Assembly: GCF_001186155.3 (NCBI RefSeq)
Contig: NZ_CP016541.2
Coordinates: forward strand, 6,676 to 70,675
From: Planococcus versutus
GTDB lineage: Bacteria; Bacillota; Bacilli; Bacillales_A; Planococcaceae
DNA: 64,000 nt
Direction of reading: 5' to 3'
Shown: positions 1 through 64,000 of the stretch, piece by piece
How positions within the stretch are numbered: position 1 is the stretch's first letter
How the letters are laid out: each line of letters begins with the position of its first letter
The notes under the pieces: generated by a model
Databases searched by the model: none
Seen by the model: the letters and a program-made list of their open reading frames with translations, nothing else
What the model was told of the DNA's origin: nothing
Position numbers and translations under genes: made by a program

Positions 1-416
1 TCACGCTGCCGTTTCCTGATGCGTTCCCGTTCTTCTTCTGCCATCCAGGAAAGAATCTGCAACACCAGATCCGCAATGAACGTTCCCATGCTGTCTTTGT
101 ATTGGGTCGTATCCAATAACGGCATATCCAACACCACAATATCCGCTTCAATATTTTTCGTGAGGTCATTCCACTCCTGAAGGATCTCTTCTTTGTTTCG
201 GCCAAACCGATCCAGTGAGTGAATATATAAAATATCGCCTTTACGGATAATCCGTTTGAGCAACTGATAGTTCGCTCGCTCGAAACTCTTTCCGCTTTGT
301 TTGTCCAAATAAATATCCCGATCAGTGATGCCCATTTTTTTCATAGCTTCCAACTGACGGCCTTCATTTTGGTCTTTGCTGCTGACGCGTATGTAACCAA
401 ATTTGCGATGTTCCAT
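1..416 (-). CDS. Serine recombinase (resolvase/invertase family), C-terminus outside window
   Basis: The frame begins at ATG 416 and runs off the left edge, so only about the first 138 residues are visible. They show the serine recombinase catalytic fold: GYIRVSSKDQN near residue 7 with the nucleophilic serine, DRFGRN near residue 65, and an E-helix region with MAEEERERIRKR. The C-terminal DNA-binding helix-turn-helix is not in the window. Enzymes of this family cut and rejoin DNA at res sites through a phosphoserine link. A three-part res-like site lies directly upstream (463-585), as expected for a resolvase that also represses itself. The family is clear; whether it acts as resolvase or invertase is inferred. 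Confidence 0.92.
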   Translation of the reverse strand, partial: MEHRKFGYIRVSSKDQNEGRQLEAMKKMGITDRDIYLDKQSGKSFERANYQLLKRIIRKGDILYIHSLDRFGRNKEEILQEWNDLTKNIEADIVVLDMPLLDTTQYKDSMGTFIADLVLQILSWMAEEERERIRKRQR

Positions 417-462
417 AATTCACCTCTATAAACGATTATTTCCTCTCATTATACCTGAAAAC

Positions 463-585
463 CGTTCGTAAAAGTGTGTGCAATTTCGTGAACGTTCGTA
501 AAGTCATTTCATACATTTACGAACGTCATTTTCAGCCGTTTTCAGCCGTTTTCAAAGCGTTCGCAAAAGTGTACTTTTACGAACG
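463..585. other. res recombination site, left copy (subsites III, II, I)
   Basis: Three inverted-repeat subsites with half-site CGTTCGYAAA lie upstream of the resolvase gene. Subsite I is 558-585 (28 bp, 8-bp centre), subsite II is 493-525 (33 bp) and a weaker subsite III is 463-494. The order gene-III-II-I and the 28-bp and 33-bp lengths match Tn3/gamma-delta type res sites. A tandem 10-bp repeat TTTTCAGCCG lies between II and I. A mirror-image copy is at 20113-20233. Confidence 0.75.
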
Positions 586-730
586 CTTTTTAATAGCGAA
601 AAGTTAATACGTATTCATCTATCATTTAAAATTCAGAATGGTAAAATAAGTATATAAACTAGATAAGGTTACCGGTAAAGGAAACAGGACTGAGTCTATC
701 AATGTGAGAACTTTGAGAGGTAGAGTGGAC

Positions 731-1000
731 ATGGAGAAAAAAGAGAAAGGTGCTTCGTCTGTTTATCTGATAGTTGCTTCAATAGGTATGGTTTTACTAG
801 GATTTGGTCTTTTAGAATATTTATTACTTGTGGGAAATCCGGGTACACCCAATTTCTTACTAACTTTTGCGAGTTTTTTTATTTTAGTTCATTACATCTA
901 TCACTTAGAAAAAAAGACAGGTGTTAGTAATAGAGTAATCTGGATCAAATCTCTCCTTGTGGCCCTATCTCTATTTATTCTTATTTCTATCTTTCATTAG
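731..1000 (+). CDS. Small membrane protein of cassette 1
   Basis: This is an 89-residue protein of unknown function. I chose ATG 731 over the upstream GTG 704 because GAGAGG sits 8-10 bases before it. Three hydrophobic stretches (about residues 12-32, 40-56 and 71-88) predict a small integral membrane protein with a charged N-terminus (MEKKEKG). It is the first unit of an array of single genes separated by 32-bp palindromic sites, and its stop lies 5 bases before the first site. I recognise no domain. Confidence 0.6.
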   Translation: MEKKEKGASSVYLIVASIGMVLLGFGLLEYLLLVGNPGTPNFLLTFASFFILVHYIYHLEKKTGVSNRVIWIKSLLVALSLFILISIFH

Positions 1001-1005
1001 AATCC

Positions 1006-1037
1006 GAATGTAACTTGTGCGCAGTTAAGTTACATTC
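1006..1037 (+). repeat. Cassette-junction site 1 (12+8+12)
   Basis: GAATGTAACTTG, spacer TGCGCAGT, then TAAGTTACATTC. The arms are inverted repeats with one mismatch at the inner base, and the spacer gives the site a direction. Site 1 of nine. Confidence 0.8.
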
Positions 1038-1068
1038 AAAAAATTTTTTACTAAAAAAACGAATACAA

Positions 1069-1422
1069 ATGGAGGTGTCTACAATAGCTAATAAAAAACT
1101 GACAGAATTCACTTTAAAAGATGTTATTGAAAGAAAGATAACTTTTACCGAAACTAATACGATTTACGATAAAAAAGACTTTGAAGATTACAATGCAGGA
1201 AATTTGGCAGCCCTTGATGAAATGTTGGGAGACATAAAAGAATCGAATGAGGAGGAGTTTGTTAAAAAGTATCTCGAAATAATGAAGGTCATATCTAAAC
1301 AGTTTGAAAAGGAAGAAGTTACTGATACTAGAGAAGTAGAAAAATTATCAGGTTATAACAATGCCATTGTAGATATCATGAAGTGTATTAACCCTTATTA
1401 TGAATATGATGTAGAAGATTAA
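1069..1422 (+). CDS. Hypothetical acidic protein of cassette 2
   Basis: This is a charged soluble protein of about 117 residues with no recognised domain and no signal or membrane segment. The start is uncertain. ATG 1069 has no good ribosome binding site. A strong GGAGGTG lies inside the frame at 1072-1078 and sits a normal distance from an ATA codon at 1084, which would give a protein beginning (M)ANKKLTEF. Use of ATA as start is possible but unusual. It fills the unit between cassette sites 1 and 2. Confidence 0.55.
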   Translation: MEVSTIANKKLTEFTLKDVIERKITFTETNTIYDKKDFEDYNAGNLAALDEMLGDIKESNEEEFVKKYLEIMKVISKQFEKEEVTDTREVEKLSGYNNAIVDIMKCINPYYEYDVED

Positions 1423-1492
1423 TTTCTAAATTTATACAAACGGAAAAATTTTTAAGTTGGCTGACCTCGGGTCCGCTAAAATTTGAATCACT

Positions 1493-1524
1493 GAATGTAA
1501 CTTGATGTGAATTAAGTTACATTC
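1493..1524 (+). repeat. Cassette-junction site 2
   Basis: GAATGTAACTTG, spacer ATGTGAAT, TAAGTTACATTC. It has the same arms and polarity as site 1. Confidence 0.8.
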
Positions 1525-1569
1525 AAAATAGGAGTTCAAGCAAAGATATTAGAAAAGGAGATATCGATT

Positions 1570-1731
1570 ATGAAGTTGGCATGGGCAATATATTTAGTTG
1601 GATTAGTGCTCATAATAATATATTTCAATACGGGCTCCACGGTAGCTTTTGTAATAGGGTTTGGACTGCAGCTTATAGGGTTTATTATTCAAACGATTAA
1701 CAAAAAGAAAGCTAATGAAAAATCAATATGA
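1570..1731 (+). CDS. Two-helix membrane miniprotein of cassette 3
   Basis: This 53-residue protein begins MKLAWAIYLVGL and ends KKKANEKSI. AAAAGGAG lies about 10 bases before ATG 1570. Two hydrophobic helices (about residues 4-19 and 24-41) are followed by a lysine-rich tail, so it is predicted to sit in the membrane with the tail in the cytoplasm. It is the only gene between cassette sites 2 and 3. The function is unknown. Confidence 0.6.
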   Translation: MKLAWAIYLVGLVLIIIYFNTGSTVAFVIGFGLQLIGFIIQTINKKKANEKSI

Positions 1732-1761
1732 GTTAATAAATGATTGGCGAGTAGAGGTTTT

Positions 1762-1793
1762 GAATGTAACTTATGTGCAGTTAAGTTACATTC
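1762..1793 (+). repeat. Cassette-junction site 3
   Basis: GAATGTAACTTA, spacer TGTGCAGT, TAAGTTACATTC. The 12-bp arms are a perfect inverted repeat. Confidence 0.82.
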
Positions 1794-1847
1794 AAATTGT
1801 TGTTTTAAAGGTTTTTTAACTAAAGTTCAGAAATGGAGGGATAAATA

Positions 1848-2228
1848 GTGAGATTAAGTGGGCAAGGTGTTGAAGAGAAATTAATGGCGACGAACTACAT
1901 TGATACAGAATTAAAGGAATTATATTATGATCACAGCAAGCATTTAGTGACCATAAAATATATGGGCTCAACGGATGATGATGTGGAAGATAGAGAGTAT
2001 ACCGTTCTGTTTAAAGAATGTTTTTCCGCCACCTTCAATACCTGGTTGGAAGGGGCGGAAGGAGATATCCCACAATCGCCCAATGACGTGGCTTTCTATT
2101 TTCATGACATTTCGATTAGAGGAATTGTAGTGGAAGGTGTTTCTCTTTATCAAGTTAAAATGGTTATTCCCATGATGGATTGTCAGATTACCTGTAAATC
2201 GATTGAGATAGTTAGAAGTGGAATTTGA
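1848..2228 (+). CDS. Hypothetical protein of cassette 4
   Basis: This is a 126-residue soluble protein of unknown function. GTG 1848 is favoured because GGAGGG precedes it at good spacing; ATG 1884 (MATNYIDTE) is a possible later start. The sequence is mixed and acidic with aromatic residues and looks like a compact alpha/beta domain, but I recognise no motif. The stop codon TGA overlaps the first bases of cassette site 4, so gene and site are immediate neighbours. Confidence 0.6.
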   Translation: MRLSGQGVEEKLMATNYIDTELKELYYDHSKHLVTIKYMGSTDDDVEDREYTVLFKECFSATFNTWLEGAEGDIPQSPNDVAFYFHDISIRGIVVEGVSLYQVKMVIPMMDCQITCKSIEIVRSGI

Positions 2229-2258
2229 ATGTAACTTATTGTGAATTAAGTTACATTC
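2227..2258 (+). repeat. Cassette-junction site 4
   Basis: GAATGTAACTTA, spacer TTGTGAAT, TAAGTTACATTC. Site 8 has exactly this spacer in the opposite orientation. Confidence 0.82.
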
Positions 2259-2302
2259 ACATCTGCTAATAACCGTAGTTTATGAATTAAGGGAGGTGCG
2301 AT

Positions 2303-2650
2303 ATGACGTCTTATTATTATTTGGCTTCAAACCAAAACATGACAGATGGAACAGGCTCTCTTGAGTTTTTAGAGGTGGATGCAATGAATGTTCCAGGCTT
2401 CGATTATCCAATCCAAAGAGAAATTTTTAATGGTATAGAAAAGGCCTGGCAGCTGAGAGAATTACACCAATATATTTCAAATCACATGGCACGTCATGCA
2501 AATTGCGTAATTCAGATAGCCCACTTACTAAATTCGAATCTGGTCGAGCTTAAAGTGCAGGAAAAAAACCTGTTACTGTTTTCCGAGTTGACGGATCCTA
2601 GACAACTTTTGCTAAATGAAAGCCAATTATTGACCATCAAAAAAGAATAG
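2303..2650 (+). CDS. Hypothetical protein of cassette 5
   Basis: This 115-residue soluble protein has no domain I recognise. GGGAGGTGCGAT stands before ATG 2303, a strong start. The N-terminus (MTSYYYLASNQ) is aromatic-rich and the C-terminal half carries hydrophobic heptad-like spacing. Its stop lies 10 bases before cassette site 5. Length and position match the other units: one gene, short leader, no visible promoter of its own. Confidence 0.6.
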   Translation: MTSYYYLASNQNMTDGTGSLEFLEVDAMNVPGFDYPIQREIFNGIEKAWQLRELHQYISNHMARHANCVIQIAHLLNSNLVELKVQEKNLLLFSELTDPRQLLLNESQLLTIKKE

Positions 2651-2659
2651 AGAGGTTTT

Positions 2660-2691
2660 GAATGTAACTTATTAGCAATTAAGTTACATTC
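2660..2691 (+). repeat. Cassette-junction site 5
   Basis: GAATGTAACTTA, spacer TTAGCAAT, TAAGTTACATTC. Perfect 12-bp arms, extendable to 14. Confidence 0.82.
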
Positions 2692-2713
2692 AAAAGCCCT
2701 CCATCACTGGAGG
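2691..2713 (-). terminator. Terminator of the 2725-2826 gene
   Basis: On the minus strand CCTCCA-GTGA-TGGAGG forms a 6-bp GC-rich stem with a 4-base loop, followed by GCTTTTG. It lies just past the stop codon of the minus-strand miniprotein. Confidence 0.6.
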
Positions 2714-2724
2714 ACTTACAGTTT

Positions 2725-2826
2725 TTACATTGCTTTTTTCTTAAATATTTTTCTTAATAAAAAAACTAATCCAATTAAAACGACAATAGTAATAACCATT
2801 CCTGGTACGCCAATATTTGTTAACAT
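2725..2826 (-). CDS. Single-helix membrane miniprotein of cassette 6
   Basis: This 33-residue protein has one hydrophobic helix (about residues 9-24) and a basic tail RKIFKKKAM. AAAGGAGGGACTAT precedes the ATG, a near-ideal ribosome binding site, and a terminator hairpin follows. It is the only gene of the left array on the minus strand. The layout resembles small membrane peptides such as type I toxins or regulatory miniproteins, but nothing in the sequence proves that. Function unknown. Confidence 0.55.
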   Translation of the reverse strand: MLTNIGVPGMVITIVVLIGLVFLLRKIFKKKAM

Positions 2827-2983
2827 ATAGTCCCTCCTTTTTGTATCTACTATTTTTTATTTCTAGTTAAATTTTAAGGAAACCACTTTATTAAAAATTA
2901 ATCAGATAACTATACCCGTTTATTTCTAATAAGGTTTCGTTTTTTTAAAATTAACAAATTTCAAGAGATTTTCTACTGGTTCT

Positions 2984-3015
2984 GAATGTAACTTAAGTCT
3001 AATTAAGTTACATTC
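2984..3015 (+). repeat. Cassette-junction site 6
   Basis: GAATGTAACTTA, spacer AGTCTAAT, TAAGTTACATTC. It is the last site of the left array and the outer end of the 255-bp inverted repeat. Confidence 0.8.
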
Positions 3016-3133
3016 ACTTCCTTGATTCTGCTAGCTTTACGGGAAAATCATTTCGAACTAATTTCACTAGAAAAAATGATACATTCAGAATGCTATTCTA
3101 TAAGGTTTTAAAACTTGAATCTCAAAAGATCTA

Positions 3134-3161
3134 GGTTTACATATCGCAGCTTGTCGGAAGT
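3134..3161 (-). other. dif-like XerC/XerD site A
   Basis: On the minus strand it reads ACTTCCGACAA, GCTGCG, ATATGTAAACC. This is the 11+6+11 layout of Bacillus dif, sharing ACTTCC and TATGTAAAC with it. The 6-bp centre is identical to that of site E. Confidence 0.7.
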
Positions 3162-3178
3162 CTATAAGAGCAAACTGG

Positions 3179-3210
3179 AGAAGATGCTGGTCCTAAGCAT
3201 CTTCTTTTTT
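3179..3210 (+). terminator. Hairpin terminator beside dif-like site A
   Basis: GAAGATGCT pairs with AGCATCTTC, followed by TTTTTT. A hairpin of this kind follows every dif-like site on the same side. Confidence 0.65.
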
Positions 3211-3238
3211 CGTTCATGTATGTGTACTTTTACGAATG
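3211..3238. other. Solo res-I-like 28-mer
   Basis: Half-sites CGTTCATGTA and TTTACGAATG flank an 8-bp centre. It has the length and half-site pattern of res subsite I, but no subsites II or III are nearby. Confidence 0.5.
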
Positions 3239-3267
3239 GTTTTCTAATTTTTGTTCCTACATACTTA

Positions 3268-3320
3268 CTTTTATTGACGGTAAGATTTCCATGCGTGAAA
3301 GACTTGGGTTTCAGTCATAA
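3268..3320 (+). pseudogene. IstB (IS21 family) C-terminal remnant
   Basis: One frame reads IDGKISMRERLGFQS followed by a stop. This matches the last residues of an IstB-type helper ATPase and the better-preserved copy near 57790-57837 (IDGKISMRERLGIHS). The downstream AATAAAAA is shared by both copies. Only about 50 bp survive, so this marks an old IS21 insertion or deletion end. Confidence 0.5.
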
Positions 3321-3440
3321 GAATAAAAAACTGTCTTCAACCGGCATGCATTTGTTTTGGTTTTTAAATAAATGTCATTGCTTTGCAAGAGAGAAAATTC
3401 ATAAGCGCCTTTCTTGAGTTTTAATTTAGAACGATTTCTA

Positions 3441-3704
3441 TTACTCCAATGCACCGATAAGTAACGGAGCAAAAATCAATAGACCAAATACAATCCAGAC
3501 ACTTGTTTGTGTGTCAATTCGCTTATCTAAAAACTCAAATCGTCCCTGTAACATTTTGTCAAGCGAACTATAAGATAAGAAAATCAGTAAAAATATGACA
3601 AATGCGGCCCATCTATTAGATTCAAGCATGGGATCGATAACTAAAAGATATATGCCCATGGAAATTAAAAAGAACAAAAAACTCAATAATGTCGATACTC
3701 TCAA
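3441..3704 (-). CDS. Small multi-pass membrane protein
   Basis: This 87-residue protein has hydrophobic segments at about residues 4-24, 32-46 and 68-85, so three membrane helices are likely. The start is TTG 3704, placed 8 bases after AAGGATGTG; the ATG just upstream is out of frame. It is alone between dif-like sites A and B and so forms one dif-bounded module. I recognise no family. Confidence 0.5.
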   Translation of the reverse strand: MRVSTLLSFLFFLISMGIYLLVIDPMLESNRWAAFVIFLLIFLSYSSLDKMLQGRFEFLDKRIDTQTSVWIVFGLLIFAPLLIGALE

Positions 3705-3997
3705 TTCATTTCACATCCTTTTAAAATCTCTTTCTAAACAAAGTTAAATAGAAAACAGAGTATTTTATCTATATGTATATATTTTATCAAATAATTCAGA
3801 CACCTTCGGAAATATTTTTAATGTTTCGAAAAAAATACGACATATAAAAAGTATTGGGAGTGTGTTTTTATTGGTTTTTTGCTTACATATCAGCTAACAT
3901 TTTTAGGTCATTTTATAATTTTGTACTTTAAAACAGAACCTGGTAGTATGTTTCGAACCTTTCTTAATGTACTTTTAAATAATAATCGATTGAAATT

Positions 3998-4025
3998 AGT
4001 TTACATATCATAAGTTATCGGCAGC
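3998..4025 (-). other. dif-like XerC/XerD site B
   Basis: On the minus strand it reads GCTGCCGATAA, CTTATG, ATATGTAAACT. The XerD-type arm is intact and the XerC-type arm differs at three outer bases. The centre CTTATG differs from that of site D (CTCATG) at one base. Confidence 0.65.
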
Positions 4026-4073
4026 TGCGCCATTAGAAAGGGAGATAAGTAAATCAAAGCTCATCTCTCTTCT

Positions 4074-4101
4074 TTGGTGTAAAAGTGCGATTTTACGAAT
4101 A
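4074..4101. other. Degenerate res-I-like 28-mer
   Basis: The right half TTTTACGAAT fits the res half-site; the left half is eroded. It lies 48 bp from dif-like site B, the same spacing as the res-I-like site has from site A. Confidence 0.35.
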
Positions 4102-4168
4102 GTCGGTGGTTAAAAACTTAGTGATTTAGAATCAAAGGCGAAGATCTGTATTTTAATATTAAAACAGC

Positions 4169-4197
4169 TTGACTATTGTTTTGAAAATTTGTATTAT
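4169..4197 (+). promoter_or_regulatory. SigA-type promoter of the hisS-like gene
   Basis: TTGACT, a 17-bp spacer, then TATTAT, 26 bases before the start codon of the leader peptide. Confidence 0.7.
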
Positions 4198-4222
4198 TAC
4201 TTAAATGCCAAGGAGGGGTCAT

Positions 4223-4273
4223 ATGCCAGTCCAACAACTGACTTTCGCAATTTCACATCATCATATTAACTAG
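4223..4273 (+). CDS. Histidine leader peptide (attenuator)
   Basis: A 16-residue open frame, MPVQQLTFAISHHHIN, begins 6 bases after AAGGAGGGG. Three CAT histidine codons in a row lie two codons before the end. TAGTCTT, which includes the stop codon, can pair with AAGACTA about 40 bases on, and a terminator hairpin follows (4334-4369) before the main gene. This is the layout of ribosome-mediated attenuation as in his operon leaders. When charged His-tRNA is scarce the ribosome should stall at the His codons and favour read-through into the synthetase gene. The layout is seen; the mechanism is inferred. Confidence 0.75.
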   Translation: MPVQQLTFAISHHHIN

Positions 4274-4333
4274 TCTTGCTATTGATATTTTTATATCTAC
4301 ATAGGAAGACTATTTCTGTTGAATCGTATAACT

Positions 4334-4369
4334 AAGCCGTTTGGGAGCTTATGTTTGTACGGTTTTTTT
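4334..4369 (+). terminator. Attenuator terminator before the hisS-like gene
   Basis: AAGCCGT pairs with ACGGTTT around an 18-base loop and is followed by a run of T. It lies between the leader peptide and the start of the synthetase gene. Confidence 0.65.
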
Positions 4370-4402
4370 ATTTGTCTAAAAAAAGAAAAGAGGGAAAAAC
4401 TG

Positions 4403-5698
4403 ATGAGGAAAATGGATTACCAAAATGTAAAAGGGACACAAGATTATTTGCCTAATCAAGAAATGATCAAAAGAAACATTCGTAGAACCTTAGAAGATAC
4501 ATTTATCGCTTACGGGTGCAATCCTTTAGAAACGCCTATCCTAAACTACACAGACTTAATGGCTTCTAAGTATGCAGGGGGGGCAGAGATTTTACAGGAG
4601 ATGTATCGATTAACTGATCGGGGTGAACGTGATTTAGCGTTACGTTATGATTTGACGATTCCTTTCGCAAAAGTTGTAGCAATGAACCCGACGATTCCGA
4701 TGCCGTTTAAACGTTATGAGATTGGTAAAGTATTTCGGGATGGCCCCGTCAAAGCCGGACGTTATCGTGAATTCACGCAATGTGATGTGGATATTGTTGG
4801 GGTGGAATCACAGGCTGCAGAAGCAGAATTAATGATGATGGCATTAGATGCTTTTAAGAATCTGGACGTAAAGGTAGAGATTCAATTTAATAACCGGAAA
4901 CTTTTATACGGGGTATTGCAACAATTTCAAGTCCCTGAAGATGTAATGAATCGCGTTATTTTGGTTCTAGACAAGGTAGAAAAAGTCTCGGTGGAGTCAA
5001 TGATGAATGAATTATCTCAGCTCGAGCTGACGCCATCTAGTTTGGCCCAAATCAAAGCTTTTATTGAATCCAAAGGACAAATGACAATAGATAACTTCAA
5101 ACGTTGGGATGAGGAAAATATTTTTTTACAAGAAGGATTAAAGGAGTTAGAGGAACTTACCTCTTACTTAGAGGGATTGGGAATTCAAGAAATGTGTATT
5201 TTCAATCCGTTTTTGGCGAGAGGATTGGAGATTTACACGGGAACCATTTATGAAATCTTTTTAGCAGATGGAACAATCCGATCGAGCATCGGAAGTGGTG
5301 GCCGGTATGACAATGCGATTGGCGGACTTTTAAATTCTGAAAAAACGTTTTCAACAGTAGGTATTTCATTCGGATTAGATGTTATTTTTTACGCATATGA
5401 ACTGTCGGGCCGTGTAAATAAAGGTTCGGCAATCGACATCTATATCATTCCAATCGGAACAATTAAGGAAGCACTCAAGCTAGCATCAGACTTACGATCT
5501 CAGGGCAGCCGAGTAGAAGTGGAATTATCAAACAAAAAGGTAAATAAAGCGATGGATCGAGCAAATCGTGAAGGGATTGCCAATGTCATTGTATTAGGAG
5601 AAGATGAAATCAACAGCGGTTTCTATCAAATGAAAAACATGTACACAGGTGTAATTCAAAAAAACCTTTTATCAGTTATGGACAGCCAAGTAAAATAG
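4403..5698 (+). CDS. hisS: Histidyl-tRNA synthetase paralogue
   Basis: A class II aminoacyl-tRNA synthetase of about 431 residues that should charge tRNA-His with histidine in the cytoplasm. Visible motifs in order are YQNVKGTQDYLP near the N-terminus, the motif 2 region RYEIGKVFRDGPVKAGRYREF, the HisRS signature RGLEIYTGTIYE, and motif 3 GISFGLDV. A full anticodon-binding domain follows, so it is a synthetase rather than the shorter regulator HisZ. I chose ATG 4403, after AGAGGG; ATG 4412 is an alternative. Control by the His leader peptide upstream is likely. It sits between dif-like sites B and C. As a plasmid copy it may back up or replace a host enzyme blocked by an inhibitor; that role is conjecture. 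Confidence 0.9.
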   Translation: MRKMDYQNVKGTQDYLPNQEMIKRNIRRTLEDTFIAYGCNPLETPILNYTDLMASKYAGGAEILQEMYRLTDRGERDLALRYDLTIPFAKVVAMNPTIPMPFKRYEIGKVFRDGPVKAGRYREFTQCDVDIVGVESQAAEAELMMMALDAFKNLDVKVEIQFNNRKLLYGVLQQFQVPEDVMNRVILVLDKVEKVSVESMMNELSQLELTPSSLAQIKAFIESKGQMTIDNFKRWDEENIFLQEGLKELEELTSYLEGLGIQEMCIFNPFLARGLEIYTGTIYEIFLADGTIRSSIGSGGRYDNAIGGLLNSEKTFSTVGISFGLDVIFYAYELSGRVNKGSAIDIYIIPIGTIKEALKLASDLRSQGSRVEVELSNKKVNKAMDRANREGIANVIVLGEDEINSGFYQMKNMYTGVIQKNLLSVMDSQVK

Positions 5699-5809
5699 CA
5701 GAAGTCGATTCTAAAAAGATACATGTCTCTTTTTCGCAAAGCTATTGAATGGAAAATAGTTTTGAAACCACTGGTTGGAAATGGTTTTTTGAGATACTAA
5801 AATATCTTT

Positions 5810-5837
5810 TGTTTACATATGACACATTATCGGAAGT
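5810..5837 (-). other. dif-like XerC/XerD site C
   Basis: On the minus strand it reads ACTTCCGATAA, TGTGTC, ATATGTAAACA. Both arms fit; the centre is unlike those of the other four sites. Confidence 0.7.
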
Positions 5838-5845
5838 TCCAGAGT

Positions 5846-5884
5846 AAGAGCAGGCGCTTTCTCTAAAGTATCTGCTCTTTTTAA
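5846..5884 (+). terminator. Hairpin terminator after the hisS-like gene
   Basis: AAGAGCAG pairs with CTGCTCTT, followed by TTTAAAT. It lies beside dif-like site C and ends the synthetase unit. The remaining stretch to 6085 shows no gene. Confidence 0.7.
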
Positions 5885-6085
5885 ATAACTTTATTATTTG
5901 TTTTTATCATCAATATTAAGAGAATATCAATAATTAAACAACTTTATTCTCTGATATCTGAAACACGGTCCTGGTATAGATGGTTTTCTGAGTTCCTTTT
6001 AAAACGACTTTATTATTAACGAATAGCTGATGTAGTAAGGAGAAATAATAAAAAAGCTCTTCTCTAAAGAGAGAGGAGCTATTTT

Positions 6086-7882
6086 TTATTTGCAAAGTTC
6101 CTTATACAACAAGTTAATAGGAAAGTTTTCTAAGTCATCTTTTTCTTCTTGGCTTAATAAAGAGAAGTAATACTTCGAATCAGATTTATTTTGGAGAAGA
6201 ACATTACAACAAAACTTAAGTAAATTTTCATTTACAAAAATCTTTTCTTCTTTGATTTTTACTAACTCCTGTTGCTCTTTGTCGTTCAAAGCATTATTCA
6301 TTCTAAACTTCGCTTGCATTAAATTAACTGTCATTATCGCTTTATTTAAAATCGTATTGTTTTTCTCTAAAACTAATTGGGAAATATACAAAACAAGATT
6401 TAAGTATTCCATTTCTTTCTCTTGATCGAATTTATTAATACAATCAATACAAAAACGATTAGTTTCTCGGAAAGTAATTTCATTATAAGTATGGAATTTG
6501 GGGTTAAAGGATTTCTTTACCAACTCACTACTTGTATTTGCTGCCGATTTAAAGTCTTCCACTTTAACTAATAAAAACGGACTTACACTGTAGTATTGAT
6601 CGACTTCTTCACTAGTTAACATTATTCCAACATCATTAAAATCTTCGACATTCAAGCTTTTATACATTTCTTCTTTATGAGAGTAATAAGTCAATAAAAA
6701 ATCTTCTTCTATATATAATTTTAATCCACCTGTTACCTCCTTAGGAGGTAAATTAGTGCCGTCATATTTTTTTTCGATCAAAAAACGATTTGCTTGATAT
6801 GCAAGATTACTCAAAGTAGTGCTTTTTATAAAGTAGTCCAAAGAAATGCCTATTTCTTTAAAAACATTCTCAATGAATGGAATCCTTTTTAATTGGAATT
6901 CAAAATCGATAAAGTCTTCTTTCTTCCAGGTTAAATCATTAAATTGAATTGCCCCGCCAAATAAGGATATGTTCTTTTTTTGGTAAACTTCATTAAGAAA
7001 TATCAGTGTTTTTTTGTATGAATTCACACTATGTAAGTCCTCAACTTTGAAATTCACTTTGCCATCCCAATTGTTGTGCGAAATAGTAAGCGTATTTTCT
7101 AAAATTATAGTCATTTTATCTTTCATTTCGAAGAGAGAATAATCATATGGAACTTCTTTATCATTAATTAAAATATTGGTTGTTCCATTGTGATTTATAG
7201 TGTCTAACCTTACTATACTTATAGGATGTTCAACATCATGTTTGATTCCGTAGGCATACATTTCTTGCCCAATTATTTCAGAAGTTTTTCCAGAGGAATT
7301 TAACGATAAACTAGTGACCTTAATTTTCTCGAAATTTTGGTCATGAAAAGTATGTTTTCCGACGTAAGATGGCGGTTGACGTTTCTTTTCCCTTAAAAAG
7401 TGCATACATATTTTCTCCAATTCCGTATATTTTAAAATCGGAATCAAGTTAATGCTGACAGTTGGCGTAGTCTTACGACTAGTGTTCATTTTACTTTCAC
7501 ATTTCTTTAATAATGGTGTGATATCAAGAGGTAAAAGAACTTTAGCAAAAACAGTAGTTGAATTTCCTATTATTTCGGTTAAGAAGAATACAATCCCGCC
7601 TGCATTGTAATAGTTTTCTAAATCATACATATTTACTTGAAAGTTAGCGTGTATTGGAGAGAGTTTAGTAACTGATTTTCCTTTTACTTGTACTGGGACA
7701 AATCCTAGTAAAGTGTCTTTTTTAAAGTTAGAACTCTTATAAACATTTATTCCGCCATCAAAAGAAACCCCGCGGTCTCCTACTGGAATTTCGGATTGCA
7801 ATCTAGAATTAGTATTCAAAATTAAACTCTGTACAGCATGTACGGCCATTCCTTCAATTATTGTAGTAGAAGTTTTTCCCAT
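6086..7882 (-). CDS. Large protein with DUF4365-like N-terminus
   Basis: A protein of about 598 residues. Residues 30-75 show D-x3-FDGG followed by VPVQVKGKS, the pattern of DUF4365-type folds related to PD-(D/E)XK nucleases (D...D...QxK). The rest has no motif I know apart from a CIDC pair near residue 470. I chose ATG 7882 (MGKTSTT), preceded by GGGGGAA; an upstream ATG at 7939 lacks any ribosome binding site. Proteins with such N-termini often belong to phage-defence or mobile islands. A nuclease-linked defence role is an inference from fold and context, not shown by the sequence. Confidence 0.6.
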   Translation of the reverse strand: MGKTSTTIIEGMAVHAVQSLILNTNSRLQSEIPVGDRGVSFDGGINVYKSSNFKKDTLLGFVPVQVKGKSVTKLSPIHANFQVNMYDLENYYNAGGIVFFLTEIIGNSTTVFAKVLLPLDITPLLKKCESKMNTSRKTTPTVSINLIPILKYTELEKICMHFLREKKRQPPSYVGKHTFHDQNFEKIKVTSLSLNSSGKTSEIIGQEMYAYGIKHDVEHPISIVRLDTINHNGTTNILINDKEVPYDYSLFEMKDKMTIILENTLTISHNNWDGKVNFKVEDLHSVNSYKKTLIFLNEVYQKKNISLFGGAIQFNDLTWKKEDFIDFEFQLKRIPFIENVFKEIGISLDYFIKSTTLSNLAYQANRFLIEKKYDGTNLPPKEVTGGLKLYIEEDFLLTYYSHKEEMYKSLNVEDFNDVGIMLTSEEVDQYYSVSPFLLVKVEDFKSAANTSSELVKKSFNPKFHTYNEITFRETNRFCIDCINKFDQEKEMEYLNLVLYISQLVLEKNNTILNKAIMTVNLMQAKFRMNNALNDKEQQELVKIKEEKIFVNENLLKFCCNVLLQNKSDSKYYFSLLSQEEKDDLENFPINLLYKELCK

Positions 7883-7993
7883 TTCTAGTTCCCCCATAAA
7901 ATCCTTTGTAAGATTTATTATTATTTTATAGTTTATCATCTTTGAAAGGAGGAAATTGGTAAAGACTAAATTTGTAATTTTATAAGATTACTA

Positions 7994-9118
7994 TTATTGA
8001 AAACCTGTTTGCTTTACTCGATTTTCTTCCATGCGTTCTAACACCTGCTCATTATCCTTATTGGATAGGTTGGTATAAAGCGAAGTCGTTTCGATATTGC
8101 TATGACCTAATTGATCACGCAAAAGGACGATATTGCCGCCATTTCGAATAAAATCTGCTGCAAAACTATGTCGCAGTTTATGTGGGCTCATGCCTTCTCC
8201 TTGAGCGAATGCAGCAGTATACTTGGTCACCAGATTCTCAATCGCACGCCGTGAAAGAGGTCGGGCAACGCCTCCATATAGCGTCACTAATAGGAAAGGG
8301 ACTTCTTTAGATCCGATATACCGGCCTTCCCGGATATCTAGATAGTCCCTTAGGTGTTGGATCGCTTGATCCATGACCCTAACGGTGTCCTCTTTAGCAC
8401 CTTTTCGTTTGACGTCGATCAATTGCTTCTTAAGGTTAATTTTCTTGATGAGAATGCGTGCCATTTCACCCAGTCGGATACCGCTGCCAAGGAAAAGAGA
8501 GAGGATGGCCAGATCCCGTTCCTTGTCCCGGTTGAACCGTTGTCGGGCAAGTCCACTTACCAACGTAGCTTCATATGCATGTTCGACAAACTGCAGGAAG
8601 TCGTTGATTTCATGTTCATTTAGGATGACAGAACTGATTTTCTGCGCCCGTCGGTTAGCTGTCTCTTTTTTGGTATGAAGCACAATTTTGCTCATGACGT
8701 TTCGGTAGAAGTAGGATTCTCCGTCTTCAGTCTCGGTTTCTTTCGTCAAGTAATTGAAAAGTGATTTTAACGCATTAACTGAAAGAGTAACGACTGCAGA
8801 ACCACGCCTTTTTACGCTGTTGTTCTCGTGAGTGATTGATTCTTCTTTTAAGAACTCAATGTACAGCTCGATATCCTGTTTCTTCATTTCGGCCAGTACT
8901 GAATAGGGAATCGTAGAAATTTCTGTAGTTTCCGTCAAATTCTCCCGAAGCAGCCACTGAAAAAAGTGCTGATAGCGGTAAAGGTACTGAAGCAAGGTAT
9001 CAGCTGAAAGGCCAGCACGTTTTTTGGAGCGAATATATTCAACGACATAGAAGGGCATGCTGTTTAATTGATTTTCAATCCGTTGGAGGACTTGCAATTC
9101 TTCAGGTGTCATTGCCAT
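7994..9118 (-). CDS. Tyrosine recombinase, XerS-like
   Basis: A 374-residue phage-integrase family enzyme that cuts and joins DNA through a tyrosine. The N-terminal core-binding domain (SADTLLQYLYRYQHFFQWLL) and the catalytic residues are present: R in GSGIRLGEMARI, the HKLRHSF box, H in LGHSNIETTSLY with the nucleophilic tyrosine at its end. The length and N-terminus (MPFYVVEYIRSKK) resemble the single-component recombinase XerS of streptococci. The start has AAAGGAGGT at good spacing. It could act on the dif-like sites, the 32-bp cassette sites or the 36-bp palindrome at 9150 just upstream; which one is not decidable here. Confidence 0.88.
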   Translation of the reverse strand: MAMTPEELQVLQRIENQLNSMPFYVVEYIRSKKRAGLSADTLLQYLYRYQHFFQWLLRENLTETTEISTIPYSVLAEMKKQDIELYIEFLKEESITHENNSVKRRGSAVVTLSVNALKSLFNYLTKETETEDGESYFYRNVMSKIVLHTKKETANRRAQKISSVILNEHEINDFLQFVEHAYEATLVSGLARQRFNRDKERDLAILSLFLGSGIRLGEMARILIKKINLKKQLIDVKRKGAKEDTVRVMDQAIQHLRDYLDIREGRYIGSKEVPFLLVTLYGGVARPLSRRAIENLVTKYTAAFAQGEGMSPHKLRHSFAADFIRNGGNIVLLRDQLGHSNIETTSLYTNLSNKDNEQVLERMEENRVKQTGFQ

Positions 9119-9149
9119 GTGATGTTGACCTCCTTTGATTATGTATTTC

Positions 9150-9185
9150 TATATGTTCGCAAAATGTAATTTAAGCGAACATATA
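9150..9185. repeat. 36-bp palindromic site left of the fic gene
   Basis: Arms TATATGTTCGC and GCGAACATATA are inverted repeats; the inner 28-mer TGTTCGCAAA-N8-TAAGCGAACA fits the res-I-like pattern. A partner in opposite orientation lies at 10081-10116, beyond the fic gene. Confidence 0.6.
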
Positions 9186-9233
9186 GAGTTGGAAAGTACT
9201 TTTTCTAGAAAATAAGTAAGTTAAATCGTACTT

Positions 9234-9977
9234 TTATAAAACGGCTTTAAAATAGGTGGTTAAACTTTCTTCTACACACTGTGCGATTAACTCAACGAAA
9301 GGCTGTGTATTTCCTAGAATGCTCGCTGTTTCCAACGTTTCGTAGTACGTTAAGCGCTGTGCATCTTCAGCTTTGACGATAGCAGGAGGGAAGCCATGAC
9401 CCATGAGGATCAAGTTCATCAGCAATCTCGCCGTCCGGCCATTCCCATCTGCGAATGGATGAATATAAACGAACTTAAAATGAAACAATGCAGCCAGCTT
9501 TACTGGGTGCATTCGGTCCTTTTCTTGATCGTACCAGGCGAAAAGCTCTTGCATTTCATTTGCCACCTGTAGGAAGTGCGGCGATTCATGTTGGCTACCA
9601 GAGATCCGTACGTTGATAGAGCGATATCTACCCGCATTTTCATCGTCGATGTTCTTTAAAATCAAGTGATGAATCGTCTTTAGTGTTCGCTCATCCAAAG
9701 GCTCGGTTTGAGTGACCTGATCCTCGATAAAACGAATGGCTTCAGCGTGATTGATGACTTCGAAATGCTCCTGCAGCCGCTTGCCGCCAATGGTTAAGCC
9801 ATCTTCCATGACGACTTTTGTCTCAATCAACGACAAGGTATTGCCTTCGATGGCATTCGAATTGTACGTCCATTCCACACGATACACATCGCGCAGGTTC
9901 TTCACAGCTGCCGCTGGAAGGGGTCTATGTTGATCTAATTGGTTTTTTAATTCGTCGATACGATTAAATTGATTCAC
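9234..9977 (-). CDS. fic: Fic domain protein
   Basis: A 247-residue Fic enzyme, likely to transfer AMP (or another nucleotide part) to hydroxyl groups on target proteins. The catalytic motif HPFADGNGRTAR is complete, near residue 175. An N-terminal inhibitory-helix motif, SNAIEGN near residue 40, marks the self-inhibited class II, in which a glutamate blocks the active site. GTG 9977 is the start, after AGGTG. The gene stands alone between two inverted 36-bp palindromes, which suggests that it is carried as a unit. No separate antitoxin is next to it, which fits the self-inhibited class. Confidence 0.9.
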   Translation of the reverse strand: MNQFNRIDELKNQLDQHRPLPAAAVKNLRDVYRVEWTYNSNAIEGNTLSLIETKVVMEDGLTIGGKRLQEHFEVINHAEAIRFIEDQVTQTEPLDERTLKTIHHLILKNIDDENAGRYRSINVRISGSQHESPHFLQVANEMQELFAWYDQEKDRMHPVKLAALFHFKFVYIHPFADGNGRTARLLMNLILMGHGFPPAIVKAEDAQRLTYYETLETASILGNTQPFVELIAQCVEESLTTYFKAVL

Positions 9978-10080
9978 TATGTAACACCTGCTTTTCAGAG
10001 GATTTAGGGAATGCTTCCTTAATTTCAGTAAATTTTATGTTAAATGCTTTAATACTCTTTATTTTATCACATACCTATTC

Positions 10081-10116
10081 TATATGTTCGTTAAATAGGT
10101 ATTTTGCGAACATATA
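10081..10116. repeat. 36-bp palindromic site right of the fic gene
   Basis: TATATGTTCG and CGAACATATA form inverted arms. Read in reverse it shares the first 16 bases with the site at 9150, so the two sites face each other around the fic gene. Confidence 0.6.
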
Positions 10117-10126
10117 AAATTTAAGC

Positions 10127-10339
10127 TTAAGGAAGATAACCTATATTGGTTACCTTCCCTTTTCGTAGTTCATGATTTATTAGTTCTGGTGATCGGGAAT
10201 ACGCAAACTTTTCTACTTTATCTCTTATCATAGAATAGCCTTTTATGAACATGTAGAACAATTGGAAGTCATCATCAACAAATGAACTTAAAAAGATGAC
10301 TGAGACCTCAATATCTGAAGTAAGCTTTTCTATCCGCAA
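10127..10339 (-). CDS. Possible gene fragment, unknown
   Basis: An open frame of 70 residues with TTG as the only start and no clear ribosome binding site. The composition (SFVDDDFQLFYMFIKGY, then a basic C-terminal part) looks protein-like rather than random, and an in-frame stop lies just upstream. It may be the end of a gene that lost its start when the palindrome at 10081 or its neighbour arrived. I recognise no family. The stretch 10340-10514 shows nothing else. Confidence 0.25.
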   Translation of the reverse strand: MRIEKLTSDIEVSVIFLSSFVDDDFQLFYMFIKGYSMIRDKVEKFAYSRSPELINHELRKGKVTNIGYLP

Positions 10340-10514
10340 TTGCTACCATAAAATATTTGATGGTTTTAGAATTCATTCCCTCAAAGTAGATGCCGAGGTG
10401 TTTTTTCTTCCTGGACTAATTTACCAAGCTTGAGAACAATTTTGAATCTCTTATTTTTAAATTTTCTTCGTTTTGTGAACACTTAATATCAACTATGGCA
10501 CAATTTTTGTATCC

Positions 10515-10736
10515 TTAAATCCTAGGCAACTCCTCATCAAATACCTGGGCTAAAATTCTAGCTTTCATATCAATGGAGAAAGAATCTTCGAGATTTATAG
10601 GAAGTATCCCACCCATCACTTCAAACAACTCCTGACAGGTTAAGCAGATCAGCAAGTGCTGTTCCACTACCTCCAGCCATGATTCCTCCAACAATTGAGG
10701 TTCATTGATGTACGTCAGTAAGAATTCACATTCCAT
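10515..10736 (-). CDS. Small zinc-finger-like protein (anti-sigma type)
   Basis: A 73-residue protein with H-x3-C-x2-C in QHLLICLTCQELFE at about residues 27-40. This arrangement resembles the zinc-binding anti-sigma domain (zf-HC2), in which the motif helps hold a sigma factor. There is no membrane segment and no sigma gene next to it, so it would act alone in the cytoplasm or be a relic. AAAGGAGTG precedes the ATG. The large wall-anchored protein gene starts downstream on the same strand only after a terminator, so the two are probably not co-transcribed. Confidence 0.5.
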   Translation of the reverse strand: MECEFLLTYINEPQLLEESWLEVVEQHLLICLTCQELFEVMGGILPINLEDSFSIDMKARILAQVFDEELPRI

Positions 10737-10860
10737 AAACGAAACACTCCTTTGTATTCTGAATCCTTTACCTTGTATTTATTCTCAGGACAAATAAACA
10801 GTGGGTTTCTGCGTATCATAAGTAGCTAAATATCAAAGCTATATTCAAAATGTTAATGAA

Positions 10861-10886
10861 AAAAGCTAGCCCTCAGGCTAGCTTTT
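10861..10886 (-). terminator. Terminator of the wall-anchored protein gene
   Basis: AGCTAGCC-TGAG-GGCTAGCT forms an 8-bp stem with T-rich flanks on both strands, 17 bases past the stop of the gene at 10903. Confidence 0.8.
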
Positions 10887-10902
10887 GACTGATGACACCC
10901 AA

Positions 10903-12264
10903 TTACTGTTTGCGTGTACGAACTGCTACAACTGTTGTCAATGTCGCAAGCATTAAGCCGACTAGTACCCACATGATTGGGAATGAACCTTCGTCAGCCA
11001 TTCCACCCATGCCTGTTTTTGGCATTTCAGATGGCATTTCAGTTGCACCGAATTGGTCTGGGAACTGATCTACGATCGCTGCGGACAAGCCAGCTGCTGG
11101 CATTTGCATATGTGCGTATGCTTCACGAATCGAGCTATACGCTGCGTCAAAATCGCCGGCTACGTATGAGTCAAATGCGGCTAGGAGTTGGCCAACATGT
11201 GCTGTCAAGCCTTCTTCAAGTGCATCGGCTGGCACGCGTCCTTCTGTTGCTGCATCTAAGAATGCCGCTTGGTCAACAATGTATTGGTCCAGTTCTGCAC
11301 GGGCTTGTTCTTGCCCTTCTTTGTTGCCTTCACCAGTTGCTGTTACGTAATCCACAAAGTAGCCAATGTGTGACTTCCACGTTTCTTCAAATTGTGAACC
11401 GGCTTCTTCGCCGTATACCGAACCAACAGCTGCCGACAAGTCATCAGCGTTCGCTAGTAACGCACCTGCTGCTTGGTCAAAACTTTCTGCGCCGTCAGCG
11501 CCGTCTTGCATTGCCATTACCGCAAGTCCTGCATGTTCAGTGAACGTTTGGTTTAATGTCGCACGCAAGTCAATTGCCGGTGTATCCGCACTTGTGTTTT
11601 CGAATTTGTCTGGGAATTGAGTTGTGATCGCAATAGACAAGCTTTCTGCGAACATGCTCATGTGTTGAATCGATTCACGCTCTAATGTGTAGGCTTTTTC
11701 GAAATCGCCCGCTACGTATGCGTCAAATGCCATGATCAACTGATCAACGTGCATGTCCAATCCTTCTTGTACAGCTGCCGCTGGTAGTAAGCCACCTGTT
11801 GCTGTATCAAAGAACTCAGATTGTTCAACTTTGTATTTTTCCAATTCTGCTAGGGCTTGGTCTTTGCCTTCTTGGTTATCTTCAGCGGTTGCTGTTACGT
11901 AATCCACGAAATAACCGATATGTGATTTCCATACTTCGTCAAATTGCGCTGCGCCTTCTTCGCCATAAACCGATCCAACTGCTGCGGATAAGTCGTCAGC
12001 GTTCGCTAGTAACGCACCCGCTGCTTGGTCGAAATCTTCAGCGCCATCGACGCCTTTACGCATCGCTTCAACTGCTAAGAACGCATGCTCTGTTAATGTT
12101 GTGTCAAGGGCGATACGTAGTTCTCCAGCCGGTGTCGCTGTGGCCATTTCCATAGAAGCTTCGCTCGCTGATGAATGTCCCCCGTGGCTGTCGGCAAGTG
12201 CCGCCGTTGGTACCAATAATGCTAGGCTAAGTGGTAAGGCTAAAAGTACTTTGTTTAATTTCAT
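10903..12264 (-). CDS. Secreted two-repeat protein with MPKTG wall-sorting signal
   Basis: A 453-residue exported protein. Residues 1-24 are a signal peptide ending ALA, followed by a His-rich stretch DSHGGHSS. Two tandem repeats of about 170 residues follow, each with a conserved TEHA-LAV-AM helix, DQAAGALLANADDLSAAVGSVYG, WKSHIGYFVDYVTAT and a third His-containing helix (MHVDQL or AHVGQL). The helical bundles with repeated histidines suggest metal or haem binding. The C-terminus has MPKTG, a hydrophobic helix and RTRKQ, the pattern of sortase substrates with M in place of L. A cupredoxin lipoprotein gene lies divergently upstream, which supports an extracellular metal or redox role. No sortase gene is in the window. 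Confidence 0.75.
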   Translation of the reverse strand: MKLNKVLLALPLSLALLVPTAALADSHGGHSSASEASMEMATATPAGELRIALDTTLTEHAFLAVEAMRKGVDGAEDFDQAAGALLANADDLSAAVGSVYGEEGAAQFDEVWKSHIGYFVDYVTATAEDNQEGKDQALAELEKYKVEQSEFFDTATGGLLPAAAVQEGLDMHVDQLIMAFDAYVAGDFEKAYTLERESIQHMSMFAESLSIAITTQFPDKFENTSADTPAIDLRATLNQTFTEHAGLAVMAMQDGADGAESFDQAAGALLANADDLSAAVGSVYGEEAGSQFEETWKSHIGYFVDYVTATGEGNKEGQEQARAELDQYIVDQAAFLDAATEGRVPADALEEGLTAHVGQLLAAFDSYVAGDFDAAYSSIREAYAHMQMPAAGLSAAIVDQFPDQFGATEMPSEMPKTGMGGMADEGSFPIMWVLVGLMLATLTTVVAVRTRKQ

Positions 12265-12540
12265 CTGAAATCGCTCCCTTTGTTTTGTTTTTTTTTCGTT
12301 ATACAGGCATAACGCACAAGGATTAACTTTAGATTACTTTTTCACAAAAAAATTGATTTCTTTATTTTTTCATTTCTGTATTTTAAGATATTCCTTTAAA
12401 TCAAGAAGCATACCGAAGGACAAGTTAGTGATTCCTTTTATAGAAGAAGAACGAAATTTCTCGCTAATTTTCAAAAAAACAATCTATTCCTCATCTTTTT
12501 GCGTTATATATGCAAGAACCCAAAACGAGGAGGAACATTT

Positions 12541-13053
12541 ATGATGAACAAAAAATTTAGCTTTATACTTGCAGCAGGTTTATTATCACTCACCGCTTGT
12601 GGTCAAGAACAACCGGTAGCCGAGGAATCAGCAGAACCCATGGCTGAAGAACAAGAAAGTACAGCTGAAGAACCAACAACAGAAGAACCGGAAGAAGAAA
12701 CAGCAACTGAAGAAGAAGTTACCGAAGAAGAGCCTGCCGAGGAAACTACCGAAGAAGAACCGGCACAAGAAAGTACGCCTGAAGCAATGAGTGGTACAGC
12801 TTCAGAACTGTTATCCAATGGAGAAATGACGAGTTTTGTTTTTAATGAAGCTGGAGAATTTGCGATTTTCTGTGAACCACACCCTGTCATGCAAATGACT
12901 GTAATCGTAGAAGAAGGTGCAGAAGCAATGGATAGCATAGAAGTCGACATCGCCGACTATGATTTTAGCGAAGAATCAATCACAGTTGCTCCAGGAACAA
13001 CCATTGTTTGGACAAATCAAGATCAAGTTCAACACAATGTAGCTTTCGAATAA
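12541..13053 (+). CDS. Cupredoxin-like lipoprotein with permuted strand order
   Basis: A 170-residue lipoprotein: signal peptide with lipobox LTAC, a long Glu/Thr-rich linker of about 70 residues, then a copper-binding domain. The usual order of plastocyanin-like domains is inverted. The C-terminal half with the copper-ligand loop (SELLSNGE...CEPHPVMQM) comes first, and the N-terminal half (YDFSEESITVAPGTTIVWTNQD) comes last, ending at QHNVAFE. All four typical ligands (Cys, two His, Met) are present across the two halves. AGGAGG precedes ATG 12541. It probably carries electrons or binds copper outside the cell and may work with the divergent wall-anchored protein. It could be a true circular permutation or two domains joined by deletion. 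Confidence 0.75.
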   Translation: MMNKKFSFILAAGLLSLTACGQEQPVAEESAEPMAEEQESTAEEPTTEEPEEETATEEEVTEEEPAEETTEEEPAQESTPEAMSGTASELLSNGEMTSFVFNEAGEFAIFCEPHPVMQMTVIVEEGAEAMDSIEVDIADYDFSEESITVAPGTTIVWTNQDQVQHNVAFE

Positions 13054-13175
13054 AAATGATAAGTTCTTCCCTACTTTATCTACGCAGCGCAGGCAAAAGC
13101 TTCAAGTTACCTGTGCTATTTTCATTTTCATCGCAATTTCTGAAAAATCGGCAAGGAGGAACTAACGAAATAGAT

Positions 13176-13720
13176 ATGCAAATCGAAAAAATACATTCCT
13201 TTAGCAACTTTTTTCAGCTGCGACAACTCCAACTCTTATGCTCTATTTAGCTGAAAGTGAAAAAAATATGGGGCAAGACCTGCCACATGGCGCTTACTTA
13301 AACCAAAGTTGGTGGAAAAAATCCGAAATATCCTCTAATCGTACCCGTGCTTGGTTAGACGCGGGTTACGTGGTCAAGGGATTCCATCCAAATCACTCTG
13401 TGGTCTTTAAAAGAAGCGATTTTTCAGATAAAACTAGCTGGAATGAGGAGAATGCCCAGGAGGATATTATGCTCATTCGTCCAACTGCACCAAAGGATAT
13501 CCAGCTTCTTGCAGATTTACAGAAAAAAATAGAAGGAGAGTCAGACTTTCTGTTAGGTGGAAAAGAGCAACGTGCACTGTCTACATAAAAAGAGGCGAAT
13601 CAAAGTAACCGTTCGATTATCTTTTTGGCTATATTAAATGGCCAGCCTGTTGGTTACTTGACGGTCACGGGAAATGAGGACGAGACTCAACGTGCTACGT
13701 TTGTTAGAGTTGAATATTTA
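13176..13720 (+). pseudogene. DUF7662-GNAT fusion gene, broken
   Basis: Pieces in different frames reconstruct one protein. KYIPLATF is followed after a frame change by GQDLPHGAYLNQSWW and SSNRTRAWLDAGYVVKGF, a DUF7662-type domain. Then come MLIRPTAPKDI and, past an in-frame TAA at 13586, AILNGQPVGYLTVTG, parts of a GNAT acetyltransferase. One base fewer in the A6 run near 13187 and in the T6 run at 13209-13214 would restore the N-terminal frame. The GNAT end is missing. RBS GGAGG lies at 13155-13159. The gene is dead, or at least heavily altered. Confidence 0.55.
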
Positions 13721-13721
13721 C

Positions 13722-14714
13722 TTACTGATTGTACAAGGGCGATGCAGCTGGTTTCCCAAAATAGTAACCTTGGAATAATTGATAGCCCCGTTGTTTCAGC
13801 CAGTTAAAGTCATCGCGTGTTTCAATCCCCTCTGCCAATGGGATAGAACCAATTTCGAGTGCTTTCTTTAAAAATTTATCAGCGACTTTTTGTTTTTCTT
13901 CATCGATCGCGACATCCTGAACAAACTTCATATCCAGTTTCATGTATTTTGGTTTAAGATCTGCCAGCATCTCGATGGTGCTATATCCTTCGCCAACGTC
14001 ATCTAATGCGTAATCGAATCCTTTTTCTCGATAGTAGGTTAGAATTTTTTTCAGGTGTTCAAGATCCTCTACTTTTTCTGTCTCCACTACTTCAAATACC
14101 AGTGATTTCGGATCTATCCCTAACTGTTGAGACAAAGAAATGGTTGATTGTAGGCAAAACTCGGGTGAATAGATGGAAGTGGGAATAAAGTTGATGAATC
14201 CCTTTCCCCCTTTTAGTGCAGCTGCATACTTCACAGCAGTCATTCTACAAACTCGATCCAATGCATACAACCGTCCACGTATTTTGGCTGCAGGAAAAAT
14301 TTCATTCGGGTAAATCATCGAACCATCTTCATTTTGAAAACGCGCTAGCATTTCATGAGCAAAGATATTCTCATCTACATCCACAATCGGCTGATAGTGG
14401 CAGAAGAGCCGTTCGTTTTTAATGACATCGTCTATCCATTCAGTTGCAAAAACTTGAGGCATCTCTTCTAACGGCTTCCAAGCTTCTTGATTGATCCGAA
14501 ACACCACGTGGTCAATATCTAGTAAATCTCGACAAAAGTCCAAAAATTCGCGAGCGCCTTTTTCATCCATCTGTAGTTTGTCTTTTTTCTGGATAACTTC
14601 AATTTCTCTTCTTTCCAAATGATCTATAACAATATGCGAAGCTGAAAGATTTTTAGCTCCTTCCAACTTGATTTCAAATTGGATGGCTTCTACCGAACAG
14701 TTGTTGCATTTCAT
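13722..14714 (-). CDS. EAL-domain c-di-GMP phosphodiesterase
   Basis: A soluble protein of 330 residues whose C-terminal two thirds form an EAL domain that should hydrolyse cyclic di-GMP. Catalytic residues are visible in order: HEMLAR (EAL position), NFIPTS, FEVVETE, DDVGEG, KLDMKF, AEGIET and QGYYFGKP, so it is probably active. The N-terminal 100 residues start with CNNCS, a possible metal pair, and form no domain I know. The second ATG (14714) is favoured because GGAG lies 9 bases before it; ATG 14720 is too close. It is divergent from a GGDEF gene, so synthesis and breakdown enzymes sit side by side. Confidence 0.9.
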   Translation of the reverse strand: MKCNNCSVEAIQFEIKLEGAKNLSASHIVIDHLERREIEVIQKKDKLQMDEKGAREFLDFCRDLLDIDHVVFRINQEAWKPLEEMPQVFATEWIDDVIKNERLFCHYQPIVDVDENIFAHEMLARFQNEDGSMIYPNEIFPAAKIRGRLYALDRVCRMTAVKYAAALKGGKGFINFIPTSIYSPEFCLQSTISLSQQLGIDPKSLVFEVVETEKVEDLEHLKKILTYYREKGFDYALDDVGEGYSTIEMLADLKPKYMKLDMKFVQDVAIDEEKQKVADKFLKKALEIGSIPLAEGIETRDDFNWLKQRGYQLFQGYYFGKPAASPLYNQ

Positions 14715-14959
14715 AATCATTGTCTCCTTTTATTTATGGTATTTATAGTATACTTCATAAGCAATAAAGACTTTTTTTTTTTTTGAAAATTCAAAGACTG
14801 GATAAAAACTTATCTTCCATTTTCATAGCTTATCAATCCGCATTTTTATAGCTAAATCTCCGCATGTGCTTAACCGTATTTTCAAAACTCTACGTTCATT
14901 TCAAAAGTCTGCGATTATATAAGTACGTTAATTTTGTAAGAATTTTAGGAGGAAGAGTC

Positions 14960-16582
14960 ATGCGCTTTTCGTTAAGTCTTCGGACGCAACTAGCCATTAT
15001 TTTTGGCGGGACTACTTTTTTATTGATTTGTATCTTTGGTGTTTTTTACGGAGATCGCTCGATCAAACAGGTCGAGGTTGGAATTGGAAATTCACTTAGC
15101 GAAGCTGCCTATTTGATGGAAAATAATTTAAATCAGTATATGTGGTCCAGATACGGCGAAACCATTATGCTTAGCAGTTTGTCAGACATTAGACAGCTGG
15201 AGGACGAGGAAAAAATTGGATCTATGCTCAACCAGACACAGTCAACTTTTCCCGCCTTTTCATGGATTGGTCTTACTGATCAAGATGGCACAGTCATTGC
15301 GTCTACAGACTCAATTCTTAAAGGAGTTGATATTTCCGAACGACCCGTTTATTCAGAAGCCTTGGAAAAAAATTTTATTGGCGATGTACATGAAGCTGTG
15401 CTGCTTGCGGATCTTTTGCCTAATCCCACTGGTGAAGACATGAAGTTTGTCGATATCAGTACACCGATTTTTGATGATGCGAACCAGTTTATAGGTGTTT
15501 TAGCGACGCACTTAAGTTGGGAGTGGGTAAAAGAAATTGAAACTTCTATGATTGATTCGTTAAAATACCGAGATGGCATTGAATTTTTGATTGTTAGTAA
15601 AATAGATGATGTCGTCATATTAGGTCCCGATAACTTATTGGGAAAACCTTTAGATTTGGAGAGCATAGAGTTGGCACGTACCAATAAAAATGGATCCATT
15701 ACCGAAACATGGCCAAATGGAAAAGAGTACGTAACCGGTTATATGTTAGAAAATGGTTACATGGAGTATCCAGGTTTAGGATGGACAATTTTAGTCAGAC
15801 AACCGGTAGAAGTTGCCCATGCTCCCATAAAAGAACTCGTACTGTTCTTTTTAGTATCGGGATTGATCTTTGTTGTCCTTTTTGCTGTTCTCGGCTGGTT
15901 TCTTGCAGGAAGAATTGCCTCCCCATTAAAAGATATAGCTTCTACAGCTGATCGATTGAGAGTCGGAGAGCTTGTTCAGATTCCCTATTATAAAGGAACA
16001 TCAGAACTGGAAACCTTATCTCTTTCTTTAAGAAAACTGGTTTCAGATCTTACCTCTACCGAATCGGCTTTAGTAGAAATGAAAGAAGTAGCCACACGAG
16101 ATGAACTTACAGGTTTAGCAAATCGCTATGCTCTAGATGCTTATTTAGATGAATTTATTCAAAAAAATAAAATGGCGATTGTGTTGTATATAGACCTCGA
16201 TGGCTTTAAATTAATTAATGATACATTAGGACATAATGCCGGGGACGCACTTCTTGTTCAAGTAGCTAAGAGGCTGAAAAAGAGTGTAAGAGAAAACGAA
16301 ATGGTTGCCAGAATAGGCGGAGATGAATTCGTTGTTGTTTTACCAGCTGGAAAAGAAAGTCTGGCTAAAAGAGGAGAACTAGTTGGAGAAAGAATGATTT
16401 CATCCATCAATAAGCCATACGCGCTAAATGGCGAAAAGGTTTCAGTCAGTTGCAGCATAGGCGCTGCGTGTTGGGAAGCCTCTAGTCTGACTACTATAGG
16501 AGAGACAATAAAAACAGCGGACGAAGCTTTGTACACAGCTAAGCGAGAAGGAAAAAATCGCATTCACATCTATGGATACTAG
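14960..16582 (+). CDS. Membrane sensor diguanylate cyclase (dCache-HAMP-GGDEF)
   Basis: A 540-residue membrane sensor that should make cyclic di-GMP. ATG 14960 follows AGGAGGAAG. Layout: helix at residues 12-30, an extracellular double-Cache-type sensor (about 35-290), a second helix (about 295-320), a HAMP-like linker, and a GGDEF domain from about residue 375 with DELTGLANR, DLDGFKLIND-LGHNAGD and an intact GGDEF. The residues before GGDEF read RENEMVAR, so the product-inhibition motif RxxD is not conserved. The gene is divergent from the EAL gene. On a plasmid the pair could shift host biofilm or motility behaviour; that is inference. Confidence 0.92.
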   Translation: MRFSLSLRTQLAIIFGGTTFLLICIFGVFYGDRSIKQVEVGIGNSLSEAAYLMENNLNQYMWSRYGETIMLSSLSDIRQLEDEEKIGSMLNQTQSTFPAFSWIGLTDQDGTVIASTDSILKGVDISERPVYSEALEKNFIGDVHEAVLLADLLPNPTGEDMKFVDISTPIFDDANQFIGVLATHLSWEWVKEIETSMIDSLKYRDGIEFLIVSKIDDVVILGPDNLLGKPLDLESIELARTNKNGSITETWPNGKEYVTGYMLENGYMEYPGLGWTILVRQPVEVAHAPIKELVLFFLVSGLIFVVLFAVLGWFLAGRIASPLKDIASTADRLRVGELVQIPYYKGTSELETLSLSLRKLVSDLTSTESALVEMKEVATRDELTGLANRYALDAYLDEFIQKNKMAIVLYIDLDGFKLINDTLGHNAGDALLVQVAKRLKKSVRENEMVARIGGDEFVVVLPAGKESLAKRGELVGERMISSINKPYALNGEKVSVSCSIGAACWEASSLTTIGETIKTADEALYTAKREGKNRIHIYGY

Positions 16583-16920
16583 AGCACAGAGTATACTTTT
16601 TTTAAAAACTTAACTACTAGAGATAGAGTTGATTTTTTTTAAAAAATTCTATATATTTTCACTGATATCGCACTGAGTTACATTAAGTGCGCTGACTCGG
16701 AGATCCTAGAAAATTTAGTTAAACTAACACATCTTTACATACAGATTGAACCGAACCCCAAATGGGTCACTTTTTAGAAGTACCTAACATTTGGGGTTCA
16801 ATTCATTGTATTGATTCTCCAAACAAAATGACAAGTTACTAAATTAGATTTAAGAACCTTTCGCAAAAGAGCATAACAAGTTAGAAAACAGCAACTATTG
16901 AGTAAATAGTCGGTAACACG
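16583..16920. other. Intergenic stretch with an 11-bp inverted repeat
   Basis: No gene is visible. AACCCCAAATG (16754-16764) and CATTTGGGGTT (16788-16798) form an inverted repeat around 23 bases containing a TTTTT run. It may be a terminator or a relic of IS ends. Confidence 0.4.
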
Positions 16921-17124
16921 TTAAACTTCGTTTTTTTTCTTTCTAAATAATTGGAAAACTGAAAGAGTGACCATCACTAGCATAATTGGATAAATAAATA
17001 ATAAATCAATTCTAATAATTCCACCCACTTGTGTCTTTGACCATTCTCTGATATATAATTCCCACGGGATCCATGCGATTGCCAATAGAATCGTAACTAG
17101 CTGAATTTTAGTGATTTTCCTCAT
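16921..17124 (-). CDS. Two-helix membrane protein
   Basis: A 67-residue protein with two hydrophobic helices (about residues 6-22 and 40-58) and a lysine-rich C-terminus (RKKKNEV). GAGTGATAGAAG precedes the ATG. The N-terminal helix carries W-I-P-W-E, giving a marked aromatic belt. It stands alone between the diguanylate cyclase gene and dif-like site D. I recognise no family; small size and position suggest cargo of the same kind as the cassette genes. Confidence 0.5.
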   Translation of the reverse strand: MRKITKIQLVTILLAIAWIPWELYIREWSKTQVGGIIRIDLLFIYPIMLVMVTLSVFQLFRKKKNEV

Positions 17125-17692
17125 CTTCTATCACTCCTTCACTATTGTTTTCACTTTGTTTCCCACTATCAAAATAAAGCGAAGTTTCGCTGAAAAGTAG
17201 TCAACCAACTATTCCTCCAAATTTTATAATTTCACTTTTCTTTTTTATAAAGCGTTTTAATCCATCTGTTTACTTTATAAGTCTATAGTTTCCATGTTTG
17301 CAGCCCAATTCATCATAGTCATAACCTGATTCAAAGCCACAGTACAAAAAAACAATCCATGCTAAAATGTGTTTCACATAACAGGCAAGCCACTTCTCTC
17401 TTTTAGAGCACCCGGTACACTTTCTTAAGGTTCATTTCTCTATATCAAATATATTCATCCGAACTAAGATAACTAGCTACTTATAAAAAGTAGGACGCTT
17501 ACAAATGTATACAGGTTCCAGACACAAAAGAAGAGATGAAGCGTTTTTCTAGCCTCTTCTCTTCCGATAACTCATGATATGTAAACCAAATATGGACTTC
17601 AATTTAGTAACCCGTTCAGTTAAGGAATGTACATAGTAAATTAAAAGTGAGCCACTACAGGAGTTGAGAACATTTTTTCTCTGTTAATGAAG
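17125..17692. other. Intergenic stretch with dif-like site D
   Basis: I see no gene. It holds dif-like site D (17560-17587) and, beside it, an imperfect hairpin (AAGAG to CTCTT, 17529-17559) in the same relation as at the other dif-like sites. Confidence 0.45.
17560..17587 (+). other. dif-like XerC/XerD site D
   Basis: TCTTCCGATAA, CTCATG, ATATGTAAACC in plus orientation, opposite to sites A-C. The centre differs from that of site B at one base. Confidence 0.7.
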
Positions 17693-18193
17693 TCAGCCGT
17701 TATTTGTAGAGAGTACTTTGAAAGTATCCCAGTCGACTATTTCTTGGTATTCCTCATCATTTACTGTGTAATTAATTTTTGCAGCTCTATTTTCATCCTC
17801 TACTACCTCGCCAAGCCGAACTTCTGCTACAATTCTGCTCTCTCCTTGAAGTTCAAATCCATTAATATCTACTATTTCCCCAATATTACGTTCTCCTGAA
17901 TATAAACCCGCTTGTTTTAAAGGGTCGGCACCGTGAAATACATATTCGATACCATCTTCTCCAAACGTCACTGGTTCTTCGTTTTCTTTAACTAATTCAA
18001 CAGAAGTAATTACCGCTGGTTCTTCACCTGTCCATTCAAATGGAAGAACAATGTAGTAGCTTTCGTTGGATTCGAGTGAATCTCCGTACATATTTCCAAA
18101 CATAAACTCTCCATCAACCGATTCTTCTGAATCACTGCAAGCAGCTATTAGTAAAAACAAAAACATAATAGGTACTAGCTTAAGTGTTTTCAT
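17693..18193 (-). CDS. Putative lipoprotein, unknown
   Basis: A 166-residue protein with a lipoprotein signal: MKTLKLVPIMFLFLLIAAC puts the lipobox cysteine at residue 19. The mature part is acidic and beta-rich with no domain I recognise; it would be anchored on the outer face of the membrane. AAAGGGGGCCAC precedes the ATG. It fills the module between dif-like sites D and E, alone. Small lipoproteins of this kind are common cargo, and no specific role can be read from the sequence. Confidence 0.6.
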   Translation of the reverse strand: MKTLKLVPIMFLFLLIAACSDSEESVDGEFMFGNMYGDSLESNESYYIVLPFEWTGEEPAVITSVELVKENEEPVTFGEDGIEYVFHGADPLKQAGLYSGERNIGEIVDINGFELQGESRIVAEVRLGEVVEDENRAAKINYTVNDEEYQEIVDWDTFKVLSTNNG

Positions 18194-18312
18194 AAGTGGC
18201 CCCCTTTATTTAATATCATCTTACTTCTAATGATATCTATTTTTCAGGTTAAATGGAAGTAAATTGGCATTTTTAAACAATCTTCAATAATTATTCATCA
18301 CAACTTTTAAAG

Positions 18313-18340
18313 CGTTCGTAAAAGTACACATACATGAACG
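18313..18340. other. Solo res-I-like 28-mer, right copy
   Basis: CGTTCGTAAA, 8 bases, TACATGAACG. It is the mirror of 3211-3238 and forms the inner end of the right inverted repeat. Confidence 0.5.
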
Positions 18341-18373
18341 AAAAAAGAAGATGCTTAGAACCAGCATCTTCTT
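18341..18373 (-). terminator. Hairpin terminator beside dif-like site E
   Basis: On the minus strand GAAGATGCT pairs with AGCATCTTC, followed by TTTTTT. It mirrors the hairpin at 3179-3210. Confidence 0.6.
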
Positions 18374-18389
18374 CAGTTTGCTTTTATAG

Positions 18390-18417
18390 ACTTCCGATAA
18401 GCTGCGATATGTAAACC
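18390..18417 (+). other. dif-like XerC/XerD site E
   Basis: ACTTCCGATAA, GCTGCG, ATATGTAAACC. The centre is identical to that of site A and the orientation is opposite, so recombination between A and E would invert the 15-kb core. Confidence 0.72.
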
Positions 18418-18535
18418 TAGATCTTTTAAGATTCAAGTTTTAAAACCTTACAGAACAGTATTCTGAATGTATCATTTTTTCTAATAAAATTAGTTCGGAA
18501 TGATTTTCTGGTGAAGCCAGTAGAATCAAGTTTTT

Positions 18536-18567
18536 GAATGTAATTTAATTAGCATTATGTTACATTC
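18536..18567 (-). repeat. Cassette-junction site 7
   Basis: Read on the minus strand: GAATGTAACATA, spacer ATGCTAAT, TAAATTACATTC. Slightly degenerate arms; it opens the right array. Confidence 0.7.
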
Positions 18568-18610
18568 ACTTAGAAGAAAAAATTGATTAATTTCGCTCGT
18601 TTGCACTCTC

Positions 18611-19108
18611 TTATTTCGAGGGAAACACTCTCTTTCTCCGTTCCCTGTAAATACTCCATACAGCCCCTATGATATAGCAAATTAATAAGACCAAAATAAA
18701 AGTTAAGGCATTGAAAAAAATAGCATTAGAAAAGGTACTCCATAATGGAACTTGAGAAACGGTTTCAAAGTTAACCTGTTTCTGTACAATGGTTTTTCGT
18801 AGATCCTGTGCTTTGTTTTCCGTATAAATAATTATAATTGCTGCTGCTATTACGCTGAATATCAAGCTAGTAACTAGAGTTTTGTTTGTCTTAATTTTTT
18901 CTGCGAGTCGCATAGAGAGTTCTGTCGTACCGTATAAAAAATAAAAGAAAAATGGCATGAGAAAAACCGGAATAAACAGGGCTGGATTACCATTTCCACC
19001 CCCCGTACCGTCTTCTACAACAGTTTCTGTGAAAAAGTTCATTCCATAAAATCCTATTAATACAACTACCAAAGAAATAACGTACAAAAAAAGCAGCAAT
19101 TTTCTCAT
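18611..19108 (-). CDS. Four-helix membrane protein of right-array cassette
   Basis: A 165-residue integral membrane protein with hydrophobic segments at about 4-26, 45-62, 80-96 and 128-150 and basic ends (RERRKRVFPSK). AAAGGAGGAATATTT precedes the ATG. It is the only gene between cassette sites 7 and 8. I recognise no family. Like the left-array genes it points in the same direction as its neighbouring sites. Confidence 0.6.
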   Translation of the reverse strand: MRKLLLFLYVISLVVVLIGFYGMNFFTETVVEDGTGGGNGNPALFIPVFLMPFFFYFLYGTTELSMRLAEKIKTNKTLVTSLIFSVIAAAIIIIYTENKAQDLRKTIVQKQVNFETVSQVPLWSTFSNAIFFNALTFILVLLICYIIGAVWSIYRERRKRVFPSK

Positions 19109-19173
19109 AAATATTCCTCCTTTTTTGAATGTTTCTCAAATTGTTTTTGCCATTTGCTTAATTACTTGGTTTT

Positions 19174-19205
19174 GAATGTAACTTAATTCACAATAAGTTA
19201 CATTC
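19174..19205 (-). repeat. Cassette-junction site 8
   Basis: Read on the minus strand: GAATGTAACTTA, spacer TTGTGAAT, TAAGTTACATTC. It is identical to site 4. Confidence 0.82.
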
Positions 19206-19239
19206 AAATTGTATTTGCTGATCTTATTATCATTAGTTA

Positions 19240-19509
19240 CTACTCATTATTTTTTATTGGAGAATCTCCTTTTTCCCAAGTTGTTGGTCCTTCATCAACT
19301 GATATGAATTTATTCCAATACTGACCTGATTCTTTATCAAAAATGATGAGATTATTTTCATTCGCAGGAATTAATTCATATCTATGTTCAGCATTAGTGT
19401 TAATTGCTTCGGACTCTTTTTCTCCTAATGCCGTTACTAAAGAAAACCCTAAAATTGCAAATCCTATTATAATTGCAAGACCAATAATTAATGATGAACT
19501 GTTTTTCAT
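19240..19509 (-). CDS. Membrane-anchored small protein of right-array cassette
   Basis: An 89-residue protein with one N-terminal helix (about residues 7-28) and a soluble part of about 60 residues predicted to face outward. AAGGAGGAAGAAA precedes the ATG, an ideal start. It is the sole gene between cassette sites 8 and 9. No domain is recognised. Confidence 0.6.
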   Translation of the reverse strand: MKNSSSLIIGLAIIIGFAILGFSLVTALGEKESEAINTNAEHRYELIPANENNLIIFDKESGQYWNKFISVDEGPTTWEKGDSPIKNNE

Positions 19510-19539
19510 TTTCTTCCTCCTTATTTTTTATAGCAATTT

Positions 19540-19571
19540 GAATGTAACTTAACTGCACTTAAGTTACATTC
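19540..19571 (-). repeat. Cassette-junction site 9
   Basis: Read on the minus strand: GAATGTAACTTA, spacer AGTGCAGT, TAAGTTACATTC. A decayed tenth site may lie near 19950-19980 (TTAAGTTATATACACATTC). Confidence 0.8.
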
Positions 19572-19725
19572 AGTTTCAAACATTCTCTACATTTAGATTA
19601 ACATCAATCCCCATAATATGGAGATGGAATAATCAGCATTGCTTTCTCGAATAAAAGTGTTCGAAAACACACACCTATACTAAAGATGAGAAAAAATGTG
19701 ATAGTGTTCGCATCTTCCCTCCTTA

Positions 19726-19910
19726 TTAACTTTCACTTTTCTCTCTTACTTCCATAATAATTAGGGCAAGTGTACTTATAAGGGCTATTACATACATAAT
19801 AGTTTTACTTGTTTCTCCCCAAGTGTCTATGGCAGCAATAGAAATTACTACGATTAAAAAATATACCTTAAATACATTTTCATATTCTAAGTCCCCTTAA
19901 TGACAGAAAT
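19726..19910 (-). pseudogene. Decayed two-helix cassette gene
   Basis: An open minus-strand frame ending at TAA 19726 reads ...FKVYFLIVVISIAAIDTWGE and MYVIALISTLALIIMEVREKSES. This is a protein-like two-helix sequence, but no start codon is in frame. An ATG after GGGGACTTAGAAT (19881-19883) lies one frame off, so a single-base change probably broke the start. It lies between cassette site 9 and a decayed site, which fits an eroding last cassette. Confidence 0.4.
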
Positions 19911-20112
19911 TTTTATCTAGTTGACGATGGTGTGATTCTAAATTTTATTTAATTGTACTTAAGTTATATACACATTCTAATCTTTGCATCAAAAATTTCA
20001 TCGGACTTTTTTTAAAGCTTTCTTTTTTAATACCTTTAAGACTAAAATGGAACCCCTTGGTTTAATATACTTAAATCCCAAATGAATAGCTAGATAATTC
20101 TGGAAATAAAAG

Positions 20113-20233
20113 CGTTCGTAAAAATACACGTTTACGAACGGTTTAAAAACAGCTAAAAAGACTGGAAAAGGCGTTCATAAACGTGTCAACACACTTTACG
20201 AACGTTCTTTTGATATATACCCCATTTACGGAC
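20113..20233. other. res recombination site, right copy (mirror image)
   Basis: Subsite I is 20113-20140 (CGTTCGTAAA-N8-TTTACGAACG). Subsite II is 20172-20204, 33 bp as in the left copy, and the I-II gap is 31 bp against 32 bp on the left. A weak subsite III is at about 20203-20233. No resolvase gene follows. The orientation is opposite to the left res site. Confidence 0.65.
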
Positions 20234-20814
20234 TGGAAAAAATGGTATCTAGACAGGCTGCTACCTTTGATTTAAGTCATTCGTCTATCGAACTTCTCAC
20301 TATTCTGTAGTTGAGTGATTTTGAAAAATTTTAGCACTATACCACGTTCCGCAACCTCATGCTAAATCAACAAATAACAAAAACCTTTTAGTGTATCTTC
20401 AATAACTTCACGAATATCAAAGTTAATACTGCAAATGGTTCTTGCACTAATAAACAGTACGGCTGCTCAATTATTCGTTTTCTCAAGAACATTATATTTT
20501 TCAACCGGCGTCCTTCGATCTTTTTCTATTTATTCATTTACACACAATATTTTACGCTTTCGTTCGTATAATTTTATTTTATGAACAATTTGTATCTTTC
20601 GATTTATTTACTAACGGACTGAGCAAGAGGTAAGGTTCACCTATTTCTGAATAAGCTTCCCTCAGGTATAGACCAACTTATCTGGAATAGTTCACCGCCT
20701 ATTTTTCCAACAAACCACCTTTCAAAATTAGTCTCTTTTCTTGCTTTTTGTTTAACAGAATCTTTGGTTCGATAGCACTTAACTGTGTAGAATTTACTAG
20801 AAATGCTTTTGGAG
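20234..20814. other. Intergenic stretch, nothing recognised
   Basis: AT-rich DNA without a protein-like frame, clear promoter or repeat on either strand. It separates the accessory island from the end of the transfer operon. Confidence 0.4.
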
Positions 20815-21168
20815 CTACTTTGTGCGCTGTACCATTCGTGCTAGGCACGGTTGATACAGCGCAGGCAATTTAGGTATGGGAAAAGTGTTCAAGTCACTAT
20901 ACGCACACACTACTTTCGAACCGCTGTAAATAAATTCGAGTTTTCTTGCATCAAATTTGTTTTCATTAATGATTTTTTGGAAGGTCATCTTGAATTGGTT
21001 TTCTAATGAGTAACTAACGTCGTCTCCCTTTACTGACTCTCCGAAATTTAACACATCTTCTTTCTTTAATACCAAAGCGCCCACATCATTTATGTCATGT
21101 CCCTGATGTGCTCTTGATGCCATGATTTTAAGAGAGTGATTTCGTTCTAATGATTTTTCTAGCACCAT
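20815..21168 (-). CDS. Hypothetical protein at the end of the transfer operon
   Basis: A 117-residue soluble protein of unknown function. The start ATG 21168 has GAGGATGAAAA before it and lies only 9 bases after the ArdC-like gene stop, so it is probably the last gene of the operon. The N-terminal part is charged and the C-terminal part contains PIPKLPALYQPC. I recognise no domain. Confidence 0.55.
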   Translation of the reverse strand: MVLEKSLERNHSLKIMASRAHQGHDINDVGALVLKKEDVLNFGESVKGDDVSYSLENQFKMTFQKIINENKFDARKLEFIYSGSKVVCAYSDLNTFPIPKLPALYQPCLARMVQRTK

Positions 21169-21177
21169 TTTTCATCC

Positions 21178-22605
21178 TCACCTTTCGATTTCAATTTCGA
21201 TGTTATTTGCTTTAGGGGGCTGCTTGTTTTCTCCGAATTCAAGACTATCTTCTTTATGACTATCTGCCCTTAACCGATTTGCGAAGTTCTTGATATATAC
21301 TTCATCTTGCTTCAGCAGTTCGTCATGATACCCATTCTCTAATACCTGATAGGTTTCTTTATTCACTAGCTGCTCTTTCTCCAATTGGTGAAGCGGATGG
21401 ATGTACTCGCCTTTCTCATATTGGCTAGAGATCAGAAGAGTTTCTTTTCCTTCACTTGGAATAGCAACAAAGTAGGCAATCTGTTCTTGTTTGTATTGGT
21501 CGAAGTCTAGGTTATTCATCTCACCGAATGGACGTAGTTCCGTGCTGATGCCGTATATATACATCACAGGCTCGCTGGCATTCAATTCTTTTCCACGATT
21601 CAATGCGTGCGCCTCTATCTCTAAATCAGAAGGAACAGACTGTTCTTTTTCTTGAAGCTGTTCCTTCTCTTTTACTTGGTCAAAATGTGAATCTATTTCG
21701 TCGATAAATTCACTGGATGTGCTGCGTACTTCGTTCAATAATTGTTCTTTGTCTTTCAACGCTGCTCCGTTTGTCCAGTTTGCTAGATAAGAGAGCGTGA
21801 AGTCTTCTGTATCGATGTCGTATCGATTGGCGACCACATACGCGACCATCTCCGCTTGGAATTCTTTCTCGCTTGTTGATAATTCCTTAGCACGTTCTGG
21901 TGTGTGCATTTTGGCGTGCGCTAATTCGTGAATCAGAACAGATACATTCTCAAACTCCGTGTTCCGTGGATTCAAGGCAATGATTTTTTGTGTAGGAGAA
22001 GCTGCGCCTTTTGCGGTCCCGAGTTCAAAAGGTGCTTCATCTACAATGGTGAAATCTAACCTAGTGGCGACTTTACTTAAAGCCTCCATCAGTTCTTTGT
22101 TACTTTCAAGGCTCCCGTCTCGGTGGTACTTCCCAAAGATTTCAGAGACCGATAAATTTAATTCACGGGCGTTGGTCTGCGTATATTCAAAGACGTGACC
22201 AATTTTAAAGAAGACTTTCTTGGATGTTTCAATTTGCTTTTGGGCAATCAGTTCTCTTTCGTGCTTGTTGGCTGCTGATACGGGTACATCAATGCCATTT
22301 TTCTTATAAAACTCTACCGGCGCAGGAACGAGTATTTTAATTCCTTTCTCGCCTTTTTGAACAGCCGCTCCTTTGTCTTTCCAAAAATTAAAGGAGCCCA
22401 CTGCTTGGGCTCCCATGAACTGCTTATCGATCAATACCATATTGCGTTGCGAGTAGTTATGAAAGTTGGCCATGAAGGTCAGGTGTTCCTGCAGTGCTTT
22501 TTCAGAAACAAAATACGATTCAATCTGCTGATCCATGCCCGCTGTCAACTCTTCGATTTCCTTCATTTTCTCTTCGGGGGTTTTCTTTTTCCCTTTAAAC
22601 GCCAT
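21178..22605 (-). CDS. ArdC-like antirestriction/metallopeptidase protein
   Basis: A 475-residue protein. The N-terminal 110 residues resemble the ssDNA-binding domain of ArdC (HNYSQRNMVLIDKQ, then WKDKGAAVQKGEKGIKILVP). A zinc metallopeptidase motif LIHELAHAKMH follows at about residue 245. ArdC-type proteins travel with conjugating DNA and protect it from host restriction. The C-terminal third is extra and carries a repeat-like acidic region. GGTGAGGATTTGA precedes the start. It lies next to the Toprim protein gene at the distal end of the transfer operon, where early-entry genes are often found. Confidence 0.8.
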   Translation of the reverse strand: MAFKGKKKTPEEKMKEIEELTAGMDQQIESYFVSEKALQEHLTFMANFHNYSQRNMVLIDKQFMGAQAVGSFNFWKDKGAAVQKGEKGIKILVPAPVEFYKKNGIDVPVSAANKHERELIAQKQIETSKKVFFKIGHVFEYTQTNARELNLSVSEIFGKYHRDGSLESNKELMEALSKVATRLDFTIVDEAPFELGTAKGAASPTQKIIALNPRNTEFENVSVLIHELAHAKMHTPERAKELSTSEKEFQAEMVAYVVANRYDIDTEDFTLSYLANWTNGAALKDKEQLLNEVRSTSSEFIDEIDSHFDQVKEKEQLQEKEQSVPSDLEIEAHALNRGKELNASEPVMYIYGISTELRPFGEMNNLDFDQYKQEQIAYFVAIPSEGKETLLISSQYEKGEYIHPLHQLEKEQLVNKETYQVLENGYHDELLKQDEVYIKNFANRLRADSHKEDSLEFGENKQPPKANNIEIEIER

Positions 22606-22613
22606 TCAAATCC

Positions 22614-23561
22614 TCACCTTTCCACTTCAATTACTTTCTTCGGTTCCTTTTGTTTTACGGGGGTTTTCGCTTCCACCAAATCAATGTTCCAGTCTTTGTT
22701 CTTTGGCTTATCGACTTCAAAGTTTGTTAGATAGTTAGACCAACGCTCAACGAATTGTTCACCGGCTGCATCATTATCTACCGCAAAGATGACCTGTTCC
22801 ACGACCGCTCCACGCTCCTTACAGTCTTTGATCAAGTCTCGAATGCCAGTAGTCGTACTTTGGTCTTTCAAGCCGGACATGGACAGCAAACGAATGTTTT
22901 CGGGCCGTTTCAACTCGAAATAACTGAGCGCGTCAATCGGGCTTTCGAATAACGCAATCTTGTTTGGTGAACCAATATCCAACCGGAATCCGCCATCTTC
23001 TTTACTGTTGGCCATGATTTGTTTGAAGGAGCCGCGCTTGTTATCCATCTTCACAGTGCCTTGCCGATCTCCACCGACAATCTTGCCGGCAGAATCTTTC
23101 CACTTAAAAATCCCGTTCTTTAATTTGTCTTCAGCCAGCAAACCTTTTCGGACTAGAGCGGCAACAATTTTAGGATTCAGCTTCCGCTCCTCGGTTAAAT
23201 ACGTCGAAATGTTTTCATGTTTTGCAACTTCTTGATGCAGCGGGTATTCGAATTCCTTCGCAACATGCCGCTCCGCTTCTCTGGAGAATGTCTTTGAATG
23301 ATCTTGTGTATTCACATCCCGAACTGCATCCTGGAACGTCATGTCGTAATACTCTCGAGCAAAACTAATCGCTCCATAGCCGCCTTTACTTCGGCTATTC
23401 CAGTACCAATGACCACTATCCTTAACGACCAGCGAATCATGTTCTGGATGACGATAATAATGTCCTTGCTTCTCCATTGCTTCTCCTTTAGATTGCAAAT
23501 AATCCAGTACATGAACTTCATTGGCTTTTCGAACTTCTTCTCTGTCCACTCGATCACCCAC
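22614..23561 (-). CDS. Toprim-domain (DUF3991-like) protein
   Basis: A protein of about 315 residues. The N-terminal part (HYYRHPEHDSLVVKDSGHWYWNSRSKGGYG) matches the DUF3991/CHC2-like fold without the zinc cysteines. A Toprim domain follows with IALFESPIDALSY (catalytic Glu) and VIFAVDNDAAGEQF (DxD). Such proteins are primase- or topoisomerase-related and accompany relaxases on Gram-positive conjugative plasmids. I favour GTG 23561, 8 bases after AAAGGAG; the GTG at 23570 overlaps that ribosome binding site. It lies 8 bases upstream of the ArdC-like gene, same operon. Confidence 0.75.
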   Translation of the reverse strand: MGDRVDREEVRKANEVHVLDYLQSKGEAMEKQGHYYRHPEHDSLVVKDSGHWYWNSRSKGGYGAISFAREYYDMTFQDAVRDVNTQDHSKTFSREAERHVAKEFEYPLHQEVAKHENISTYLTEERKLNPKIVAALVRKGLLAEDKLKNGIFKWKDSAGKIVGGDRQGTVKMDNKRGSFKQIMANSKEDGGFRLDIGSPNKIALFESPIDALSYFELKRPENIRLLSMSGLKDQSTTTGIRDLIKDCKERGAVVEQVIFAVDNDAAGEQFVERWSNYLTNFEVDKPKNKDWNIDLVEAKTPVKQKEPKKVIEVER

Positions 23562-23651
23562 CCCAATCACTCCTTTTTGATTACTAGAAAAAGACCGCTC
23601 AGCGCAAAGATGCGCTCAGTAGTGGTCAACGTGGCCACTGCTGAATAGTTT

Positions 23652-23933
23652 TTATTCTTCGTCGATTTCGTCAGCCGCTCCCTGCAGTTCGGCTAACTCC
23701 ATTTCCGGAAACTCTTCGCGCAATACTGACTCTTCCGTGTTCAAAATCAATTCGTTTGTGTCTGAATCCACTGGTACTAAGAAGACATTCTCTGTCACCA
23801 TATGGAGCAGCACTTCACGATCCGATTCCTTTAGTTCGATTTCAATATCTTTACCGTTTACCGAAACCAATACATCTTCTTCTCCAACTTCCTTGATTAA
23901 ACCGAGTGTGTAATTATGACTGAATACTGCCAT
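23652..23933 (-). CDS. Small acidic protein of the transfer operon
   Basis: A 93-residue protein, strongly acidic at its C-terminus (ELAELQGAADEIDEE). The N-terminal half has short beta-like segments (LGLIKEVGEEDVLVSVNGKDIEIEL). No domain known to me. AAAGGGAGCGG precedes the ATG. It sits between the relaxase block and the Toprim gene and is probably co-transcribed. Confidence 0.6.
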   Translation of the reverse strand: MAVFSHNYTLGLIKEVGEEDVLVSVNGKDIEIELKESDREVLLHMVTENVFLVPVDSDTNELILNTEESVLREEFPEMELAELQGAADEIDEE

Positions 23934-23951
23934 CCTTAACCGCTCCCTTTT

Positions 23952-24407
23952 CTATTGATTGTCTTTCCGTTGCTTCTGTTCCGTGATCCGCGACTCAACC
24001 AAATCATCCACCTGTTTTAAGAACGGAGGCGGGTTCATATCCGTGGTCATGATGTGTTCGATGTTCTGTAATTGCATCAATCCCTGGAGCAGTTCAATCA
24101 GTTTTTGCGTGTTCCGATCCGTGTTGTTGGTCCCCAAACGAATCTTGTTTACTTCTTTTGCAATGCCCGCTTCGATCATTTCTTCGACTGCAGTGGAAAC
24201 GTTATGCGAGATGGTTTGCGACAGCAAGGAGCTATTTATCTTATTGGTAACCAGCTCCTTGTGTTCCTTGATGATCATTTCCAACGCCAAGGAAGCGCTA
24301 TCCAGCGGCAAATTATGAGCGGCTGCGTAATCTTTAAGGTATTGATCTGTTTCCTCATCAATCCGATACCGGAACTGTTTTTTATTATGTGTGTATGGTT
24401 TAACCAT
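23952..24407 (-). CDS. Transfer-operon protein, possible DNA-binding accessory
   Basis: A 151-residue hydrophilic protein. The N-terminus (KQFRYRIDEETDQYLKDYAAAHNLPLDSASLALEMII) looks like a ribbon-helix-helix or small helical DNA-binding unit, and the rest is helical and probably coiled. AAGAAAGGGGTAG precedes the ATG. It follows the relaxase gene, a common place for mobilisation accessory proteins. The assignment rests on context and overall shape. Confidence 0.55.
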   Translation of the reverse strand: MVKPYTHNKKQFRYRIDEETDQYLKDYAAAHNLPLDSASLALEMIIKEHKELVTNKINSSLLSQTISHNVSTAVEEMIEAGIAKEVNKIRLGTNNTDRNTQKLIELLQGLMQLQNIEHIMTTDMNPPPFLKQVDDLVESRITEQKQRKDNQ

Positions 24408-24451
24408 GCGACTACCCCTTTCTTAGATGTGTCCAATTTCAGACTGATGTT

Positions 24452-25594
24452 TCACGTTCTTTCGTATTCCTGTTCTTTCTGCAACTCTTCATAAGCCTTT
24501 TGGTTTTTCACTTTTTCCAAATCATCTTTGGCATAACGGCTCACCAGATAGACCGCCTTATTTAAATCACGCTGGACAATAAGTTTGCACGGCTTCTTGT
24601 TTTTTCTAGCAATCTCTTTTTGTTTCGAATCATATTCACTCACTTCTTTTAAGATGGTATTGCCCATCCGTGTATACAAGTCCTTCATCTTTGTATCCCG
24701 ATAGTTCTCCGACTTCTCGGAGTTCCCGTACATCCGTTTATGAATCTCAACTTCCCTCTCCAGTTGCTGCCGGAAGTCTTTGAACTCTTCCTTGAAATGT
24801 TTTTCAATGTACATCGTTGTCAGCTTATCAATCTCCGGCCGGACATCTTCAATAGCCTTCATGTTGTAACGCCACATCCGTTTATCCTCCGGCAGCTGCT
24901 TATGGATCTCCTTAAACTGCCGAACCAAATCGGGATTCATAATTTGATTCTTTAATCTATTGAACGGGTCATCGCGCTTGGAATTAATGACTCGCTCCCG
25001 GATAAAAACATTGAGCTTTTCGTTGTGTTTGGAGCGGTCTTTAATTTTGTTAGCCACTTTTGATTTCATGGAATCGATGGAAGCTTGCTTTCGTTTGCCC
25101 CGCTCCTTAAAGTCTTTCGTCTGCACGATAGCCACATGGACATGAATGTTGTCTGTGTTGTAATGGATAGCCCCTGTCCAGATGGCCGAATCAATCATGC
25201 CTTCCTTCTTTAGCATATCTTGAACAGCGGAACGGGTTGCTTCTTGAATTTGTTTGTTGTCGATATTTTTGCCTTCTAAGACGCCGCTTTCTTTCAGCCA
25301 ATCGTTATCAAAAGAGATGACGTCCTGCCATAAGACACTGCCGCTCTCCTGTGCCTTTTTAAATTCTTCTTTGAAGAAATCCTTATCCGCATCGTTAAGA
25401 CTGTCCCTGCTTAACGTGAAGAGCCCAGTCGACTTCTCTTCGTTGCTCATGTAGTCCTGGTACTTCTCAAAAGCATTTGCCTTGTCATGCGTTTCTGCCC
25501 GGTCCATGTAGTTCAGGTAGTCATTGAACGACGTTCCTCCCTCACTGCCGGCGATAAATTTCGACTTGATGACAACCGCTGGTCTACTCGTCAA
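24452..25594 (-). CDS. MOBP-type relaxase (MobP2-like)
   Basis: A 380-residue relaxase that should nick one strand at oriT and lead it into the recipient. The HUH motif is visible as NTDNIHVHVAIVQ near residue 175, and tyrosines in NDYLNYMDR near residue 26 are nucleophile candidates. The C-terminal half is a long charged helical region. The start is TTG 25594, overlapping the end of the upstream RHH gene by 11 bases, so the two are translationally coupled. A probable oriT with twin palindromes lies about 400 bp upstream. Confidence 0.85.
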   Translation of the reverse strand: MTSRPAVVIKSKFIAGSEGGTSFNDYLNYMDRAETHDKANAFEKYQDYMSNEEKSTGLFTLSRDSLNDADKDFFKEEFKKAQESGSVLWQDVISFDNDWLKESGVLEGKNIDNKQIQEATRSAVQDMLKKEGMIDSAIWTGAIHYNTDNIHVHVAIVQTKDFKERGKRKQASIDSMKSKVANKIKDRSKHNEKLNVFIRERVINSKRDDPFNRLKNQIMNPDLVRQFKEIHKQLPEDKRMWRYNMKAIEDVRPEIDKLTTMYIEKHFKEEFKDFRQQLEREVEIHKRMYGNSEKSENYRDTKMKDLYTRMGNTILKEVSEYDSKQKEIARKNKKPCKLIVQRDLNKAVYLVSRYAKDDLEKVKNQKAYEELQKEQEYERT

Positions 25595-25838
25595 CGGCCA
25601 TCAACTTCTTCAGCAAATCGACCAGTTCATAGACGCTGTCGGAAGTCTTTTCCATGAACAGCGTATTAACCTGCAATTGTTTTTCAAAACTGTTGTCGGC
25701 TTGTGAAACCATTTCGAGCAGCGTTGTCTTTTCAATCAATTCTTTAAGATAAGATTGCCGAGAAAGGTTCTTTTTCTTTGCCCATTCATCAATTTTCTTC
25801 ATAGCGTGCGGATCTACATCGCGAATTAATATGTCCAT
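25584..25838 (-). CDS. MobC-like ribbon-helix-helix accessory protein
   Basis: An 84-residue protein starting MDILIRDVDPHAMKKIDEWA followed by KKKNLSRQSYLKELI, the beta-strand and two helices of a ribbon-helix-helix fold. The C-terminal part is helical. Such proteins bind oriT and recruit the relaxase. GGAGGCACTCTC precedes the ATG. It overlaps the relaxase start and directly faces the putative oriT, which fits this role. Confidence 0.75.
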   Translation of the reverse strand: MDILIRDVDPHAMKKIDEWAKKKNLSRQSYLKELIEKTTLLEMVSQADNSFEKQLQVNTLFMEKTSDSVYELVDLLKKLMAVDE

Positions 25839-25924
25839 GAGAGTGCCTCCTGTGTTGTGTTATCTGTGCTGCTTGTTTAACCCCAAACCTAGAAATGGAA
25901 AGAGAAGAGCATAAGGGAAATCTG

Positions 25925-26045
25925 CTATCACTTTCAGTGTTAGACCAGGCGGAGCCTGGGATTAAGGTGATATCACGAAAACAAGTCAAATGCCTCCACG
26001 TGGAGGCACGTAAAACCACCTATTTGCCTCCACGTGGAGGCATGT
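25925..26045. other. Probable oriT region with twin 18-bp palindromes
   Basis: Two perfect palindromes TGCCTCCACGTGGAGGCA stand at 25991-26008 and 26025-26042, 34 bp apart, with GTGATATCAC at about 25967. The region lies just upstream of the RHH and relaxase genes, the normal place for oriT. I cannot see a known nic consensus, so the nick position is open. The palindromes could also terminate the operon upstream. Confidence 0.5.
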
Positions 26046-26056
26046 AAAAGTCATGG

Positions 26057-26902
26057 TTAAATGTTCAAATCGTATTGTTTTTGTTTCAGCCGCTCCACTT
26101 TTGAACGAATATTTTTGATGTCGCCGGCCATAGTTTCTTTCTCTTTTTCGTAGCCTTCAATGCTCTTCTCCAATTGGAAAACCTCATTGTTTGTTTCGAC
26201 TTGCTCATCTACTGTTTGATAAAGAAGGTTCACTTGGAGCTGCTCAATCTCTTTCTGAATCTCAACAACCACATCGTCAACCATGCCGCTCTTGTCTTCC
26301 AATTCCTCGATGTCCCGCTCTGAATCTGCAATCAATTCGCCGGTAATTTCCAGTGCGTATTCCGTAAAGTTACGGTCAGGTATCGTTTCTTCACTGACCA
26401 CGCGCTGATCCGTATAAATGGTGGAAATCACTTTGTCTTCCGCTTCTTCAGTTTGCCCTTCGGTGAATAAATCATCGTAACTCTTTTCGCCTTTGGTGAA
26501 GCGGAGAGCCATCTGATTGAAATCTTTTGGAACATTTTTAACGTGGATAATGTAGATATCACTTTCGGCATAAACGATTTCCGTCGGCAACTCTGCAGAT
26601 AATCTCTCTCGACTGACCGCAGTAAAATCCAACTTCGTCATGTAGTCTTCAATACCATTGGTGATCAGTGTGACCTCCATCATGTTCTGTTCTTGATCGT
26701 ATGCCCATTCCTTAATAGTGAAATTCCCATTTGCTTTTAAATCAAATTCTTCGTTCAATGCCGTTTGATTGAGCGGAATGTCTCCTGCCATAAAGAGCTT
26801 CGAGGTTCCGAAAAACCCGAAGCCAATAATGAAAAGAAAAGCCAGTGTGATGTACAGCGTTGATATGTTGAGCTTCAGGTTTTTCTTTTTCTTTTTCGCC
26901 AT
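26057..26902 (-). CDS. Membrane-anchored transfer protein with coiled coil
   Basis: A 281-residue protein with a basic N-terminus (MAKKKKKNLK), one membrane helix (about residues 15-32) and an outer part. The outer part has a beta-rich segment (40-160) and a long coiled coil (about 190-281, rich in E, K, Q, L). It lies 1 base after the VirB8-like gene stop and has CGGAGGGATTTAG before its ATG. No family name comes to mind; an envelope-spanning part of the mating channel is the likely role by context. Confidence 0.6.
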   Translation of the reverse strand: MAKKKKKNLKLNISTLYITLAFLFIIGFGFFGTSKLFMAGDIPLNQTALNEEFDLKANGNFTIKEWAYDQEQNMMEVTLITNGIEDYMTKLDFTAVSRERLSAELPTEIVYAESDIYIIHVKNVPKDFNQMALRFTKGEKSYDDLFTEGQTEEAEDKVISTIYTDQRVVSEETIPDRNFTEYALEITGELIADSERDIEELEDKSGMVDDVVVEIQKEIEQLQVNLLYQTVDEQVETNNEVFQLEKSIEGYEKEKETMAGDIKNIRSKVERLKQKQYDLNI

Positions 26903-27532
26903 CTAAATCCCTCCGTATTCATTTTCAAGTGGTTCAATTCGATCTACCTTTAATTGATTTCCTTCTACTATGAAAAAGAGTTTTGCATACAATTCATGGT
27001 CTTCTTCATAACTCGACGATGCTATTTTTTCGTTATACGTGTAATGAACGATTGCCTCATCTTCACTTTCGAAGTCAGTAAATACGTTGATTTTTTTGAT
27101 ATCGATTACTATGTCTTGAAGGTTTTCGTCTTCCCCATCTGATGGATATAACGTTTCATAGAGAGTTTCAGTCATGTAGTTTTTTGCCATTTTTTTTCGA
27201 GTGGTATAGGTTTCTGAATCACTTTCAAAGGCGTATTCAATAAAGCGTTTGGATGCGTTTACGATTTCGGCAGCATCTTGATCGCCTTCAATATTCATTG
27301 GAACTTCTTCTGATTCTGTTTCATCATCCGATTCTTCCTGCTGCTTTAGTTGGTCTTTTAAAGAGTTAATTTGTTCTTCTTTTTCTAGTAACTCACTAGT
27401 CATTGTTTGGCTACTTGGTTCTTCTTGGTTACTCGTAGCCTCTTCTTTTGTGAAGGTATAAACATTAGCTGCTAATGAGATTAGTAGAATAAAAGAGACG
27501 AGAAAAAGAATGTGTTTCACCGAAAAATTCAT
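26903..27532 (-). CDS. VirB8/TcpC-like mating channel protein
   Basis: A 209-residue protein with an N-terminal membrane helix (about residues 6-26), a short coiled linker (EKEEQINSLKDQLKQQEE) and a C-terminal domain of about 130 residues that begins with a helix (AAEIVNASKRFIEYAF) and ends in strands. This order and size match VirB8/TcpC-type NTF2-like domains of type IV secretion channels. The match is by layout. GGAGGCGCGCGT precedes the ATG. It follows the wall-hydrolase gene. Confidence 0.55.
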   Translation of the reverse strand: MNFSVKHILFLVSFILLISLAANVYTFTKEEATSNQEEPSSQTMTSELLEKEEQINSLKDQLKQQEESDDETESEEVPMNIEGDQDAAEIVNASKRFIEYAFESDSETYTTRKKMAKNYMTETLYETLYPSDGEDENLQDIVIDIKKINVFTDFESEDEAIVHYTYNEKIASSSYEEDHELYAKLFFIVEGNQLKVDRIEPLENEYGGI

Positions 27533-27543
27533 ACGCGCGCCTC

Positions 27544-28665
27544 CTAAAATAGATAACTAGTGGGATCTAAATAACCGCCCCATTGTTGTGTTTTGATTTC
27601 AAAGTGCAAGTGAGGACCCGTGGAACGTCCGCTGTTCCCGCACATCCCAATAGGTTGTCCGCTCTTTACAGTGGCTCCATTACTAATTTGTATTTTGGAT
27701 AGGTGAGCATAGGTTGTGAATACGGTAGCTTCATGTTGAATGGTAATAAAATTCCCATAGCCAGGCGCTCCGCTCGAGGTGCCGGCATAAACAATTGTTC
27801 CATCGAAAGCGGCATTGATGGAGATACTAGCATCACATTTCAAATCAAGTCCGTCGTGGTGATCGAGTCCACCGCCAATATTCCGGTAGCCATATCTAGA
27901 GTTAATGGCCAAGTCTCTATCCACAGGAGATGAGAGTCCTTCTGTCAGTTTCATAGAGTTTCCTCCGACAGCGGACGGGAGGTACTTCAACACTGCATCG
28001 ACATATTCAATATCTCCGTAACAGGCATGATGCTCGATAGCGGAAGGACGATGGCATTTATAAATGCCTGTATGTGCTAGCTTTTTATACTGCAATTGTG
28101 AAAAAGAAATGGCGAGTTCCTTTGTGTAAGAACCGCCATTCGCTAACACGTAATCAATAAACCCACTCCCAAAATTGTAGCTTTGCAACGTCAGTTTGAT
28201 GTCCTTTCCTGCGCGTTCAAATACTGAAACAAAATGCTTCACCCCGTATTGAATACTTTCGTCCGGATTTGTAATGCAGCCAATAGAACCGCATTTCGAT
28301 TCGCTGGCTTGCATGGGATCGTTTCCTTTCCCACCGGATTCCTGCATCATCAGTGCCAATAGCAATTCGGTCTGTCCTTCCATATCGTACTTGGCAAGCT
28401 CGTTTGAAATGGCGTCACGGTATTGGGTGACCTCTGGCGAAACGGATGCTGGACCGGTGCCGACACCGATGCCATTTCCCGAAGAACCATCATCTGGACT
28501 GGAGAACATTGAGAAGATCCCTGCTGTAAAAATCAAGATGATTACGATGGCCAGAGCAGAACCGGCAACGATTAGCTTAGTTTCCATGCCAATTGGGTTG
28601 TACTTGAGCAAAGCGAGTTTGAGAGCGGTCTTAGCAAGTTGTGCCTTCGAACGCGGTTGCGCCAT
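27544..28665 (-). CDS. Bifunctional cell-wall hydrolase (lysozyme-like + M23)
   Basis: A 373-residue membrane-bound enzyme that should open peptidoglycan for the mating channel. After a helix at about residues 26-48 come a lysozyme/transglycosylase-like domain (LMMQESGGKGNDPMQAS with the catalytic Glu) and a C-terminal M23 peptidase domain (HHDGLDLKC, HLHFEIK, with the zinc ligands). I chose ATG 28665 because GGAGGTG lies just before it; a longer reading to 28785 runs back into the virB4 gene. It starts next to the virB4 stop codon, so the two are coupled. Confidence 0.88.
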   Translation of the reverse strand: MAQPRSKAQLAKTALKLALLKYNPIGMETKLIVAGSALAIVIILIFTAGIFSMFSSPDDGSSGNGIGVGTGPASVSPEVTQYRDAISNELAKYDMEGQTELLLALMMQESGGKGNDPMQASESKCGSIGCITNPDESIQYGVKHFVSVFERAGKDIKLTLQSYNFGSGFIDYVLANGGSYTKELAISFSQLQYKKLAHTGIYKCHRPSAIEHHACYGDIEYVDAVLKYLPSAVGGNSMKLTEGLSSPVDRDLAINSRYGYRNIGGGLDHHDGLDLKCDASISINAAFDGTIVYAGTSSGAPGYGNFITIQHEATVFTTYAHLSKIQISNGATVKSGQPIGMCGNSGRSTGPHLHFEIKTQQWGGYLDPTSYLF

Positions 28666-28666
28666 G

Positions 28667-30625
28667 CTATGCACCTCCTCCAAATATAGCGAGTTCCTGT
28701 TTTGATACATCGACTGAAAAGACAATGTTTTCGTCTCCTGAGATAGAAAGAACGACCTTCCCTGTTTCAAGATGTGGGATGACACGCGTCTCTGATTCCG
28801 TTAACTGCCCTTTGAATACGTTCTGGATAGCCGATAAGGATTGAGCGTCCTGTTGACCGATAAATTTGTATTGCGTCAAGTCGAACAAGGCTTTGACGTT
28901 TTCAGCGTATTCGTTGTTGGAACCATCTGGAACGAAGTCAGAAATAAGATGTGAAGCGAAAAAGAGACCGCCAAAATACTTTCGAGCCTCGCGCATGAAC
29001 TTGTTTAAATACAACACAGCCGGCTGTGAAACTTCTCGCGTGTTGATCAAGTGATGCCCTTCATCAATTAGAACTAAGAATTTCGAAGCATCTTCGAAAG
29101 CCAGTGCTCCTTTGTTGTACGCATTGAATTGCGGCGCCCCTTCTGAAATCATGCTGTCCCACAACATATTCAGAATGCTAAAGATTTGTGCCTGGTAGAT
29201 TTCCGGTTTTAAGTTGGTTAAATTCCGCAAGGGGAACGATACAATGCCTTCCTCATTAAAACTCTCAATAGAAGAAGTGCCATCGAAGATGCTGCCGTAG
29301 TTGTCGACCAAGTTCGTTAGGGACAACTCAATGTTCGATAGACGCAGCTCCCGCTCTTGTGCTAAATGTTCATGCCGTATTTGCTGGCCAAAGTCTTTGT
29401 ACAGTTCCGCTCTCACTAGAGCAAGAAGGTCTGAAAATGTCGGGTATTCACTCGCTTTGAACTTGGTGATTGGAATGATTTCATCCGGATCTCTGGACCA
29501 CAATTTCCGTTCAACGTACAGTTTACGAAGCAGAATTTCAAACTCCGTACTCTCGGTCGCATTGGCCTGCGGATTGATGAAGTTGTAGAAGACGCTCATT
29601 TTCGATAGGTGCTGCGTAAAGGACTGCATTTCGTTTGTGGAGCCGTCTTCCTCATTCGTTACCGTTTTGAATACTTGGAGCGGGTTAATGATGCCGCGAG
29701 AACCATCTAGCGCAATCTCTTTGCCGCCCATCTCTTCTACCAGGCTTCTGAACTCACCGGTCACGTCCAGAATGCGGACTTTGTTGCCTTTGCTGGCTTG
29801 ATCCATCACCGTCTTCTTTAGCAGCGTAGATTTACCGGAGCCCATCTTTCCGACCATCAACGCGTTATAGGACTTCCGGTTTTTATCTTTGTGGAACAGG
29901 TCAAAGACCACGCTGCCGTTTGTTTCCGTCGTCCCATAATAGGTGCCATGCTCGTCCGTTAAGCTGGTGTAATGAAAGGGATAACCACCGGCAACCGATA
30001 AAGCTTGAATCTCCTTCCCTTTCCGCTTGTTGATGAATTGCAATTGATTATCGTAGCTGGCAAAGATACCGGACCACAAATAATCCTGCTCATTCAGCAA
30101 AACTGAGCCCCGGAAGTTCAAGCTTTCCAACTCATCCAATACCTGACGCACGCGCTGCTCCAGCTCCTCAAACGTCTTGGCTTTCACATACGCCCGGAGA
30201 TGGATTCGCTTCATGATTTCGCCTTTGGTGATTTGCTTGTAGACGCCATCAAGTTCTTCGTAACTGGCTTTGGCATCGATACGATCCACATTGTCTTTCG
30301 CTGTTTGGTAGCGGGTATTCTGTTCGGCCATGGATTTGTTGATGGATTCAATGATTTCTTTTTTGTCCGCTGTGGCCACGTCCAGCGTGACGACTGCGTG
30401 TTCAATCCGCATCAATTCTTCCAGCCAGAAGTCACTGACCAGCGATTGGTACTTGTAGACATGAATGCAAGAGATATAGCCGTCTCCTGTCTTCACGTAG
30501 CCACTCTCGAATTTGATGCCGCCTTGTGGTTGAATCTTTGAAAGCAGGTAGGGATTGAATCCTCTTTCCGCTTTCACCTCATTATCATTTTTCGGTTTCA
30601 GTAATGCGCTTAAAACATTCAACAT
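28667..30625 (-). CDS. virB4: VirB4-type secretion ATPase
   Basis: A 652-residue ATPase that powers assembly and work of the type IV secretion channel at the inner face of the membrane. Walker A is MVGKMGSGKSTLLKK near residue 250 and Walker B is LVLIDEGHHL near residue 520, followed by the usual helical and Q-rich motifs. The length is at the short end for VirB4, and the small gene just upstream encodes what resembles the missing N-terminal part. AGGAGGACACGAC precedes the ATG. Confidence 0.9.
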   Translation of the reverse strand: MLNVLSALLKPKNDNEVKAERGFNPYLLSKIQPQGGIKFESGYVKTGDGYISCIHVYKYQSLVSDFWLEELMRIEHAVVTLDVATADKKEIIESINKSMAEQNTRYQTAKDNVDRIDAKASYEELDGVYKQITKGEIMKRIHLRAYVKAKTFEELEQRVRQVLDELESLNFRGSVLLNEQDYLWSGIFASYDNQLQFINKRKGKEIQALSVAGGYPFHYTSLTDEHGTYYGTTETNGSVVFDLFHKDKNRKSYNALMVGKMGSGKSTLLKKTVMDQASKGNKVRILDVTGEFRSLVEEMGGKEIALDGSRGIINPLQVFKTVTNEEDGSTNEMQSFTQHLSKMSVFYNFINPQANATESTEFEILLRKLYVERKLWSRDPDEIIPITKFKASEYPTFSDLLALVRAELYKDFGQQIRHEHLAQERELRLSNIELSLTNLVDNYGSIFDGTSSIESFNEEGIVSFPLRNLTNLKPEIYQAQIFSILNMLWDSMISEGAPQFNAYNKGALAFEDASKFLVLIDEGHHLINTREVSQPAVLYLNKFMREARKYFGGLFFASHLISDFVPDGSNNEYAENVKALFDLTQYKFIGQQDAQSLSAIQNVFKGQLTESETRVIPHLETGKVVLSISGDENIVFSVDVSKQELAIFGGGA

Positions 30626-30636
30626 GTCGTGTCCTC

Positions 30637-31266
30637 CTAGACTTCGGATAGTGGTTTAGAATTTAAGTTCGCTAACTGATACAGGATGCTCAGTTTCTTT
30701 TCCAGCGATAATTCACGGAGCGGGTTGCTGCGTGCCATCAATTTTCGTGCATGAACTTTGTTCTCCAGCATGGTTTTCAAATCATTGCTGTAGATGAACA
30801 GGAAGAATTCGCGGTCTGTGCGGTTGTTTTCTAGAAACTCCAGGTCTTTCAATTTCTTTTCCAAGTGTGGCAGGTAATAGGGATTCTGATTCCGTCGAAT
30901 ATCGCGCATGACGTGCCGTTTTGGAATCTCCAGATTGACCGGCGTATTGAGCGGGACCACTTTAACGGATGGCAAGTAGGCTTGAAAAAAGTGAGCCAGC
31001 GAATAGATATCGTTGTCTTTATCTGTTTCATTCAATGAATAGATATCCTTACTGGTGATTTGAAGGATCTCCATGAATTCACCATTCCGCATTTCAAAGA
31101 ATTCGGAATCGGTGATGTCGACGATGGGTGCAATATCCGCAAAAGAGGACAGGACTTTCTTTTTCGTGTTGTGCGCTTTCCGGTCCGCGGCAATGTCCCG
31201 CTCATCTAGCAGGGCAGTCCGGCTTTTGGATTTCGCACGTCTCTTTGTTTCTTCAAATAGGGCCAT
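30637..31266 (-). CDS. Transfer protein resembling a VirB4 N-terminal domain
   Basis: A 209-residue soluble protein beginning with a basic stretch (KRRAKSKSRTALLDERD). Residues 45-200 contain FFEMRNGEFMEILQITSKDIYSLNETD and REFFLFIYSND, the sort of sequence found in the N-terminal domain of VirB4/TraE-type ATPases. It lies 11 bases upstream of virB4 and is probably its separate partner subunit. GAGGAGGAATAAAG precedes the ATG. The partner role is inferred. Confidence 0.6.
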   Translation of the reverse strand: MALFEETKRRAKSKSRTALLDERDIAADRKAHNTKKKVLSSFADIAPIVDITDSEFFEMRNGEFMEILQITSKDIYSLNETDKDNDIYSLAHFFQAYLPSVKVVPLNTPVNLEIPKRHVMRDIRRNQNPYYLPHLEKKLKDLEFLENNRTDREFFLFIYSNDLKTMLENKVHARKLMARSNPLRELSLEKKLSILYQLANLNSKPLSEV

Positions 31267-31268
31267 CT

Positions 31269-31562
31269 TTATTCCTCCTCCTCGTAATCAATTGCGCTAT
31301 ACGTGTCTTTTTTTCGGACCATTGCGTACAGAATCGCTTGATTCATTCGTTTCTGCGGATTCGTAGTAGGGCGGATGATCAGAAAGAGCCCGAACAAAAC
31401 CAGAAATCCGGTAAACGGCCAGACCAGCGATGAATGAACGAACGGCAAAGCAATCATCCGGAAAACAATCAAGCCAATGATGAGAAACAGATCGAACAGG
31501 TACAGTGCTTTGTTGATTTTCAATTCCGTCGTGATTTCATTCGGAATTTGGTAGATTCTCAT
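31269..31562 (-). CDS. VirB3/DUF5592-like membrane protein
   Basis: A 97-residue protein with two membrane helices (about residues 22-37 and 43-62). The N-terminus MRIYQIPNEITTELKINKALYLFDL is typical of the PrgI/DUF5592 family, which takes the place of VirB3 in Gram-positive type IV systems. I chose ATG 31562, preceded by AAGGAGCTGATATCC; a longer reading to 31604 has no such signal. It sits just upstream of the virB4 pair, as VirB3 usually does. Confidence 0.75.
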   Translation of the reverse strand: MRIYQIPNEITTELKINKALYLFDLFLIIGLIVFRMIALPFVHSSLVWPFTGFLVLFGLFLIIRPTTNPQKRMNQAILYAMVRKKDTYSAIDYEEEE

Positions 31563-31608
31563 GGATATCAGCTCCTTTAGGAACGAAAAAAGAGACAGCT
31601 GCAAGCAG

Positions 31609-32694
31609 TTATCTCCCTCGCCGGTAATTCTTGATGCGGTCTATTGTGTTCGAACTTTCTTGGTTCAAATGATGCGTATGTGGCCTGCGCATATCGTTCA
31701 CGTTTGTTTGGTCCGTTTGTTGCGTATGCTGCGGATGATTCCGGTTAACCATTGTTTCATTCACGATGTTTTCGCGGGAAGCACTGTCTTGATTAATCGT
31801 CCGGTTAGATCCGCTGCTTGATGTGGATGAAGCACCTGGCGCAGCAGGTGTATCGGAATGGAATTCGCCCCCACCAGAAGCGCCGCTCGTATTCGAGGTC
31901 ACGTTTCTGGTGCCTTGTGTCGTGTTGCCTTGTGTTTCGTTCACCCTGACGTTTTCATCAATCGTTTGATCACCGCCAGAGCAGTTGATGGTAGTGGTGC
32001 TTTGTTGACGCGCAGAAGGACCACTGCTGGTTTTAGTGCGGTTTGGTCCTACCGTTGACGCTGGAGCCGTTGCAGAGTTGCTTGGATTCGGACTTGCTGT
32101 CATACGCGGACCAGAAGTGGAACTTCCTGCTGAGCTGTCACGAACTGCGGAATTGCCTTCTTTTTGTTCATGGATGCTTTCAAGTTCGTCATCTGTTCCA
32201 GCTGTTGGGTGTTCCATACGCTGGTTCTGGATACTGCCAGTAGTCACTGCCGGTGATGATCTGCCACTTGTACGATTTGTATCGTTTAGCGATGGAGCAG
32301 AACCACTTGAACCAACCAATCTTGGACTAGCTCCAGAAGCGTTAGAATCGCTGCTTTCTAAATCATTTGGCGAAGGTATTTGTCCTCCAACTGCTCCCGC
32401 ACCTTGTGGGGGCTCCTGAGGCCCTTTTTCATTGCCTGGTAAAATAACTCTTCCTGAATGTGTGTGTCTAAGAGAGGTCCCATCATTTCCAACAGTTTTA
32501 TTTGATTCCGTACTTCCTGTTGTGTTTTCTTTCGAAAGTTCACTGTCATCATTCGGAGAAGGTAACTGTCCGTTTTTCTCACTATTTTCCTTTTCATCTG
32601 ATTCCATATGAGGTCCCTTTTGGCCAGCTGACCCACTAGCATGTGCTAAATCAGCGGAAATTTCACTGCCAGCCAAGCCGGTCTGAGTCCCCCT
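31609..32694 (-). CDS. Low-complexity tail of the VirB6-like protein, in the -1 frame
   Basis: An open frame of about 360 codons rich in Ser, Asn, Thr and Gly (repeats of SPND, NTTG, SGSA) that ends in DRIKNYRRGR. It has only a TTG at 32676 and no convincing ribosome binding site. It begins inside the end of the virB6-like gene, one frame back. The 0 frame ends ENATSPNDSAKKGG...; the -1 frame continues QTGLAGSEISADLAHASG with the same SPND motif. VirB6-like proteins often carry such disordered tails. A -1 slip at the A6G5 run (32699-32689), or an indel there, would join the two. Confidence 0.6.
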   Translation of the reverse strand, partial: RGTQTGLAGSEISADLAHASGSAGQKGPHMESDEKENSEKNGQLPSPNDDSELSKENTTGSTESNKTVGNDGTSLRHTHSGRVILPGNEKGPQEPPQGAGAVGGQIPSPNDLESSDSNASGASPRLVGSSGSAPSLNDTNRTSGRSSPAVTTGSIQNQRMEHPTAGTDDELESIHEQKEGNSAVRDSSAGSSTSGPRMTASPNPSNSATAPASTVGPNRTKTSSGPSARQQSTTTINCSGGDQTIDENVRVNETQGNTTQGTRNVTSNTSGASGGGEFHSDTPAAPGASSTSSSGSNRTINQDSASRENIVNETMVNRNHPQHTQQTDQTNVNDMRRPHTHHLNQESSNTIDRIKNYRRGR

Positions 32695-33986
32695 TTTTTC
32701 GCACTGTCATTCGGAGATGTGGCATTTTCAGTAGCTGCTCCATTCTTATTCTGACGACCTGCCAGTTTCTCACCCTGTCCATTCTCTTCTTCAGAACTGC
32801 CAGAACCACGGAAGCGGCTCATGGTGTTCATTGCCGCTCCACCGGCACCGGAAATCAACTTGCCACCGGCATAAGCTCCTGCCAAGACACCCCAGCCGTT
32901 TTTAAGACCGGCATCGATGCCGAATAAGCGCTCCACAATGTTCGGTCCATCTATAACGGCGACCGAGAAAGCGATTAAGGCAATCAAATAGGCCAAGCCA
33001 TCCAATTCAGCAGCTACGTACGCAGTGCCAATCATATAGATCTTCATGGAGAGAAAAATCAAGATAATCACGAGAAACGTATTCAAAATGGATTGCATGA
33101 TTTTTTTCGTTTTTTGTCCATCGTGTATATCGGCTGGAGCCACAAGTAAGGCCAGGATGTAGTTGAATGTTAATTCAAAAGACAGCCTGGCCAATTTGTA
33201 TGCGATTGAGAAAAGCGTAAATGCCATAACAGCTAGGGTCGTCAATAATGTGAGCCAGTTGATATTATAGCGGTAATAGAATTCGTTTGTCCAAGGCATC
33301 AATGTGCTGTCTTCGAGCTCTACCAATTCTTTCTCAGTGATGGACCAAGTTAATTTATGTGATACAATATCTCTTCCTTCCGGTGTTAATTCTAACTCAT
33401 CTCTTTTTGCATCCAGCTTTTCTGTGACAGAAAGGTGGGCAATCATGGAAAGCGGAAGTGTATTCGGTGGATCGAGTTCGGTTGTTTCCCAATCCTTTTT
33501 ATCGAACTCCAATAAATCTGTGAGCTGCCTTGAAATGATGTTGTCAGATAAAGAGCCTTCGCCTTCATCATATAATTCACTCGTATTGATGGCGTTGATG
33601 GCACCATCCGTAAATTCGTTGGCCTTGCCCATCCCTTGAGACAGCGCCACTACAATAGCCAGCGCAATAAACAAATTCATGGCTATGCCTTCGCGATCAA
33701 ATTTCTTCTGGAATATTAGCAAGTAACCGGTATAAAGCAGACTGAACGCTAAAAGAATGTACAAAAAAGGACGTATCGTGTCAACGAACGTCGCAATTTC
33801 TGGATTTTGAAAGAATTGTTTGACGAGCAGTACTTCGTCTGTCACTTTTTCGAGTCCATCTACTATAAAGGCAAGTCCTTTAACAAACACCCACCCCAAC
33901 CAGCGAACCATGTCGCTGATTGCGGTGCCGATGCTTAAAAACTCACTGAATTCTTCAATTTTTTCTACAATTTCTGTATCTTTCAT
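32646..33986 (-). CDS. VirB6/TrbL-like membrane protein
   Basis: A 446-residue polytopic membrane protein, the channel core of the type IV system. Hydrophobic helices lie at about residues 20-42, 65-86, 95-112, 232-255, 268-290, 300-318 and 325-345, then a Gly-rich AGAYAGGKLISGAGG segment and a disordered tail. GGAGAGTGAAGTAGA precedes the ATG. The frame stops at 32646 with an odd end (RPAWLAVKFPLI), and the tail seems to continue in the -1 frame (31609-32694), giving a product near 790 residues if joined. Confidence 0.75.
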   Translation of the reverse strand: MKDTEIVEKIEEFSEFLSIGTAISDMVRWLGWVFVKGLAFIVDGLEKVTDEVLLVKQFFQNPEIATFVDTIRPFLYILLAFSLLYTGYLLIFQKKFDREGIAMNLFIALAIVVALSQGMGKANEFTDGAINAINTSELYDEGEGSLSDNIISRQLTDLLEFDKKDWETTELDPPNTLPLSMIAHLSVTEKLDAKRDELELTPEGRDIVSHKLTWSITEKELVELEDSTLMPWTNEFYYRYNINWLTLLTTLAVMAFTLFSIAYKLARLSFELTFNYILALLVAPADIHDGQKTKKIMQSILNTFLVIILIFLSMKIYMIGTAYVAAELDGLAYLIALIAFSVAVIDGPNIVERLFGIDAGLKNGWGVLAGAYAGGKLISGAGGAAMNTMSRFRGSGSSEEENGQGEKLAGRQNKNGAATENATSPNDSAKKGGLRPAWLAVKFPLI

Positions 33987-34032
33987 TCTACTTCACTCTC
34001 CTGTAATCCTAAGAACCGTATAGTCCTTGTTG

Positions 34033-34431
34033 TTACTGATGGAGTTTCACAAAGTGAGTGAGCTCTTCAGTCAAACGTGTACCCTCATAGCTTTCTACTT
34101 CAAAACTCCCTTTTACTTTATTGTCTTCGACATAATAAAGTTCATTGTAAGTATCAAAGCCATCAAAAGGCAATACAGGGCGATTATCTTCTGCACCTTC
34201 TTCCGACTGATAAACGTTGTATATGCCAATTTCAATTTCTTCGCTCTCAGCTACACCCTTTACATATTCTTCGAATTCTTCGCCGTTGTCATTCACAACC
34301 AGGAGAAATCCATTCTTATCTTCTTCCATATATTCTTTTACATCTTCAACGTAAATCTGCTTGAAGTATTCTTTTTCGCCACAGCCGACCAACATCAGAA
34401 CGGCAGTCAACAGAATAACCATTTTTTTCAT
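34033..34431 (-). CDS. Transfer-operon lipoprotein
   Basis: A 132-residue lipoprotein: MKKMVILLTAVLMLVGC with the lipobox cysteine at residue 17. The mature part is acidic and beta/alpha mixed with no domain I know. I chose ATG 34431 after AGGAGTGATTTTA; the longer reading to 34470 lacks this. It lies between the VirB6-like and VirD4 genes. In Gram-positive conjugation systems lipoproteins at this position may work in entry exclusion or in the channel; neither can be read from the sequence. Confidence 0.65.
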   Translation of the reverse strand: MKKMVILLTAVLMLVGCGEKEYFKQIYVEDVKEYMEEDKNGFLLVVNDNGEEFEEYVKGVAESEEIEIGIYNVYQSEEGAEDNRPVLPFDGFDTYNELYYVEDNKVKGSFEVESYEGTRLTEELTHFVKLHQ

Positions 34432-34473
34432 TAAAATCACTCCTATATAGTAATTATGAGAATGCGTCACTGC

Positions 34474-34692
34474 CTATAATTGATTCACCAGTAAGTCCTT
34501 AATCGTCATATCCAGTTGATCATCGAACTTTTCAACCAATGTCACATGCTTCTTCTTTCCGCTTTCGAGATCCTTTTCTTTATAGACCGTCAACATTCCA
34601 TCTATCAGTTTAACAGTTAACACGTCCCCTGCATTGAGCCGATTTTCACGGGTTAACAAATAGCGGTCCAGCTGTTCCAGCTTCACATTCAT
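34474..34692 (-). CDS. Small protein coupled to VirD4
   Basis: A 72-residue soluble protein, MNVKLEQLDRYLLTREN..., with a beta-rich centre (GDVLTVKLIDGMLTVYKEK). Its ATG overlaps the stop codon of the virD4 gene (ATGA), so translation is coupled. No family recognised. It may be a small accessory of the coupling protein by position. Confidence 0.6.
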   Translation of the reverse strand: MNVKLEQLDRYLLTRENRLNAGDVLTVKLIDGMLTVYKEKDLESGKKKHVTLVEKFDDQLDMTIKDLLVNQL

Positions 34693-37250
34693 TTGGTTAC
34701 ACGCTCCTGTTCTTCTTTTAGTTTCGTTAAGACGCCGTTTATCTTCGTTAAAATGACAGAACAGAACTTGTCTTCGAATTGGTGAGTACTGGCCAAGACG
34801 AATTCCCGAAAGTCGATGATGCCCATATCCAGGTAGTGTTCCGGATTTTCAGTGTCTATATTTCGAAGGAAAGTGCTATTGAAGAGGTGCTCTACTTTGT
34901 AATGCTCGTTCACATACTCATTGAATGCTGCTTCTTTTTGCATGTCGGCTTTTCGTTTCTGGTGTCTATTGGACCTGCTGTTCTGTTTGGTCGAAGCAAC
35001 CTCCGCTTCAACCATTTTTTGTTTTTCTCGCAACTGCTTTTGTTCCTCCTGCCTCTTCAGAGAACCCTTTTTGACCGTCTGTAAGTTGTCGGCAAAGTTA
35101 TTGGTGTAGAAGGAAGCGCGCAGCTGATTCAGATCGGTCATGGAATGTTCGCACGGGATGTCGATGTCATTAATGGAGTTATCGGTGTTGTAGAACTCCG
35201 ACAGGTATTCCCAGCGGTATTTCAATGCGGTTTTGCCAGTCAAGAAAATCGGGTAAGACTTGATTCGTTTCCGCTCCTTATCTTGCCGTTTGATAATGCG
35301 GATCACAATCATCTCTCCTTCTTTCAGTCCCATGACTTCCGTAGCCGTCATTAGTCTTCTAGAATCCACGCTTTCTGTTTTAGATTTACTCATGGACAGA
35401 GTCTGGCCGGAGCGGGACTTGGTGAGGATGGTTTCTTCTCCCAGCTTCTTGGAAATCAATTCAGCTGTTGATTCATCCGCGGTCAACAAATAGAGCGTAT
35501 TCCCACAGTTTCCGTCAATGGTCTTCCAATCGTCGCCATACAGGTTCTCCAACTGGGCATACGCTTGGATAACCAAGTTAAAACGGATATTCCGCCCGAG
35601 ACAGACGGTCACAATATTGGCCATGCCTTCAATCGCCGGCATGTTTCCGAATTCATCGAGGATGAAAATAACTTCCCGGTGGCATTTACCACCTTCTGAA
35701 TTCGAAGCAATGCGGGCCAAGTTGGTATAGACTTGCTTCACATAGAGCGAAGCAATGACATTCAACGTAGCATCGTAATCGGGTACAATCATGAATACTG
35801 CTGTTGGCTTGTCGAAGTCCATGATGGCCATCATTTCAACGTTCGCATTGTTCACTTCATATTCTAGGAGTCCTTCGTGAACTTTCTCTTTATCTTTCCG
35901 CTCCCGCGTAATCAATCCGGTGATGTTCACCACGGTTACCTTTTTTTCAGCCGTTATCGTAAAGGAATCACCAACCTGTAGCGGGTTCTTATGGAATAAC
36001 GTAAACATGCCATCCGCATCCGTTCGAATCGTCGCTGTTTTATTCCCAGAAAAGATCACATGGATTCGCGTGTCGGGTGCGGCCTTTCCTTTGATCCAAC
36101 GCGAAAACCCGATTTTGGACATGTCGTATGAATTACGGGAGGTCAGTTTAGCCGTGCCATCGAGCGTGAAAACACCGAGTTTGGCATTCGCGTTGGCCAA
36201 AATACTAGCTCTGGTTTGCCCACTGGAGAAGTTGATGGTGGCGTACTGCATTTTAGCCGGATGATTTTCTGGAAACTTGGAAAAGAAATCATCTAGGGCA
36301 CTGACTTCCTCCCCATCTTCATTTTTCATCATCCGCGTGCCCAAATCCGAGAGCATCAATGCCACATTGTACATGTTAATCTTTTCCCGCTCCATTTTGC
36401 ATTGCTCGCACAACGCCAGAATCAGCGCGGTGCATAAATCCGTTGCCGAGTTCGCCCAGAAGGGATCTTTCGCTTTCGGATCGTGATAGAGCATAAAGGC
36501 TACGGAGCGGGCGTATTGTTGGGATAACGAAAAGTTGCCTTCCATAAACGCGTCAATGGTGAGCTGCAGTAGATTGTAGGACATACTCTGAATCGGATTC
36601 ATCAGATTCAGCACTTCGACATGGTAACCGAGTCCTTCGAGCGTTTCTTTAGAGGCGGCGTATAGCTCGCCTTTGGGATCGTTTAAAATCATGCTGGCTT
36701 GTTGTTCTGCGCGGCTGTAAATGTCGATGGCTGAAAAGACGAATGTTTCGCCTTTCCCGCTTCGAGTCGTCCCAATTACCATGTTGTTTACCGGACTGTC
36801 GTCGATAAAGAGTCTTTTTTTATAGCGACCTACGGGCACCCCACCATTCCCGTTGAACCGCTCCCCTTTTTCGGGAACATCTCGGTATTGGTCTTGGATT
36901 TCCTTAAACGTGGTAAAACGGGCACTGCCCTTTTGTTCTTTCTTAATTTGACCGTAGTTTGTGATGTATTTGAAGACCAGGACTGCAGCCGCTATGAATG
37001 AAACCAGAAACAGCACGACATAAACAGCCGACGCTGTACCCAGGAACGGAAAACTGTAAATCATGGATGTTGTCAGATTGACCGATTCGGGTTCAAGTAA
37101 ATTACCGGTGCCAAGTGTTTTTTGGAATACTTCGGCTACCACATTCACCAAAAAGTTCAGTGTAAGAAAAAAGAATGTGAATGAACCGGCTAGGATCAGC
37201 AATGGAATCCCAATCTTTTTCAGGTAAAAGGTAAAACGGTCATTAAACAT
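34689..37250 (-). CDS. virD4: VirD4-type coupling protein
   Basis: An 853-residue type IV coupling protein that brings the relaxase-DNA complex to the channel. Two N-terminal membrane helices (about 14-38 and 65-88) are followed by Walker A NMVIGTTRSGKGETFVF near residue 160 and Walker B REVIFILDEFGNMP near residue 530. An insertion of about 120 residues lies between them, as in other Gram-positive VirD4 proteins. The C-terminal 100 residues are charged and helical (RQEEQKQLREKQKMVEAE). GGGGGAGGCAATTAGAGC precedes the ATG. Confidence 0.92.
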   Translation of the reverse strand: MFNDRFTFYLKKIGIPLLILAGSFTFFFLTLNFLVNVVAEVFQKTLGTGNLLEPESVNLTTSMIYSFPFLGTASAVYVVLFLVSFIAAAVLVFKYITNYGQIKKEQKGSARFTTFKEIQDQYRDVPEKGERFNGNGGVPVGRYKKRLFIDDSPVNNMVIGTTRSGKGETFVFSAIDIYSRAEQQASMILNDPKGELYAASKETLEGLGYHVEVLNLMNPIQSMSYNLLQLTIDAFMEGNFSLSQQYARSVAFMLYHDPKAKDPFWANSATDLCTALILALCEQCKMEREKINMYNVALMLSDLGTRMMKNEDGEEVSALDDFFSKFPENHPAKMQYATINFSSGQTRASILANANAKLGVFTLDGTAKLTSRNSYDMSKIGFSRWIKGKAAPDTRIHVIFSGNKTATIRTDADGMFTLFHKNPLQVGDSFTITAEKKVTVVNITGLITRERKDKEKVHEGLLEYEVNNANVEMMAIMDFDKPTAVFMIVPDYDATLNVIASLYVKQVYTNLARIASNSEGGKCHREVIFILDEFGNMPAIEGMANIVTVCLGRNIRFNLVIQAYAQLENLYGDDWKTIDGNCGNTLYLLTADESTAELISKKLGEETILTKSRSGQTLSMSKSKTESVDSRRLMTATEVMGLKEGEMIVIRIIKRQDKERKRIKSYPIFLTGKTALKYRWEYLSEFYNTDNSINDIDIPCEHSMTDLNQLRASFYTNNFADNLQTVKKGSLKRQEEQKQLREKQKMVEAEVASTKQNSRSNRHQKRKADMQKEAAFNEYVNEHYKVEHLFNSTFLRNIDTENPEHYLDMGIIDFREFVLASTHQFEDKFCSVILTKINGVLTKLKEEQERVTK

Positions 37251-37275
37251 GCTCTAATTGCCTCCCCCTCTTCAG

Positions 37276-38397
37276 TTATAGTGCAGCCAGTTCCTCTTTT
37301 TTCTTTTTCAATTCAGCATTGAGGGCTTTAATCGCCTTGGTATCCTTCTTCGCGTCTTTTTTTGCATCTGCTAAGTTAGTCTCAAGAGTTTTGATTTCGG
37401 CAGTCAGCACCTCGTGCAAATCGATTTTCTGCTTCAATTCGTCGCTGTTGTTGTTATTTAGTTCTACTTTTGCCTCTTCGATCTTCCCGAGCTTCAGGAG
37501 ACCGTAGGTTTTCATTTCAGAACGTTCAACCGTCATGTTAATCGAAGGAAGGTTCATTATTAGTTTGTAATCCCCTTCAAAGTAAGCCAAATCGAATCGC
37601 GCTTCGTTTGTGGGGTACAGTTGGTTAAATTCGTTGATTTTCTGGGTCTTTTCCGCTTTGTCCAATTGTGGATTCTTCAGGATGAGTGTTTCTACATACA
37701 CGGTATCCTCCATGATTTGGACAGCTTTTTCAAATTCGCTCTTCTTCAAATAAAGAGTAGCTAGGATCCGTTTTTGACTTTCGGTTAACTCCTCTTTTGC
37801 CTCGAGGGATGTTAGGAATATCTCCTCTTCTCCTAAAAGACCGTACTCATAGGTTTCAATGGTTTCTTCCTGCTGACTGACAATGCTGCGCCCTTCCTCT
37901 AGAGCCTCCTCATATTGGGCTTTCTGCAGGAAGTACAAAACTCCGAGGAACAGCAGCCCCACTCCTAAGACAGCGACGAGTGAATACACCGTGACCCGCT
38001 GCCACTTCTTTAATCGAGAAATGCGATCTTTATTGACGTTGATCAGCGCGCGATCTATTTTCTCTTCTTTCTTGAATTCTTCTGGCGTTAGCTTTTCAAG
38101 CTGTTCCAGCAAAAACAGCTTGTCCGCCTGTTTTTCTTTGTCGACACGGATTTTTGTCGCCTTGTCTTTGATTTGATGGTAAATGTTCGGGTAATCATAG
38201 GAGCCAAAGTTGAACACGCCCTTATAAAGATCGAGACCGTCTTTCCCAATCACAAAAAACTCAGCAGTGGCTTCACGTTGTTCATTCCGGTACGTCAATT
38301 CCAATTCATGTGTCAGTGCAACCGCTTGACCAAATTCAATCTTTTCATGATTCGCGATGGCGTCGGCTGGTGCGCCTACAAATAGTATCTTTAACAT
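37276..38397 (-). CDS. Single-pass membrane protein with cytosolic and TPR-like outer parts
   Basis: A 373-residue protein. Residues 1-135 are cytosolic and end in a basic stretch (RISRLKKWQR). One helix spans about 139-160. The outer part is helical with TPR-like repeats (ILATLYLKKSEFEKAVQIME, YGLLKLGKIEEAKVEL) and ends in a Lys/Ala-rich coiled coil. The order resembles EssB/YukC of type VII secretion, but I do not see enough sequence likeness to name it. AAAGGAGAACTGTTCA precedes the ATG. It lies between the pilin-like and coupling protein genes. Confidence 0.6.
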   Translation of the reverse strand: MLKILFVGAPADAIANHEKIEFGQAVALTHELELTYRNEQREATAEFFVIGKDGLDLYKGVFNFGSYDYPNIYHQIKDKATKIRVDKEKQADKLFLLEQLEKLTPEEFKKEEKIDRALINVNKDRISRLKKWQRVTVYSLVAVLGVGLLFLGVLYFLQKAQYEEALEEGRSIVSQQEETIETYEYGLLGEEEIFLTSLEAKEELTESQKRILATLYLKKSEFEKAVQIMEDTVYVETLILKNPQLDKAEKTQKINEFNQLYPTNEARFDLAYFEGDYKLIMNLPSINMTVERSEMKTYGLLKLGKIEEAKVELNNNNSDELKQKIDLHEVLTAEIKTLETNLADAKKDAKKDTKAIKALNAELKKKKEELAAL

Positions 38398-38468
38398 TGA
38401 ACAGTTCTCCTTTAGCTAGTTAATAGAAAAAAGCCACTCATTCCGAAGCGGCTCTTCCTCTGTACTTA

Positions 38469-38696
38469 TTAAAATTTAATGTTGCTGTCAATGCCTTCTG
38501 CAAGCCCATAAGCTCCCATCACAATGACCAACCCGACGGCTGCACCGATAAACCAACCGATGGCTTTCCCACGTCCGCGATCTCCACCCAGCATCAACGT
38601 GAACCCACCGATACAAAAAGCGATAGCTGCAGCAATCAACCCTAATCGTTGGGCCCATTCCAATATACTTAAACCCGTTTCGATTAATCCATCCAT
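38469..38696 (-). CDS. VirB2-like pilin or small channel protein
   Basis: A 75-residue protein with two helices (about residues 15-34 and 46-64) joined by a short basic loop GGDRGRGKAIG. This is the shape of VirB2/TrbC pilins and of the small membrane subunits of Gram-positive type IV systems. GGAGGGGTTTAA precedes the ATG. It is the second gene of the operon. The functional name rests on size, helix pattern and place. Confidence 0.65.
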   Translation of the reverse strand: MDGLIETGLSILEWAQRLGLIAAAIAFCIGGFTLMLGGDRGRGKAIGWFIGAAVGLVIVMGAYGLAEGIDSNIKF

Positions 38697-38723
38697 TTAA
38701 ACCCCTCCTTTGCCGTTTATCTC

Positions 38724-38915
38724 TTAGTTTTGTGAACCCGTGCTAGGACTTGCGGCTTTCCGCTCTTTCTTCAAGAGGTTCATTAACAACGGAATGTTTT
38801 CAGCAATCACTTCTTGATGCTTCTCCTCTAACCAGTCGTCGTAATCTTTGCCGTTATAAGCAAGGAGGTGCTCGGCATTTGTCTTCAGTTCTTTTTGCTC
38901 TTTTGTTGCTGCCAT
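38724..38915 (-). CDS. Small first gene of the transfer operon
   Basis: A 63-residue charged helical protein, MAATKEQKELKTNAEHLLAY... ending SPSTGSQN. I chose ATG 38915, preceded by AAAGGCGG; a reading to 38954 would run into the MITE-like element. No family recognised. The element at 38945-39203 separates it from the Xre gene, so the element may have changed how the operon is driven. Confidence 0.6.
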   Translation of the reverse strand: MAATKEQKELKTNAEHLLAYNGKDYDDWLEEKHQEVIAENIPLLMNLLKKERKAASPSTGSQN

Positions 38916-38944
38916 TTCTAAAACCGCCTTTCGATTTGGTAGGT

Positions 38945-39203
38945 AGTAGCACACCCTTAAGAACAGTAATGTTCGGCGAATTTATAGCAGGTTCATTCGC
39001 TAACTCTCTGCAGCCTATAGCTGCAGCGCACAAGGTTTTTAGGGTACCCTAGAACTATAATCTGGCAACGGAACAACAGCCAATTTTAGGCGACTTTGGC
39101 CAAACCATTTCGTCGTATATCCATACCGCAAGTTGCCATCTGCGACAGACACGAACTATGAAGTTGTTTTGGTGTTGCTTACTGTTCTTAAGGGTGTGCT
39201 ACT
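38945..39203. mobile_element. 259-bp MITE-like element with perfect 25-bp terminal inverted repeats
   Basis: The ends at 38945-38969 and 39179-39203 are perfect inverted repeats starting AGTAGCACACCC and continuing TTAAGAACAGTAA. No open frame of note lies inside, so it would need a transposase elsewhere. No clear target duplication is visible. It lies 7 bases after the xre stop and 29 bases before the first transfer gene. Confidence 0.7.
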
Positions 39204-39210
39204 GACTTAC

Positions 39211-39702
39211 TTACTTAATTTTTTTGATGCCCGCTATTTTCATCAAGTCATCGTGCTGATTTTTTCGTTTGGCCAGCAGTCGTTTTTCTGAAATCACTGA
39301 GCGCGTGCGATAATAGAGATCCGTGATATGACGAACGTCTCCGGATTCTTTCTCTACACCGACTGCCCCCTTCAATTCATACGTTTTTCCCTCGAATGTT
39401 TTTAAACTGGACGCTGACGCTAAATCGTATAAATAAAACCTCTCTGCCATCTGGTGATTCCTCGCTTCCATGTTCTTATCCTTAAAGAGAATAGATTCCC
39501 AAGGAAAATTCCTCATGGGAATTCCCAGTGATTCCACTACCAGCCGTACATTTTGAGCGGACGGGTTTTCATTCTTCCGCCGCTCCCACATGCTGATGGT
39601 GCTTTGCGGAATCTGGTTGCCGGTCCTATCGGATAACTCAGACTGAGAAATACCGAGTGCCACCCGCTGTTCCTTGATCCAGTCGCCAAACCATACCGAC
39701 AT
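39211..39702 (-). CDS. Xre-family regulator heading the transfer operon
   Basis: A 163-residue regulator with an N-terminal helix-turn-helix (WIKEQRVALGISQSELSDRTG then QSTISMWERRKNENPS), the Cro/C1 type. The C-terminal 90 residues are basic and of unknown fold. GGGAGGGGGAGGAG precedes the ATG. A long palindrome lies upstream (39761-39812), probably its operator, so autorepression and control of the transfer operon are likely. The MITE-like element directly after the gene may now separate it from that operon. Confidence 0.8.
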   Translation of the reverse strand: MSVWFGDWIKEQRVALGISQSELSDRTGNQIPQSTISMWERRKNENPSAQNVRLVVESLGIPMRNFPWESILFKDKNMEARNHQMAERFYLYDLASASSLKTFEGKTYELKGAVGVEKESGDVRHITDLYYRTRSVISEKRLLAKRKNQHDDLMKIAGIKKIK

Positions 39703-39760
39703 CTCCTCCCCCTCCCTTCTGGTGTATGATGCGGATCATCGTTGATTAGTCAGAGTCTAA

Positions 39761-39812
39761 CAGTATACCGATATTATTTCAACAGTATGCTGTTAATAAT
39801 ATCGGTATACTG
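39761..39812. promoter_or_regulatory. Nested palindromic operator upstream of xre
   Basis: Perfect 18-bp arms CAGTATACCGATATTATT and AATAATATCGGTATACTG surround a 16-bp centre that is itself palindromic (AACAG-TATG-CTGTT). CAGTAT/ATACTG half-sites recur inside. It stands 59 bp before the xre start codon. Confidence 0.65.
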
Positions 39813-40152
39813 ATACAAAAGTAGGGGTAAGTCATAAGATTAGGATTTTCAGAAAAAAGCTGTTTATCGAATTTAGCAAAAAAAATGATTGGATAAGGGA
39901 GTTAAAAGTAACAATTTCTTAAAAATAGGAAGTTATCGAATGTAGGCAGTAGGAGAATACACCCCCTCGCAATGACCATCTGATCATTTTTAACTTTTGA
40001 TCTTTTTTCTTGAAAAAGGTCTATTACCATTGTTAGCACTTCTTGTTTGATGGTAAAATATCTTGGATTAAAGATTTCTTAATGACCTGCGAATTCTATG
40101 GCGTCTGAAAATTCAAGATAATGATTAGAATGTGAATGAGATGAGGTATTGT
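39813..40152. other. Intergenic stretch between divergent regulators
   Basis: No protein-like frame. It lies between the two Xre-type genes and must hold the promoter of the plus-strand one. I cannot name a convincing -35/-10 pair. Confidence 0.35.
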
Positions 40153-40377
40153 ATGCAAATTGATGAGGCCGTAACGACTCGTATCCAGCAGCTACTGACT
40201 GAAAGAGGATGGACAACCAATGAATTGATTAAACGCTCTGGTGTAAAACAATCAACCATATCTGAAATCATGGCTGGTAGATCTAAGTTTCCACGAATTA
40301 GTACCATTAAAAAGATAGCTCATGGTTTTGGAATGACATTATCGGAGTTTTTCAACCATAAAATGTTTGAAGATTAA
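40153..40377 (+). CDS. Small Xre-family regulator
   Basis: A 74-residue helix-turn-helix protein of the Cro/C1 type: IQQLLTERGWTTNELIKRSGVKQSTISEIMAGRSKFPRIS, then a short dimer helix. Apart from that there is no second domain. ATG 40153 is favoured (GAGG 8 bases before); ATG 40132 is possible. It faces away from the transfer regulator. It may set plasmid copy or partition gene levels; the target cannot be read here. Confidence 0.75.
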   Translation: MQIDEAVTTRIQQLLTERGWTTNELIKRSGVKQSTISEIMAGRSKFPRISTIKKIAHGFGMTLSEFFNHKMFED

Positions 40378-40437
40378 GTATGTTGCTGACTAAGTAAAAA
40401 TTTACGGATATGTATTTGTTAAATAATAGAAAATACA

Positions 40438-40472
40438 AAAAGGGCTGAGAATCATTTCTCAGCCCTTTTAGT
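40438..40472 (+). terminator. Terminator after the small Xre gene
   Basis: AAAGGGCTGAGAA-TCA-TTTCTCAGCCCTTTT: a long GC-containing stem with a short loop and a T tail, 60 bases past the stop. Confidence 0.85.
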
Positions 40473-40746
40473 TTGCTCTATAAATATTTATTTTATTTGA
40501 AGTTCATTCTAATTTTTTCATTTTTAGTCCAAGATAATAGTTCACTTAATAGTTCAAAGTTATATATTTTACTATTCAGCAGGTATATACGAGTATATCA
40601 GCATGCTAGCATACTTTAGATTAATCAATTAAAAGATTATCTAAAAGAAGTAGAAATATCTACCTAACAAAAGTAGAATTATCCACTTTCGTTAGGTAGA
40701 TATTTGTTAGAATGAATGTGTGAATAACTCTTTTTGCTAAATAATA
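40473..40746. other. Intergenic stretch downstream of the parB-like gene, with one array motif
   Basis: It holds a copy of GTAGAAATATCTAC at 40650-40663 and a hairpin CTACCTAAC to GTTAGGTAG that may end the par operon. The motif is the one repeated at 42170-42721, so it may be a second partition site. Confidence 0.5.
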
Positions 40747-41214
40747 TTACTCTTCATTTTCATTAAAGAAATCTGTCATGTATTCAAACTGCTTTTGCTG
40801 TCGATCAGTTAACTCATTTTTTGTATAATACTCAACAAGCTCTGAAATAATAGCATAGGTTTTATTTTCGTCCATGAACTTTCCAAGTACTCCAATTTGA
40901 ATGTGAAGATCTTGTGGAACTTTAATGGATTTTACGTTATTATTTTTTCCAACAATGGACTTTGTTTTACGGGGCTGTTTTGCTATTGTTTCGGGAACAG
41001 GGATCATCGACTTATTCTCAATTGACGGAGCCGATATAATGTTTTGTTTAGTGGTGGATTCTTTGTCCACCGGTTTGGTTGGAGTTGATGGTGTATTATT
41101 GAATTTAAAATCGTTTTGGCTATTTATTACTACTGGTTTTGGTCTTTCAAGCGTATTGGCTCTTGTCTTTTTCTTAATTAAAGGACCTTTCTTTGAGATT
41201 TCAGACATCGACAT
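40747..41214 (-). CDS. ParB-like partition partner
   Basis: A 155-residue protein whose first 90 residues are basic and disordered and whose last 60 (VKSIKVPQDLHIQIGVLGKFMDENKTYAIISELVEYY) form a ribbon-helix-helix-like DNA-binding unit. Its start overlaps the end of parA by 14 bases and GAGGAGG precedes it. Small RHH partners of ParA bind repeats near the operon, here most probably the GTAGAAATATCTAC motifs. The assignment rests on position and fold pattern. Confidence 0.7.
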   Translation of the reverse strand: MSMSEISKKGPLIKKKTRANTLERPKPVVINSQNDFKFNNTPSTPTKPVDKESTTKQNIISAPSIENKSMIPVPETIAKQPRKTKSIVGKNNNVKSIKVPQDLHIQIGVLGKFMDENKTYAIISELVEYYTKNELTDRQQKQFEYMTDFFNENEE

Positions 41215-42009
41215 TTTCCTCCTCTAACCTTTCGAGTTTTTCCTCTATTTCATCGACGACATCTAAAAAGGTTTGATGTGCTTTTCTGTCATGGTGATCT
41301 TCATTTTTAATTCCGGTCATATCCCAAGCTTTTAAACGTTCTAAGTGTTTAATAACATTCTTAAAAACATTGTCTTCACCAAAAAGTTCAGTTGCCCGTT
41401 CAACAGTACTTATGTCAACACGTCCCCCAGCTCGCAAAAGAACTGGCAATACTCCTAGAACCTGAATATCGGCTTCGTATTCATCTGCCATAAACTGCAA
41501 ATAGGATACATAGGTTTCTGCACCTTCCAATGATAGCTCTTGGGCTTGCAATATTATAAGAACATAATCAGAAGCCATCATAGCATTGTCTGAATAGTCA
41601 CTGATTGTTGGTGGCACATCAATAAAAATATAGTCGTAGTTTGCTTTTAGAGGCTCTAAAAGCGTTTTCAATAAAGTGATTTGTTCTAAATCATTCTGAT
41701 AGTTTTGGTATAGAAACTTTGAAAAGTTTTTAAATGATACGGCTGCGGGAATCAAATCAAGATTTTCAGAAACATTCACAACAACATCTTGGAGATTTTT
41801 GTTCTTAAAACCATCGAAAATGGTTTGACCAATCTCTTCAATTCCTGCTGAACGAGCAATCAAAGTGCTGGCATTCCCTTGTGGATCCATATCGACGAGA
41901 AGAACCTTCTTTTTATGTATAGTTGCGTATTCCCAACTTACCATGACCGAGACCTTGGTTTTACCCACTCCCCTTTAAAATTTCCAACAACGATTGTTTT
42001 AGCTGTCAT
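41201..42009 (-). pseudogene. parA: ParA partition ATPase, frameshifted at the P-loop
   Basis: ATG 42009 follows AGGAGGAATAATA and reads MTAKTIVVGNFKG. The frame then breaks at a G4 run (41973-41970). One more G would give NFKGGVGKTKVSVMV, the deviant Walker A of ParA. The rest is complete: VLLVDMDPQGNAST, YIFIDVPPTISD and a C-terminal domain, 255 residues from GTG 41968. ParA moves plasmid copies apart with its DNA-bound partner. The break would remove the ATP site if real. A homopolymer sequencing error is at least as likely, since a plasmid needs this gene. Confidence 0.8.
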
Positions 42010-42839
42010 TATTATTCCTCCTAGATTTTTTATTACTACAAACTTCTACCTAGCAAACTTCTACTTCTGTATAGTTCTGATAATAACACAAGTAGAAGTT
42101 TGTGAGAATTAAAAATGAAATGTAATATAAATGTAATATTTAGGGGTTGTTCCCTACACAGGTAGAAAAGTGGAAATATCTACCTCTGCGAGAATGAGAT
42201 TCATTATAACAAAAGTGGAAAAGTAGAAATATCTACCTCTGCGAAAATGGAATTTGTTCTAACGCAAGTAGAAAAGTAGAAATATCTACCTCTGCAAGAA
42301 TAGAGTTCGTTCTAACGCAAGTAGAAAAGTAGAAATATCTACCTCCGCGAGAATAAGATTCATTATAACAAAAGTAGATATTTCTACTTTTGTTATAATC
42401 TTTTAAAAAAATAATCTGTTTTTAGACTGTTAAATGGATGTTTCAATCTATTTTTTTAAAAATTATTTTTAATTTATATATGCAGAGGTAGAAAAGTAGA
42501 AATATCTACCTGTGCGAGAATAAAATTCATTCTCACACGGGTAGAAAAGTAGAAATATCTACCTCTGCGAGAATAGAGTTCATTTTCACACAGGTAGAAA
42601 AGTAGAAATATCTACCTGCGCGAGAATAGGATTCACTCTCGCACAGGTAGAAAAGTAGAAATATCTACCTATGCGAGAATAGGGTTCATTCTCGCATAGG
42701 TAGAAAAGTAGAAATATCTACTTTTGTATGTACTCAAAACTTGATTTCAAGCTATTTACAGAGTAGGTTCCTTGCTTTAGTTTATGAACTATAGAGAAGT
42801 TTAGTAGAGTCGATATTGAATGGGGAAGGGGAATGCTTT
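42010..42839. repeat. 53-bp repeat array (centromere and/or replication iterons)
   Basis: GTAGAAATATCTAC (first copy GTGGAAAT...) starts at 42170, 42223, 42276 and 42329, then at 42496, 42549, 42602, 42655 and 42708. The period is exactly 53 bp within each block. An inverted copy is at 42374. Between motifs TGCGAGAAT and ATTCTCGCA form further inverted repeats. The array lies between parA and rep, so it may be the partition site, the origin, or both. Confidence 0.8.
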
Positions 42840-44351
42840 GTGGTAAAGATGAATAATATTTTCGATTTACTTCTGCATGAAGGAATTCATACATATAAGC
42901 AAAGGTATTCTTCCGCAACCCTTCCTCAAGTCATTAATGAGCACAAGAAAACGCAGAAACATAAAAAAGGTGCAATCTCTGTGACCCGATCTAAAGAAGA
43001 TCTATCGACACCAGGAGGTGTTAGAGGGTATGTGGTTACCTCGAAAGAGACTCTCTTGGAGGATTTTGTTGAACTTTCGCATTGGAATCCCAATGTACAC
43101 AACTACTTGGGGTACAGTGATGTTGAAAGACGGCACCTCAAGGGACACACAGAAAAGAACCTGCAGCAAATCAATACCTTCGTTGTTGACATCGATACGA
43201 AAAAACAACCGTATACGGAAATTCTAACCGCTGCGCTCGATCACAGCGTCGGAATCCCCACACTCATCCTGGAGACCCCAAAAGGCTTTCAGGTCTATTT
43301 TGTGCTGGAAACACCGCTATTCATCAGCAATCAGAACGACTACCGCGGACTGAAGGTAGCCAAACGAATTTCTGAGAATATCAGGCGCAGCTTGGCGAAG
43401 GTCCTACAGGGAGTCGATCTATCCTGCAATGACTTTGGCTTTTTCCGCATGCCCAATGAAGAAAACATCCGCTGGTTTTCCGCAGACATGGTCTTTTCCA
43501 TGCACAACCTGATTGGCTGGTCAAAACGACAGGACGATGACCAAAACCGCGGATTATTTGTCGTGGAATCAAAAGGGGAGGGGCTGGATCCGACACAGAC
43601 CGAATGGTTCCAGGAATTAGTGGCCACACGTCATGTAAAAGGAAGTCATGGGCAAATTGGGCGTGACAACCTGATGTATACGCTCGCTCTGGCTTGTTAC
43701 AGCGCAGGAAAAGGGATAGGGGAGACACTGGACCTGCTGGATGAATACAATTCATCCCTGGAAGTACCTGTACGCCACAGTGAGGTCCAAAAAATCGTGA
43801 AGAGTGCCTACAAGGGCCGCTTCAAAGGGGCAAGCCAAATCTATATTCAAGAACTGCTGGAAGCATGGCTTCCAGGAAAAGATGTGCCAGTCACGAATCA
43901 CCTGGGAGGCTGGTACAAATTCAAGAAGGAACGAAAGGATCGGGTCCGCAGCCACTACGCTGAGTGGGAAGATGATCTGCTGGCGTATATCCAGTCGGAA
44001 ACCAGTACGGTCCAGCCAATTGTATGGACTACACAGAAGGCATTGTGTGTAGCAATCGGAATGTCCCGCAGCACGTTCAACGAAGTTATCCGTAAATCCA
44101 AGAAACTTCTCATCAAACGAATCGGAAAAGGACGCAGTGCACAGACCGGATTGACCTCTGTCGACGTGCTTCTTCAGTGTGCGCTTGAATACAACCAGCA
44201 ACATCGTTCCCTGTATTATGAGGCCCTTACTTTACTAAATGGATCACGTGAGAATGCTAGTGCTTTATGGGAACTTGAAAATCAGTTGACGTTGCTGACG
44301 AAATTCCCTGAAAGTTCGTCTTTAATTGGGAAAAAATTCAATTCTTCGTAA
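42840..44351 (+). CDS. rep: Plasmid replication protein with primase-like core
   Basis: A protein of about 503 residues. Residues 95-230 include NTFVVDIDTK, which looks like the catalytic DxD of archaeo-eukaryotic-type primases, followed by GFQVYFVLETP and a PriCT-like helical segment near 270-330 (HGQIGRDNLMYTLALACYSAG). A winged-helix-like part (TTQKALCVAIGMSRSTFNEVI) near residue 405 may bind the origin. GTG 42840 lies 6 bases after GGGGA; ATG 42849 is an alternative. It follows the 53-bp repeat array directly, the expected place for its origin. Confidence 0.8.
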   Translation: MVKMNNIFDLLLHEGIHTYKQRYSSATLPQVINEHKKTQKHKKGAISVTRSKEDLSTPGGVRGYVVTSKETLLEDFVELSHWNPNVHNYLGYSDVERRHLKGHTEKNLQQINTFVVDIDTKKQPYTEILTAALDHSVGIPTLILETPKGFQVYFVLETPLFISNQNDYRGLKVAKRISENIRRSLAKVLQGVDLSCNDFGFFRMPNEENIRWFSADMVFSMHNLIGWSKRQDDDQNRGLFVVESKGEGLDPTQTEWFQELVATRHVKGSHGQIGRDNLMYTLALACYSAGKGIGETLDLLDEYNSSLEVPVRHSEVQKIVKSAYKGRFKGASQIYIQELLEAWLPGKDVPVTNHLGGWYKFKKERKDRVRSHYAEWEDDLLAYIQSETSTVQPIVWTTQKALCVAIGMSRSTFNEVIRKSKKLLIKRIGKGRSAQTGLTSVDVLLQCALEYNQQHRSLYYEALTLLNGSRENASALWELENQLTLLTKFPESSSLIGKKFNSS

Positions 44352-44497
44352 GTGTCCAGTCTGCCAATACATATCTGTATACGTGTTTAATTTTAGAGAT
44401 TGTTTTCCAGCTGTTATTTCTTTTGTTTGGAGGATTGATTTGGGGAATTTTCTTTTATCCTGTTAAACTAGATGAAAAGAAAGGCAGGGGGGATTGG

Positions 44498-45340
44498 ATG
44501 TTAGGTGGCTATGAAGCGTATCGATTAAAAGAAGGCATTTCTCCTGTAACATTGGTGACGGAACTGGAACTATTGAAGGCATTTGTTCGTTTTGTTAATC
44601 TTCGAAACAACAAGCAGCTGGAGCCGTATGAAATCAAACCGGCTGATGTTCGGGCATTTTTAGACCAGGAAAAGGACAAAGGGTTAAAGGCGAGTACAGT
44701 TAAGCGGAAAATGTACCATATTCGTCAGTACTTTCATTATCTTTGGAAAGTAGGGAAAGTACCGGTTGATTTTATGCCTAAATTTGAATATGAATTAGTG
44801 ATAGAGAAGCAACCGGCTACACTTTTATATGCAGATTTTGCGAAGGAGAAGAGAAAGGTGTTGCAGTACCCGACTTTGGCATTGAATGCCAAGCTTTATT
44901 TTTTGTTTGCGATGGCTGGATTTCGGATGAGGGAGATTGAACGGTTACAAAGCAAGCATTTTCGTGATTTAGGGGATCGAATAGAAATGAATTTTGTGAC
45001 ATCCCAAGATGTTTTTTGGCAGTTAATTTTCGAAGATTCTGCGGAAGTTGCTGTGATTGTACAGGCGATGGAGAGGGCTTTGTTTCGGGAACACGATTAT
45101 TTGGTTGCATCCGATAAAAAGTATGGACCAGATTATTTGCGGAACAATATGAAAGAGATTTATTTGGGCTTAACTAGTTTGCTGCCAAAGCGGTTTAAGA
45201 CTGAAGAGGTTCGGATGGCTTATATTTATGACTTGTATAAGGTCCAGGAGAAGTCTTTCGATGAAATGGTAGAATTATTGGGTGTTACCCCTATGTCGCT
45301 TACATCGGCTTTGAAGCTTGTTTTTGAAAGTTATAAGTAA
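44498..45340 (+). CDS. Tyrosine-recombinase-like protein lacking the HxLRH box
   Basis: A 280-residue protein. The N-terminal SAM-like core-binding domain is clear (VTLVTELELLKAFVRFV, STVKRKMYHIRQYFHYLW), and the first catalytic Arg region survives as AGFRMREIERLQ. The later part, KTEEVRMAYIYDLYKVQEKSFDEMVELLGVTP, keeps the overall shape but lacks HxLRH and an obvious nucleophilic tyrosine. Either the enzyme is inactive and serves as a DNA-binding or replication helper, or its active site has diverged. ATG 44498 has AGGGGGGAT before it. It lies downstream of rep and is probably linked to plasmid maintenance. Confidence 0.7.
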   Translation: MLGGYEAYRLKEGISPVTLVTELELLKAFVRFVNLRNNKQLEPYEIKPADVRAFLDQEKDKGLKASTVKRKMYHIRQYFHYLWKVGKVPVDFMPKFEYELVIEKQPATLLYADFAKEKRKVLQYPTLALNAKLYFLFAMAGFRMREIERLQSKHFRDLGDRIEMNFVTSQDVFWQLIFEDSAEVAVIVQAMERALFREHDYLVASDKKYGPDYLRNNMKEIYLGLTSLLPKRFKTEEVRMAYIYDLYKVQEKSFDEMVELLGVTPMSLTSALKLVFESYK

Positions 45341-45430
45341 CTTCAAGATGAATAAATAAAGTAGGTATAAGTGAATTATTTTTTGCTTTACTAAACAAGG
45401 TAAACTTAGTTTTTAAAAAAGGGGAAACGA

Positions 45431-45841
45431 ATGGGGGTTTTTATTTTGGAACATCAGATAATTAATGAAGGAAAATATATGATGGAAATATACCAAGGAA
45501 ATGCGCTCACTGAAATGGAGAAGAAGATTATTTTTATAGTAGCGAGTTTGGTAAATAAAACTGACCAAGAAGATCAAACCTATGAACTTCCTATCGATGA
45601 ATTGTATAGGTTTCTTGAGTTAGAAGGCTTAAACAGTCATTTACAGTTTAAAGAAATTATCGATGAACTCATGTCTAAAGTAGTAGAAATTCCTCGTGAA
45701 GATGGGGGATGGCTGATGACCCATTGGCTAGCAAGTGTTAAGTATATAAAAGACACCGAAGTAATTCAATTTACTTTTTCATCAAAGCTAATGCCCTATT
45801 TCTTACAGTTGAAAAGATATCTTTTCAACTGTAAGTCGTGA
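45431..45841 (+). pseudogene. Truncated Rep_3 initiator (first winged helix only)
   Basis: A 136-residue frame with the start of a RepB/Rep_3 family initiator: NALTEMEKKIIFIVASLV, YELPIDELYRFL and FTFSSKLMPYFLQLK, the first winged-helix domain. The second DNA-binding winged helix is missing; the frame ends FNCKS at the tail of the GNAT gene on the other strand. AAAGGGGAAACGA precedes the ATG. It is the relic of a second plasmid replicon and suggests that this plasmid arose by fusion. Confidence 0.75.
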
Positions 45842-46307
45842 TGATGTCACCTTTTAATCTAGAATATATATACAAATCATCGAATTTACCACAAGTAAAT
45901 TCATAATGCCTTAGTAATCCTTCCTGTTTAAATCCGTTTTTCTCTAACAATTTTGATGAAGCTGAATTAGCAGGCTCGACTAATGCTTCAATTCGTTCTA
46001 ATTGGAAGTGTTGAAACCCATAAAGAATGATAGCTTCCAATGCTTCACTGACAATGCCTTTACCCCAATACTCTTTACTTAATTCATAACCAATCTCAGT
46101 TCGGGAATGCTCGGGGTGCGTATAAAAAAAACCACAACTTCCAATAACTCTTCCATTTTCTTTGTGTGTTATTCCCCATCTAATTCCTGTGGACTCTTTG
46201 AATATTTTTTGGTACCAGCCAATTTCATCAAGTGTCTCTTTTTCTGTCTGAAAAGGTTCTAGCTCCATATGTTTCATTACCTCTTTATCCGATAAATAGA
46301 GGAACAT
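45825..46307 (-). CDS. GNAT N-acetyltransferase (RimJ/RimL type), N-terminus short
   Basis: A 160-residue acetyltransferase with the acetyl-CoA binding stretch YELSKEYWGKGIVSEAL near residue 78 and LLEKNGFKQEGLLRHY near residue 120. It should transfer an acetyl group to an amine on a protein or small molecule. Upstream in the same frame EVLKEDSADMF continues the family N-terminus, but there is no start codon before an in-frame stop, so the first 15 or so residues and the start may be lost. It ends inside the truncated Rep_3 gene. Confidence 0.75.
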   Translation of the reverse strand: MFLYLSDKEVMKHMELEPFQTEKETLDEIGWYQKIFKESTGIRWGITHKENGRVIGSCGFFYTHPEHSRTEIGYELSKEYWGKGIVSEALEAIILYGFQHFQLERIEALVEPANSASSKLLEKNGFKQEGLLRHYEFTCGKFDDLYIYSRLKGDIITTYS

Positions 46308-46562
46308 ATCAGCTGAATCTTCTTTTAGTACCTCAGTTTTAGAGCTATCTATCTTCTAAGAAATCCATAACATCAACAGCCACATTACAACTTCATCAAA
46401 TAGCGTCGTTTCATTTTAGTAGTCTTCTATATAATTCAGCGAATTCTTGTCATAAATATAACATTAGATTATAAAAATAGAGGAATGACTTAAAGAACAA
46501 AAGGAGATTTTCAAAAAAAGCCAAATCTTCCTCAAATAAGGGGAATTCAGCTTTCATTATTT
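46308..46562. other. Intergenic stretch sharing motifs with other Region 4 spacers
   Basis: No gene. It holds TCATAAATATA and AATAGAGGAAT, motifs also seen near 57155-57180, and a TCTTCTAAGAAATCC stretch. It belongs to the loosely repeated spacers between cargo genes. Confidence 0.35.
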
Positions 46563-47401
46563 TTATTGAATGCTCATTTTCCACAACCGTAATACGGCGT
46601 TTTCGATGGCTTTCCAATTAATATCGGTAGCATACGGATACTGTTGCTGATACCGAGTCCACAGTTTTTCCATATAATCGCTCTGAAAGACTTCGTTTAG
46701 AATAGCTTCTCCATCTTTTAGCAATCCTTCAGATCCGCGGTGGTTGGCAGTAGAGAGGAATGCTTTTTGCAGCAGGTCATTATTGAAGCCGGCTTTTTTG
46801 GTTTCGAGTAGCGCATAAATATCATAAAAATCCCGAAGTCGGGTATTAGTTGTTCCTCTTGTAATCATCGTCTCGAGCTTTTCAGCGAGGACTGTTTCAA
46901 TTGGATAGGCGAGTACCTCGATTTTCCGATTTTCCAACAAAAGCTGATACTGGTATTCTATTTCCTTCGGTGTGATTTTGTCTCCAGTTGTCAAATCAAC
47001 CTTTAAGGGAAGCCGAACTTGATCGAGCTGCGCCAATATAGACAAACGGAAGCCGTTGTAATCTGCTTCGTCACGAATCGGTTCCACCTTTTCTAAACTC
47101 AGGATGACGCCATCCTCGAGGGAAATGGACACGATATCCAAGAAGGCTTTCTCAATCGCATCCTGGTTCACGGGATACCCTTGGATTGTTGCATCCATAT
47201 CCATAGTGGAACGCAAATCAACACCAATAATAGAAGCTACCAAGACGCCGCCTTTTAGTACAAAATGTTGATTGAAATCCGAATGACGATACGCTCCAGT
47301 AAGCGTTCGAACATGTAATTCCGCAAAAGAAGCTGCGCGTGAATTCCACGTTGTTTGGACATATTTTTAATGAGGTCTTTCACTTGTCTAGAACTTTTCA
47401 T
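46563..47401 (-). pseudogene. abiEii: AbiEii-type nucleotidyltransferase toxin, frameshifted
   Basis: ATG 47401 overlaps the stop of the antitoxin gene and reads MKSSRQVKDLIKNMSKQRG...YMFERLLER. A one-base shift near 47284-47296 then breaks the frame. The other frame continues HSDFNQHFVLKGGVLVASIIG and DLRSTMDMDAT, the nucleotidyltransferase site of AbiEii, down to 46563. AbiEii toxins of type IV toxin-antitoxin and phage-abortion systems add nucleotides to tRNA. As sequenced, only a 226-residue part from TTG 47243 is open, so the toxin is probably inactive unless the shift is a sequence error. Confidence 0.75.
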
Positions 47402-47991
47402 AAGAGAATCTCCACATACTTTCGAATCGGGGAAGAAACCCGGAATAGGTCAGCATAGCGTAGCAGCTGCGGAATATTTTTTTCTTTCCGCGTTAAGTAA
47501 CGCTTCATGCTGTCGTTCAATAGGTCAGCATCTACTTTGTTCCGTTGCCTGAACAGGTCACATAAGGTACGTTCGGCATTGTATAGACGAATCTGCCGGC
47601 CATAAACTGTAGAAGATTCTGTTACCCCAAGCTCATGCCATTCTTTTTTTACCGTATAAACTTGTAAGCCATTATTCATAAGGAGCTGGTTATGGTAGCC
47701 TGTTGGCACAGTAACGGAATACGAGATAGGGTCCCGATCCGTCAAATCGTGCAAATACAGAGCCGTTTCGTGAGAAAAAATGAGTTGTGGACTTCGTGCC
47801 TGTAGCATATAGAGGTCATCTTCGAATGTGTCAGGGGTCAAGTAGACCCCATGACCCACGCGCTCAATGATCCCTTCACGGGCCAATAACGTTAAATAAT
47901 ACCTCGGAATTCCTGCTGTTTCAGCATCTCGTGTCAAGACGAGTCCATCTTGCCTATCAATCAATTCAAGGAGTTGTGTTGTGTAGGACAC
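47398..47991 (-). CDS. abiEi: AbiEi-type antitoxin
   Basis: A protein of about 197 residues with an N-terminal winged helix (LLELIDRQDGLVLTRDAETAGIPRYYLTLLAREGII) and the AbiEi C-terminal domain (SPQLIFSHETALYLHDLTDRDP). It represses its own operon and neutralises AbiEii. I favour GTG 47991, 7 bases after AAGGTG; the GTG at 48000 overlaps that signal. Its stop overlaps the abiEii start by 4 bases (ATGA), the usual coupling. Confidence 0.82.
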   Translation of the reverse strand: MSYTTQLLELIDRQDGLVLTRDAETAGIPRYYLTLLAREGIIERVGHGVYLTPDTFEDDLYMLQARSPQLIFSHETALYLHDLTDRDPISYSVTVPTGYHNQLLMNNGLQVYTVKKEWHELGVTESSTVYGRQIRLYNAERTLCDLFRQRNKVDADLLNDSMKRYLTRKEKNIPQLLRYADLFRVSSPIRKYVEILL

Positions 47992-48000
47992 TATGGTCAC

Positions 48001-48863
48001 CTTCTTTTGCGTTTATACTACGATTCTATACTAATAACGTGTAAATGCAAAAAAATAGAAACCAAGATCTAGAAATAAAACGACCCACCGTGGTCCACAT
48101 TGTGAAGAGGCGTGGTGGGTTCTGTAACTAGTCATATAAAATTAATCATTTAAGGCGGTTATTCTTTCGTTAGTTGTGTTAATAGAGGATTGTCGATATT
48201 AATGTATCAAGAGAAATTGCCAGCACTGAACGACTGTTTACGCATTTGTCGTTGCGAGTTGGGCATTCATCTCCCACTAACACAAGGATTCGGTAATCCG
48301 CCATCTGATAACCCCGCTTAACCTTATGATTAGCCACTAGTGACTTTCCATGAAAACATGGATAGGTGCAGTTGACCAATTTTTTAAATTTTCTAGCACA
48401 ACGTTTGAAAAATTAGCAGTATACGTGCCGTTTTACAAGCCCAATTCCTTTTTGACTTCGTCCAATGAATAAAGTGTTTCCGTTTAAAGTCATCTGATTC
48501 GCTTCTTTGGTTGCTTTTATTTCACCTATGTAGTCAATAAAAATTATTTTATCTACCATGCGTAATATTATCATCGAATATTTGTGTATTCCAATTCCCT
48601 GTAATTTATTGTTTCTAACAGTATATTATTTCGTATTGTGTATTTATCCAAAGTGTAAAGTGGAACAACTGGTTCTTGTGGTAATACACAGTTTGTTCTA
48701 TGAATTCACTTTTTTACTTTGGTAAATTTAAATGAAAAATTTTAAATTTTTGATAAAGGATAGCTATACAACGAACAAGAGGCTATACTTAAAAAAAGTT
48801 CCAATTGATAATGATTTTCATTATCAACGAGGTCTTAATAAAATAAGGAAGAAGTGAAGAGAT
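48001..48863. other. Long spacer with a terminator, a possible relic and a Fur box
   Basis: ACCCACC at 48083 pairs with GGTGGGT at 48113, a minus-strand terminator. A short minus-strand frame (48414-48560, MVDKIIFIDYIGEIKATKEAN) may be a decayed antitoxin-like piece; a second frame ends TLYSLDEVKKELGL. Near 48180 AGAGGATTGTC recurs in the spacer at 54808. The right end holds the iron-controlled promoter. Confidence 0.4.
48807..48825 (+). promoter_or_regulatory. Fur box
   Basis: GATAATGATTTTCATTATC, a near-perfect 19-bp Fur operator (7-1-7 half-sites), 38 bases before the substrate-binding protein gene. It predicts iron repression of the whole import operon. Confidence 0.88.
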
Positions 48864-49847
48864 TTGTATTCGAATCAGAGTAGAAAGAAAACAATGTTTT
48901 TAAGTATAGCGTTATTATCATTATTTTTAATGATCGCAGGGTGTAGCAACTCGGCATCATCTAATACAGAAGCAGGGTCGGCAAGTGATGTGGAGAGTCA
49001 AACAATCACACATGCGATGGGAACTACAGAAATTAAAGGAACACCACAGCGAGTTGTGACGCTATATCAAGGTGCAAACGATGCAGCCGTCGCCCTCGGC
49101 GTAACGCCCGTTGGCATTGTGGAATCATGGGATGAACAACCCGTTTACAATTATTTAAAAGAAGAGCTAGGTGAAGTTCCCATCGTCGGACAAGAAACAC
49201 AGCCAAACTTAGAAGAAATCGCCAAGTTAAAGCCGGATTTAATTATTGCGTCTAAAATTCGACACGAAGAAGTATATGAACAGTTGTCAGCCATTGCGCC
49301 AACGATTGCTCATGAAACCGTATTTGTTTTTAAAGAAACGGTCGACCTGATGGGGCAAGCCTTACATAAAGAAACTGAAGCTCAAGAAATCATCGAGGAT
49401 TGGGATAACCGAGTCATTGATTTTAAAGAAAAGTTAGAAGTGAAGATGGGTGATAAAGCTCCAGAGCATGTTGCGGTGTTGAATTTTAGAGCAGACCATT
49501 CACGTATTTACTACACTGGTTTTGCAGGGTCCATTTTAACAGAACTTGGATTTGAAGGACCTAAAAATATGCAAGATGACAGTCCAGATATCATCAAATT
49601 AACAGACAAAGAAAGCATTACAGAAATGAATGCGGATGCTTTTTATATTTTCATGGATAAAAACGATCCAGCGGTGGTTAAAACATACGAAGAGTGGACC
49701 AACCATCCGTTATGGGAAAATCTTGACGCTGTCAAATCAAATCAAGTTTATGGGGTAGACGAAATTGTTTGGAATCTTGGCGGCGGCATCATTTCAGCGA
49801 ATCTCATGTTGGATGATATGTACGATCGATTCGGATTAGAAAAATAA
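48864..49847 (+). CDS. Siderophore-binding lipoprotein of an ABC importer
   Basis: A 327-residue FecB/FepB-type binding protein. The signal peptide ends in the lipobox IAGC (residue 27). PQRVVTLYQGANDAAVALGV and KPDLIIASK mark the periplasmic-binding fold. I chose TTG 48864 because the basic residues SRKK belong to the signal peptide and GGAAGAAGTGAAGAG precedes it; ATG 48894 would lose them. It captures an iron-siderophore complex outside the cell and passes it to the two permeases encoded next. A Fur box lies upstream. Confidence 0.9.
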   Translation: MYSNQSRKKTMFLSIALLSLFLMIAGCSNSASSNTEAGSASDVESQTITHAMGTTEIKGTPQRVVTLYQGANDAAVALGVTPVGIVESWDEQPVYNYLKEELGEVPIVGQETQPNLEEIAKLKPDLIIASKIRHEEVYEQLSAIAPTIAHETVFVFKETVDLMGQALHKETEAQEIIEDWDNRVIDFKEKLEVKMGDKAPEHVAVLNFRADHSRIYYTGFAGSILTELGFEGPKNMQDDSPDIIKLTDKESITEMNADAFYIFMDKNDPAVVKTYEEWTNHPLWENLDAVKSNQVYGVDEIVWNLGGGIISANLMLDDMYDRFGLEK

Positions 49848-49913
49848 AACGGTAAGGGGTGGGGAAATCCCATCCCTTACTTTCTTTAATGGCTATGGAA
49901 AGCAGGGATAAAT

Positions 49914-50930
49914 ATGAGGAAGTTGTCATCTCATAAACCTTTTAAATTAGTTGTTTTGTTTGCTTCTATTGTGGTGATGATTTTTTCATTTGTTTTGAGT
50001 CTCTCATTAGGGCAAAATTCAATTCCATTTTGGACGACGATCGAAGCACTTCTTTACTTTGATGCAACGAATACCGAACACATTATTGTCACAACTTCTA
50101 GAATGACAAGGGCCATTATCGCAACCTTTATAGGGGCTAACTTAGCTGTGGCAGGTGCATTAATGCAGGCGATGACGAGAAACCCATTAGCCTCTCCAGA
50201 TATCCTAGGTGTCAATGCAGGTGCGTTATTTTTTATTGTCTTGTCAGCGACCTTTTTTTCTGTAGATTCCCTGCAGTCCTATATGTGGATTGCTTTTTTA
50301 GGTGCAGGAGTGGCAGGGGTTTCTGTTTACTTTTTAGGATCGTTGGGGAAAGACGGGTTGTCGCCTATTAGACTAGTTTTAGCAGGCGCCGCCATTTCTG
50401 CCCTTTTTGTTTCATTTACACAAGGGTTGCTCGTGGTTGATGAACAACGACTACAGAGCATCTTATTTTGGTTAGCAGGATCGGTATCGGGAAGAAGTTT
50501 AGATATGATTATTCCTGTCTTACCCTATATGCTAATCGCCTTATTCATTGCTTTATTCTTAGGGAAACCCGTGACCATCTTACTTGCAGGAGAAGATGTA
50601 GCGAAGAGCTTAGGTCAACGAACGGCCTTGCTGAAAGTGATCATTGGTATAGTCGTTATTGTATTGGCGGGTGGCTCTGTAGCGGTGGCAGGTTCAATCG
50701 GATTTATTGGTTTGATTGTTCCTCATTTAGTTAAAGGAATCGTTGGACCTGATTACCGTTGGGTGATTATTTTGAGTGCTTTAATGGGAGCTAGCTTACT
50801 GTTACTGGCAGATGTGGTTGCTCGATTTATTATTGCTCCCCAGGAAATGCCCATTGGTGTGATGACAGCGTTAATTGGCACACCGTTTTTCATTTATATT
50901 GCTCGGAAAGGCGTGGTGAAGAATGGGTAG
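49914..50930 (+). CDS. FecCD-type siderophore permease 1
   Basis: A 338-residue permease with about nine or ten membrane helices. The family signature GANLAVAGALMQAMTRNPLASPDILGVNAGA is near residue 72, and GSIGFIGLIVPHLVKGIVGPDYR near residue 262 is the loop that meets the ATPase. It forms the channel with permease 2. It ends overlapping the start of permease 2 by 8 bases. Confidence 0.93.
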   Translation: MRKLSSHKPFKLVVLFASIVVMIFSFVLSLSLGQNSIPFWTTIEALLYFDATNTEHIIVTTSRMTRAIIATFIGANLAVAGALMQAMTRNPLASPDILGVNAGALFFIVLSATFFSVDSLQSYMWIAFLGAGVAGVSVYFLGSLGKDGLSPIRLVLAGAAISALFVSFTQGLLVVDEQRLQSILFWLAGSVSGRSLDMIIPVLPYMLIALFIALFLGKPVTILLAGEDVAKSLGQRTALLKVIIGIVVIVLAGGSVAVAGSIGFIGLIVPHLVKGIVGPDYRWVIILSALMGASLLLLADVVARFIIAPQEMPIGVMTALIGTPFFIYIARKGVVKNG

Positions 50931-51957
50931 ACACATTACGGTTAAAAGTAAATCAGAAAATTTTTCTTTTCAAGTCGATAAAAAAACCATTACTACTGTA
51001 ATAGCACTCGCTTTATTAGCTATCGCAATATTGATGATGAGTCTGTCGATTGGAAGTAGTTTTATCAGTCCATGGGTCATCATTAAAAATTTAATGGGTA
51101 TTGTAGAACCGGACTTTATACTGAACGAACTGAGATTGCCACGCGTGTTACTTGCCTTTATGGTGGGCGCAGCTTTAGGCGTGGCAGGATCTATTTTGCA
51201 AGCAATTATACGGAATCCTTTAGCCTCGCCAGACATTATCGGTATAACAGCCGGAGCTTCTGCGGGCGCAATTATTTTTATTGTGGTTTTCTTAGGAACG
51301 GTTAGTGCAGTATTTATGCCACTAGCTGCCATTTTAGGGGCAGTAATTGTCGCCTCAATCATCTATTTGCTGGCATGGAATAACGGAGTAACACCCATTC
51401 GTCTTGTGTTAATCGGTATCGGAATCGCGGCTGCGATGAAAGCAATTGTCTTAATGATGATCGTGTTGAGCGATACAGCTGTAACCACCAAAGCCTATCT
51501 CTGGTTGACTGGCAGTTTGTACGGTTCAAATTGGGGACATGTCTATTCGATGTTACCTTTTGTTCTCCTATTTATTCCGTTGACGGCTTTTCTGGCTCGC
51601 TCTGTAAGTGTCAAGGAATTGGGAGATGATATTGCGACGGGGCTTGGTGTGAAAGTTCAATCTAGGCGTTTTTTATTGCTATTGATCAGTGTGGTGCTTG
51701 CGGGAACGGCGGCAGCTTTCGCGGGAGGAATCGAATTTGTTGGTTTGATTGCACCGCACATTGGGCGATTACTGATTGGTCGCTCATTTGCTGCACTTAT
51801 ACCGGTATCGGCATTAATCGGCGGAATGATTGTGGTGTTAGCTGATTTTGTGGCGCGCACTGCATTTTTACCCTTAGATCTTCCGGCGGGAGTATTTACG
51901 GCTGCCATTGGCGCACCATTTTTCATTTATCTCCTATTTCGAAATCGAAATGGATAA
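50923..51957 (+). CDS. FecCD-type siderophore permease 2
   Basis: A 344-residue partner permease with GAALGVAGSILQAIIRNPLASPDIIGITAGA and GGIEFVGLIAPHIGRLLIG at the same relative positions as permease 1. About nine or ten helices. Overlap with permease 1 suggests coupled translation and a heterodimer of fixed ratio. The ATPase gene follows 30 bases on. Confidence 0.93.
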   Translation: MGRHITVKSKSENFSFQVDKKTITTVIALALLAIAILMMSLSIGSSFISPWVIIKNLMGIVEPDFILNELRLPRVLLAFMVGAALGVAGSILQAIIRNPLASPDIIGITAGASAGAIIFIVVFLGTVSAVFMPLAAILGAVIVASIIYLLAWNNGVTPIRLVLIGIGIAAAMKAIVLMMIVLSDTAVTTKAYLWLTGSLYGSNWGHVYSMLPFVLLFIPLTAFLARSVSVKELGDDIATGLGVKVQSRRFLLLLISVVLAGTAAAFAGGIEFVGLIAPHIGRLLIGRSFAALIPVSALIGGMIVVLADFVARTAFLPLDLPAGVFTAAIGAPFFIYLLFRNRNG

Positions 51958-51986
51958 TGCGATAGAAAGGGGACGAGGAAATACGT

Positions 51987-52772
51987 ATGTTAGAAGCAAA
52001 TTCTTTATCCTTAGGCTATGGTCAAACTAAAGTCATTGAAGATTTACAATTAACCATCCCAAAAGGAGAAATCACCGTTTTTGTTGGAGCCAATGGCTGT
52101 GGAAAATCGACCTTGCTAAGATCTTTAGCAAGGCTTATCAAACCACAAACTGGAGAGATTTTGCTAAATGGGATGGGGTTAAAAAAACAGTCCACAAAAG
52201 AAGTAGCTAAGAAACTGGCTATTCTTCCTCAAACTCCGTTAGCTCCAGAAGGTCTAACGGTTTTACAACTAGTTAAACAGGGCAGGTATCCTCATCAGAG
52301 TTGGTTAAAGCAATGGTCGGAGGAAGATGAGTCTGTCGTCAATCGTGTGTTAGAACTAACCGATATGAAAGAATTTGAAGAAAAAACGGTGGATTCGTTA
52401 TCAGGTGGCCAAAGACAGCGTGCCTGGATTGCGATGACACTCGCTCAAAAAACAGATGTAATTTTATTAGATGAGCCAACAACCTATTTGGATTTAGCGC
52501 ATCAAATCGAAATTTTAGATCTTCTGTTTGAGTTAAATGAAAAAGAAAACAGAACCATCGTGATGGTTCTTCACGATTTAAATTTAGCGTGCCGGTATGC
52601 ACATCACATTGTAGCCATTTGCGATAAGAATGTTTATTCACAAGGCAAACCAGAAGAAGTGATCACCCCTCAAATGGTCAACGATGTATTTTCCATGCGC
52701 TGTGAAATAGGGAAAGATCCCTTATATGGGACCCCTGTATGCATTCCATATGGCAAGGGTAGAAAAATTTAA
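51987..52772 (+). CDS. Siderophore importer ATPase
   Basis: A 261-residue FecE-type ABC ATPase. Walker A is GANGCGKSTLLRS, the signature LSGGQRQRAWIAMTLAQ, Walker B VILLDEPTTYLD and the switch His is in MVLHDLNLACRYA. It powers import through the two permeases. AAAGGGGACGAGGAAA precedes the ATG. It is followed 16 bases on by an oxidoreductase gene in the same operon. Confidence 0.94.
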   Translation: MLEANSLSLGYGQTKVIEDLQLTIPKGEITVFVGANGCGKSTLLRSLARLIKPQTGEILLNGMGLKKQSTKEVAKKLAILPQTPLAPEGLTVLQLVKQGRYPHQSWLKQWSEEDESVVNRVLELTDMKEFEEKTVDSLSGGQRQRAWIAMTLAQKTDVILLDEPTTYLDLAHQIEILDLLFELNEKENRTIVMVLHDLNLACRYAHHIVAICDKNVYSQGKPEEVITPQMVNDVFSMRCEIGKDPLYGTPVCIPYGKGRKI

Positions 52773-52788
52773 AGAAAGGAGTTTTTCG

Positions 52789-53844
52789 ATGAAGCCTAAA
52801 GAGATTTTTGACGTGAGTATCATTGGTGGTGGACCGGCGGGGCTTTTTTCTACGTTTTATAGTGGGTGTCGTGAGATGAAAGTGAAATTAATCGAATACC
52901 ATTCAGTGCTTGGAGGAAAACTAAATGTTTATCCCGAAAAATTAGTTTGGGATGTCGGAGGGGTTGTTCCGACTCCGGCGCATCAATTAGTTGACCACTT
53001 AGTGAGACAAGCCAACACATTTCAGCCAGAAATTGTCCTGGATACAAAAGTGACTTCCATTTCTAAAGACGAGGTTGGTATCTTTACTGTGCACACGCAA
53101 ACGGGTGAAGAGCATTACTCAAAAGCCGTTATCCTAGCGGTTGGAGGAGGCATACTGCAACCTACACGACTAGATATTGAAGGGGCAGAGCGCTTTGAAG
53201 TGACAAACTTGCATTATACGGTGAAGTCACTTGCTCAATTTAAAGGAAAACGCGTCTTAATTTCTGGCGGAGGAAATTCTGCGATTGATTGGGCGAATGA
53301 ATTAGAAACGATTGCAGCTAAAGTATATTTGACGTACCGAAAAGATTTATTAAAAGGACATGAAGCCGAAATAGCCAAACTGCAAAAAAGCTCCGTTCAA
53401 TGTTACTTGAACACCAAGATTGAAAAATTAATCGCATCACCTAATCATGAAACAATTCAACAAGTGGTGTTAAGTGATGAAAATCTAACCGAAACCCACT
53501 CAATAGACGTTGATGAAGTCATTATTAACCATGGTTTTGAAAGAGAAAGAGAATTAGTAGAAAACAGTCCCATTCCAATTGAAATGGCTTCTCCACGAAC
53601 CGTGGCAGGCAATTCAAAAGGAGAAACGTCGGTTGCTGGGTTATTTGCCGCAGGCGATATTTTAGAACATGATGGCAAGTTGCGTCTTATTGCTGGAGCT
53701 TTTACAGACGGTGCTACTGCAGTTAATCATGCGAAATCATATATTGAACCCGATGCTAGTAATCGGGGGATTGTTTCTACGCATAACGAAATGTTCAAAG
53801 TAAAGAACAAAGAAATTTTCAGGACTATGCAATCTAATAAATAA
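52789..53844 (+). CDS. Ferredoxin-NADP reductase type flavoprotein (YumC-like)
   Basis: A 351-residue FAD/NAD(P)-binding oxidoreductase. FAD site VSIIGGGPAGLFSTFY near residue 9, NADPH site VLISGGGNSAIDWANEL near residue 160, and GLFAAGDILEH near residue 285. The order and length match thioredoxin-reductase-like ferredoxin-NADP reductases such as YumC, without the CxxC of thioredoxin reductase. ATG 52789 follows AAAGGAG. As the last gene of the Fur-controlled import operon it probably reduces ferric siderophore or supplies electrons for that step in the cytoplasm. Confidence 0.85.
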   Translation: MKPKEIFDVSIIGGGPAGLFSTFYSGCREMKVKLIEYHSVLGGKLNVYPEKLVWDVGGVVPTPAHQLVDHLVRQANTFQPEIVLDTKVTSISKDEVGIFTVHTQTGEEHYSKAVILAVGGGILQPTRLDIEGAERFEVTNLHYTVKSLAQFKGKRVLISGGGNSAIDWANELETIAAKVYLTYRKDLLKGHEAEIAKLQKSSVQCYLNTKIEKLIASPNHETIQQVVLSDENLTETHSIDVDEVIINHGFERERELVENSPIPIEMASPRTVAGNSKGETSVAGLFAAGDILEHDGKLRLIAGAFTDGATAVNHAKSYIEPDASNRGIVSTHNEMFKVKNKEIFRTMQSNK

Positions 53845-53851
53845 AACAGAA

Positions 53852-53896
53852 AAACCTAAAAATCCATCGGTAGTATGACGATGGATTTTTAGGTTT
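53852..53896. terminator. Bidirectional terminator after the siderophore operon
   Basis: AAACCTAAAAATCCATCG pairs with CGATGGATTTTTAGGTTT around a 9-base loop. It serves both the import operon and the converging RelE-type gene. Confidence 0.85.
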
Positions 53897-53912
53897 AGCA
53901 AAATAACCTTAT

Positions 53913-54260
53913 TTAGTTTTCTAAATTCTTTAAGAAATCAGCAAGTCGGTTAGAAGCGTCTTTAAATGCTTTATCTTCGTCTCGATCTCCTACACCAAGA
54001 ATCATGACGATTTCTAACTCGTCCTCTGTTCTACCCGTAATTCGATAAATAACGCGAATGCCACTGCCTTTAAACTTCAATTCCTTACAACCATGCAATT
54101 TCATATTCCGTTTATTTTCAAGTTCTTTTCCAAGTGTATCCGCACGTATGCGTAACTTTGCTAATCCCTTATTCACATGTCCTTTTACGCTGCCATCTAG
54201 CTTATCGTATTCCCTTTGAGCCTTTTTATCGAATCGAATCTTATATCGATCTTGACTCAT
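53913..54260 (-). CDS. RelE/ParE-type toxin
   Basis: A 115-residue protein of the RelE fold: YKIRFDKKAQREYDKLDGSVKGHVNKGLAKL, then KELKFKGSGIRVIYRITGR. RelE-type toxins cut mRNA at the ribosome. The gene starts where the antitoxin gene ends, with no gap, so they are coupled. The family level is clear; RelE versus ParE activity is not. Confidence 0.85.
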   Translation of the reverse strand: MSQDRYKIRFDKKAQREYDKLDGSVKGHVNKGLAKLRIRADTLGKELENKRNMKLHGCKELKFKGSGIRVIYRITGRTEDELEIVMILGVGDRDEDKAFKDASNRLADFLKNLEN

Positions 54261-54620
54261 TTATTCAAATAACTCGTCATCTGCAATTTCATCCGGATCA
54301 CTAGACATAATTTGAGCATAACTAACTTCCCCTACAGCTTCGCGTAGTGAGATAGAGTCTTCGGGATGGGCATCAGCATATTCAGCACGACGGGCAATTT
54401 CGTCCATATAAAATAATTCACGATAAGTTTCAAGCTCTTGATACATTTTAAGGTAGTATGCGTAATCTAACACAACACTGTCGAGCTTGTTGTTTGACAA
54501 AATGTATTGAGGTGAATTCTTTGCAGCAGCTCGTACTTTGCCGAACGTTTTAGAAGCAATTCCAGCTGCTGTGATTTGTTCATCGCTGAACTTAGGTCTT
54601 TCTGGAATATGAATACTCAT
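54261..54620 (-). CDS. Antitoxin of the RelE-type pair
   Basis: A 119-residue acidic protein beginning MSIHIPERPKFSDEQITAAG, with a helical middle and an acidic C-terminus (SSDPDEIADDELFE) of the kind that wraps the toxin. I chose ATG 54620, 8 bases after GGAG. It precedes its toxin, the usual order. The DNA-binding part probably lies in the N-terminal half. The pair should help keep the plasmid in the host line. Confidence 0.78.
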   Translation of the reverse strand: MSIHIPERPKFSDEQITAAGIASKTFGKVRAAAKNSPQYILSNNKLDSVVLDYAYYLKMYQELETYRELFYMDEIARRAEYADAHPEDSISLREAVGEVSYAQIMSSDPDEIADDELFE

Positions 54621-54969
54621 CGTTATCAACTCCTTATTGTTTCATTTAAATAAAGTATACTATAAAATATTATTCGAGTACAGAAAAAAATCCGTATTAT
54701 CATCCGTGTTTTCGTACGTACTTTGTTTCATTATGTTTTTTTACAGCTACAATTTTAATTTTTTTAGGAATGATCATACCTAGTGTCAATTAGTTATAGA
54801 AACAGAGGATTGTCTATACTGTTCATATTTTCTACTGTAAACATCGGATGATGACACACTTCACCTCAACCTTGAAACTAAGAAAAAAGAGTAGCTAAAG
54901 CTACATTTTTTAAAAAATTTACTCAACAATCGCCCGCGATTTTATTAGAATGAACAATTCATTTTGGAG
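54621..54969. other. Spacer with terminator of the VOC gene
   Basis: GTAGCT-AA-AGCTAC (54891-54904) with T runs on both sides is a terminator 66 bases past the VOC gene stop. The rest is AT-rich and shares motifs (AGAGGATTGTC, AAAAAGAGTAGC) with the spacers near 48180 and 55590. Confidence 0.5.
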
Positions 54970-55323
54970 TTATTTCTCTACAAGTCCCCATACATTTCCA
55001 AAAGGGTCAATAAGTTGGCAAATCCATACCTTATCTACTCCGAAAATTGGACCTCGGAACAGCAAACAATCATGTGATTTGAAATGCTTTATGGATTCTT
55101 TGATATCCGCTACACGCCAATATGTCACTTGTCCAGCGACACCAGATGAAATTTTATCATCACTCGGATGAATTCCAATAGTGGAGTTTGCTAAATAAAA
55201 AGCACAGTAATTTTCATTATCAAAATAAGGATTTTCACCGAGCAAATCTATAAACCATTGCTTAGCTTCCTGAACATCAGGAACAAAAAACAATACTTCT
55301 TCAACACCTAATATTCCATCCAT
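54970..55323 (-). CDS. VOC-family (glyoxalase fold) protein
   Basis: A 117-residue protein of the vicinal oxygen chelate fold: EVLFFVPDVQEAKQWFIDLLGENPYF at the start, STIGIHPSDDK in the middle and QLIDPFGNVWGLVEK at the end. Such proteins bind a metal or a drug; many on plasmids give resistance to thiol-active compounds or bleomycin-type drugs. The substrate cannot be told. GGATGGAGACGAGGAAT precedes the ATG. It has its own terminator and lies in a chain of single-gene units with similar spacers. Confidence 0.85.
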   Translation of the reverse strand: MDGILGVEEVLFFVPDVQEAKQWFIDLLGENPYFDNENYCAFYLANSTIGIHPSDDKISSGVAGQVTYWRVADIKESIKHFKSHDCLLFRGPIFGVDKVWICQLIDPFGNVWGLVEK

Positions 55324-55682
55324 ATATTCCTCGTCTCCATCCTTATCCTGGCCCGTTTATTAAAGATTAGGCTCTCTTAATTATATAATTATTTAACCCG
55401 ATGTCCCAGTAAGCCACTACATCATCAGTCGTGTTTATAAGTTTTCCATAAATTCATCATTTAAGTCCAGGAAAAAGAGAATTGTCGAAACTGTTTGCAT
55501 TTCCGATCAAAATATCGATTTAATTTTACCTACTCCATAGAAATTTTTGCTATTAAAATCGTATTCATCTCAAATTTGAAAAAAAGGTATAAAAAAAGAG
55601 TAGCGCTGGCTACTTTTTCTAAAACGTTTACTCAAAAGCTGTCCGGATTCTTGAGTATATAAGTACACCTATGTTTGTTAAA
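55324..55682. other. Spacer with terminator of the DUF4259-type operon
   Basis: AGTAGC-GCTG-GCTACT with T run (55599-55614) lies about 70 bases past the stop at 55683. TAATTATTTAAC and CACATCA-like motifs are shared with the spacer at 57060-57140. Confidence 0.5.
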
Positions 55683-56078
55683 TTAAAATCGTTTATGTGT
55701 AAATTTGTCTTGAGTAAAAGGGAATTTATATAACGAATTATAGGATATTAAGGTATCTTGAGTTAAAATTAAAACCTTCTCACTATCCATCATTCCACTA
55801 GAATTGAGTTGTTTTTTAATAGAGAAGTCGTTTTCGCCTTCTTTATTTTTGAGTTCTTTCACTAACGTATATATAGGTGATTTCATTTCATTCGATATCG
55901 AACGAATGAAATCAAAATAATCATTGCTGATACAATGGCCTTCTACAAAACCCTCTGTTTGTTGACGGGCAAAAATATAAAAATTCCCTTCCTTTTTAAC
56001 AAATGAGTGCTTATTAAATCTATCTTTCTCAATCAGTGAGCTTTTTTCAGATAGTATAAAAAAACTGAACGTAGTCAT
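55683..56078 (-). CDS. Third protein of the DUF4259-type operon
   Basis: A 131-residue soluble protein, MTTFSFFILSEKSSL..., with a beta-rich start (FYIFARQQTEGFVEGH) and a basic end. No family known to me. AAAGGAGAAGATAAG, which is the end of the preceding 35-residue gene, serves as its ribosome binding site, so the two are coupled. Its tie to the operon suggests joint function. Confidence 0.55.
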   Translation of the reverse strand: MTTFSFFILSEKSSLIEKDRFNKHSFVKKEGNFYIFARQQTEGFVEGHCISNDYFDFIRSISNEMKSPIYTLVKELKNKEGENDFSIKKQLNSSGMMDSEKVLILTQDTLISYNSLYKFPFTQDKFTHKRF

Positions 56079-56081
56079 ATC

Positions 56082-56189
56082 TTATCTTCTCCTTTCATTT
56101 AAAAATTTATCCCAATAGCGTGCATTAATTTCCTCTAAAATGCTTAGTAAACGATCGTCCATGTAAGTGTAAGGGTCGTTATTCAACAT
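56082..56189 (-). CDS. 35-residue miniprotein between the two larger genes
   Basis: A short frame, MLNNDPYTYMDDRLLSILEE..., ending FLNERRR. Its ATG lies within the last codons of the DUF4259-type gene, with AAAGGCG 7 bases before, and its stop lies in the leader of the next gene. The overlap on both sides and the clean amphipathic helix (DRLLSILEEINARYWDKFL) speak for a real coupled gene. Confidence 0.5.
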   Translation of the reverse strand: MLNNDPYTYMDDRLLSILEEINARYWDKFLNERRR

Positions 56190-56937
56190 GATAAAACGCC
56201 TTTAAGTTTTCATCAAATGCTTTCCAAGTTAAGGCGATAGATGGTGCTTCCATATCCAATACAGTTTTTATTCCTTCTGCTACTACTTGTACTCTTTTTA
56301 TTGGGTTATCTCTTTTACCAGCGGGGAAAATAGCTAATGCGTTTAACTCTTGATGACCATTTTCCCACGTCCATTTTCTTAATTCTAATTCACTAATTTG
56401 TTTTTTGGGAGGAATCTCTTTCCCTGTCCAATCACATATTTCGAAAAGTGGATATTTGTCTCCAGTCCCTTGTTCAATAATTCCGATGACCTTAAGGAGA
56501 ATAAAATTCCCTGAAACTAATTCATAGCTAATGGCATCACCAGCTTTTAAAAATGTCTTGGTTACAAACCTCTTTGGAATTCTTTTAGCTGGTGATTGCG
56601 GGGACTGTAATTGTTCTTTTAGTTTCAGGAGAACAGATTCACGTTTTTTATGTAATTTTGGATCTTCTTCCCAACGTTCAAGGTCCACACCACTATCAAT
56701 AATTTCAATTGCTTTATGTTTGACTTCTTCTTGAAGCCTTCCTAACTTCCACTGTATTAAAGTGAATGACAACCAAAAGACTGTAATTTCTTCATCATCT
56801 AACTCATGTTGAAATTCTTTAATTACTACTTTACTTGCTTCTTCATTCGAATAATTTTCTCCTAATAAATCCTTATATCTAAAACTGATATCTTCAGCCA
56901 CATCATCGGATAATATTGCTACTCCCCAAACACCCAC
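56179..56937 (-). CDS. DUF4259-like protein
   Basis: A protein of 252 residues. I chose GTG 56937, six bases after GGGAG, because it gives MGVWGVAILSDDVAEDISFRY, the typical start of DUF4259 proteins (WG followed by an acidic segment). The middle is helical and the C-terminal 120 residues (GDAISYELVSGNFILLKVIGI) look like a small beta-barrel. DUF4259 proteins are often found beside toxin-immunity genes, but their job is not known to me. Confidence 0.65.
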   Translation of the reverse strand: MGVWGVAILSDDVAEDISFRYKDLLGENYSNEEASKVVIKEFQHELDDEEITVFWLSFTLIQWKLGRLQEEVKHKAIEIIDSGVDLERWEEDPKLHKKRESVLLKLKEQLQSPQSPAKRIPKRFVTKTFLKAGDAISYELVSGNFILLKVIGIIEQGTGDKYPLFEICDWTGKEIPPKKQISELELRKWTWENGHQELNALAIFPAGKRDNPIKRVQVVAEGIKTVLDMEAPSIALTWKAFDENLKAFYHVE

Positions 56938-57329
56938 ATCAACACTCCCAGATTTCAAAATGTAATTTTTTAAAAATTCAATGAAGAAATTCGAAGTACC
57001 TTATTCAACTAACCGTGCTCTAATTGTTCAAAAGCTCTATTTTTAAAAAATAGGTTCGTTTGTTGAAAAATAATCTCTCTTGATCACATAATTATTTAAC
57101 CAACATGCTAAAAAGCTAACACATCAATAGTCAATTTTTAAATTACTTCTCATAAATATACCATTTAAGTTTAGGAAATAGAGGAATACCAATACTAATA
57201 TACCCTCGCTTACCTTCTACTTTTGTAAGCGTCCAATATCAAAAACCTAGTTTCTTGAATCAATTTCATAAATCGCCCTTTTAAAAAAGTTTAGACGGTT
57301 TTTCGGACCATTTTTCCTGTTTTTAAAAT
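56938..57329. other. Spacer between the DUF4259-type operon and IS remnants
   Basis: No gene. CATAATTATTTAACC and TAACACATCAATAGTC resemble the spacer near 55385-55430. The right part leads into the transposase fragment. Confidence 0.4.
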
Positions 57330-57551
57330 TTAAGCGGCTGCTAAAGCACGGTTTCTAGCGACTTTCAAACGATCGCTCGCCAATCGGGACGCGTTGTAAA
57401 TCAACGAAACGAGTTCAAAATGGACTTTCGCTTTCTTGCCTGTCCGGTGTCGAACATTATTCAAATCGAAATACTCCTTCAAGTAAGCGTTGACGCGTTC
57501 CACTGCGGCGCGCTGTTTATAGAACAGCGTCCATTTCAAGGAACCTACCAA
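57330..57551 (-). pseudogene. DDE transposase fragment (C-terminal)
   Basis: A 73-residue frame with YKQRAAVERVNAYLKEYFDLNNVRHR and LVSLIYNASRLASDRL. This is the last part of a DDE-type transposase with the catalytic Glu in AVERVN. The N-terminal part is gone, replaced at about 57555 by IstB-derived sequence on the other strand. The family is probably IS4/IS1634-like but uncertain. Confidence 0.7.
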
Positions 57552-57559
57552 AAAACCAT

Positions 57560-57837
57560 GAAAGCTTACCGGAAGGTAAACTTATTGAAATTAGAAGAGT
57601 GGATGCTTGTCTCCTTGACAGAAAATGAAGCACGAGATGTCTTGGAAATCGTTGAGGCCAGGTATCAGAACGCTACCCACAGTCTTCTGTTCTCAATTTG
57701 AACCAGACGGTTGGTATGAATAAATTGGCGAAGCAACGTTAACTGATGCCATTTTCGACCGGGTGATTCATAGTTCGCACTCCATTTTCATTGACGGAAA
57801 GATTTCTATGCGAGAGAGACTAGGGATTCACTCATAA
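57560..57837 (+). pseudogene. IstB (IS21 family) C-terminal remnant
   Basis: Plus-strand pieces read LTENEARDVLEIVEARYQNATHSLLFSI, then after a frame change DGWYE, GEATLTDAIFDRVIHSSHSIFIDGKISMRERLGIHS. This is the last 90 or so residues of an IstB helper ATPase. A shorter copy of the same end lies at 3268-3320. Confidence 0.65.
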
Positions 57838-57881
57838 GAATAAAAAGACCGCCCGAGGGCTGCCTTTTTATTCTTATGAGT
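57830..57881. terminator. Long perfect inverted repeat at the end of the IS21 remnant
   Basis: ACTCATAAGAATAAAAAG and CTTTTTATTCTTATGAGT are perfect 18-bp arms around a 16-base GC-rich loop. It may be a terminator or part of the former IS end. Confidence 0.6.
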
Positions 57882-58396
57882 GGTTCTCTGATGTCCGGAG
57901 TGGTTTTTAAACATGTCCGCCCTGGTTCTATTTCATGGCACGACTGGTCCTCGAGTTTGTCCTTCTTCAATGATTCATTGATACTAAAGGGTTCACTACT
58001 TTAAAAATCATGGATAACATCGGTTGTTATAGCAAATAGATTTTTTGCAATTTATTTTAAAGAGGTATCAACTACCTTAATAATGCACCATTTTTTTAAA
58101 TATTAAGATATTTTGAGTAAGCAATTGTATCTAAAAAAGTTGATTGTGGTCAACACCAGAGTCATCAGAATATGCCTTTACCCTCTTGTATCTTAAATTG
58201 GAATATACCAAATTAACCGATACGTAAACAGGAACTTTAAGAATATTAGGTAATAGAGAGGTTTAGGTAAATAGTCATAGGCATAAATATTTATATAAAT
58301 TATTTAAATGGGAATAAAATATGCATAAATACATATTTTATTCCCACTTAATCTGTTAATTTATTATTTATAAGTTAAATGTCTAGGAGGAATAAT
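57882..58396. other. Spacer and promoter region of the PapR-like gene
   Basis: No protein-like frame apart from relics near 57890-57980. The right third is very AT-rich and holds the PlcR-box palindrome (58310-58345). Confidence 0.5.
58310..58345. promoter_or_regulatory. PlcR-box palindrome before the PapR-like gene
   Basis: TATGCATAAATACATA (58320-58335) fits the PlcR box TATGNANNNNTNCATA at every fixed base. It sits inside a larger perfect palindrome, GGGAATAAAATATG and CATATTTTATTCCC around 8 bases. It is 61 bases before the peptide start codon. Confidence 0.75.
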
Positions 58397-58555
58397 ATGT
58401 TAAAAAGTAAGAGTTTTATATTGGGTACTATTATAGCTATTTTTTCAATAACTTTAATATTTACAAATGGTTTGCAAATTGACAGTGCTTTCAGCAACGG
58501 AGGGGACATTGCTGGAGATTTATTTCCGAATACTGAACTTCCATTCGAAAACTAG
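58397..58555 (+). CDS. PapR-like signal peptide precursor
   Basis: A 52-residue precursor. AGGAGGAATAAT precedes the ATG. Basic start MLKSKS, a hydrophobic export helix (about residues 7-25), then a short tail ending NTELPFEN. The known PapR peptides of the Bacillus cereus group end in LPFE-type heptapeptides, so the last 7-8 residues are the likely signal. The peptide would be exported, cut and taken back to activate the PlcR-like regulator encoded convergently; the stop codons overlap by 4 bases. The PlcR box before the gene predicts positive feedback. Confidence 0.75.
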   Translation: MLKSKSFILGTIIAIFSITLIFTNGLQIDSAFSNGGDIAGDLFPNTELPFEN

Positions 58556-59439
58556 GTTGTTATCTTTTCTAAGAGATAATTAGACTTATTTTCTAATAGA
58601 ATATTTGTGTATAGATCAAGATTTAGCAATCCAAAGAAGAATTGAGCACTCTTGTAAGAGGAAGTAATATCTTCGAAAGAGAAATCAAGCTCTTCTAATA
58701 AAGAACCTCTTTGATAGTAAAATTGGCCAAGAAGGGACATATTGGCTGTTTCAATTGAGATTTTGATTCCTTGATCAGTATACAAAAGAGAAGATGCGTA
58801 GTCCTTCTTCAAATAAAGTAATTTCCCGAAATTGTAAATTACTTTTATTTTTAAATTTTCTGCTTCTTGAGTATTTAAATCTTCATCTAATATGCTCTGA
58901 TAAATCTCGATACTCTTATTAAAGAAGTTATTTTCTGCATAGATGTTGGCAATTGAATTTTTAATATGAAGATTTAGAAGGTTGTCCATACCTGGCATTT
59001 TTTTTCGCAACAAGAGAAGAAGTTCTGTTTTGCAATTGTCAGCATCAATTCTTTTTAAATAATAAGCAGCCATATAATTTTGCCATAAAAGAAACTTTTT
59101 TGTTTCAGGATGGAAGTTTTTTTCTTCTAACAGCAATTTTTCAACATATTGAAGAAGCTTTTTATAGCTCTTATTAGAAGACATAGCCCATATCTTGTTT
59201 TTAATTGTCTTTGTCTCCTCAGCTTGTTCATGAGTTAAAATTTCAAAGAAATAATTGACCGAAAGTTGGAGTTTGTTGGCAATTAAATAGAGCAAATCTA
59301 TACTCGGATAGAACTCACCCGCTTCAATTCGACTAATTTCTGATTGGCTGCACATACCTTCAGCTAACTGGTTTTGCGTTAACTTTTTTGCTTTACGAAT
59401 TCTTTTTATTTCGGATCCTAATCGTTGTTTATCAAGCAC
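58552..59439 (-). CDS. PlcR-like quorum-sensing regulator
   Basis: A 295-residue regulator, close to PlcR in length (about 285). Residues 5-65 form a helix-turn-helix (IKRIRKAKKLTQNQLAEGMCSQSEISRIEAGEFYPS). The rest is five or so TPR-type helical repeats (KVIYNFGKLLYLKKDYASSLLYTDQGIKI) that in PlcR bind the re-imported peptide. AAAAAGGTGATGGTG lies before the ATG. It should bind TATG-N8-CATA boxes when loaded with peptide. The cognate peptide gene is convergent, unlike the tandem plcR-papR order of B. cereus. Confidence 0.8.
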   Translation of the reverse strand: MLDKQRLGSEIKRIRKAKKLTQNQLAEGMCSQSEISRIEAGEFYPSIDLLYLIANKLQLSVNYFFEILTHEQAEETKTIKNKIWAMSSNKSYKKLLQYVEKLLLEEKNFHPETKKFLLWQNYMAAYYLKRIDADNCKTELLLLLRKKMPGMDNLLNLHIKNSIANIYAENNFFNKSIEIYQSILDEDLNTQEAENLKIKVIYNFGKLLYLKKDYASSLLYTDQGIKISIETANMSLLGQFYYQRGSLLEELDFSFEDITSSYKSAQFFFGLLNLDLYTNILLENKSNYLLEKITT

Positions 59440-59669
59440 ACCATCACCTTTTTCCTATAAATTTCCATTGCATCATAGATAAATCTTACTTTAAGTTTTA
59501 ATTAAAGCAAATTCAAATGTTTAAAGAAAGATAATTTTGGTAAAAATCGTGTAAACAAAAATCACTATATAATCAAAACATTTTATTTCTGTAATTAGAT
59601 ATTTTGATAGTTTTTTCAATTATTTTGTTGAAAAATAAAAGTTATTCAATGTCGATAGGAAGTGGCCGA

Positions 59670-60137
59670 ATGAAAAAATGGGCTATAAGAATTATTTTGT
59701 TATTAGTTTTAGTTATTTTTTTATATATTGGAGGAAGAATTTTTCAAGATAGCACAAGAGGAATCGTAGATGTTGAAAAAATTAAAGGTATTAGTATTAA
59801 CCAAGAAGAAAGTTCAAGCATCCCTTCAGACAACTTAGTCTTAGAAGGAACTATTGACGCAGGAAATTTCGAAAAAATTTCTTCCATTTCCGCATTAAAA
59901 AAAGAGGGAGTTATTTACGTTTATATTAATACCGTAAAAGGCATTTCACTATCGAATAAATTTAGTCAATCTCTGGATAATGTACTTGTTAACTATGATA
60001 GTACAGAGGTTAAAGAAATTGTATTGATCAGTGGACCTGAAATAATTGTAAAGAATACAGGTGAGGGTAACGTAGATTCTATTGAAGTTAATAATTTTAC
60101 AAAAAAGAAATTAATAAAAGACTTTACTAAACAATAA
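59670..60137 (+). CDS. Membrane-anchored protein of the bacteriocin-like operon
   Basis: A 155-residue protein with an N-terminal helix (about residues 6-24) and an outer domain of about 125 residues rich in beta-forming segments (GVIYVYINTVKGISL, KEIVLISGPEIIVKNTG). I chose ATG 59670 after AGGAAGTGG; longer readings to 59604 lack a signal. It starts the operon with the secreted peptide and ABC transporter. An immunity or processing partner is the natural guess; no domain proves it. Confidence 0.6.
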   Translation: MKKWAIRIILLLVLVIFLYIGGRIFQDSTRGIVDVEKIKGISINQEESSSIPSDNLVLEGTIDAGNFEKISSISALKKEGVIYVYINTVKGISLSNKFSQSLDNVLVNYDSTEVKEIVLISGPEIIVKNTGEGNVDSIEVNNFTKKKLIKDFTKQ

Positions 60138-60177
60138 AAAATATTTCTTAGTTCTTAAACTTAGGGGAGGTGATTTT

Positions 60178-60519
60178 TTGAAAAAGAAATTAGGTTTAGG
60201 TATTTTTAGCACAATTTTTGCAGTATCTTTGCTTCTAGTATCAACAATGCCTGCATTTGCAGCTCAGGGTCCTTGGAGTTCAGCGTTTAAGTATGACATT
60301 AATGGAATTTCTTCAGTTGGAACGAGCAATGCGTCCGAGGGAGGCAATTATCAATTAAGGGTTGTGTATGCAACTGGTACTATAGTGGGGAATAAATCAT
60401 ACTATTTAGGTACTAACAAAAGCGCATCGTCTACATTTTATGGAACTCCTAGTCGAGATAAAAAAGGTATGGTTTTAGTTAGTCCACAATACTACCATAG
60501 TCCATGGTTCGAAGTGTAA
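60178..60519 (+). CDS. Secreted bacteriocin-like protein (lactococcin 972-like candidate)
   Basis: A 113-residue precursor. The start is TTG 60178 after GGGGAGGTGATTTT. A Sec signal peptide ends at about residue 28 (STMPAFA), leaving a mature part of about 85 residues beginning AQGPWSSAFKYDING and ending YHSPWFEV. It has no cysteine and is rich in Ser, Tyr and Gly. Sec export, size, a W-rich start and a neighbouring ABC-FtsX type transporter match lactococcin 972-type gene sets. The family match is by pattern and is not certain. Confidence 0.55.
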   Translation: MKKKLGLGIFSTIFAVSLLLVSTMPAFAAQGPWSSAFKYDINGISSVGTSNASEGGNYQLRVVYATGTIVGNKSYYLGTNKSASSTFYGTPSRDKKGMVLVSPQYYHSPWFEV

Positions 60520-60523
60520 AACA

Positions 60524-60563
60524 CAAAGTAAAGAACGGTATATTAATATCGTTCTTTACTTTT
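60524..60563 (+). terminator. Strong hairpin between the peptide and ABC genes
   Basis: AAAGTAAAGAACG pairs with CGTTCTTTACTTT around 12 bases, followed by TTTT. It should cut most transcripts after the peptide gene, giving more peptide than transporter. Confidence 0.8.
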
Positions 60564-60583
60564 TAATTTGGAGGACATATTTT

Positions 60584-62746
60584 ATGAATATATTTGAGTT
60601 GAAAAATTTATCAAAAAAATTTGGAAAAAGAACTATATTTAACAATGTAAACTTAAGCGTTTCTAATCCGTCCCACATACACGTTTTAATTGGCAAAAGC
60701 GGACAAGGGAAGACAACTTTACTAAATATCTTATTGGGTTTAGATACAGATTTTTCAGGCGATTATTACTTATTAAACCAAAATTCTAAGAACATTTCAA
60801 AAAAAGAGTGGAATCGTTCGAGGACTCATGATATTCAAATTGTTTTCCAAGATTATAAGTTATTAGAGAACTTTACGGTCTATGAAAACATTTTTTATTC
60901 AGGTGATTATACAGAAGAAAATATAAATAATATTCTAATTGAAATGGATATAATAGATTTATCTGGAAATTTAGTGAAAAACTTAAGTGGTGGACAAAAA
61001 CAAAGAGTAGCGATCGCAAGAGCTGTTATTGGAAATCCTAGAATATTATTACTAGATGAACCAACAGGTAATCTAGATGGAATGACATCAGCCAAAGTAA
61101 TGCAATACATACAAAAGTTACGTTCTAAAGGAATTTTGGTGTTTCTAGTAACTCATGATCCATCAGTTATTCAAATGGCAGATGTTTTATACGAGATAAA
61201 AGATGGAAAAATTACAGAAATCAAAAATGAAAATTCAACTATTAATATTAATAGCAACGAGAGTGTGATATCAAAAGAACCTCTACAAAATTATTCCTCT
61301 AAAAAACATTCTTTATCCTATGCTATAAAAAATTTAACGAGAACTAAAAAAAAGATTGGCTTCTTAGCTATTCCTATAATTATGATTTTATGTAGTTTTG
61401 TTTTATCTTTTACAGCATATCAAGCCTCATCTGTAGAATCATTTGATAAATTTTTTTCAGGTATAGGTGAAAGAACTGTTGTTTTAAACACGCAAGAACT
61501 TAATCAGAGCACCGTAAGTGAAATTCAAGAGAAAAATATTAGTTCTCAATTTGATGGAATGAGAATCGGTTTTTCAGAAGAGGATTTACAGGAAGTTAAG
61601 AAAATTGAGCAAGTTGAAGATGCCATTTTAATAACAGGAGACGTTGAAACAAATTATGATAAAGACAAAAATATTTTTGATGAAAGTATAACCGAAGAAG
61701 ACTTCCCAAATGAATTAAAGAAATATACTGGATATTTCAACGATATACAGGAAATAAATTTTTCTTTTACGGCATTACAAGTTCCTATGAGCTATATCCC
61801 TAATTATAATGTGAAAAACTTAAATGTTATAAAAGGGAGCTTTCCTAAGGATTTAAGTAATCAAATACTGATTCCTGACGTCTTTGCTCTTACACTAATA
61901 CAAGATAGCAATTTCAGCAAATTAATTAATAGAGAAATAACATTAGATGTAGAATCTTTTGAGAAGAGAAAGAAAAAAGTTAACTATGTGATTGCAGGAG
62001 TATACGCCACTGATTATGAGCAAACTTTAACCACTGATTATCGCATTTACACAAGTTATTTTAACCAAAGCGATCAAGAAGGGTATCTTAAGGATGAAAG
62101 TTATGAATACTTCACAAACGTCTTGAGTGAAAATGAGCAGACTCAAAAGTTCAATGAGGAGATTACTAAAGACTATCCTTCATTTAAGAAGGCGGTAGGT
62201 ACTGGTTCTAACGAAATGATAGTGGTAGCAAAATCTAAAGATCAACTTCCTACTCTTCACAAAAAACTACAACAACAATTTCCTTCGTATCATTTAGTTT
62301 CCCAGTATGATATTAAAAACGGAGAATTGTCAAACATATATTCTTCATTGATGAAGAGATTGGTAATAGGTTCAGCTATTATTGCGTTAATTATTGGAGT
62401 TTTAGTTGCTTTTTTGAATAAAGGCCATATTAATGATAGAAATAGAGAATTAGCTATATTGTATAGTATGGGATATTCAAAAAAGAATATCTTTTCAATA
62501 ATTTCCTTTGAAACACTTTTATTATTTTCTGGATACTTATTTATATCCTATGTAGCTGCTTTGCTAATTAATGAGTTTTATTTAAGTACTACACCATACT
62601 TTTTACTGTTCAAAAACTTGTTATCTCTTAATATTTTAATTTCAATAGTTTTTTTAATGATATTAATTTTAGTAATTTCAATAATTTGGGGTGTGTGGGG
62701 TATTAAGCAAAAATCTTTGAAAAAACATTTGAATTCTAGCAGTTAG
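60584..62746 (+). CDS. Fused ABC transporter (ATPase + FtsX-like permease)
   Basis: A 720-residue transporter. Residues 1-220 are an ABC ATPase: Walker A IGKSGQGKTTLLN, signature LSGGQKQRVAIARA, Walker B ILLLDEPTGNLD. Then come a helix (about 260-280), a large outer domain (about 285-580) and three helices in the FtsX/MacB arrangement (about 590-610, 635-660, 680-705). Such pumps protect the maker against its own bacteriocin or move peptides. Fusion in one chain is less common than separate genes. GGAGGACATATTTT precedes the ATG. Confidence 0.85.
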   Translation: MNIFELKNLSKKFGKRTIFNNVNLSVSNPSHIHVLIGKSGQGKTTLLNILLGLDTDFSGDYYLLNQNSKNISKKEWNRSRTHDIQIVFQDYKLLENFTVYENIFYSGDYTEENINNILIEMDIIDLSGNLVKNLSGGQKQRVAIARAVIGNPRILLLDEPTGNLDGMTSAKVMQYIQKLRSKGILVFLVTHDPSVIQMADVLYEIKDGKITEIKNENSTININSNESVISKEPLQNYSSKKHSLSYAIKNLTRTKKKIGFLAIPIIMILCSFVLSFTAYQASSVESFDKFFSGIGERTVVLNTQELNQSTVSEIQEKNISSQFDGMRIGFSEEDLQEVKKIEQVEDAILITGDVETNYDKDKNIFDESITEEDFPNELKKYTGYFNDIQEINFSFTALQVPMSYIPNYNVKNLNVIKGSFPKDLSNQILIPDVFALTLIQDSNFSKLINREITLDVESFEKRKKKVNYVIAGVYATDYEQTLTTDYRIYTSYFNQSDQEGYLKDESYEYFTNVLSENEQTQKFNEEITKDYPSFKKAVGTGSNEMIVVAKSKDQLPTLHKKLQQQFPSYHLVSQYDIKNGELSNIYSSLMKRLVIGSAIIALIIGVLVAFLNKGHINDRNRELAILYSMGYSKKNIFSIISFETLLLFSGYLFISYVAALLINEFYLSTTPYFLLFKNLLSLNILISIVFLMILILVISIIWGVWGIKQKSLKKHLNSSS

Positions 62747-62934
62747 TTTTAATATATGCTTCTTGTTAGAAGTGAAAAATTTTCTATTATTTTTTTGAAA
62801 AGCTGTCATTCGAAGTTGTAGAATGCAATATATTGTAATGTGATTTTGCGAAAATTTAAGTACAGAATGAAAGAAGGCTTAACTGTTACCAAATGGTAAA
62901 TTGAGTTTTCTTTCTTATTGTAGATTATCATATT
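62747..62934. other. Spacer after the ABC gene
   Basis: AT-rich, no gene. TTACCAAATGGTAA at 62886 is a short palindrome of unknown meaning. Confidence 0.35.
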
Positions 62935-63579
62935 AAGTCGAACGGTTAGAAAATAAAATAGCTCAAGTGGGTACACCGTAGTTAACGCGAATCAACTAAA
63001 GGAGTGTCCCAAAATGAGCAATGCCCACATGATATCATGGGAACGTGTGCTAATCGAGCGTTATTGCCTCGAAGAGAAATCGTTGTCCTATATGGCGAAA
63101 CAGTTGAAACGAAGTAAAAGCACCATCCACTATGAATTGAAACGCTGTAAGCCATACAACGCTCTGTTGGCACAGGCTGATTACGAGGCCGAACGTGAAA
63201 ACTGTGGCGCTAGACGATCGGTCAATCAAGAAGACGTCGATTATATCCTGTCCAAACTGAAGTTGGGCTTGTCACCAGAATGCCTCGTTGGACGGCACTG
63301 GAAAACGCATAAGAAACCCTTTCCAATTAGTGTCTCGAGCATCTATTGTTACGCGGCACTTGGCCTGTTCAAGCTGTCCCCAAAGCTTCTGATCCGTAAA
63401 GGACAGAAGTTGAAAAACAATGAAGTGGTGATCCGGGGCAAGCTGCCTCGTCTGAAAAAAATCCATGCACGTTTGGCGCCTCGAAGCCAAGTGGCCATTG
63501 GGAAGTCGACACCGTCATCGGCAAGTGAATTACAATACGGCCTTTGAGGTATTCATAAATTTCTTACCATGTTCGACTT
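62935..63579 (+). mobile_element. Internally deleted IS30-family element
   Basis: The ends AAGTCGAAC-GGTTAGAAA (from 62935) and TTTCTTACCAT-GTTCGACTT (to 63579) form imperfect terminal inverted repeats. The transposase starts at ATG 63014 (RBS AAAGGAG) with an IS30-type helix-turn-helix (LSYMAKQLKRSKSTIHYELKRC). Its frame shifts near 63491, where one G more would give SQVGHWEVDTVIGK, and then jumps to the last residues (NTAFEVFINFLPCST). About 450 bp of the catalytic domain are missing, so it is non-autonomous at about 645 bp. Confidence 0.75.
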
Positions 63580-63589
63580 GAATTGACAA

Positions 63590-63812
63590 TTTACATATAC
63601 ATAAAAATCTGTTGCTGTACTGCCTGTAATGTCACCTATAGGAGATGCTGAAATAGTCAAAGAGGGGGAAGTATCTACATCAATGATTCTTGTACTTTTT
63701 TTTGAATTATCTTTTTGTTTGCTTTTTACTTCGTTCTTTTCAGTAATACCGAATAAACTTTTAAAACACTCATAAGTCCAGCCCCTTTTTGGATTGTATT
63801 TAATTAGTACCT
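63590..63812 (-). pseudogene. Fragment of an unknown protein gene cut by the IS30-type element
   Basis: A minus-strand frame reads ...NPKRGWTYECFKSLFGITEKNEVKSKQ, then STRIIDVDTSPSLTISASPIGDITGSTATDFYVYVNCQFK. It has no start codon (an in-frame stop lies just upstream) and runs into the IS30-type element. I recognise no family. Confidence 0.35.
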
Positions 63813-64000
63813 AATAATAAGTATTGCTATTCGTTTGATTAATTATAGACTAGTTAGTTAATTATATGTAAATTTTTTCTATAATGGTCTTAGTAGATAT
63901 TTTATTTATTAGTAAGGTAAGTCTGAGTAAAATTTAAAACACAATTCATGAATCATATTACTATCAAAAACGATGGTTTATAAGAGTCAGAGAAGAAGGA
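63813..64000. other. Right edge, nothing recognised
   Basis: AT-rich sequence without a protein-like frame up to the window end. Confidence 0.3.

Follow-up and report, generated by a model that had tools for sequence, protein, structure and literature searches.

The 64,000-nucleotide stretch of Planococcus versutus DNA analysed here (the window) carries two runs of short genes separated by near-palindromic 32-bp sites, which raises the question of whether these genes are traded as cassettes and, if so, by which enzyme. We consider it quite probable that the two arrays are part of a genus-wide cassette system in which like sites exchange with like through a 187-aa enzyme.

Sites and cassettes of the window

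A search allowing up to three mismatches gave 18 strand-matches in the window, corresponding to nine near-palindromic places, and recovered every one of the nine sites listed by a first-pass annotation of this DNA. Eight are without mismatch (R permitted at one arm base) and the site at 18536 has two; 100 shuffles of the window yielded no site, so that none is expected by chance. The consensus (32 bp), GAATGTAACTTAw-N6-wTAAGTTACATTC, is directly repeated at the cassette borders, and its conserved dyad fits a 13+6+13 layout better than the 12+8+12 arms and spacer first proposed. The spacer was also said always to end in A-A/G-T, but its last base is T in 294 of 348 sites. The 6-bp cores fall into types A (GTGCAG), B (TGTGAA), C (TAGCAA) and D (nnnTAA). 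In the following list, sites come from the site search and typing, and the source of other features is given in brackets.

731..1000, +, 89-aa gene ahead of the left array's first A site (ORF list)
1006..1037, +, cassette site type A, spacer TGCGCAGT
1038..1492, +, A-B cassette, ORF frame 1015-1422 (ORF list)
1493..1524, +, cassette site type B, spacer ATGTGAAT
1525..1761, +, B-A cassette, 53-aa ORF 1570-1731 (cassette comparison)
1762..1793, +, cassette site type A, spacer TGTGCAGT
1794..2226, +, A-B cassette, 126-aa ORF 1848-2228, stop codon partly inside the next site (ORF list)
2227..2258, +, cassette site type B, spacer TTGTGAAT
2259..2659, +, B-C cassette, 115-aa ORF 2303-2650 (ORF list)
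2660..2691, +, cassette site type C, spacer TTAGCAAT
2692..2983, no strand assigned, C-D cassette, short minus-strand membrane-peptide frame, by eye only (cassette comparison)
2984..3015, +, cassette site type D, spacer AGTCTAAT, last of left array
3016..3230, +, left array end, recombinase-leader remnant (sequence comparison)
18300..18535, -, right array end, same recombinase-leader remnant (sequence comparison)
18536..18567, -, cassette site type D, spacer ATGCTAAT, last of right array
18568..19173, -, B-D cassette, 165-aa membrane-like ORF 18611-19108 (ORF list)
19174..19205, -, cassette site type B, spacer TTGTGAAT
19206..19539, -, A-B cassette, 89-aa ORF 19240-19509 (cassette comparison)
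19540..19571, -, cassette site type A, spacer AGTGCAGT, first of right array

Orientation is as annotated, with the left array directed rightward and the right one leftward, and the annotated pattern of almost always one short gene between successive sites agrees with an ORF of at least 53 aa in six of the seven segments (2692-2983 has only a shorter frame, by eye). Relatives of most cassettes were found elsewhere: 1038..1492 resembles a Planococcus sp. ISL-110 B-C cassette (L069; 71% over 74%), 1525..1761 a P. halocryophilus B-C cassette with both flanks unlike (L103; 95% over 99%), 1794..2226 two chromosomal cassettes of the same genome (L020 and L022; 83% and 79%), 2259..2659 a cassette from a Gracilibacillus-labelled contig (L046; 88% over 98%), and 2692..2983 a D-D cassette that is likewise chromosomal in this genome (L018; 90% over 99%). 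The cassette at 19206..19539 matches P. salinarum (L128; 97%) and an uncultured Planococcus contig (L132; 96%), the 120 bp beyond each site being unlike and the wider lead partly similar to L128; 18568..19173 had no relative within the remaining internal cassettes of the set. The right array end matches the left tail at 92% over 18% of 1200 bp, and by eye the left end holds a half-site remnant (~3071-3090) and a terminator-like hairpin (after ~3180). The 1005-bp lead of the left array is 85-89% similar to the leads of several other arrays over 13-59%, and a Pfam search with the 89-aa gene at 731..1000 gave no match.

The window holds nine of about 58 sites in the P. versutus genome, and 45 of 46 genomes of the genus Planococcus carry the core pattern, versus 1 of 215 other genomes of the family. 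Exiguobacterium (L130) is the second non-Planococcus genome in the site-search listing. Arrays are runs of direct repeats, with single inverted sites beside some of them. Sites whose 152-bp context had already been seen, or that differed at more than three of the 18 outer arm bases, were left out, as were loci L001-L015 from all counts. The cassettes have a median longest ORF of 123 aa, about one short gene each, and many of their genes match no known family (Pfam and PADLOC, covering 100 of 149 cassette-ORF families, taken from those of at least 75 aa), making the arrays a catalogue of accessory genes.

Cassettes as exchanged units and the order of cores

Near-identical cassettes recur across arrays with unrelated flanks, homology ending at the site. 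Among 62 cassette pairs of at least 94% identity (28 families; the pairs are not mutually independent), gapped similarity in the 120 bp just inside the sites was at least 0.78 on both sides in all 62, whereas just outside, values below 0.65 were seen for 51 of the 59 readable pairs at the left border and again for 51 of 59 at the right; DNA was unlike beyond both sides in 45 pairs from 19 families. Random flanks compared in the same way averaged 0.50, with a maximum of 0.63. These counts rest on the gapped comparison because an ungapped one may take an insertion for unlike DNA, and the two agree (51, 51 and 45 gapped; 51, 49 and 43 ungapped). A 560-bp block running from the first base of A to the last base of B is 99.8% identical between two small Planococcus contigs (L101 1605-2164 and L200 12681-13240) with unlike flanks, and within L200 a 381-bp B-to-D block is 100% identical between two units of the contig. 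At the level of sequence, these comparisons establish the cassettes as units with breaks at the sites. The first-pass view of a recombination-built array with polar spacers is supported by where the swaps break and by the linkage of a tyrosine recombinase gene to the sites; the neighbour comparison it had suggested found sites coinciding with borders of gene gain and loss, and not the lack of coincidence set down beforehand as refuting.

The spacer does vary, as had been noted, but not freely: there are four types, and arrays follow the order A-B-C-D. Site pairs were in order in 467 cases, reversed in 37 and equal in 44, versus an in-order mean of 252 and maximum of 301 in 2000 within-array shuffles. 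The typing scheme includes an untyped class (44 of 496 sites, omitted from the order test), and D is a loose class. L026 was dropped from the site typing, and L024, L025, L026, L174 and L181 were dropped as duplicates from the order, slot and agreement counts; the order, agreement and enzyme counts cover loci up to L186. The order bears directly on an integron-like reading, in which single circular cassettes are excised and inserted one at a time while spacers drift freely. Single genes, uniform junctions and polar sites fit it, clusters without an enzyme resemble integron cassette clusters without integrase, and cassettes do change slot with time. Insertion of one-site circles should, however, often yield equal neighbours or mixed order, whereas the order is nearly fixed and adjacent equal A, B or C sites were observed once against 45.8 expected; with the integron integrase model at only 29 bits (cut-off 265), we regard this reading as unlikely.

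In the 36 families where a cassette's neighbour had changed, site types agreed at 0.67 on the left and 0.65 on the right versus 0.26 and 0.29 in 1000 nulls (maxima 0.47 and 0.49), which also indicates exchange between like sites. This bias and the order are plain in the data, and the bias is not absolute: different slots were occupied in 92 of 158 cassette pairs of at least 75% identity with both neighbours changed, and in 31 of 69 at 90% or more, the same-slot share of related pairs still exceeding the 15% of random pairs. Judged from these alignments, heterotypic cassette moves do happen. The first spacer base travels with the left-hand cassette (0.67 vs 0.54, reached in 27 of 1000 nulls; a modest signal, uncorrected for the 16 positions tested) and shows no association with the right-hand one (0.49 vs 0.50), which speaks for crossover within the spacer; the same test of 16 positions gave no edge signal for the last spacer base. 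One contig (G020) is cointegrate-like with joints at D, where one of four compared cores is off by one base; these joints may instead stem from homologous recombination across 326 bp or from faulty assembly.

A candidate recombinase on small plasmids

The 187-aa protein is a tyrosine recombinase consisting of the catalytic domain alone (PF00589, Phage_integrase, 8.8e-21; R, K, H-x-x-R, H and Y residues present by eye), and its gene lies on small plasmids downstream of the last site. The P. versutus genome has one such gene, on plasmid C3, and the window arrays have none. Among 39 non-redundant copies (L026, L174 and L181 omitted; the later single-site copies L206 and L207 not included), an upstream site lies within the record in 34, in the same direction as the gene in 34/34 and no more than 800 bp away in 32, so that gene and site are linked. 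Only 18 of 46 genus genomes yielded close homologues (at least 88%) although sites occur in 45; draft assemblies may miss plasmids. The median site count is 11 in the 18 genomes with the enzyme versus 5 in the 28 without, a difference that is partly circular since enzyme plasmids themselves bear sites.

The cassette recombinase is probably this plasmid-borne protein and not the XerS-like 374-aa recombinase encoded between the window arrays (7994-9118). The latter scores 395 bits with the NCBIfam XerS model (cut-off 267), and XerS relatives, intact, diverged or decayed, occur in several genus genomes; nevertheless 12 of 16 XerS stretches of 4 to 20 kb taken from beyond the window (a few around hits that are only 39-63% alike or fragmentary) have no site, while most copies of the 187-aa gene have one upstream and a similarly shaped site is retained there in several relatives of this gene. 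We therefore rejected XerS as the array enzyme, whose service to the arrays seems slightly less credible still than integron-like insertion. The earlier idea of one recombinase binding both arms, as Cre does, is supported by the same swap breaks and linked gene, but Cre is only a loose model for a 187-aa catalytic domain. Least plausible of all is that the sites act as signals at the RNA or protein level (hairpins for processing, or operators, with position-specific loops) and are swapped by ordinary homologous recombination: the arms can form hairpins, the order runs along the operon direction and the longest ORF follows the site direction in 214 of 313 cassettes, but 91 of 313 read the opposite way, DNA outside the breaks is unrelated, a recombinase gene is linked to the sites, and Rfam gave no match in the window, for which a known RNA family was rejected.

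Proposed mechanism and origin, and known systems

We propose that the tyrosine recombinase binds both inverted arms and exchanges strands within the 6-bp core, most efficiently when partner cores match, the window arrays being served in trans by the plasmid C3 enzyme. A swap would proceed through a cointegrate at one shared core and resolution at the next, that is, recombinase-mediated cassette exchange. Since the cores within an array differ from one another, deletion from its own array would be hard while same-slot swaps between arrays stay possible; like-with-like exchange could not change the order, and repeated types would tend to be lost by deletion. We give roughly even chances to the further proposal that the four incompatible cores act as an addressing code of numbered slots, which allows slot-wise exchange between plasmid and chromosome, keeps the order, resists self-deletion and arose from a multiplied plasmid resolution site. 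The cassette system as a whole would add to integrons and dif modules another way to store and trade single genes, in Gram-positive bacteria and with a small enzyme of its own; the ordered cores make it testable how an array can be at once exchangeable and stable, and a recombinase of 187 aa that has several natural but incompatible sites might find use in assembling DNA in a set order. The first-pass annotation did not anticipate the order of the spacer types, the likely enzyme, the 13+6+13 geometry or the spread through the genus, and our literature search found no published description of such a system.

The system looks different from integrons, whose attC is a long folded site (~57-141 bases) recombined as a folded single strand. 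Both have single-gene cassette arrays and a mobile platform with recombinase plus clusters without one, but the Planococcus enzyme gene follows the last site in the array direction. The integron integrase model TIGR02249 scored 29.2 bits (cut-off 265), and attC identity was rejected on this score and the uniform 32-bp site, in line with the annotation's remark that the sites are too short and symmetric for attC. Cre/loxP has inverted equal arms and a short spacer that sets direction and compatibility; the likeness extends to engineered heterospecific lox sites, whereas the Planococcus system is natural, with a core of probably 6 bp, a catalytic-domain-only enzyme and four ordered core types. 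Identity with host dif (11+6+11) was also rejected, the sole dif-like site of the P. versutus genome (C1:1568393, found with a Bacillus dif consensus at two mismatches) having other arms.

The closest system in operation is that of the Acinetobacter dif modules, in which exchange takes place between pdif sites with identical or near-identical spacers, and cointegrate formation and resolution are proposed to replace one module (PMC13141974). Small plasmids, one to few genes per module and a 6-bp spacer are shared features, while the Acinetobacter arms resemble host dif and are served by chromosomal XerC/XerD, with alternating orientation and paired gain or loss. Planococcus differs in its equal arms, linked plasmid-borne 187-aa enzyme, direct repeats and fixed order of spacer types; matching-spacer exchange was found here in the comparative sense (agreement 0.67/0.65 vs 0.26/0.29), and runs of direct repeats take the place of alternating inverse-site modules.

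Homologues of the recombinase occur on Rummeliibacillus pPP9 (77%), Peribacillus p16118 (53%) and Solibacillus pSSIL1 (51%), each with one 32-bp site upstream of the gene as in Planococcus, although p16118 and pSSIL1 have other arm letters; pPP9 in full and the part of p16118 and pSSIL1 that was read contain no cassette array that we could find. From such single like-shaped sites we infer descent from a plasmid resolution system, the role that these three recombinases would have. No clear 13+6+13 site was found upstream of the gene in Bacillus velezensis (L240), Caldicellulosiruptor (L188) or G204 (L231), and G100 (L230) has an imperfect one only. Several recombinase relatives carry a like-shaped site with arm letters of their own in the same upstream place, and the Rummeliibacillus and G215 sites differ in the end base.

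Site geometry, core order and distribution

All nine 32-bp sites that the first-pass annotation had placed in the window were found at their positions, and shuffled sequence yielded none. The window makes up the greater part of contig C2 (70,675 bp), and the whole genome comprises 3.33 Mb in three contigs. Allowing at most two mismatches, this genome has about 58 sites, clustered on C2, C3 and the chromosome, and the pattern written backwards, as a control, had no match in it. Of the matching plasmid records, 17 of 21 were from Planococcus. Across twelve positions the complementarity of the arms was 0.82-0.99, falling to 0.52 at position thirteen; relatives in Peribacillus and Solibacillus have a complete 13+6+13 dyad with different arm letters, for which reason we read the core as 6 bp.

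Each site was oriented by its own letters and its core was then classed as A (xGTGCAGx), B (xTGTGAAx), C (xTAGCAAx) or D (xnnnTAAx), the test using the final four letters of the core. One strand of the window has the series A B A B C D, the other A B D. In a first set of 173 chains with 470 sites, same-strand neighbours were mostly in alphabetical order (AB 80, BC 50, CD 46, BD 29, AD 13, AC 4); reversed neighbours were few (DC 9, BA 4, DA 3, CB 1, DB 1), equal neighbours were DD 21, BB 1, AA 0 and CC 0, and a further 35 pairs had one or both sites untyped. A larger set of 183 chains (134 with at least two sites) held 496 sites, 44 of them untyped; its site pairs followed the order in 467 cases, ran against it in 37 and were of equal type in 44. 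The in-order count compares with a mean of 252 and a maximum of 301 in 2000 within-chain shuffles, and equal pairs were rarer than in between-chain shuffles (mean 141, minimum 107).

Of 261 genomes searched, the mismatch-free core pattern was present in 45 of the 46 from the genus and in one of the 215 from elsewhere in the family. Scanning the species-genome collection returned 117 stretches with the site, whose record titles were Planococcus or Planomicrobium except for one Gracilibacillus contig (L046), which carries an array, and one Exiguobacterium contig (L130), which has a single site. The sites under these two labels may reflect transfer or contamination.

Cassette contents and movement

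The 313 internal segments fell into 156 families. The longest ORF ran along the site direction in 214 segments and against it in 91, and eight had none of 40 aa. Among 100 representative cassette proteins, 43 Pfam families were matched; of the 25 listed, six had two members and 19 had one, and the matches among those listed include GNAT, SUKH, barstar, NUDIX, Gp49, a transposase and several DUFs. PADLOC matched three families in the same 100 proteins, with a single member each. Cassettes related to six of the seven in the window occur in other arrays.

Cassette pairs of at least 94% identity (62 pairs from 28 families) were compared by gapped alignment of 120 bp inside and outside each site. 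The inside was alike (at least 0.78) in 62 of 62 pairs, which are not independent, as one seven-member family supplies several. Of 59 readable pairs per side, 51 had an outside below 0.65 on the left and 51 on the right, with 45 pairs (19 families) below it on both; random flanks had a mean identity of 0.50 (maximum 0.63). The outside was also alike in six (left) and seven (right) pairs. The sharpest case is a 560-bp block, 99.8% identical between L101 (P. maitriensis, 1605-2164) and L200 (genome G026, 12681-13240), which runs exactly from the start of A to the end of B; the remaining matches between these loci are 72-92% identical and none adjoins the block. Within L200, two units have exactly B-cassette-D in common (381 bp, 100%) and differ in their A-B cassettes; over the full alignment of 1,159 bp, which takes in the recombinase side, they are 90.7% identical. 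These comparisons indicate that cassette units move, with breaks at the sites.

Whole replicons also appear to be joined near a site. In genome G020, contig C4 contains plasmid C3 fused to another plasmid that is present twice. Left of the D site the flanks have nothing beyond short repeats in common, and past it they first differ 326 bases from the start of the site, which places the crossover within that stretch of 326 bp; among the four D cores, the one at 7393 is altered by one base. These joints may come from homologous recombination or an assembly fault.

Exchange between sites of like type was assessed in 36 families (at least 90% identity) with a changed neighbour, with 1000 shuffles as the null. 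Site types agreed on the left in 0.67 (null 0.26, maximum 0.47) and on the right in 0.65 (null 0.29, maximum 0.49). Given the type, the first spacer base agreed with the left-hand cassette (0.67 vs 0.54, 27 of 1000 nulls) and not beyond the null with the right-hand one (0.49 vs 0.50); the last spacer base gave nothing above chance (0.84 vs 0.78, 148 of 1000; 0.71 vs 0.72). This spacer-base agreement lends modest support to strand exchange inside the core. Slot changes do occur: at a minimum identity of 75%, 92 of 158 pairs lie in different slots, and at a minimum of 90%, 31 of 69, compared with 85% of random pairs.

A candidate recombinase and a proposed origin of the arrays

The proposed enzyme is a 187-aa tyrosine recombinase of small Planococcus plasmids, consisting of the catalytic domain alone (PF00589, 8.8e-21) and matching two solved chains, XerC-like and XerA proteins. 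A site lies upstream in the record, always in the direction of the gene, in 34 of 39 non-redundant copies; in the other five the gene is within 645 bp of the record start. For 32 of the 34 the site is within 800 bp, and the nearest is of type D in 23, C in three, B in two and untyped in four. Ahead of site A, 18 of 26 leads on enzyme-bearing loci and 12 of 81 other leads have a homologue of a protein of about 185 aa that matches MerR weakly; in 16 of these 30 the homologue ends 25 bp from the site.

Of the 46 genus genomes, 18 have the recombinase (at least 88% identity), with an internal stop in one G027 copy; the contigs whose length was read measure 5.3 to 31 kb. G035, the sole genus genome lacking sites, has only a distant Xer-like match. 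In the window's genome the recombinase is encoded on C3, and the window arrays end in the start of the recombinase leader and a degenerate half-site with the gene absent, hence we term them enzyme-less. A putative promoter, seen by eye, lies between the core site and the half-site. Lysinibacillus plasmid pFN9D (L173, NZ_CP106866.1) has six matches to the recombinase of Planococcus pNM8 next to repeated resistance genes, as if a Planococcus plasmid had been acquired as a multimer. Plasmid pPA05-1 of P. antarcticus (L181, 31,009 bp) resembles two copies of a 15.5-kb plasmid joined head to tail, with slight differences in annotation between the halves.

The window itself encodes another recombinase, an unlikely rival candidate, among the following features:

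4403-5698, directly past the left array: histidyl-tRNA-synthetase-like protein, 431 aa, here on a plasmid-sized contig
6086-7939 (-): 617-aa protein after the XerS-like gene, with no Pfam or NCBIfam match
7994-9118 (-): XerS-like recombinase (395 bits), with intact or decayed relatives in several genus genomes
9234-9977, between the two arrays: Fic protein
13722-14720, between the two arrays: EAL protein
14864-16582, between the two arrays: GGDEF protein

In the stretches read, relatives of the 187-aa recombinase have a single upstream site in Rummeliibacillus (77%, L187), G215 (L210), Peribacillus (53%) and Solibacillus (51%), with an additional half-site closer to the gene in the first three. 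In two genus contigs (L206 and L207) a lone site, whose core is TATGTA, precedes the recombinase gene by about 960 bp. From these arrangements we infer that the array system would have its source in a plasmid resolution system. Searches of open-licence papers gave no account of these arrays among the papers listed, judged by title and the opening of the abstract. The dif modules described in PMC13141974 have the matching-spacer and cointegrate-exchange principle in common with the Planococcus arrays, but differ from them in their arms, in the enzyme linked to the sites, in the rule of orientation and in the ordering of cores.
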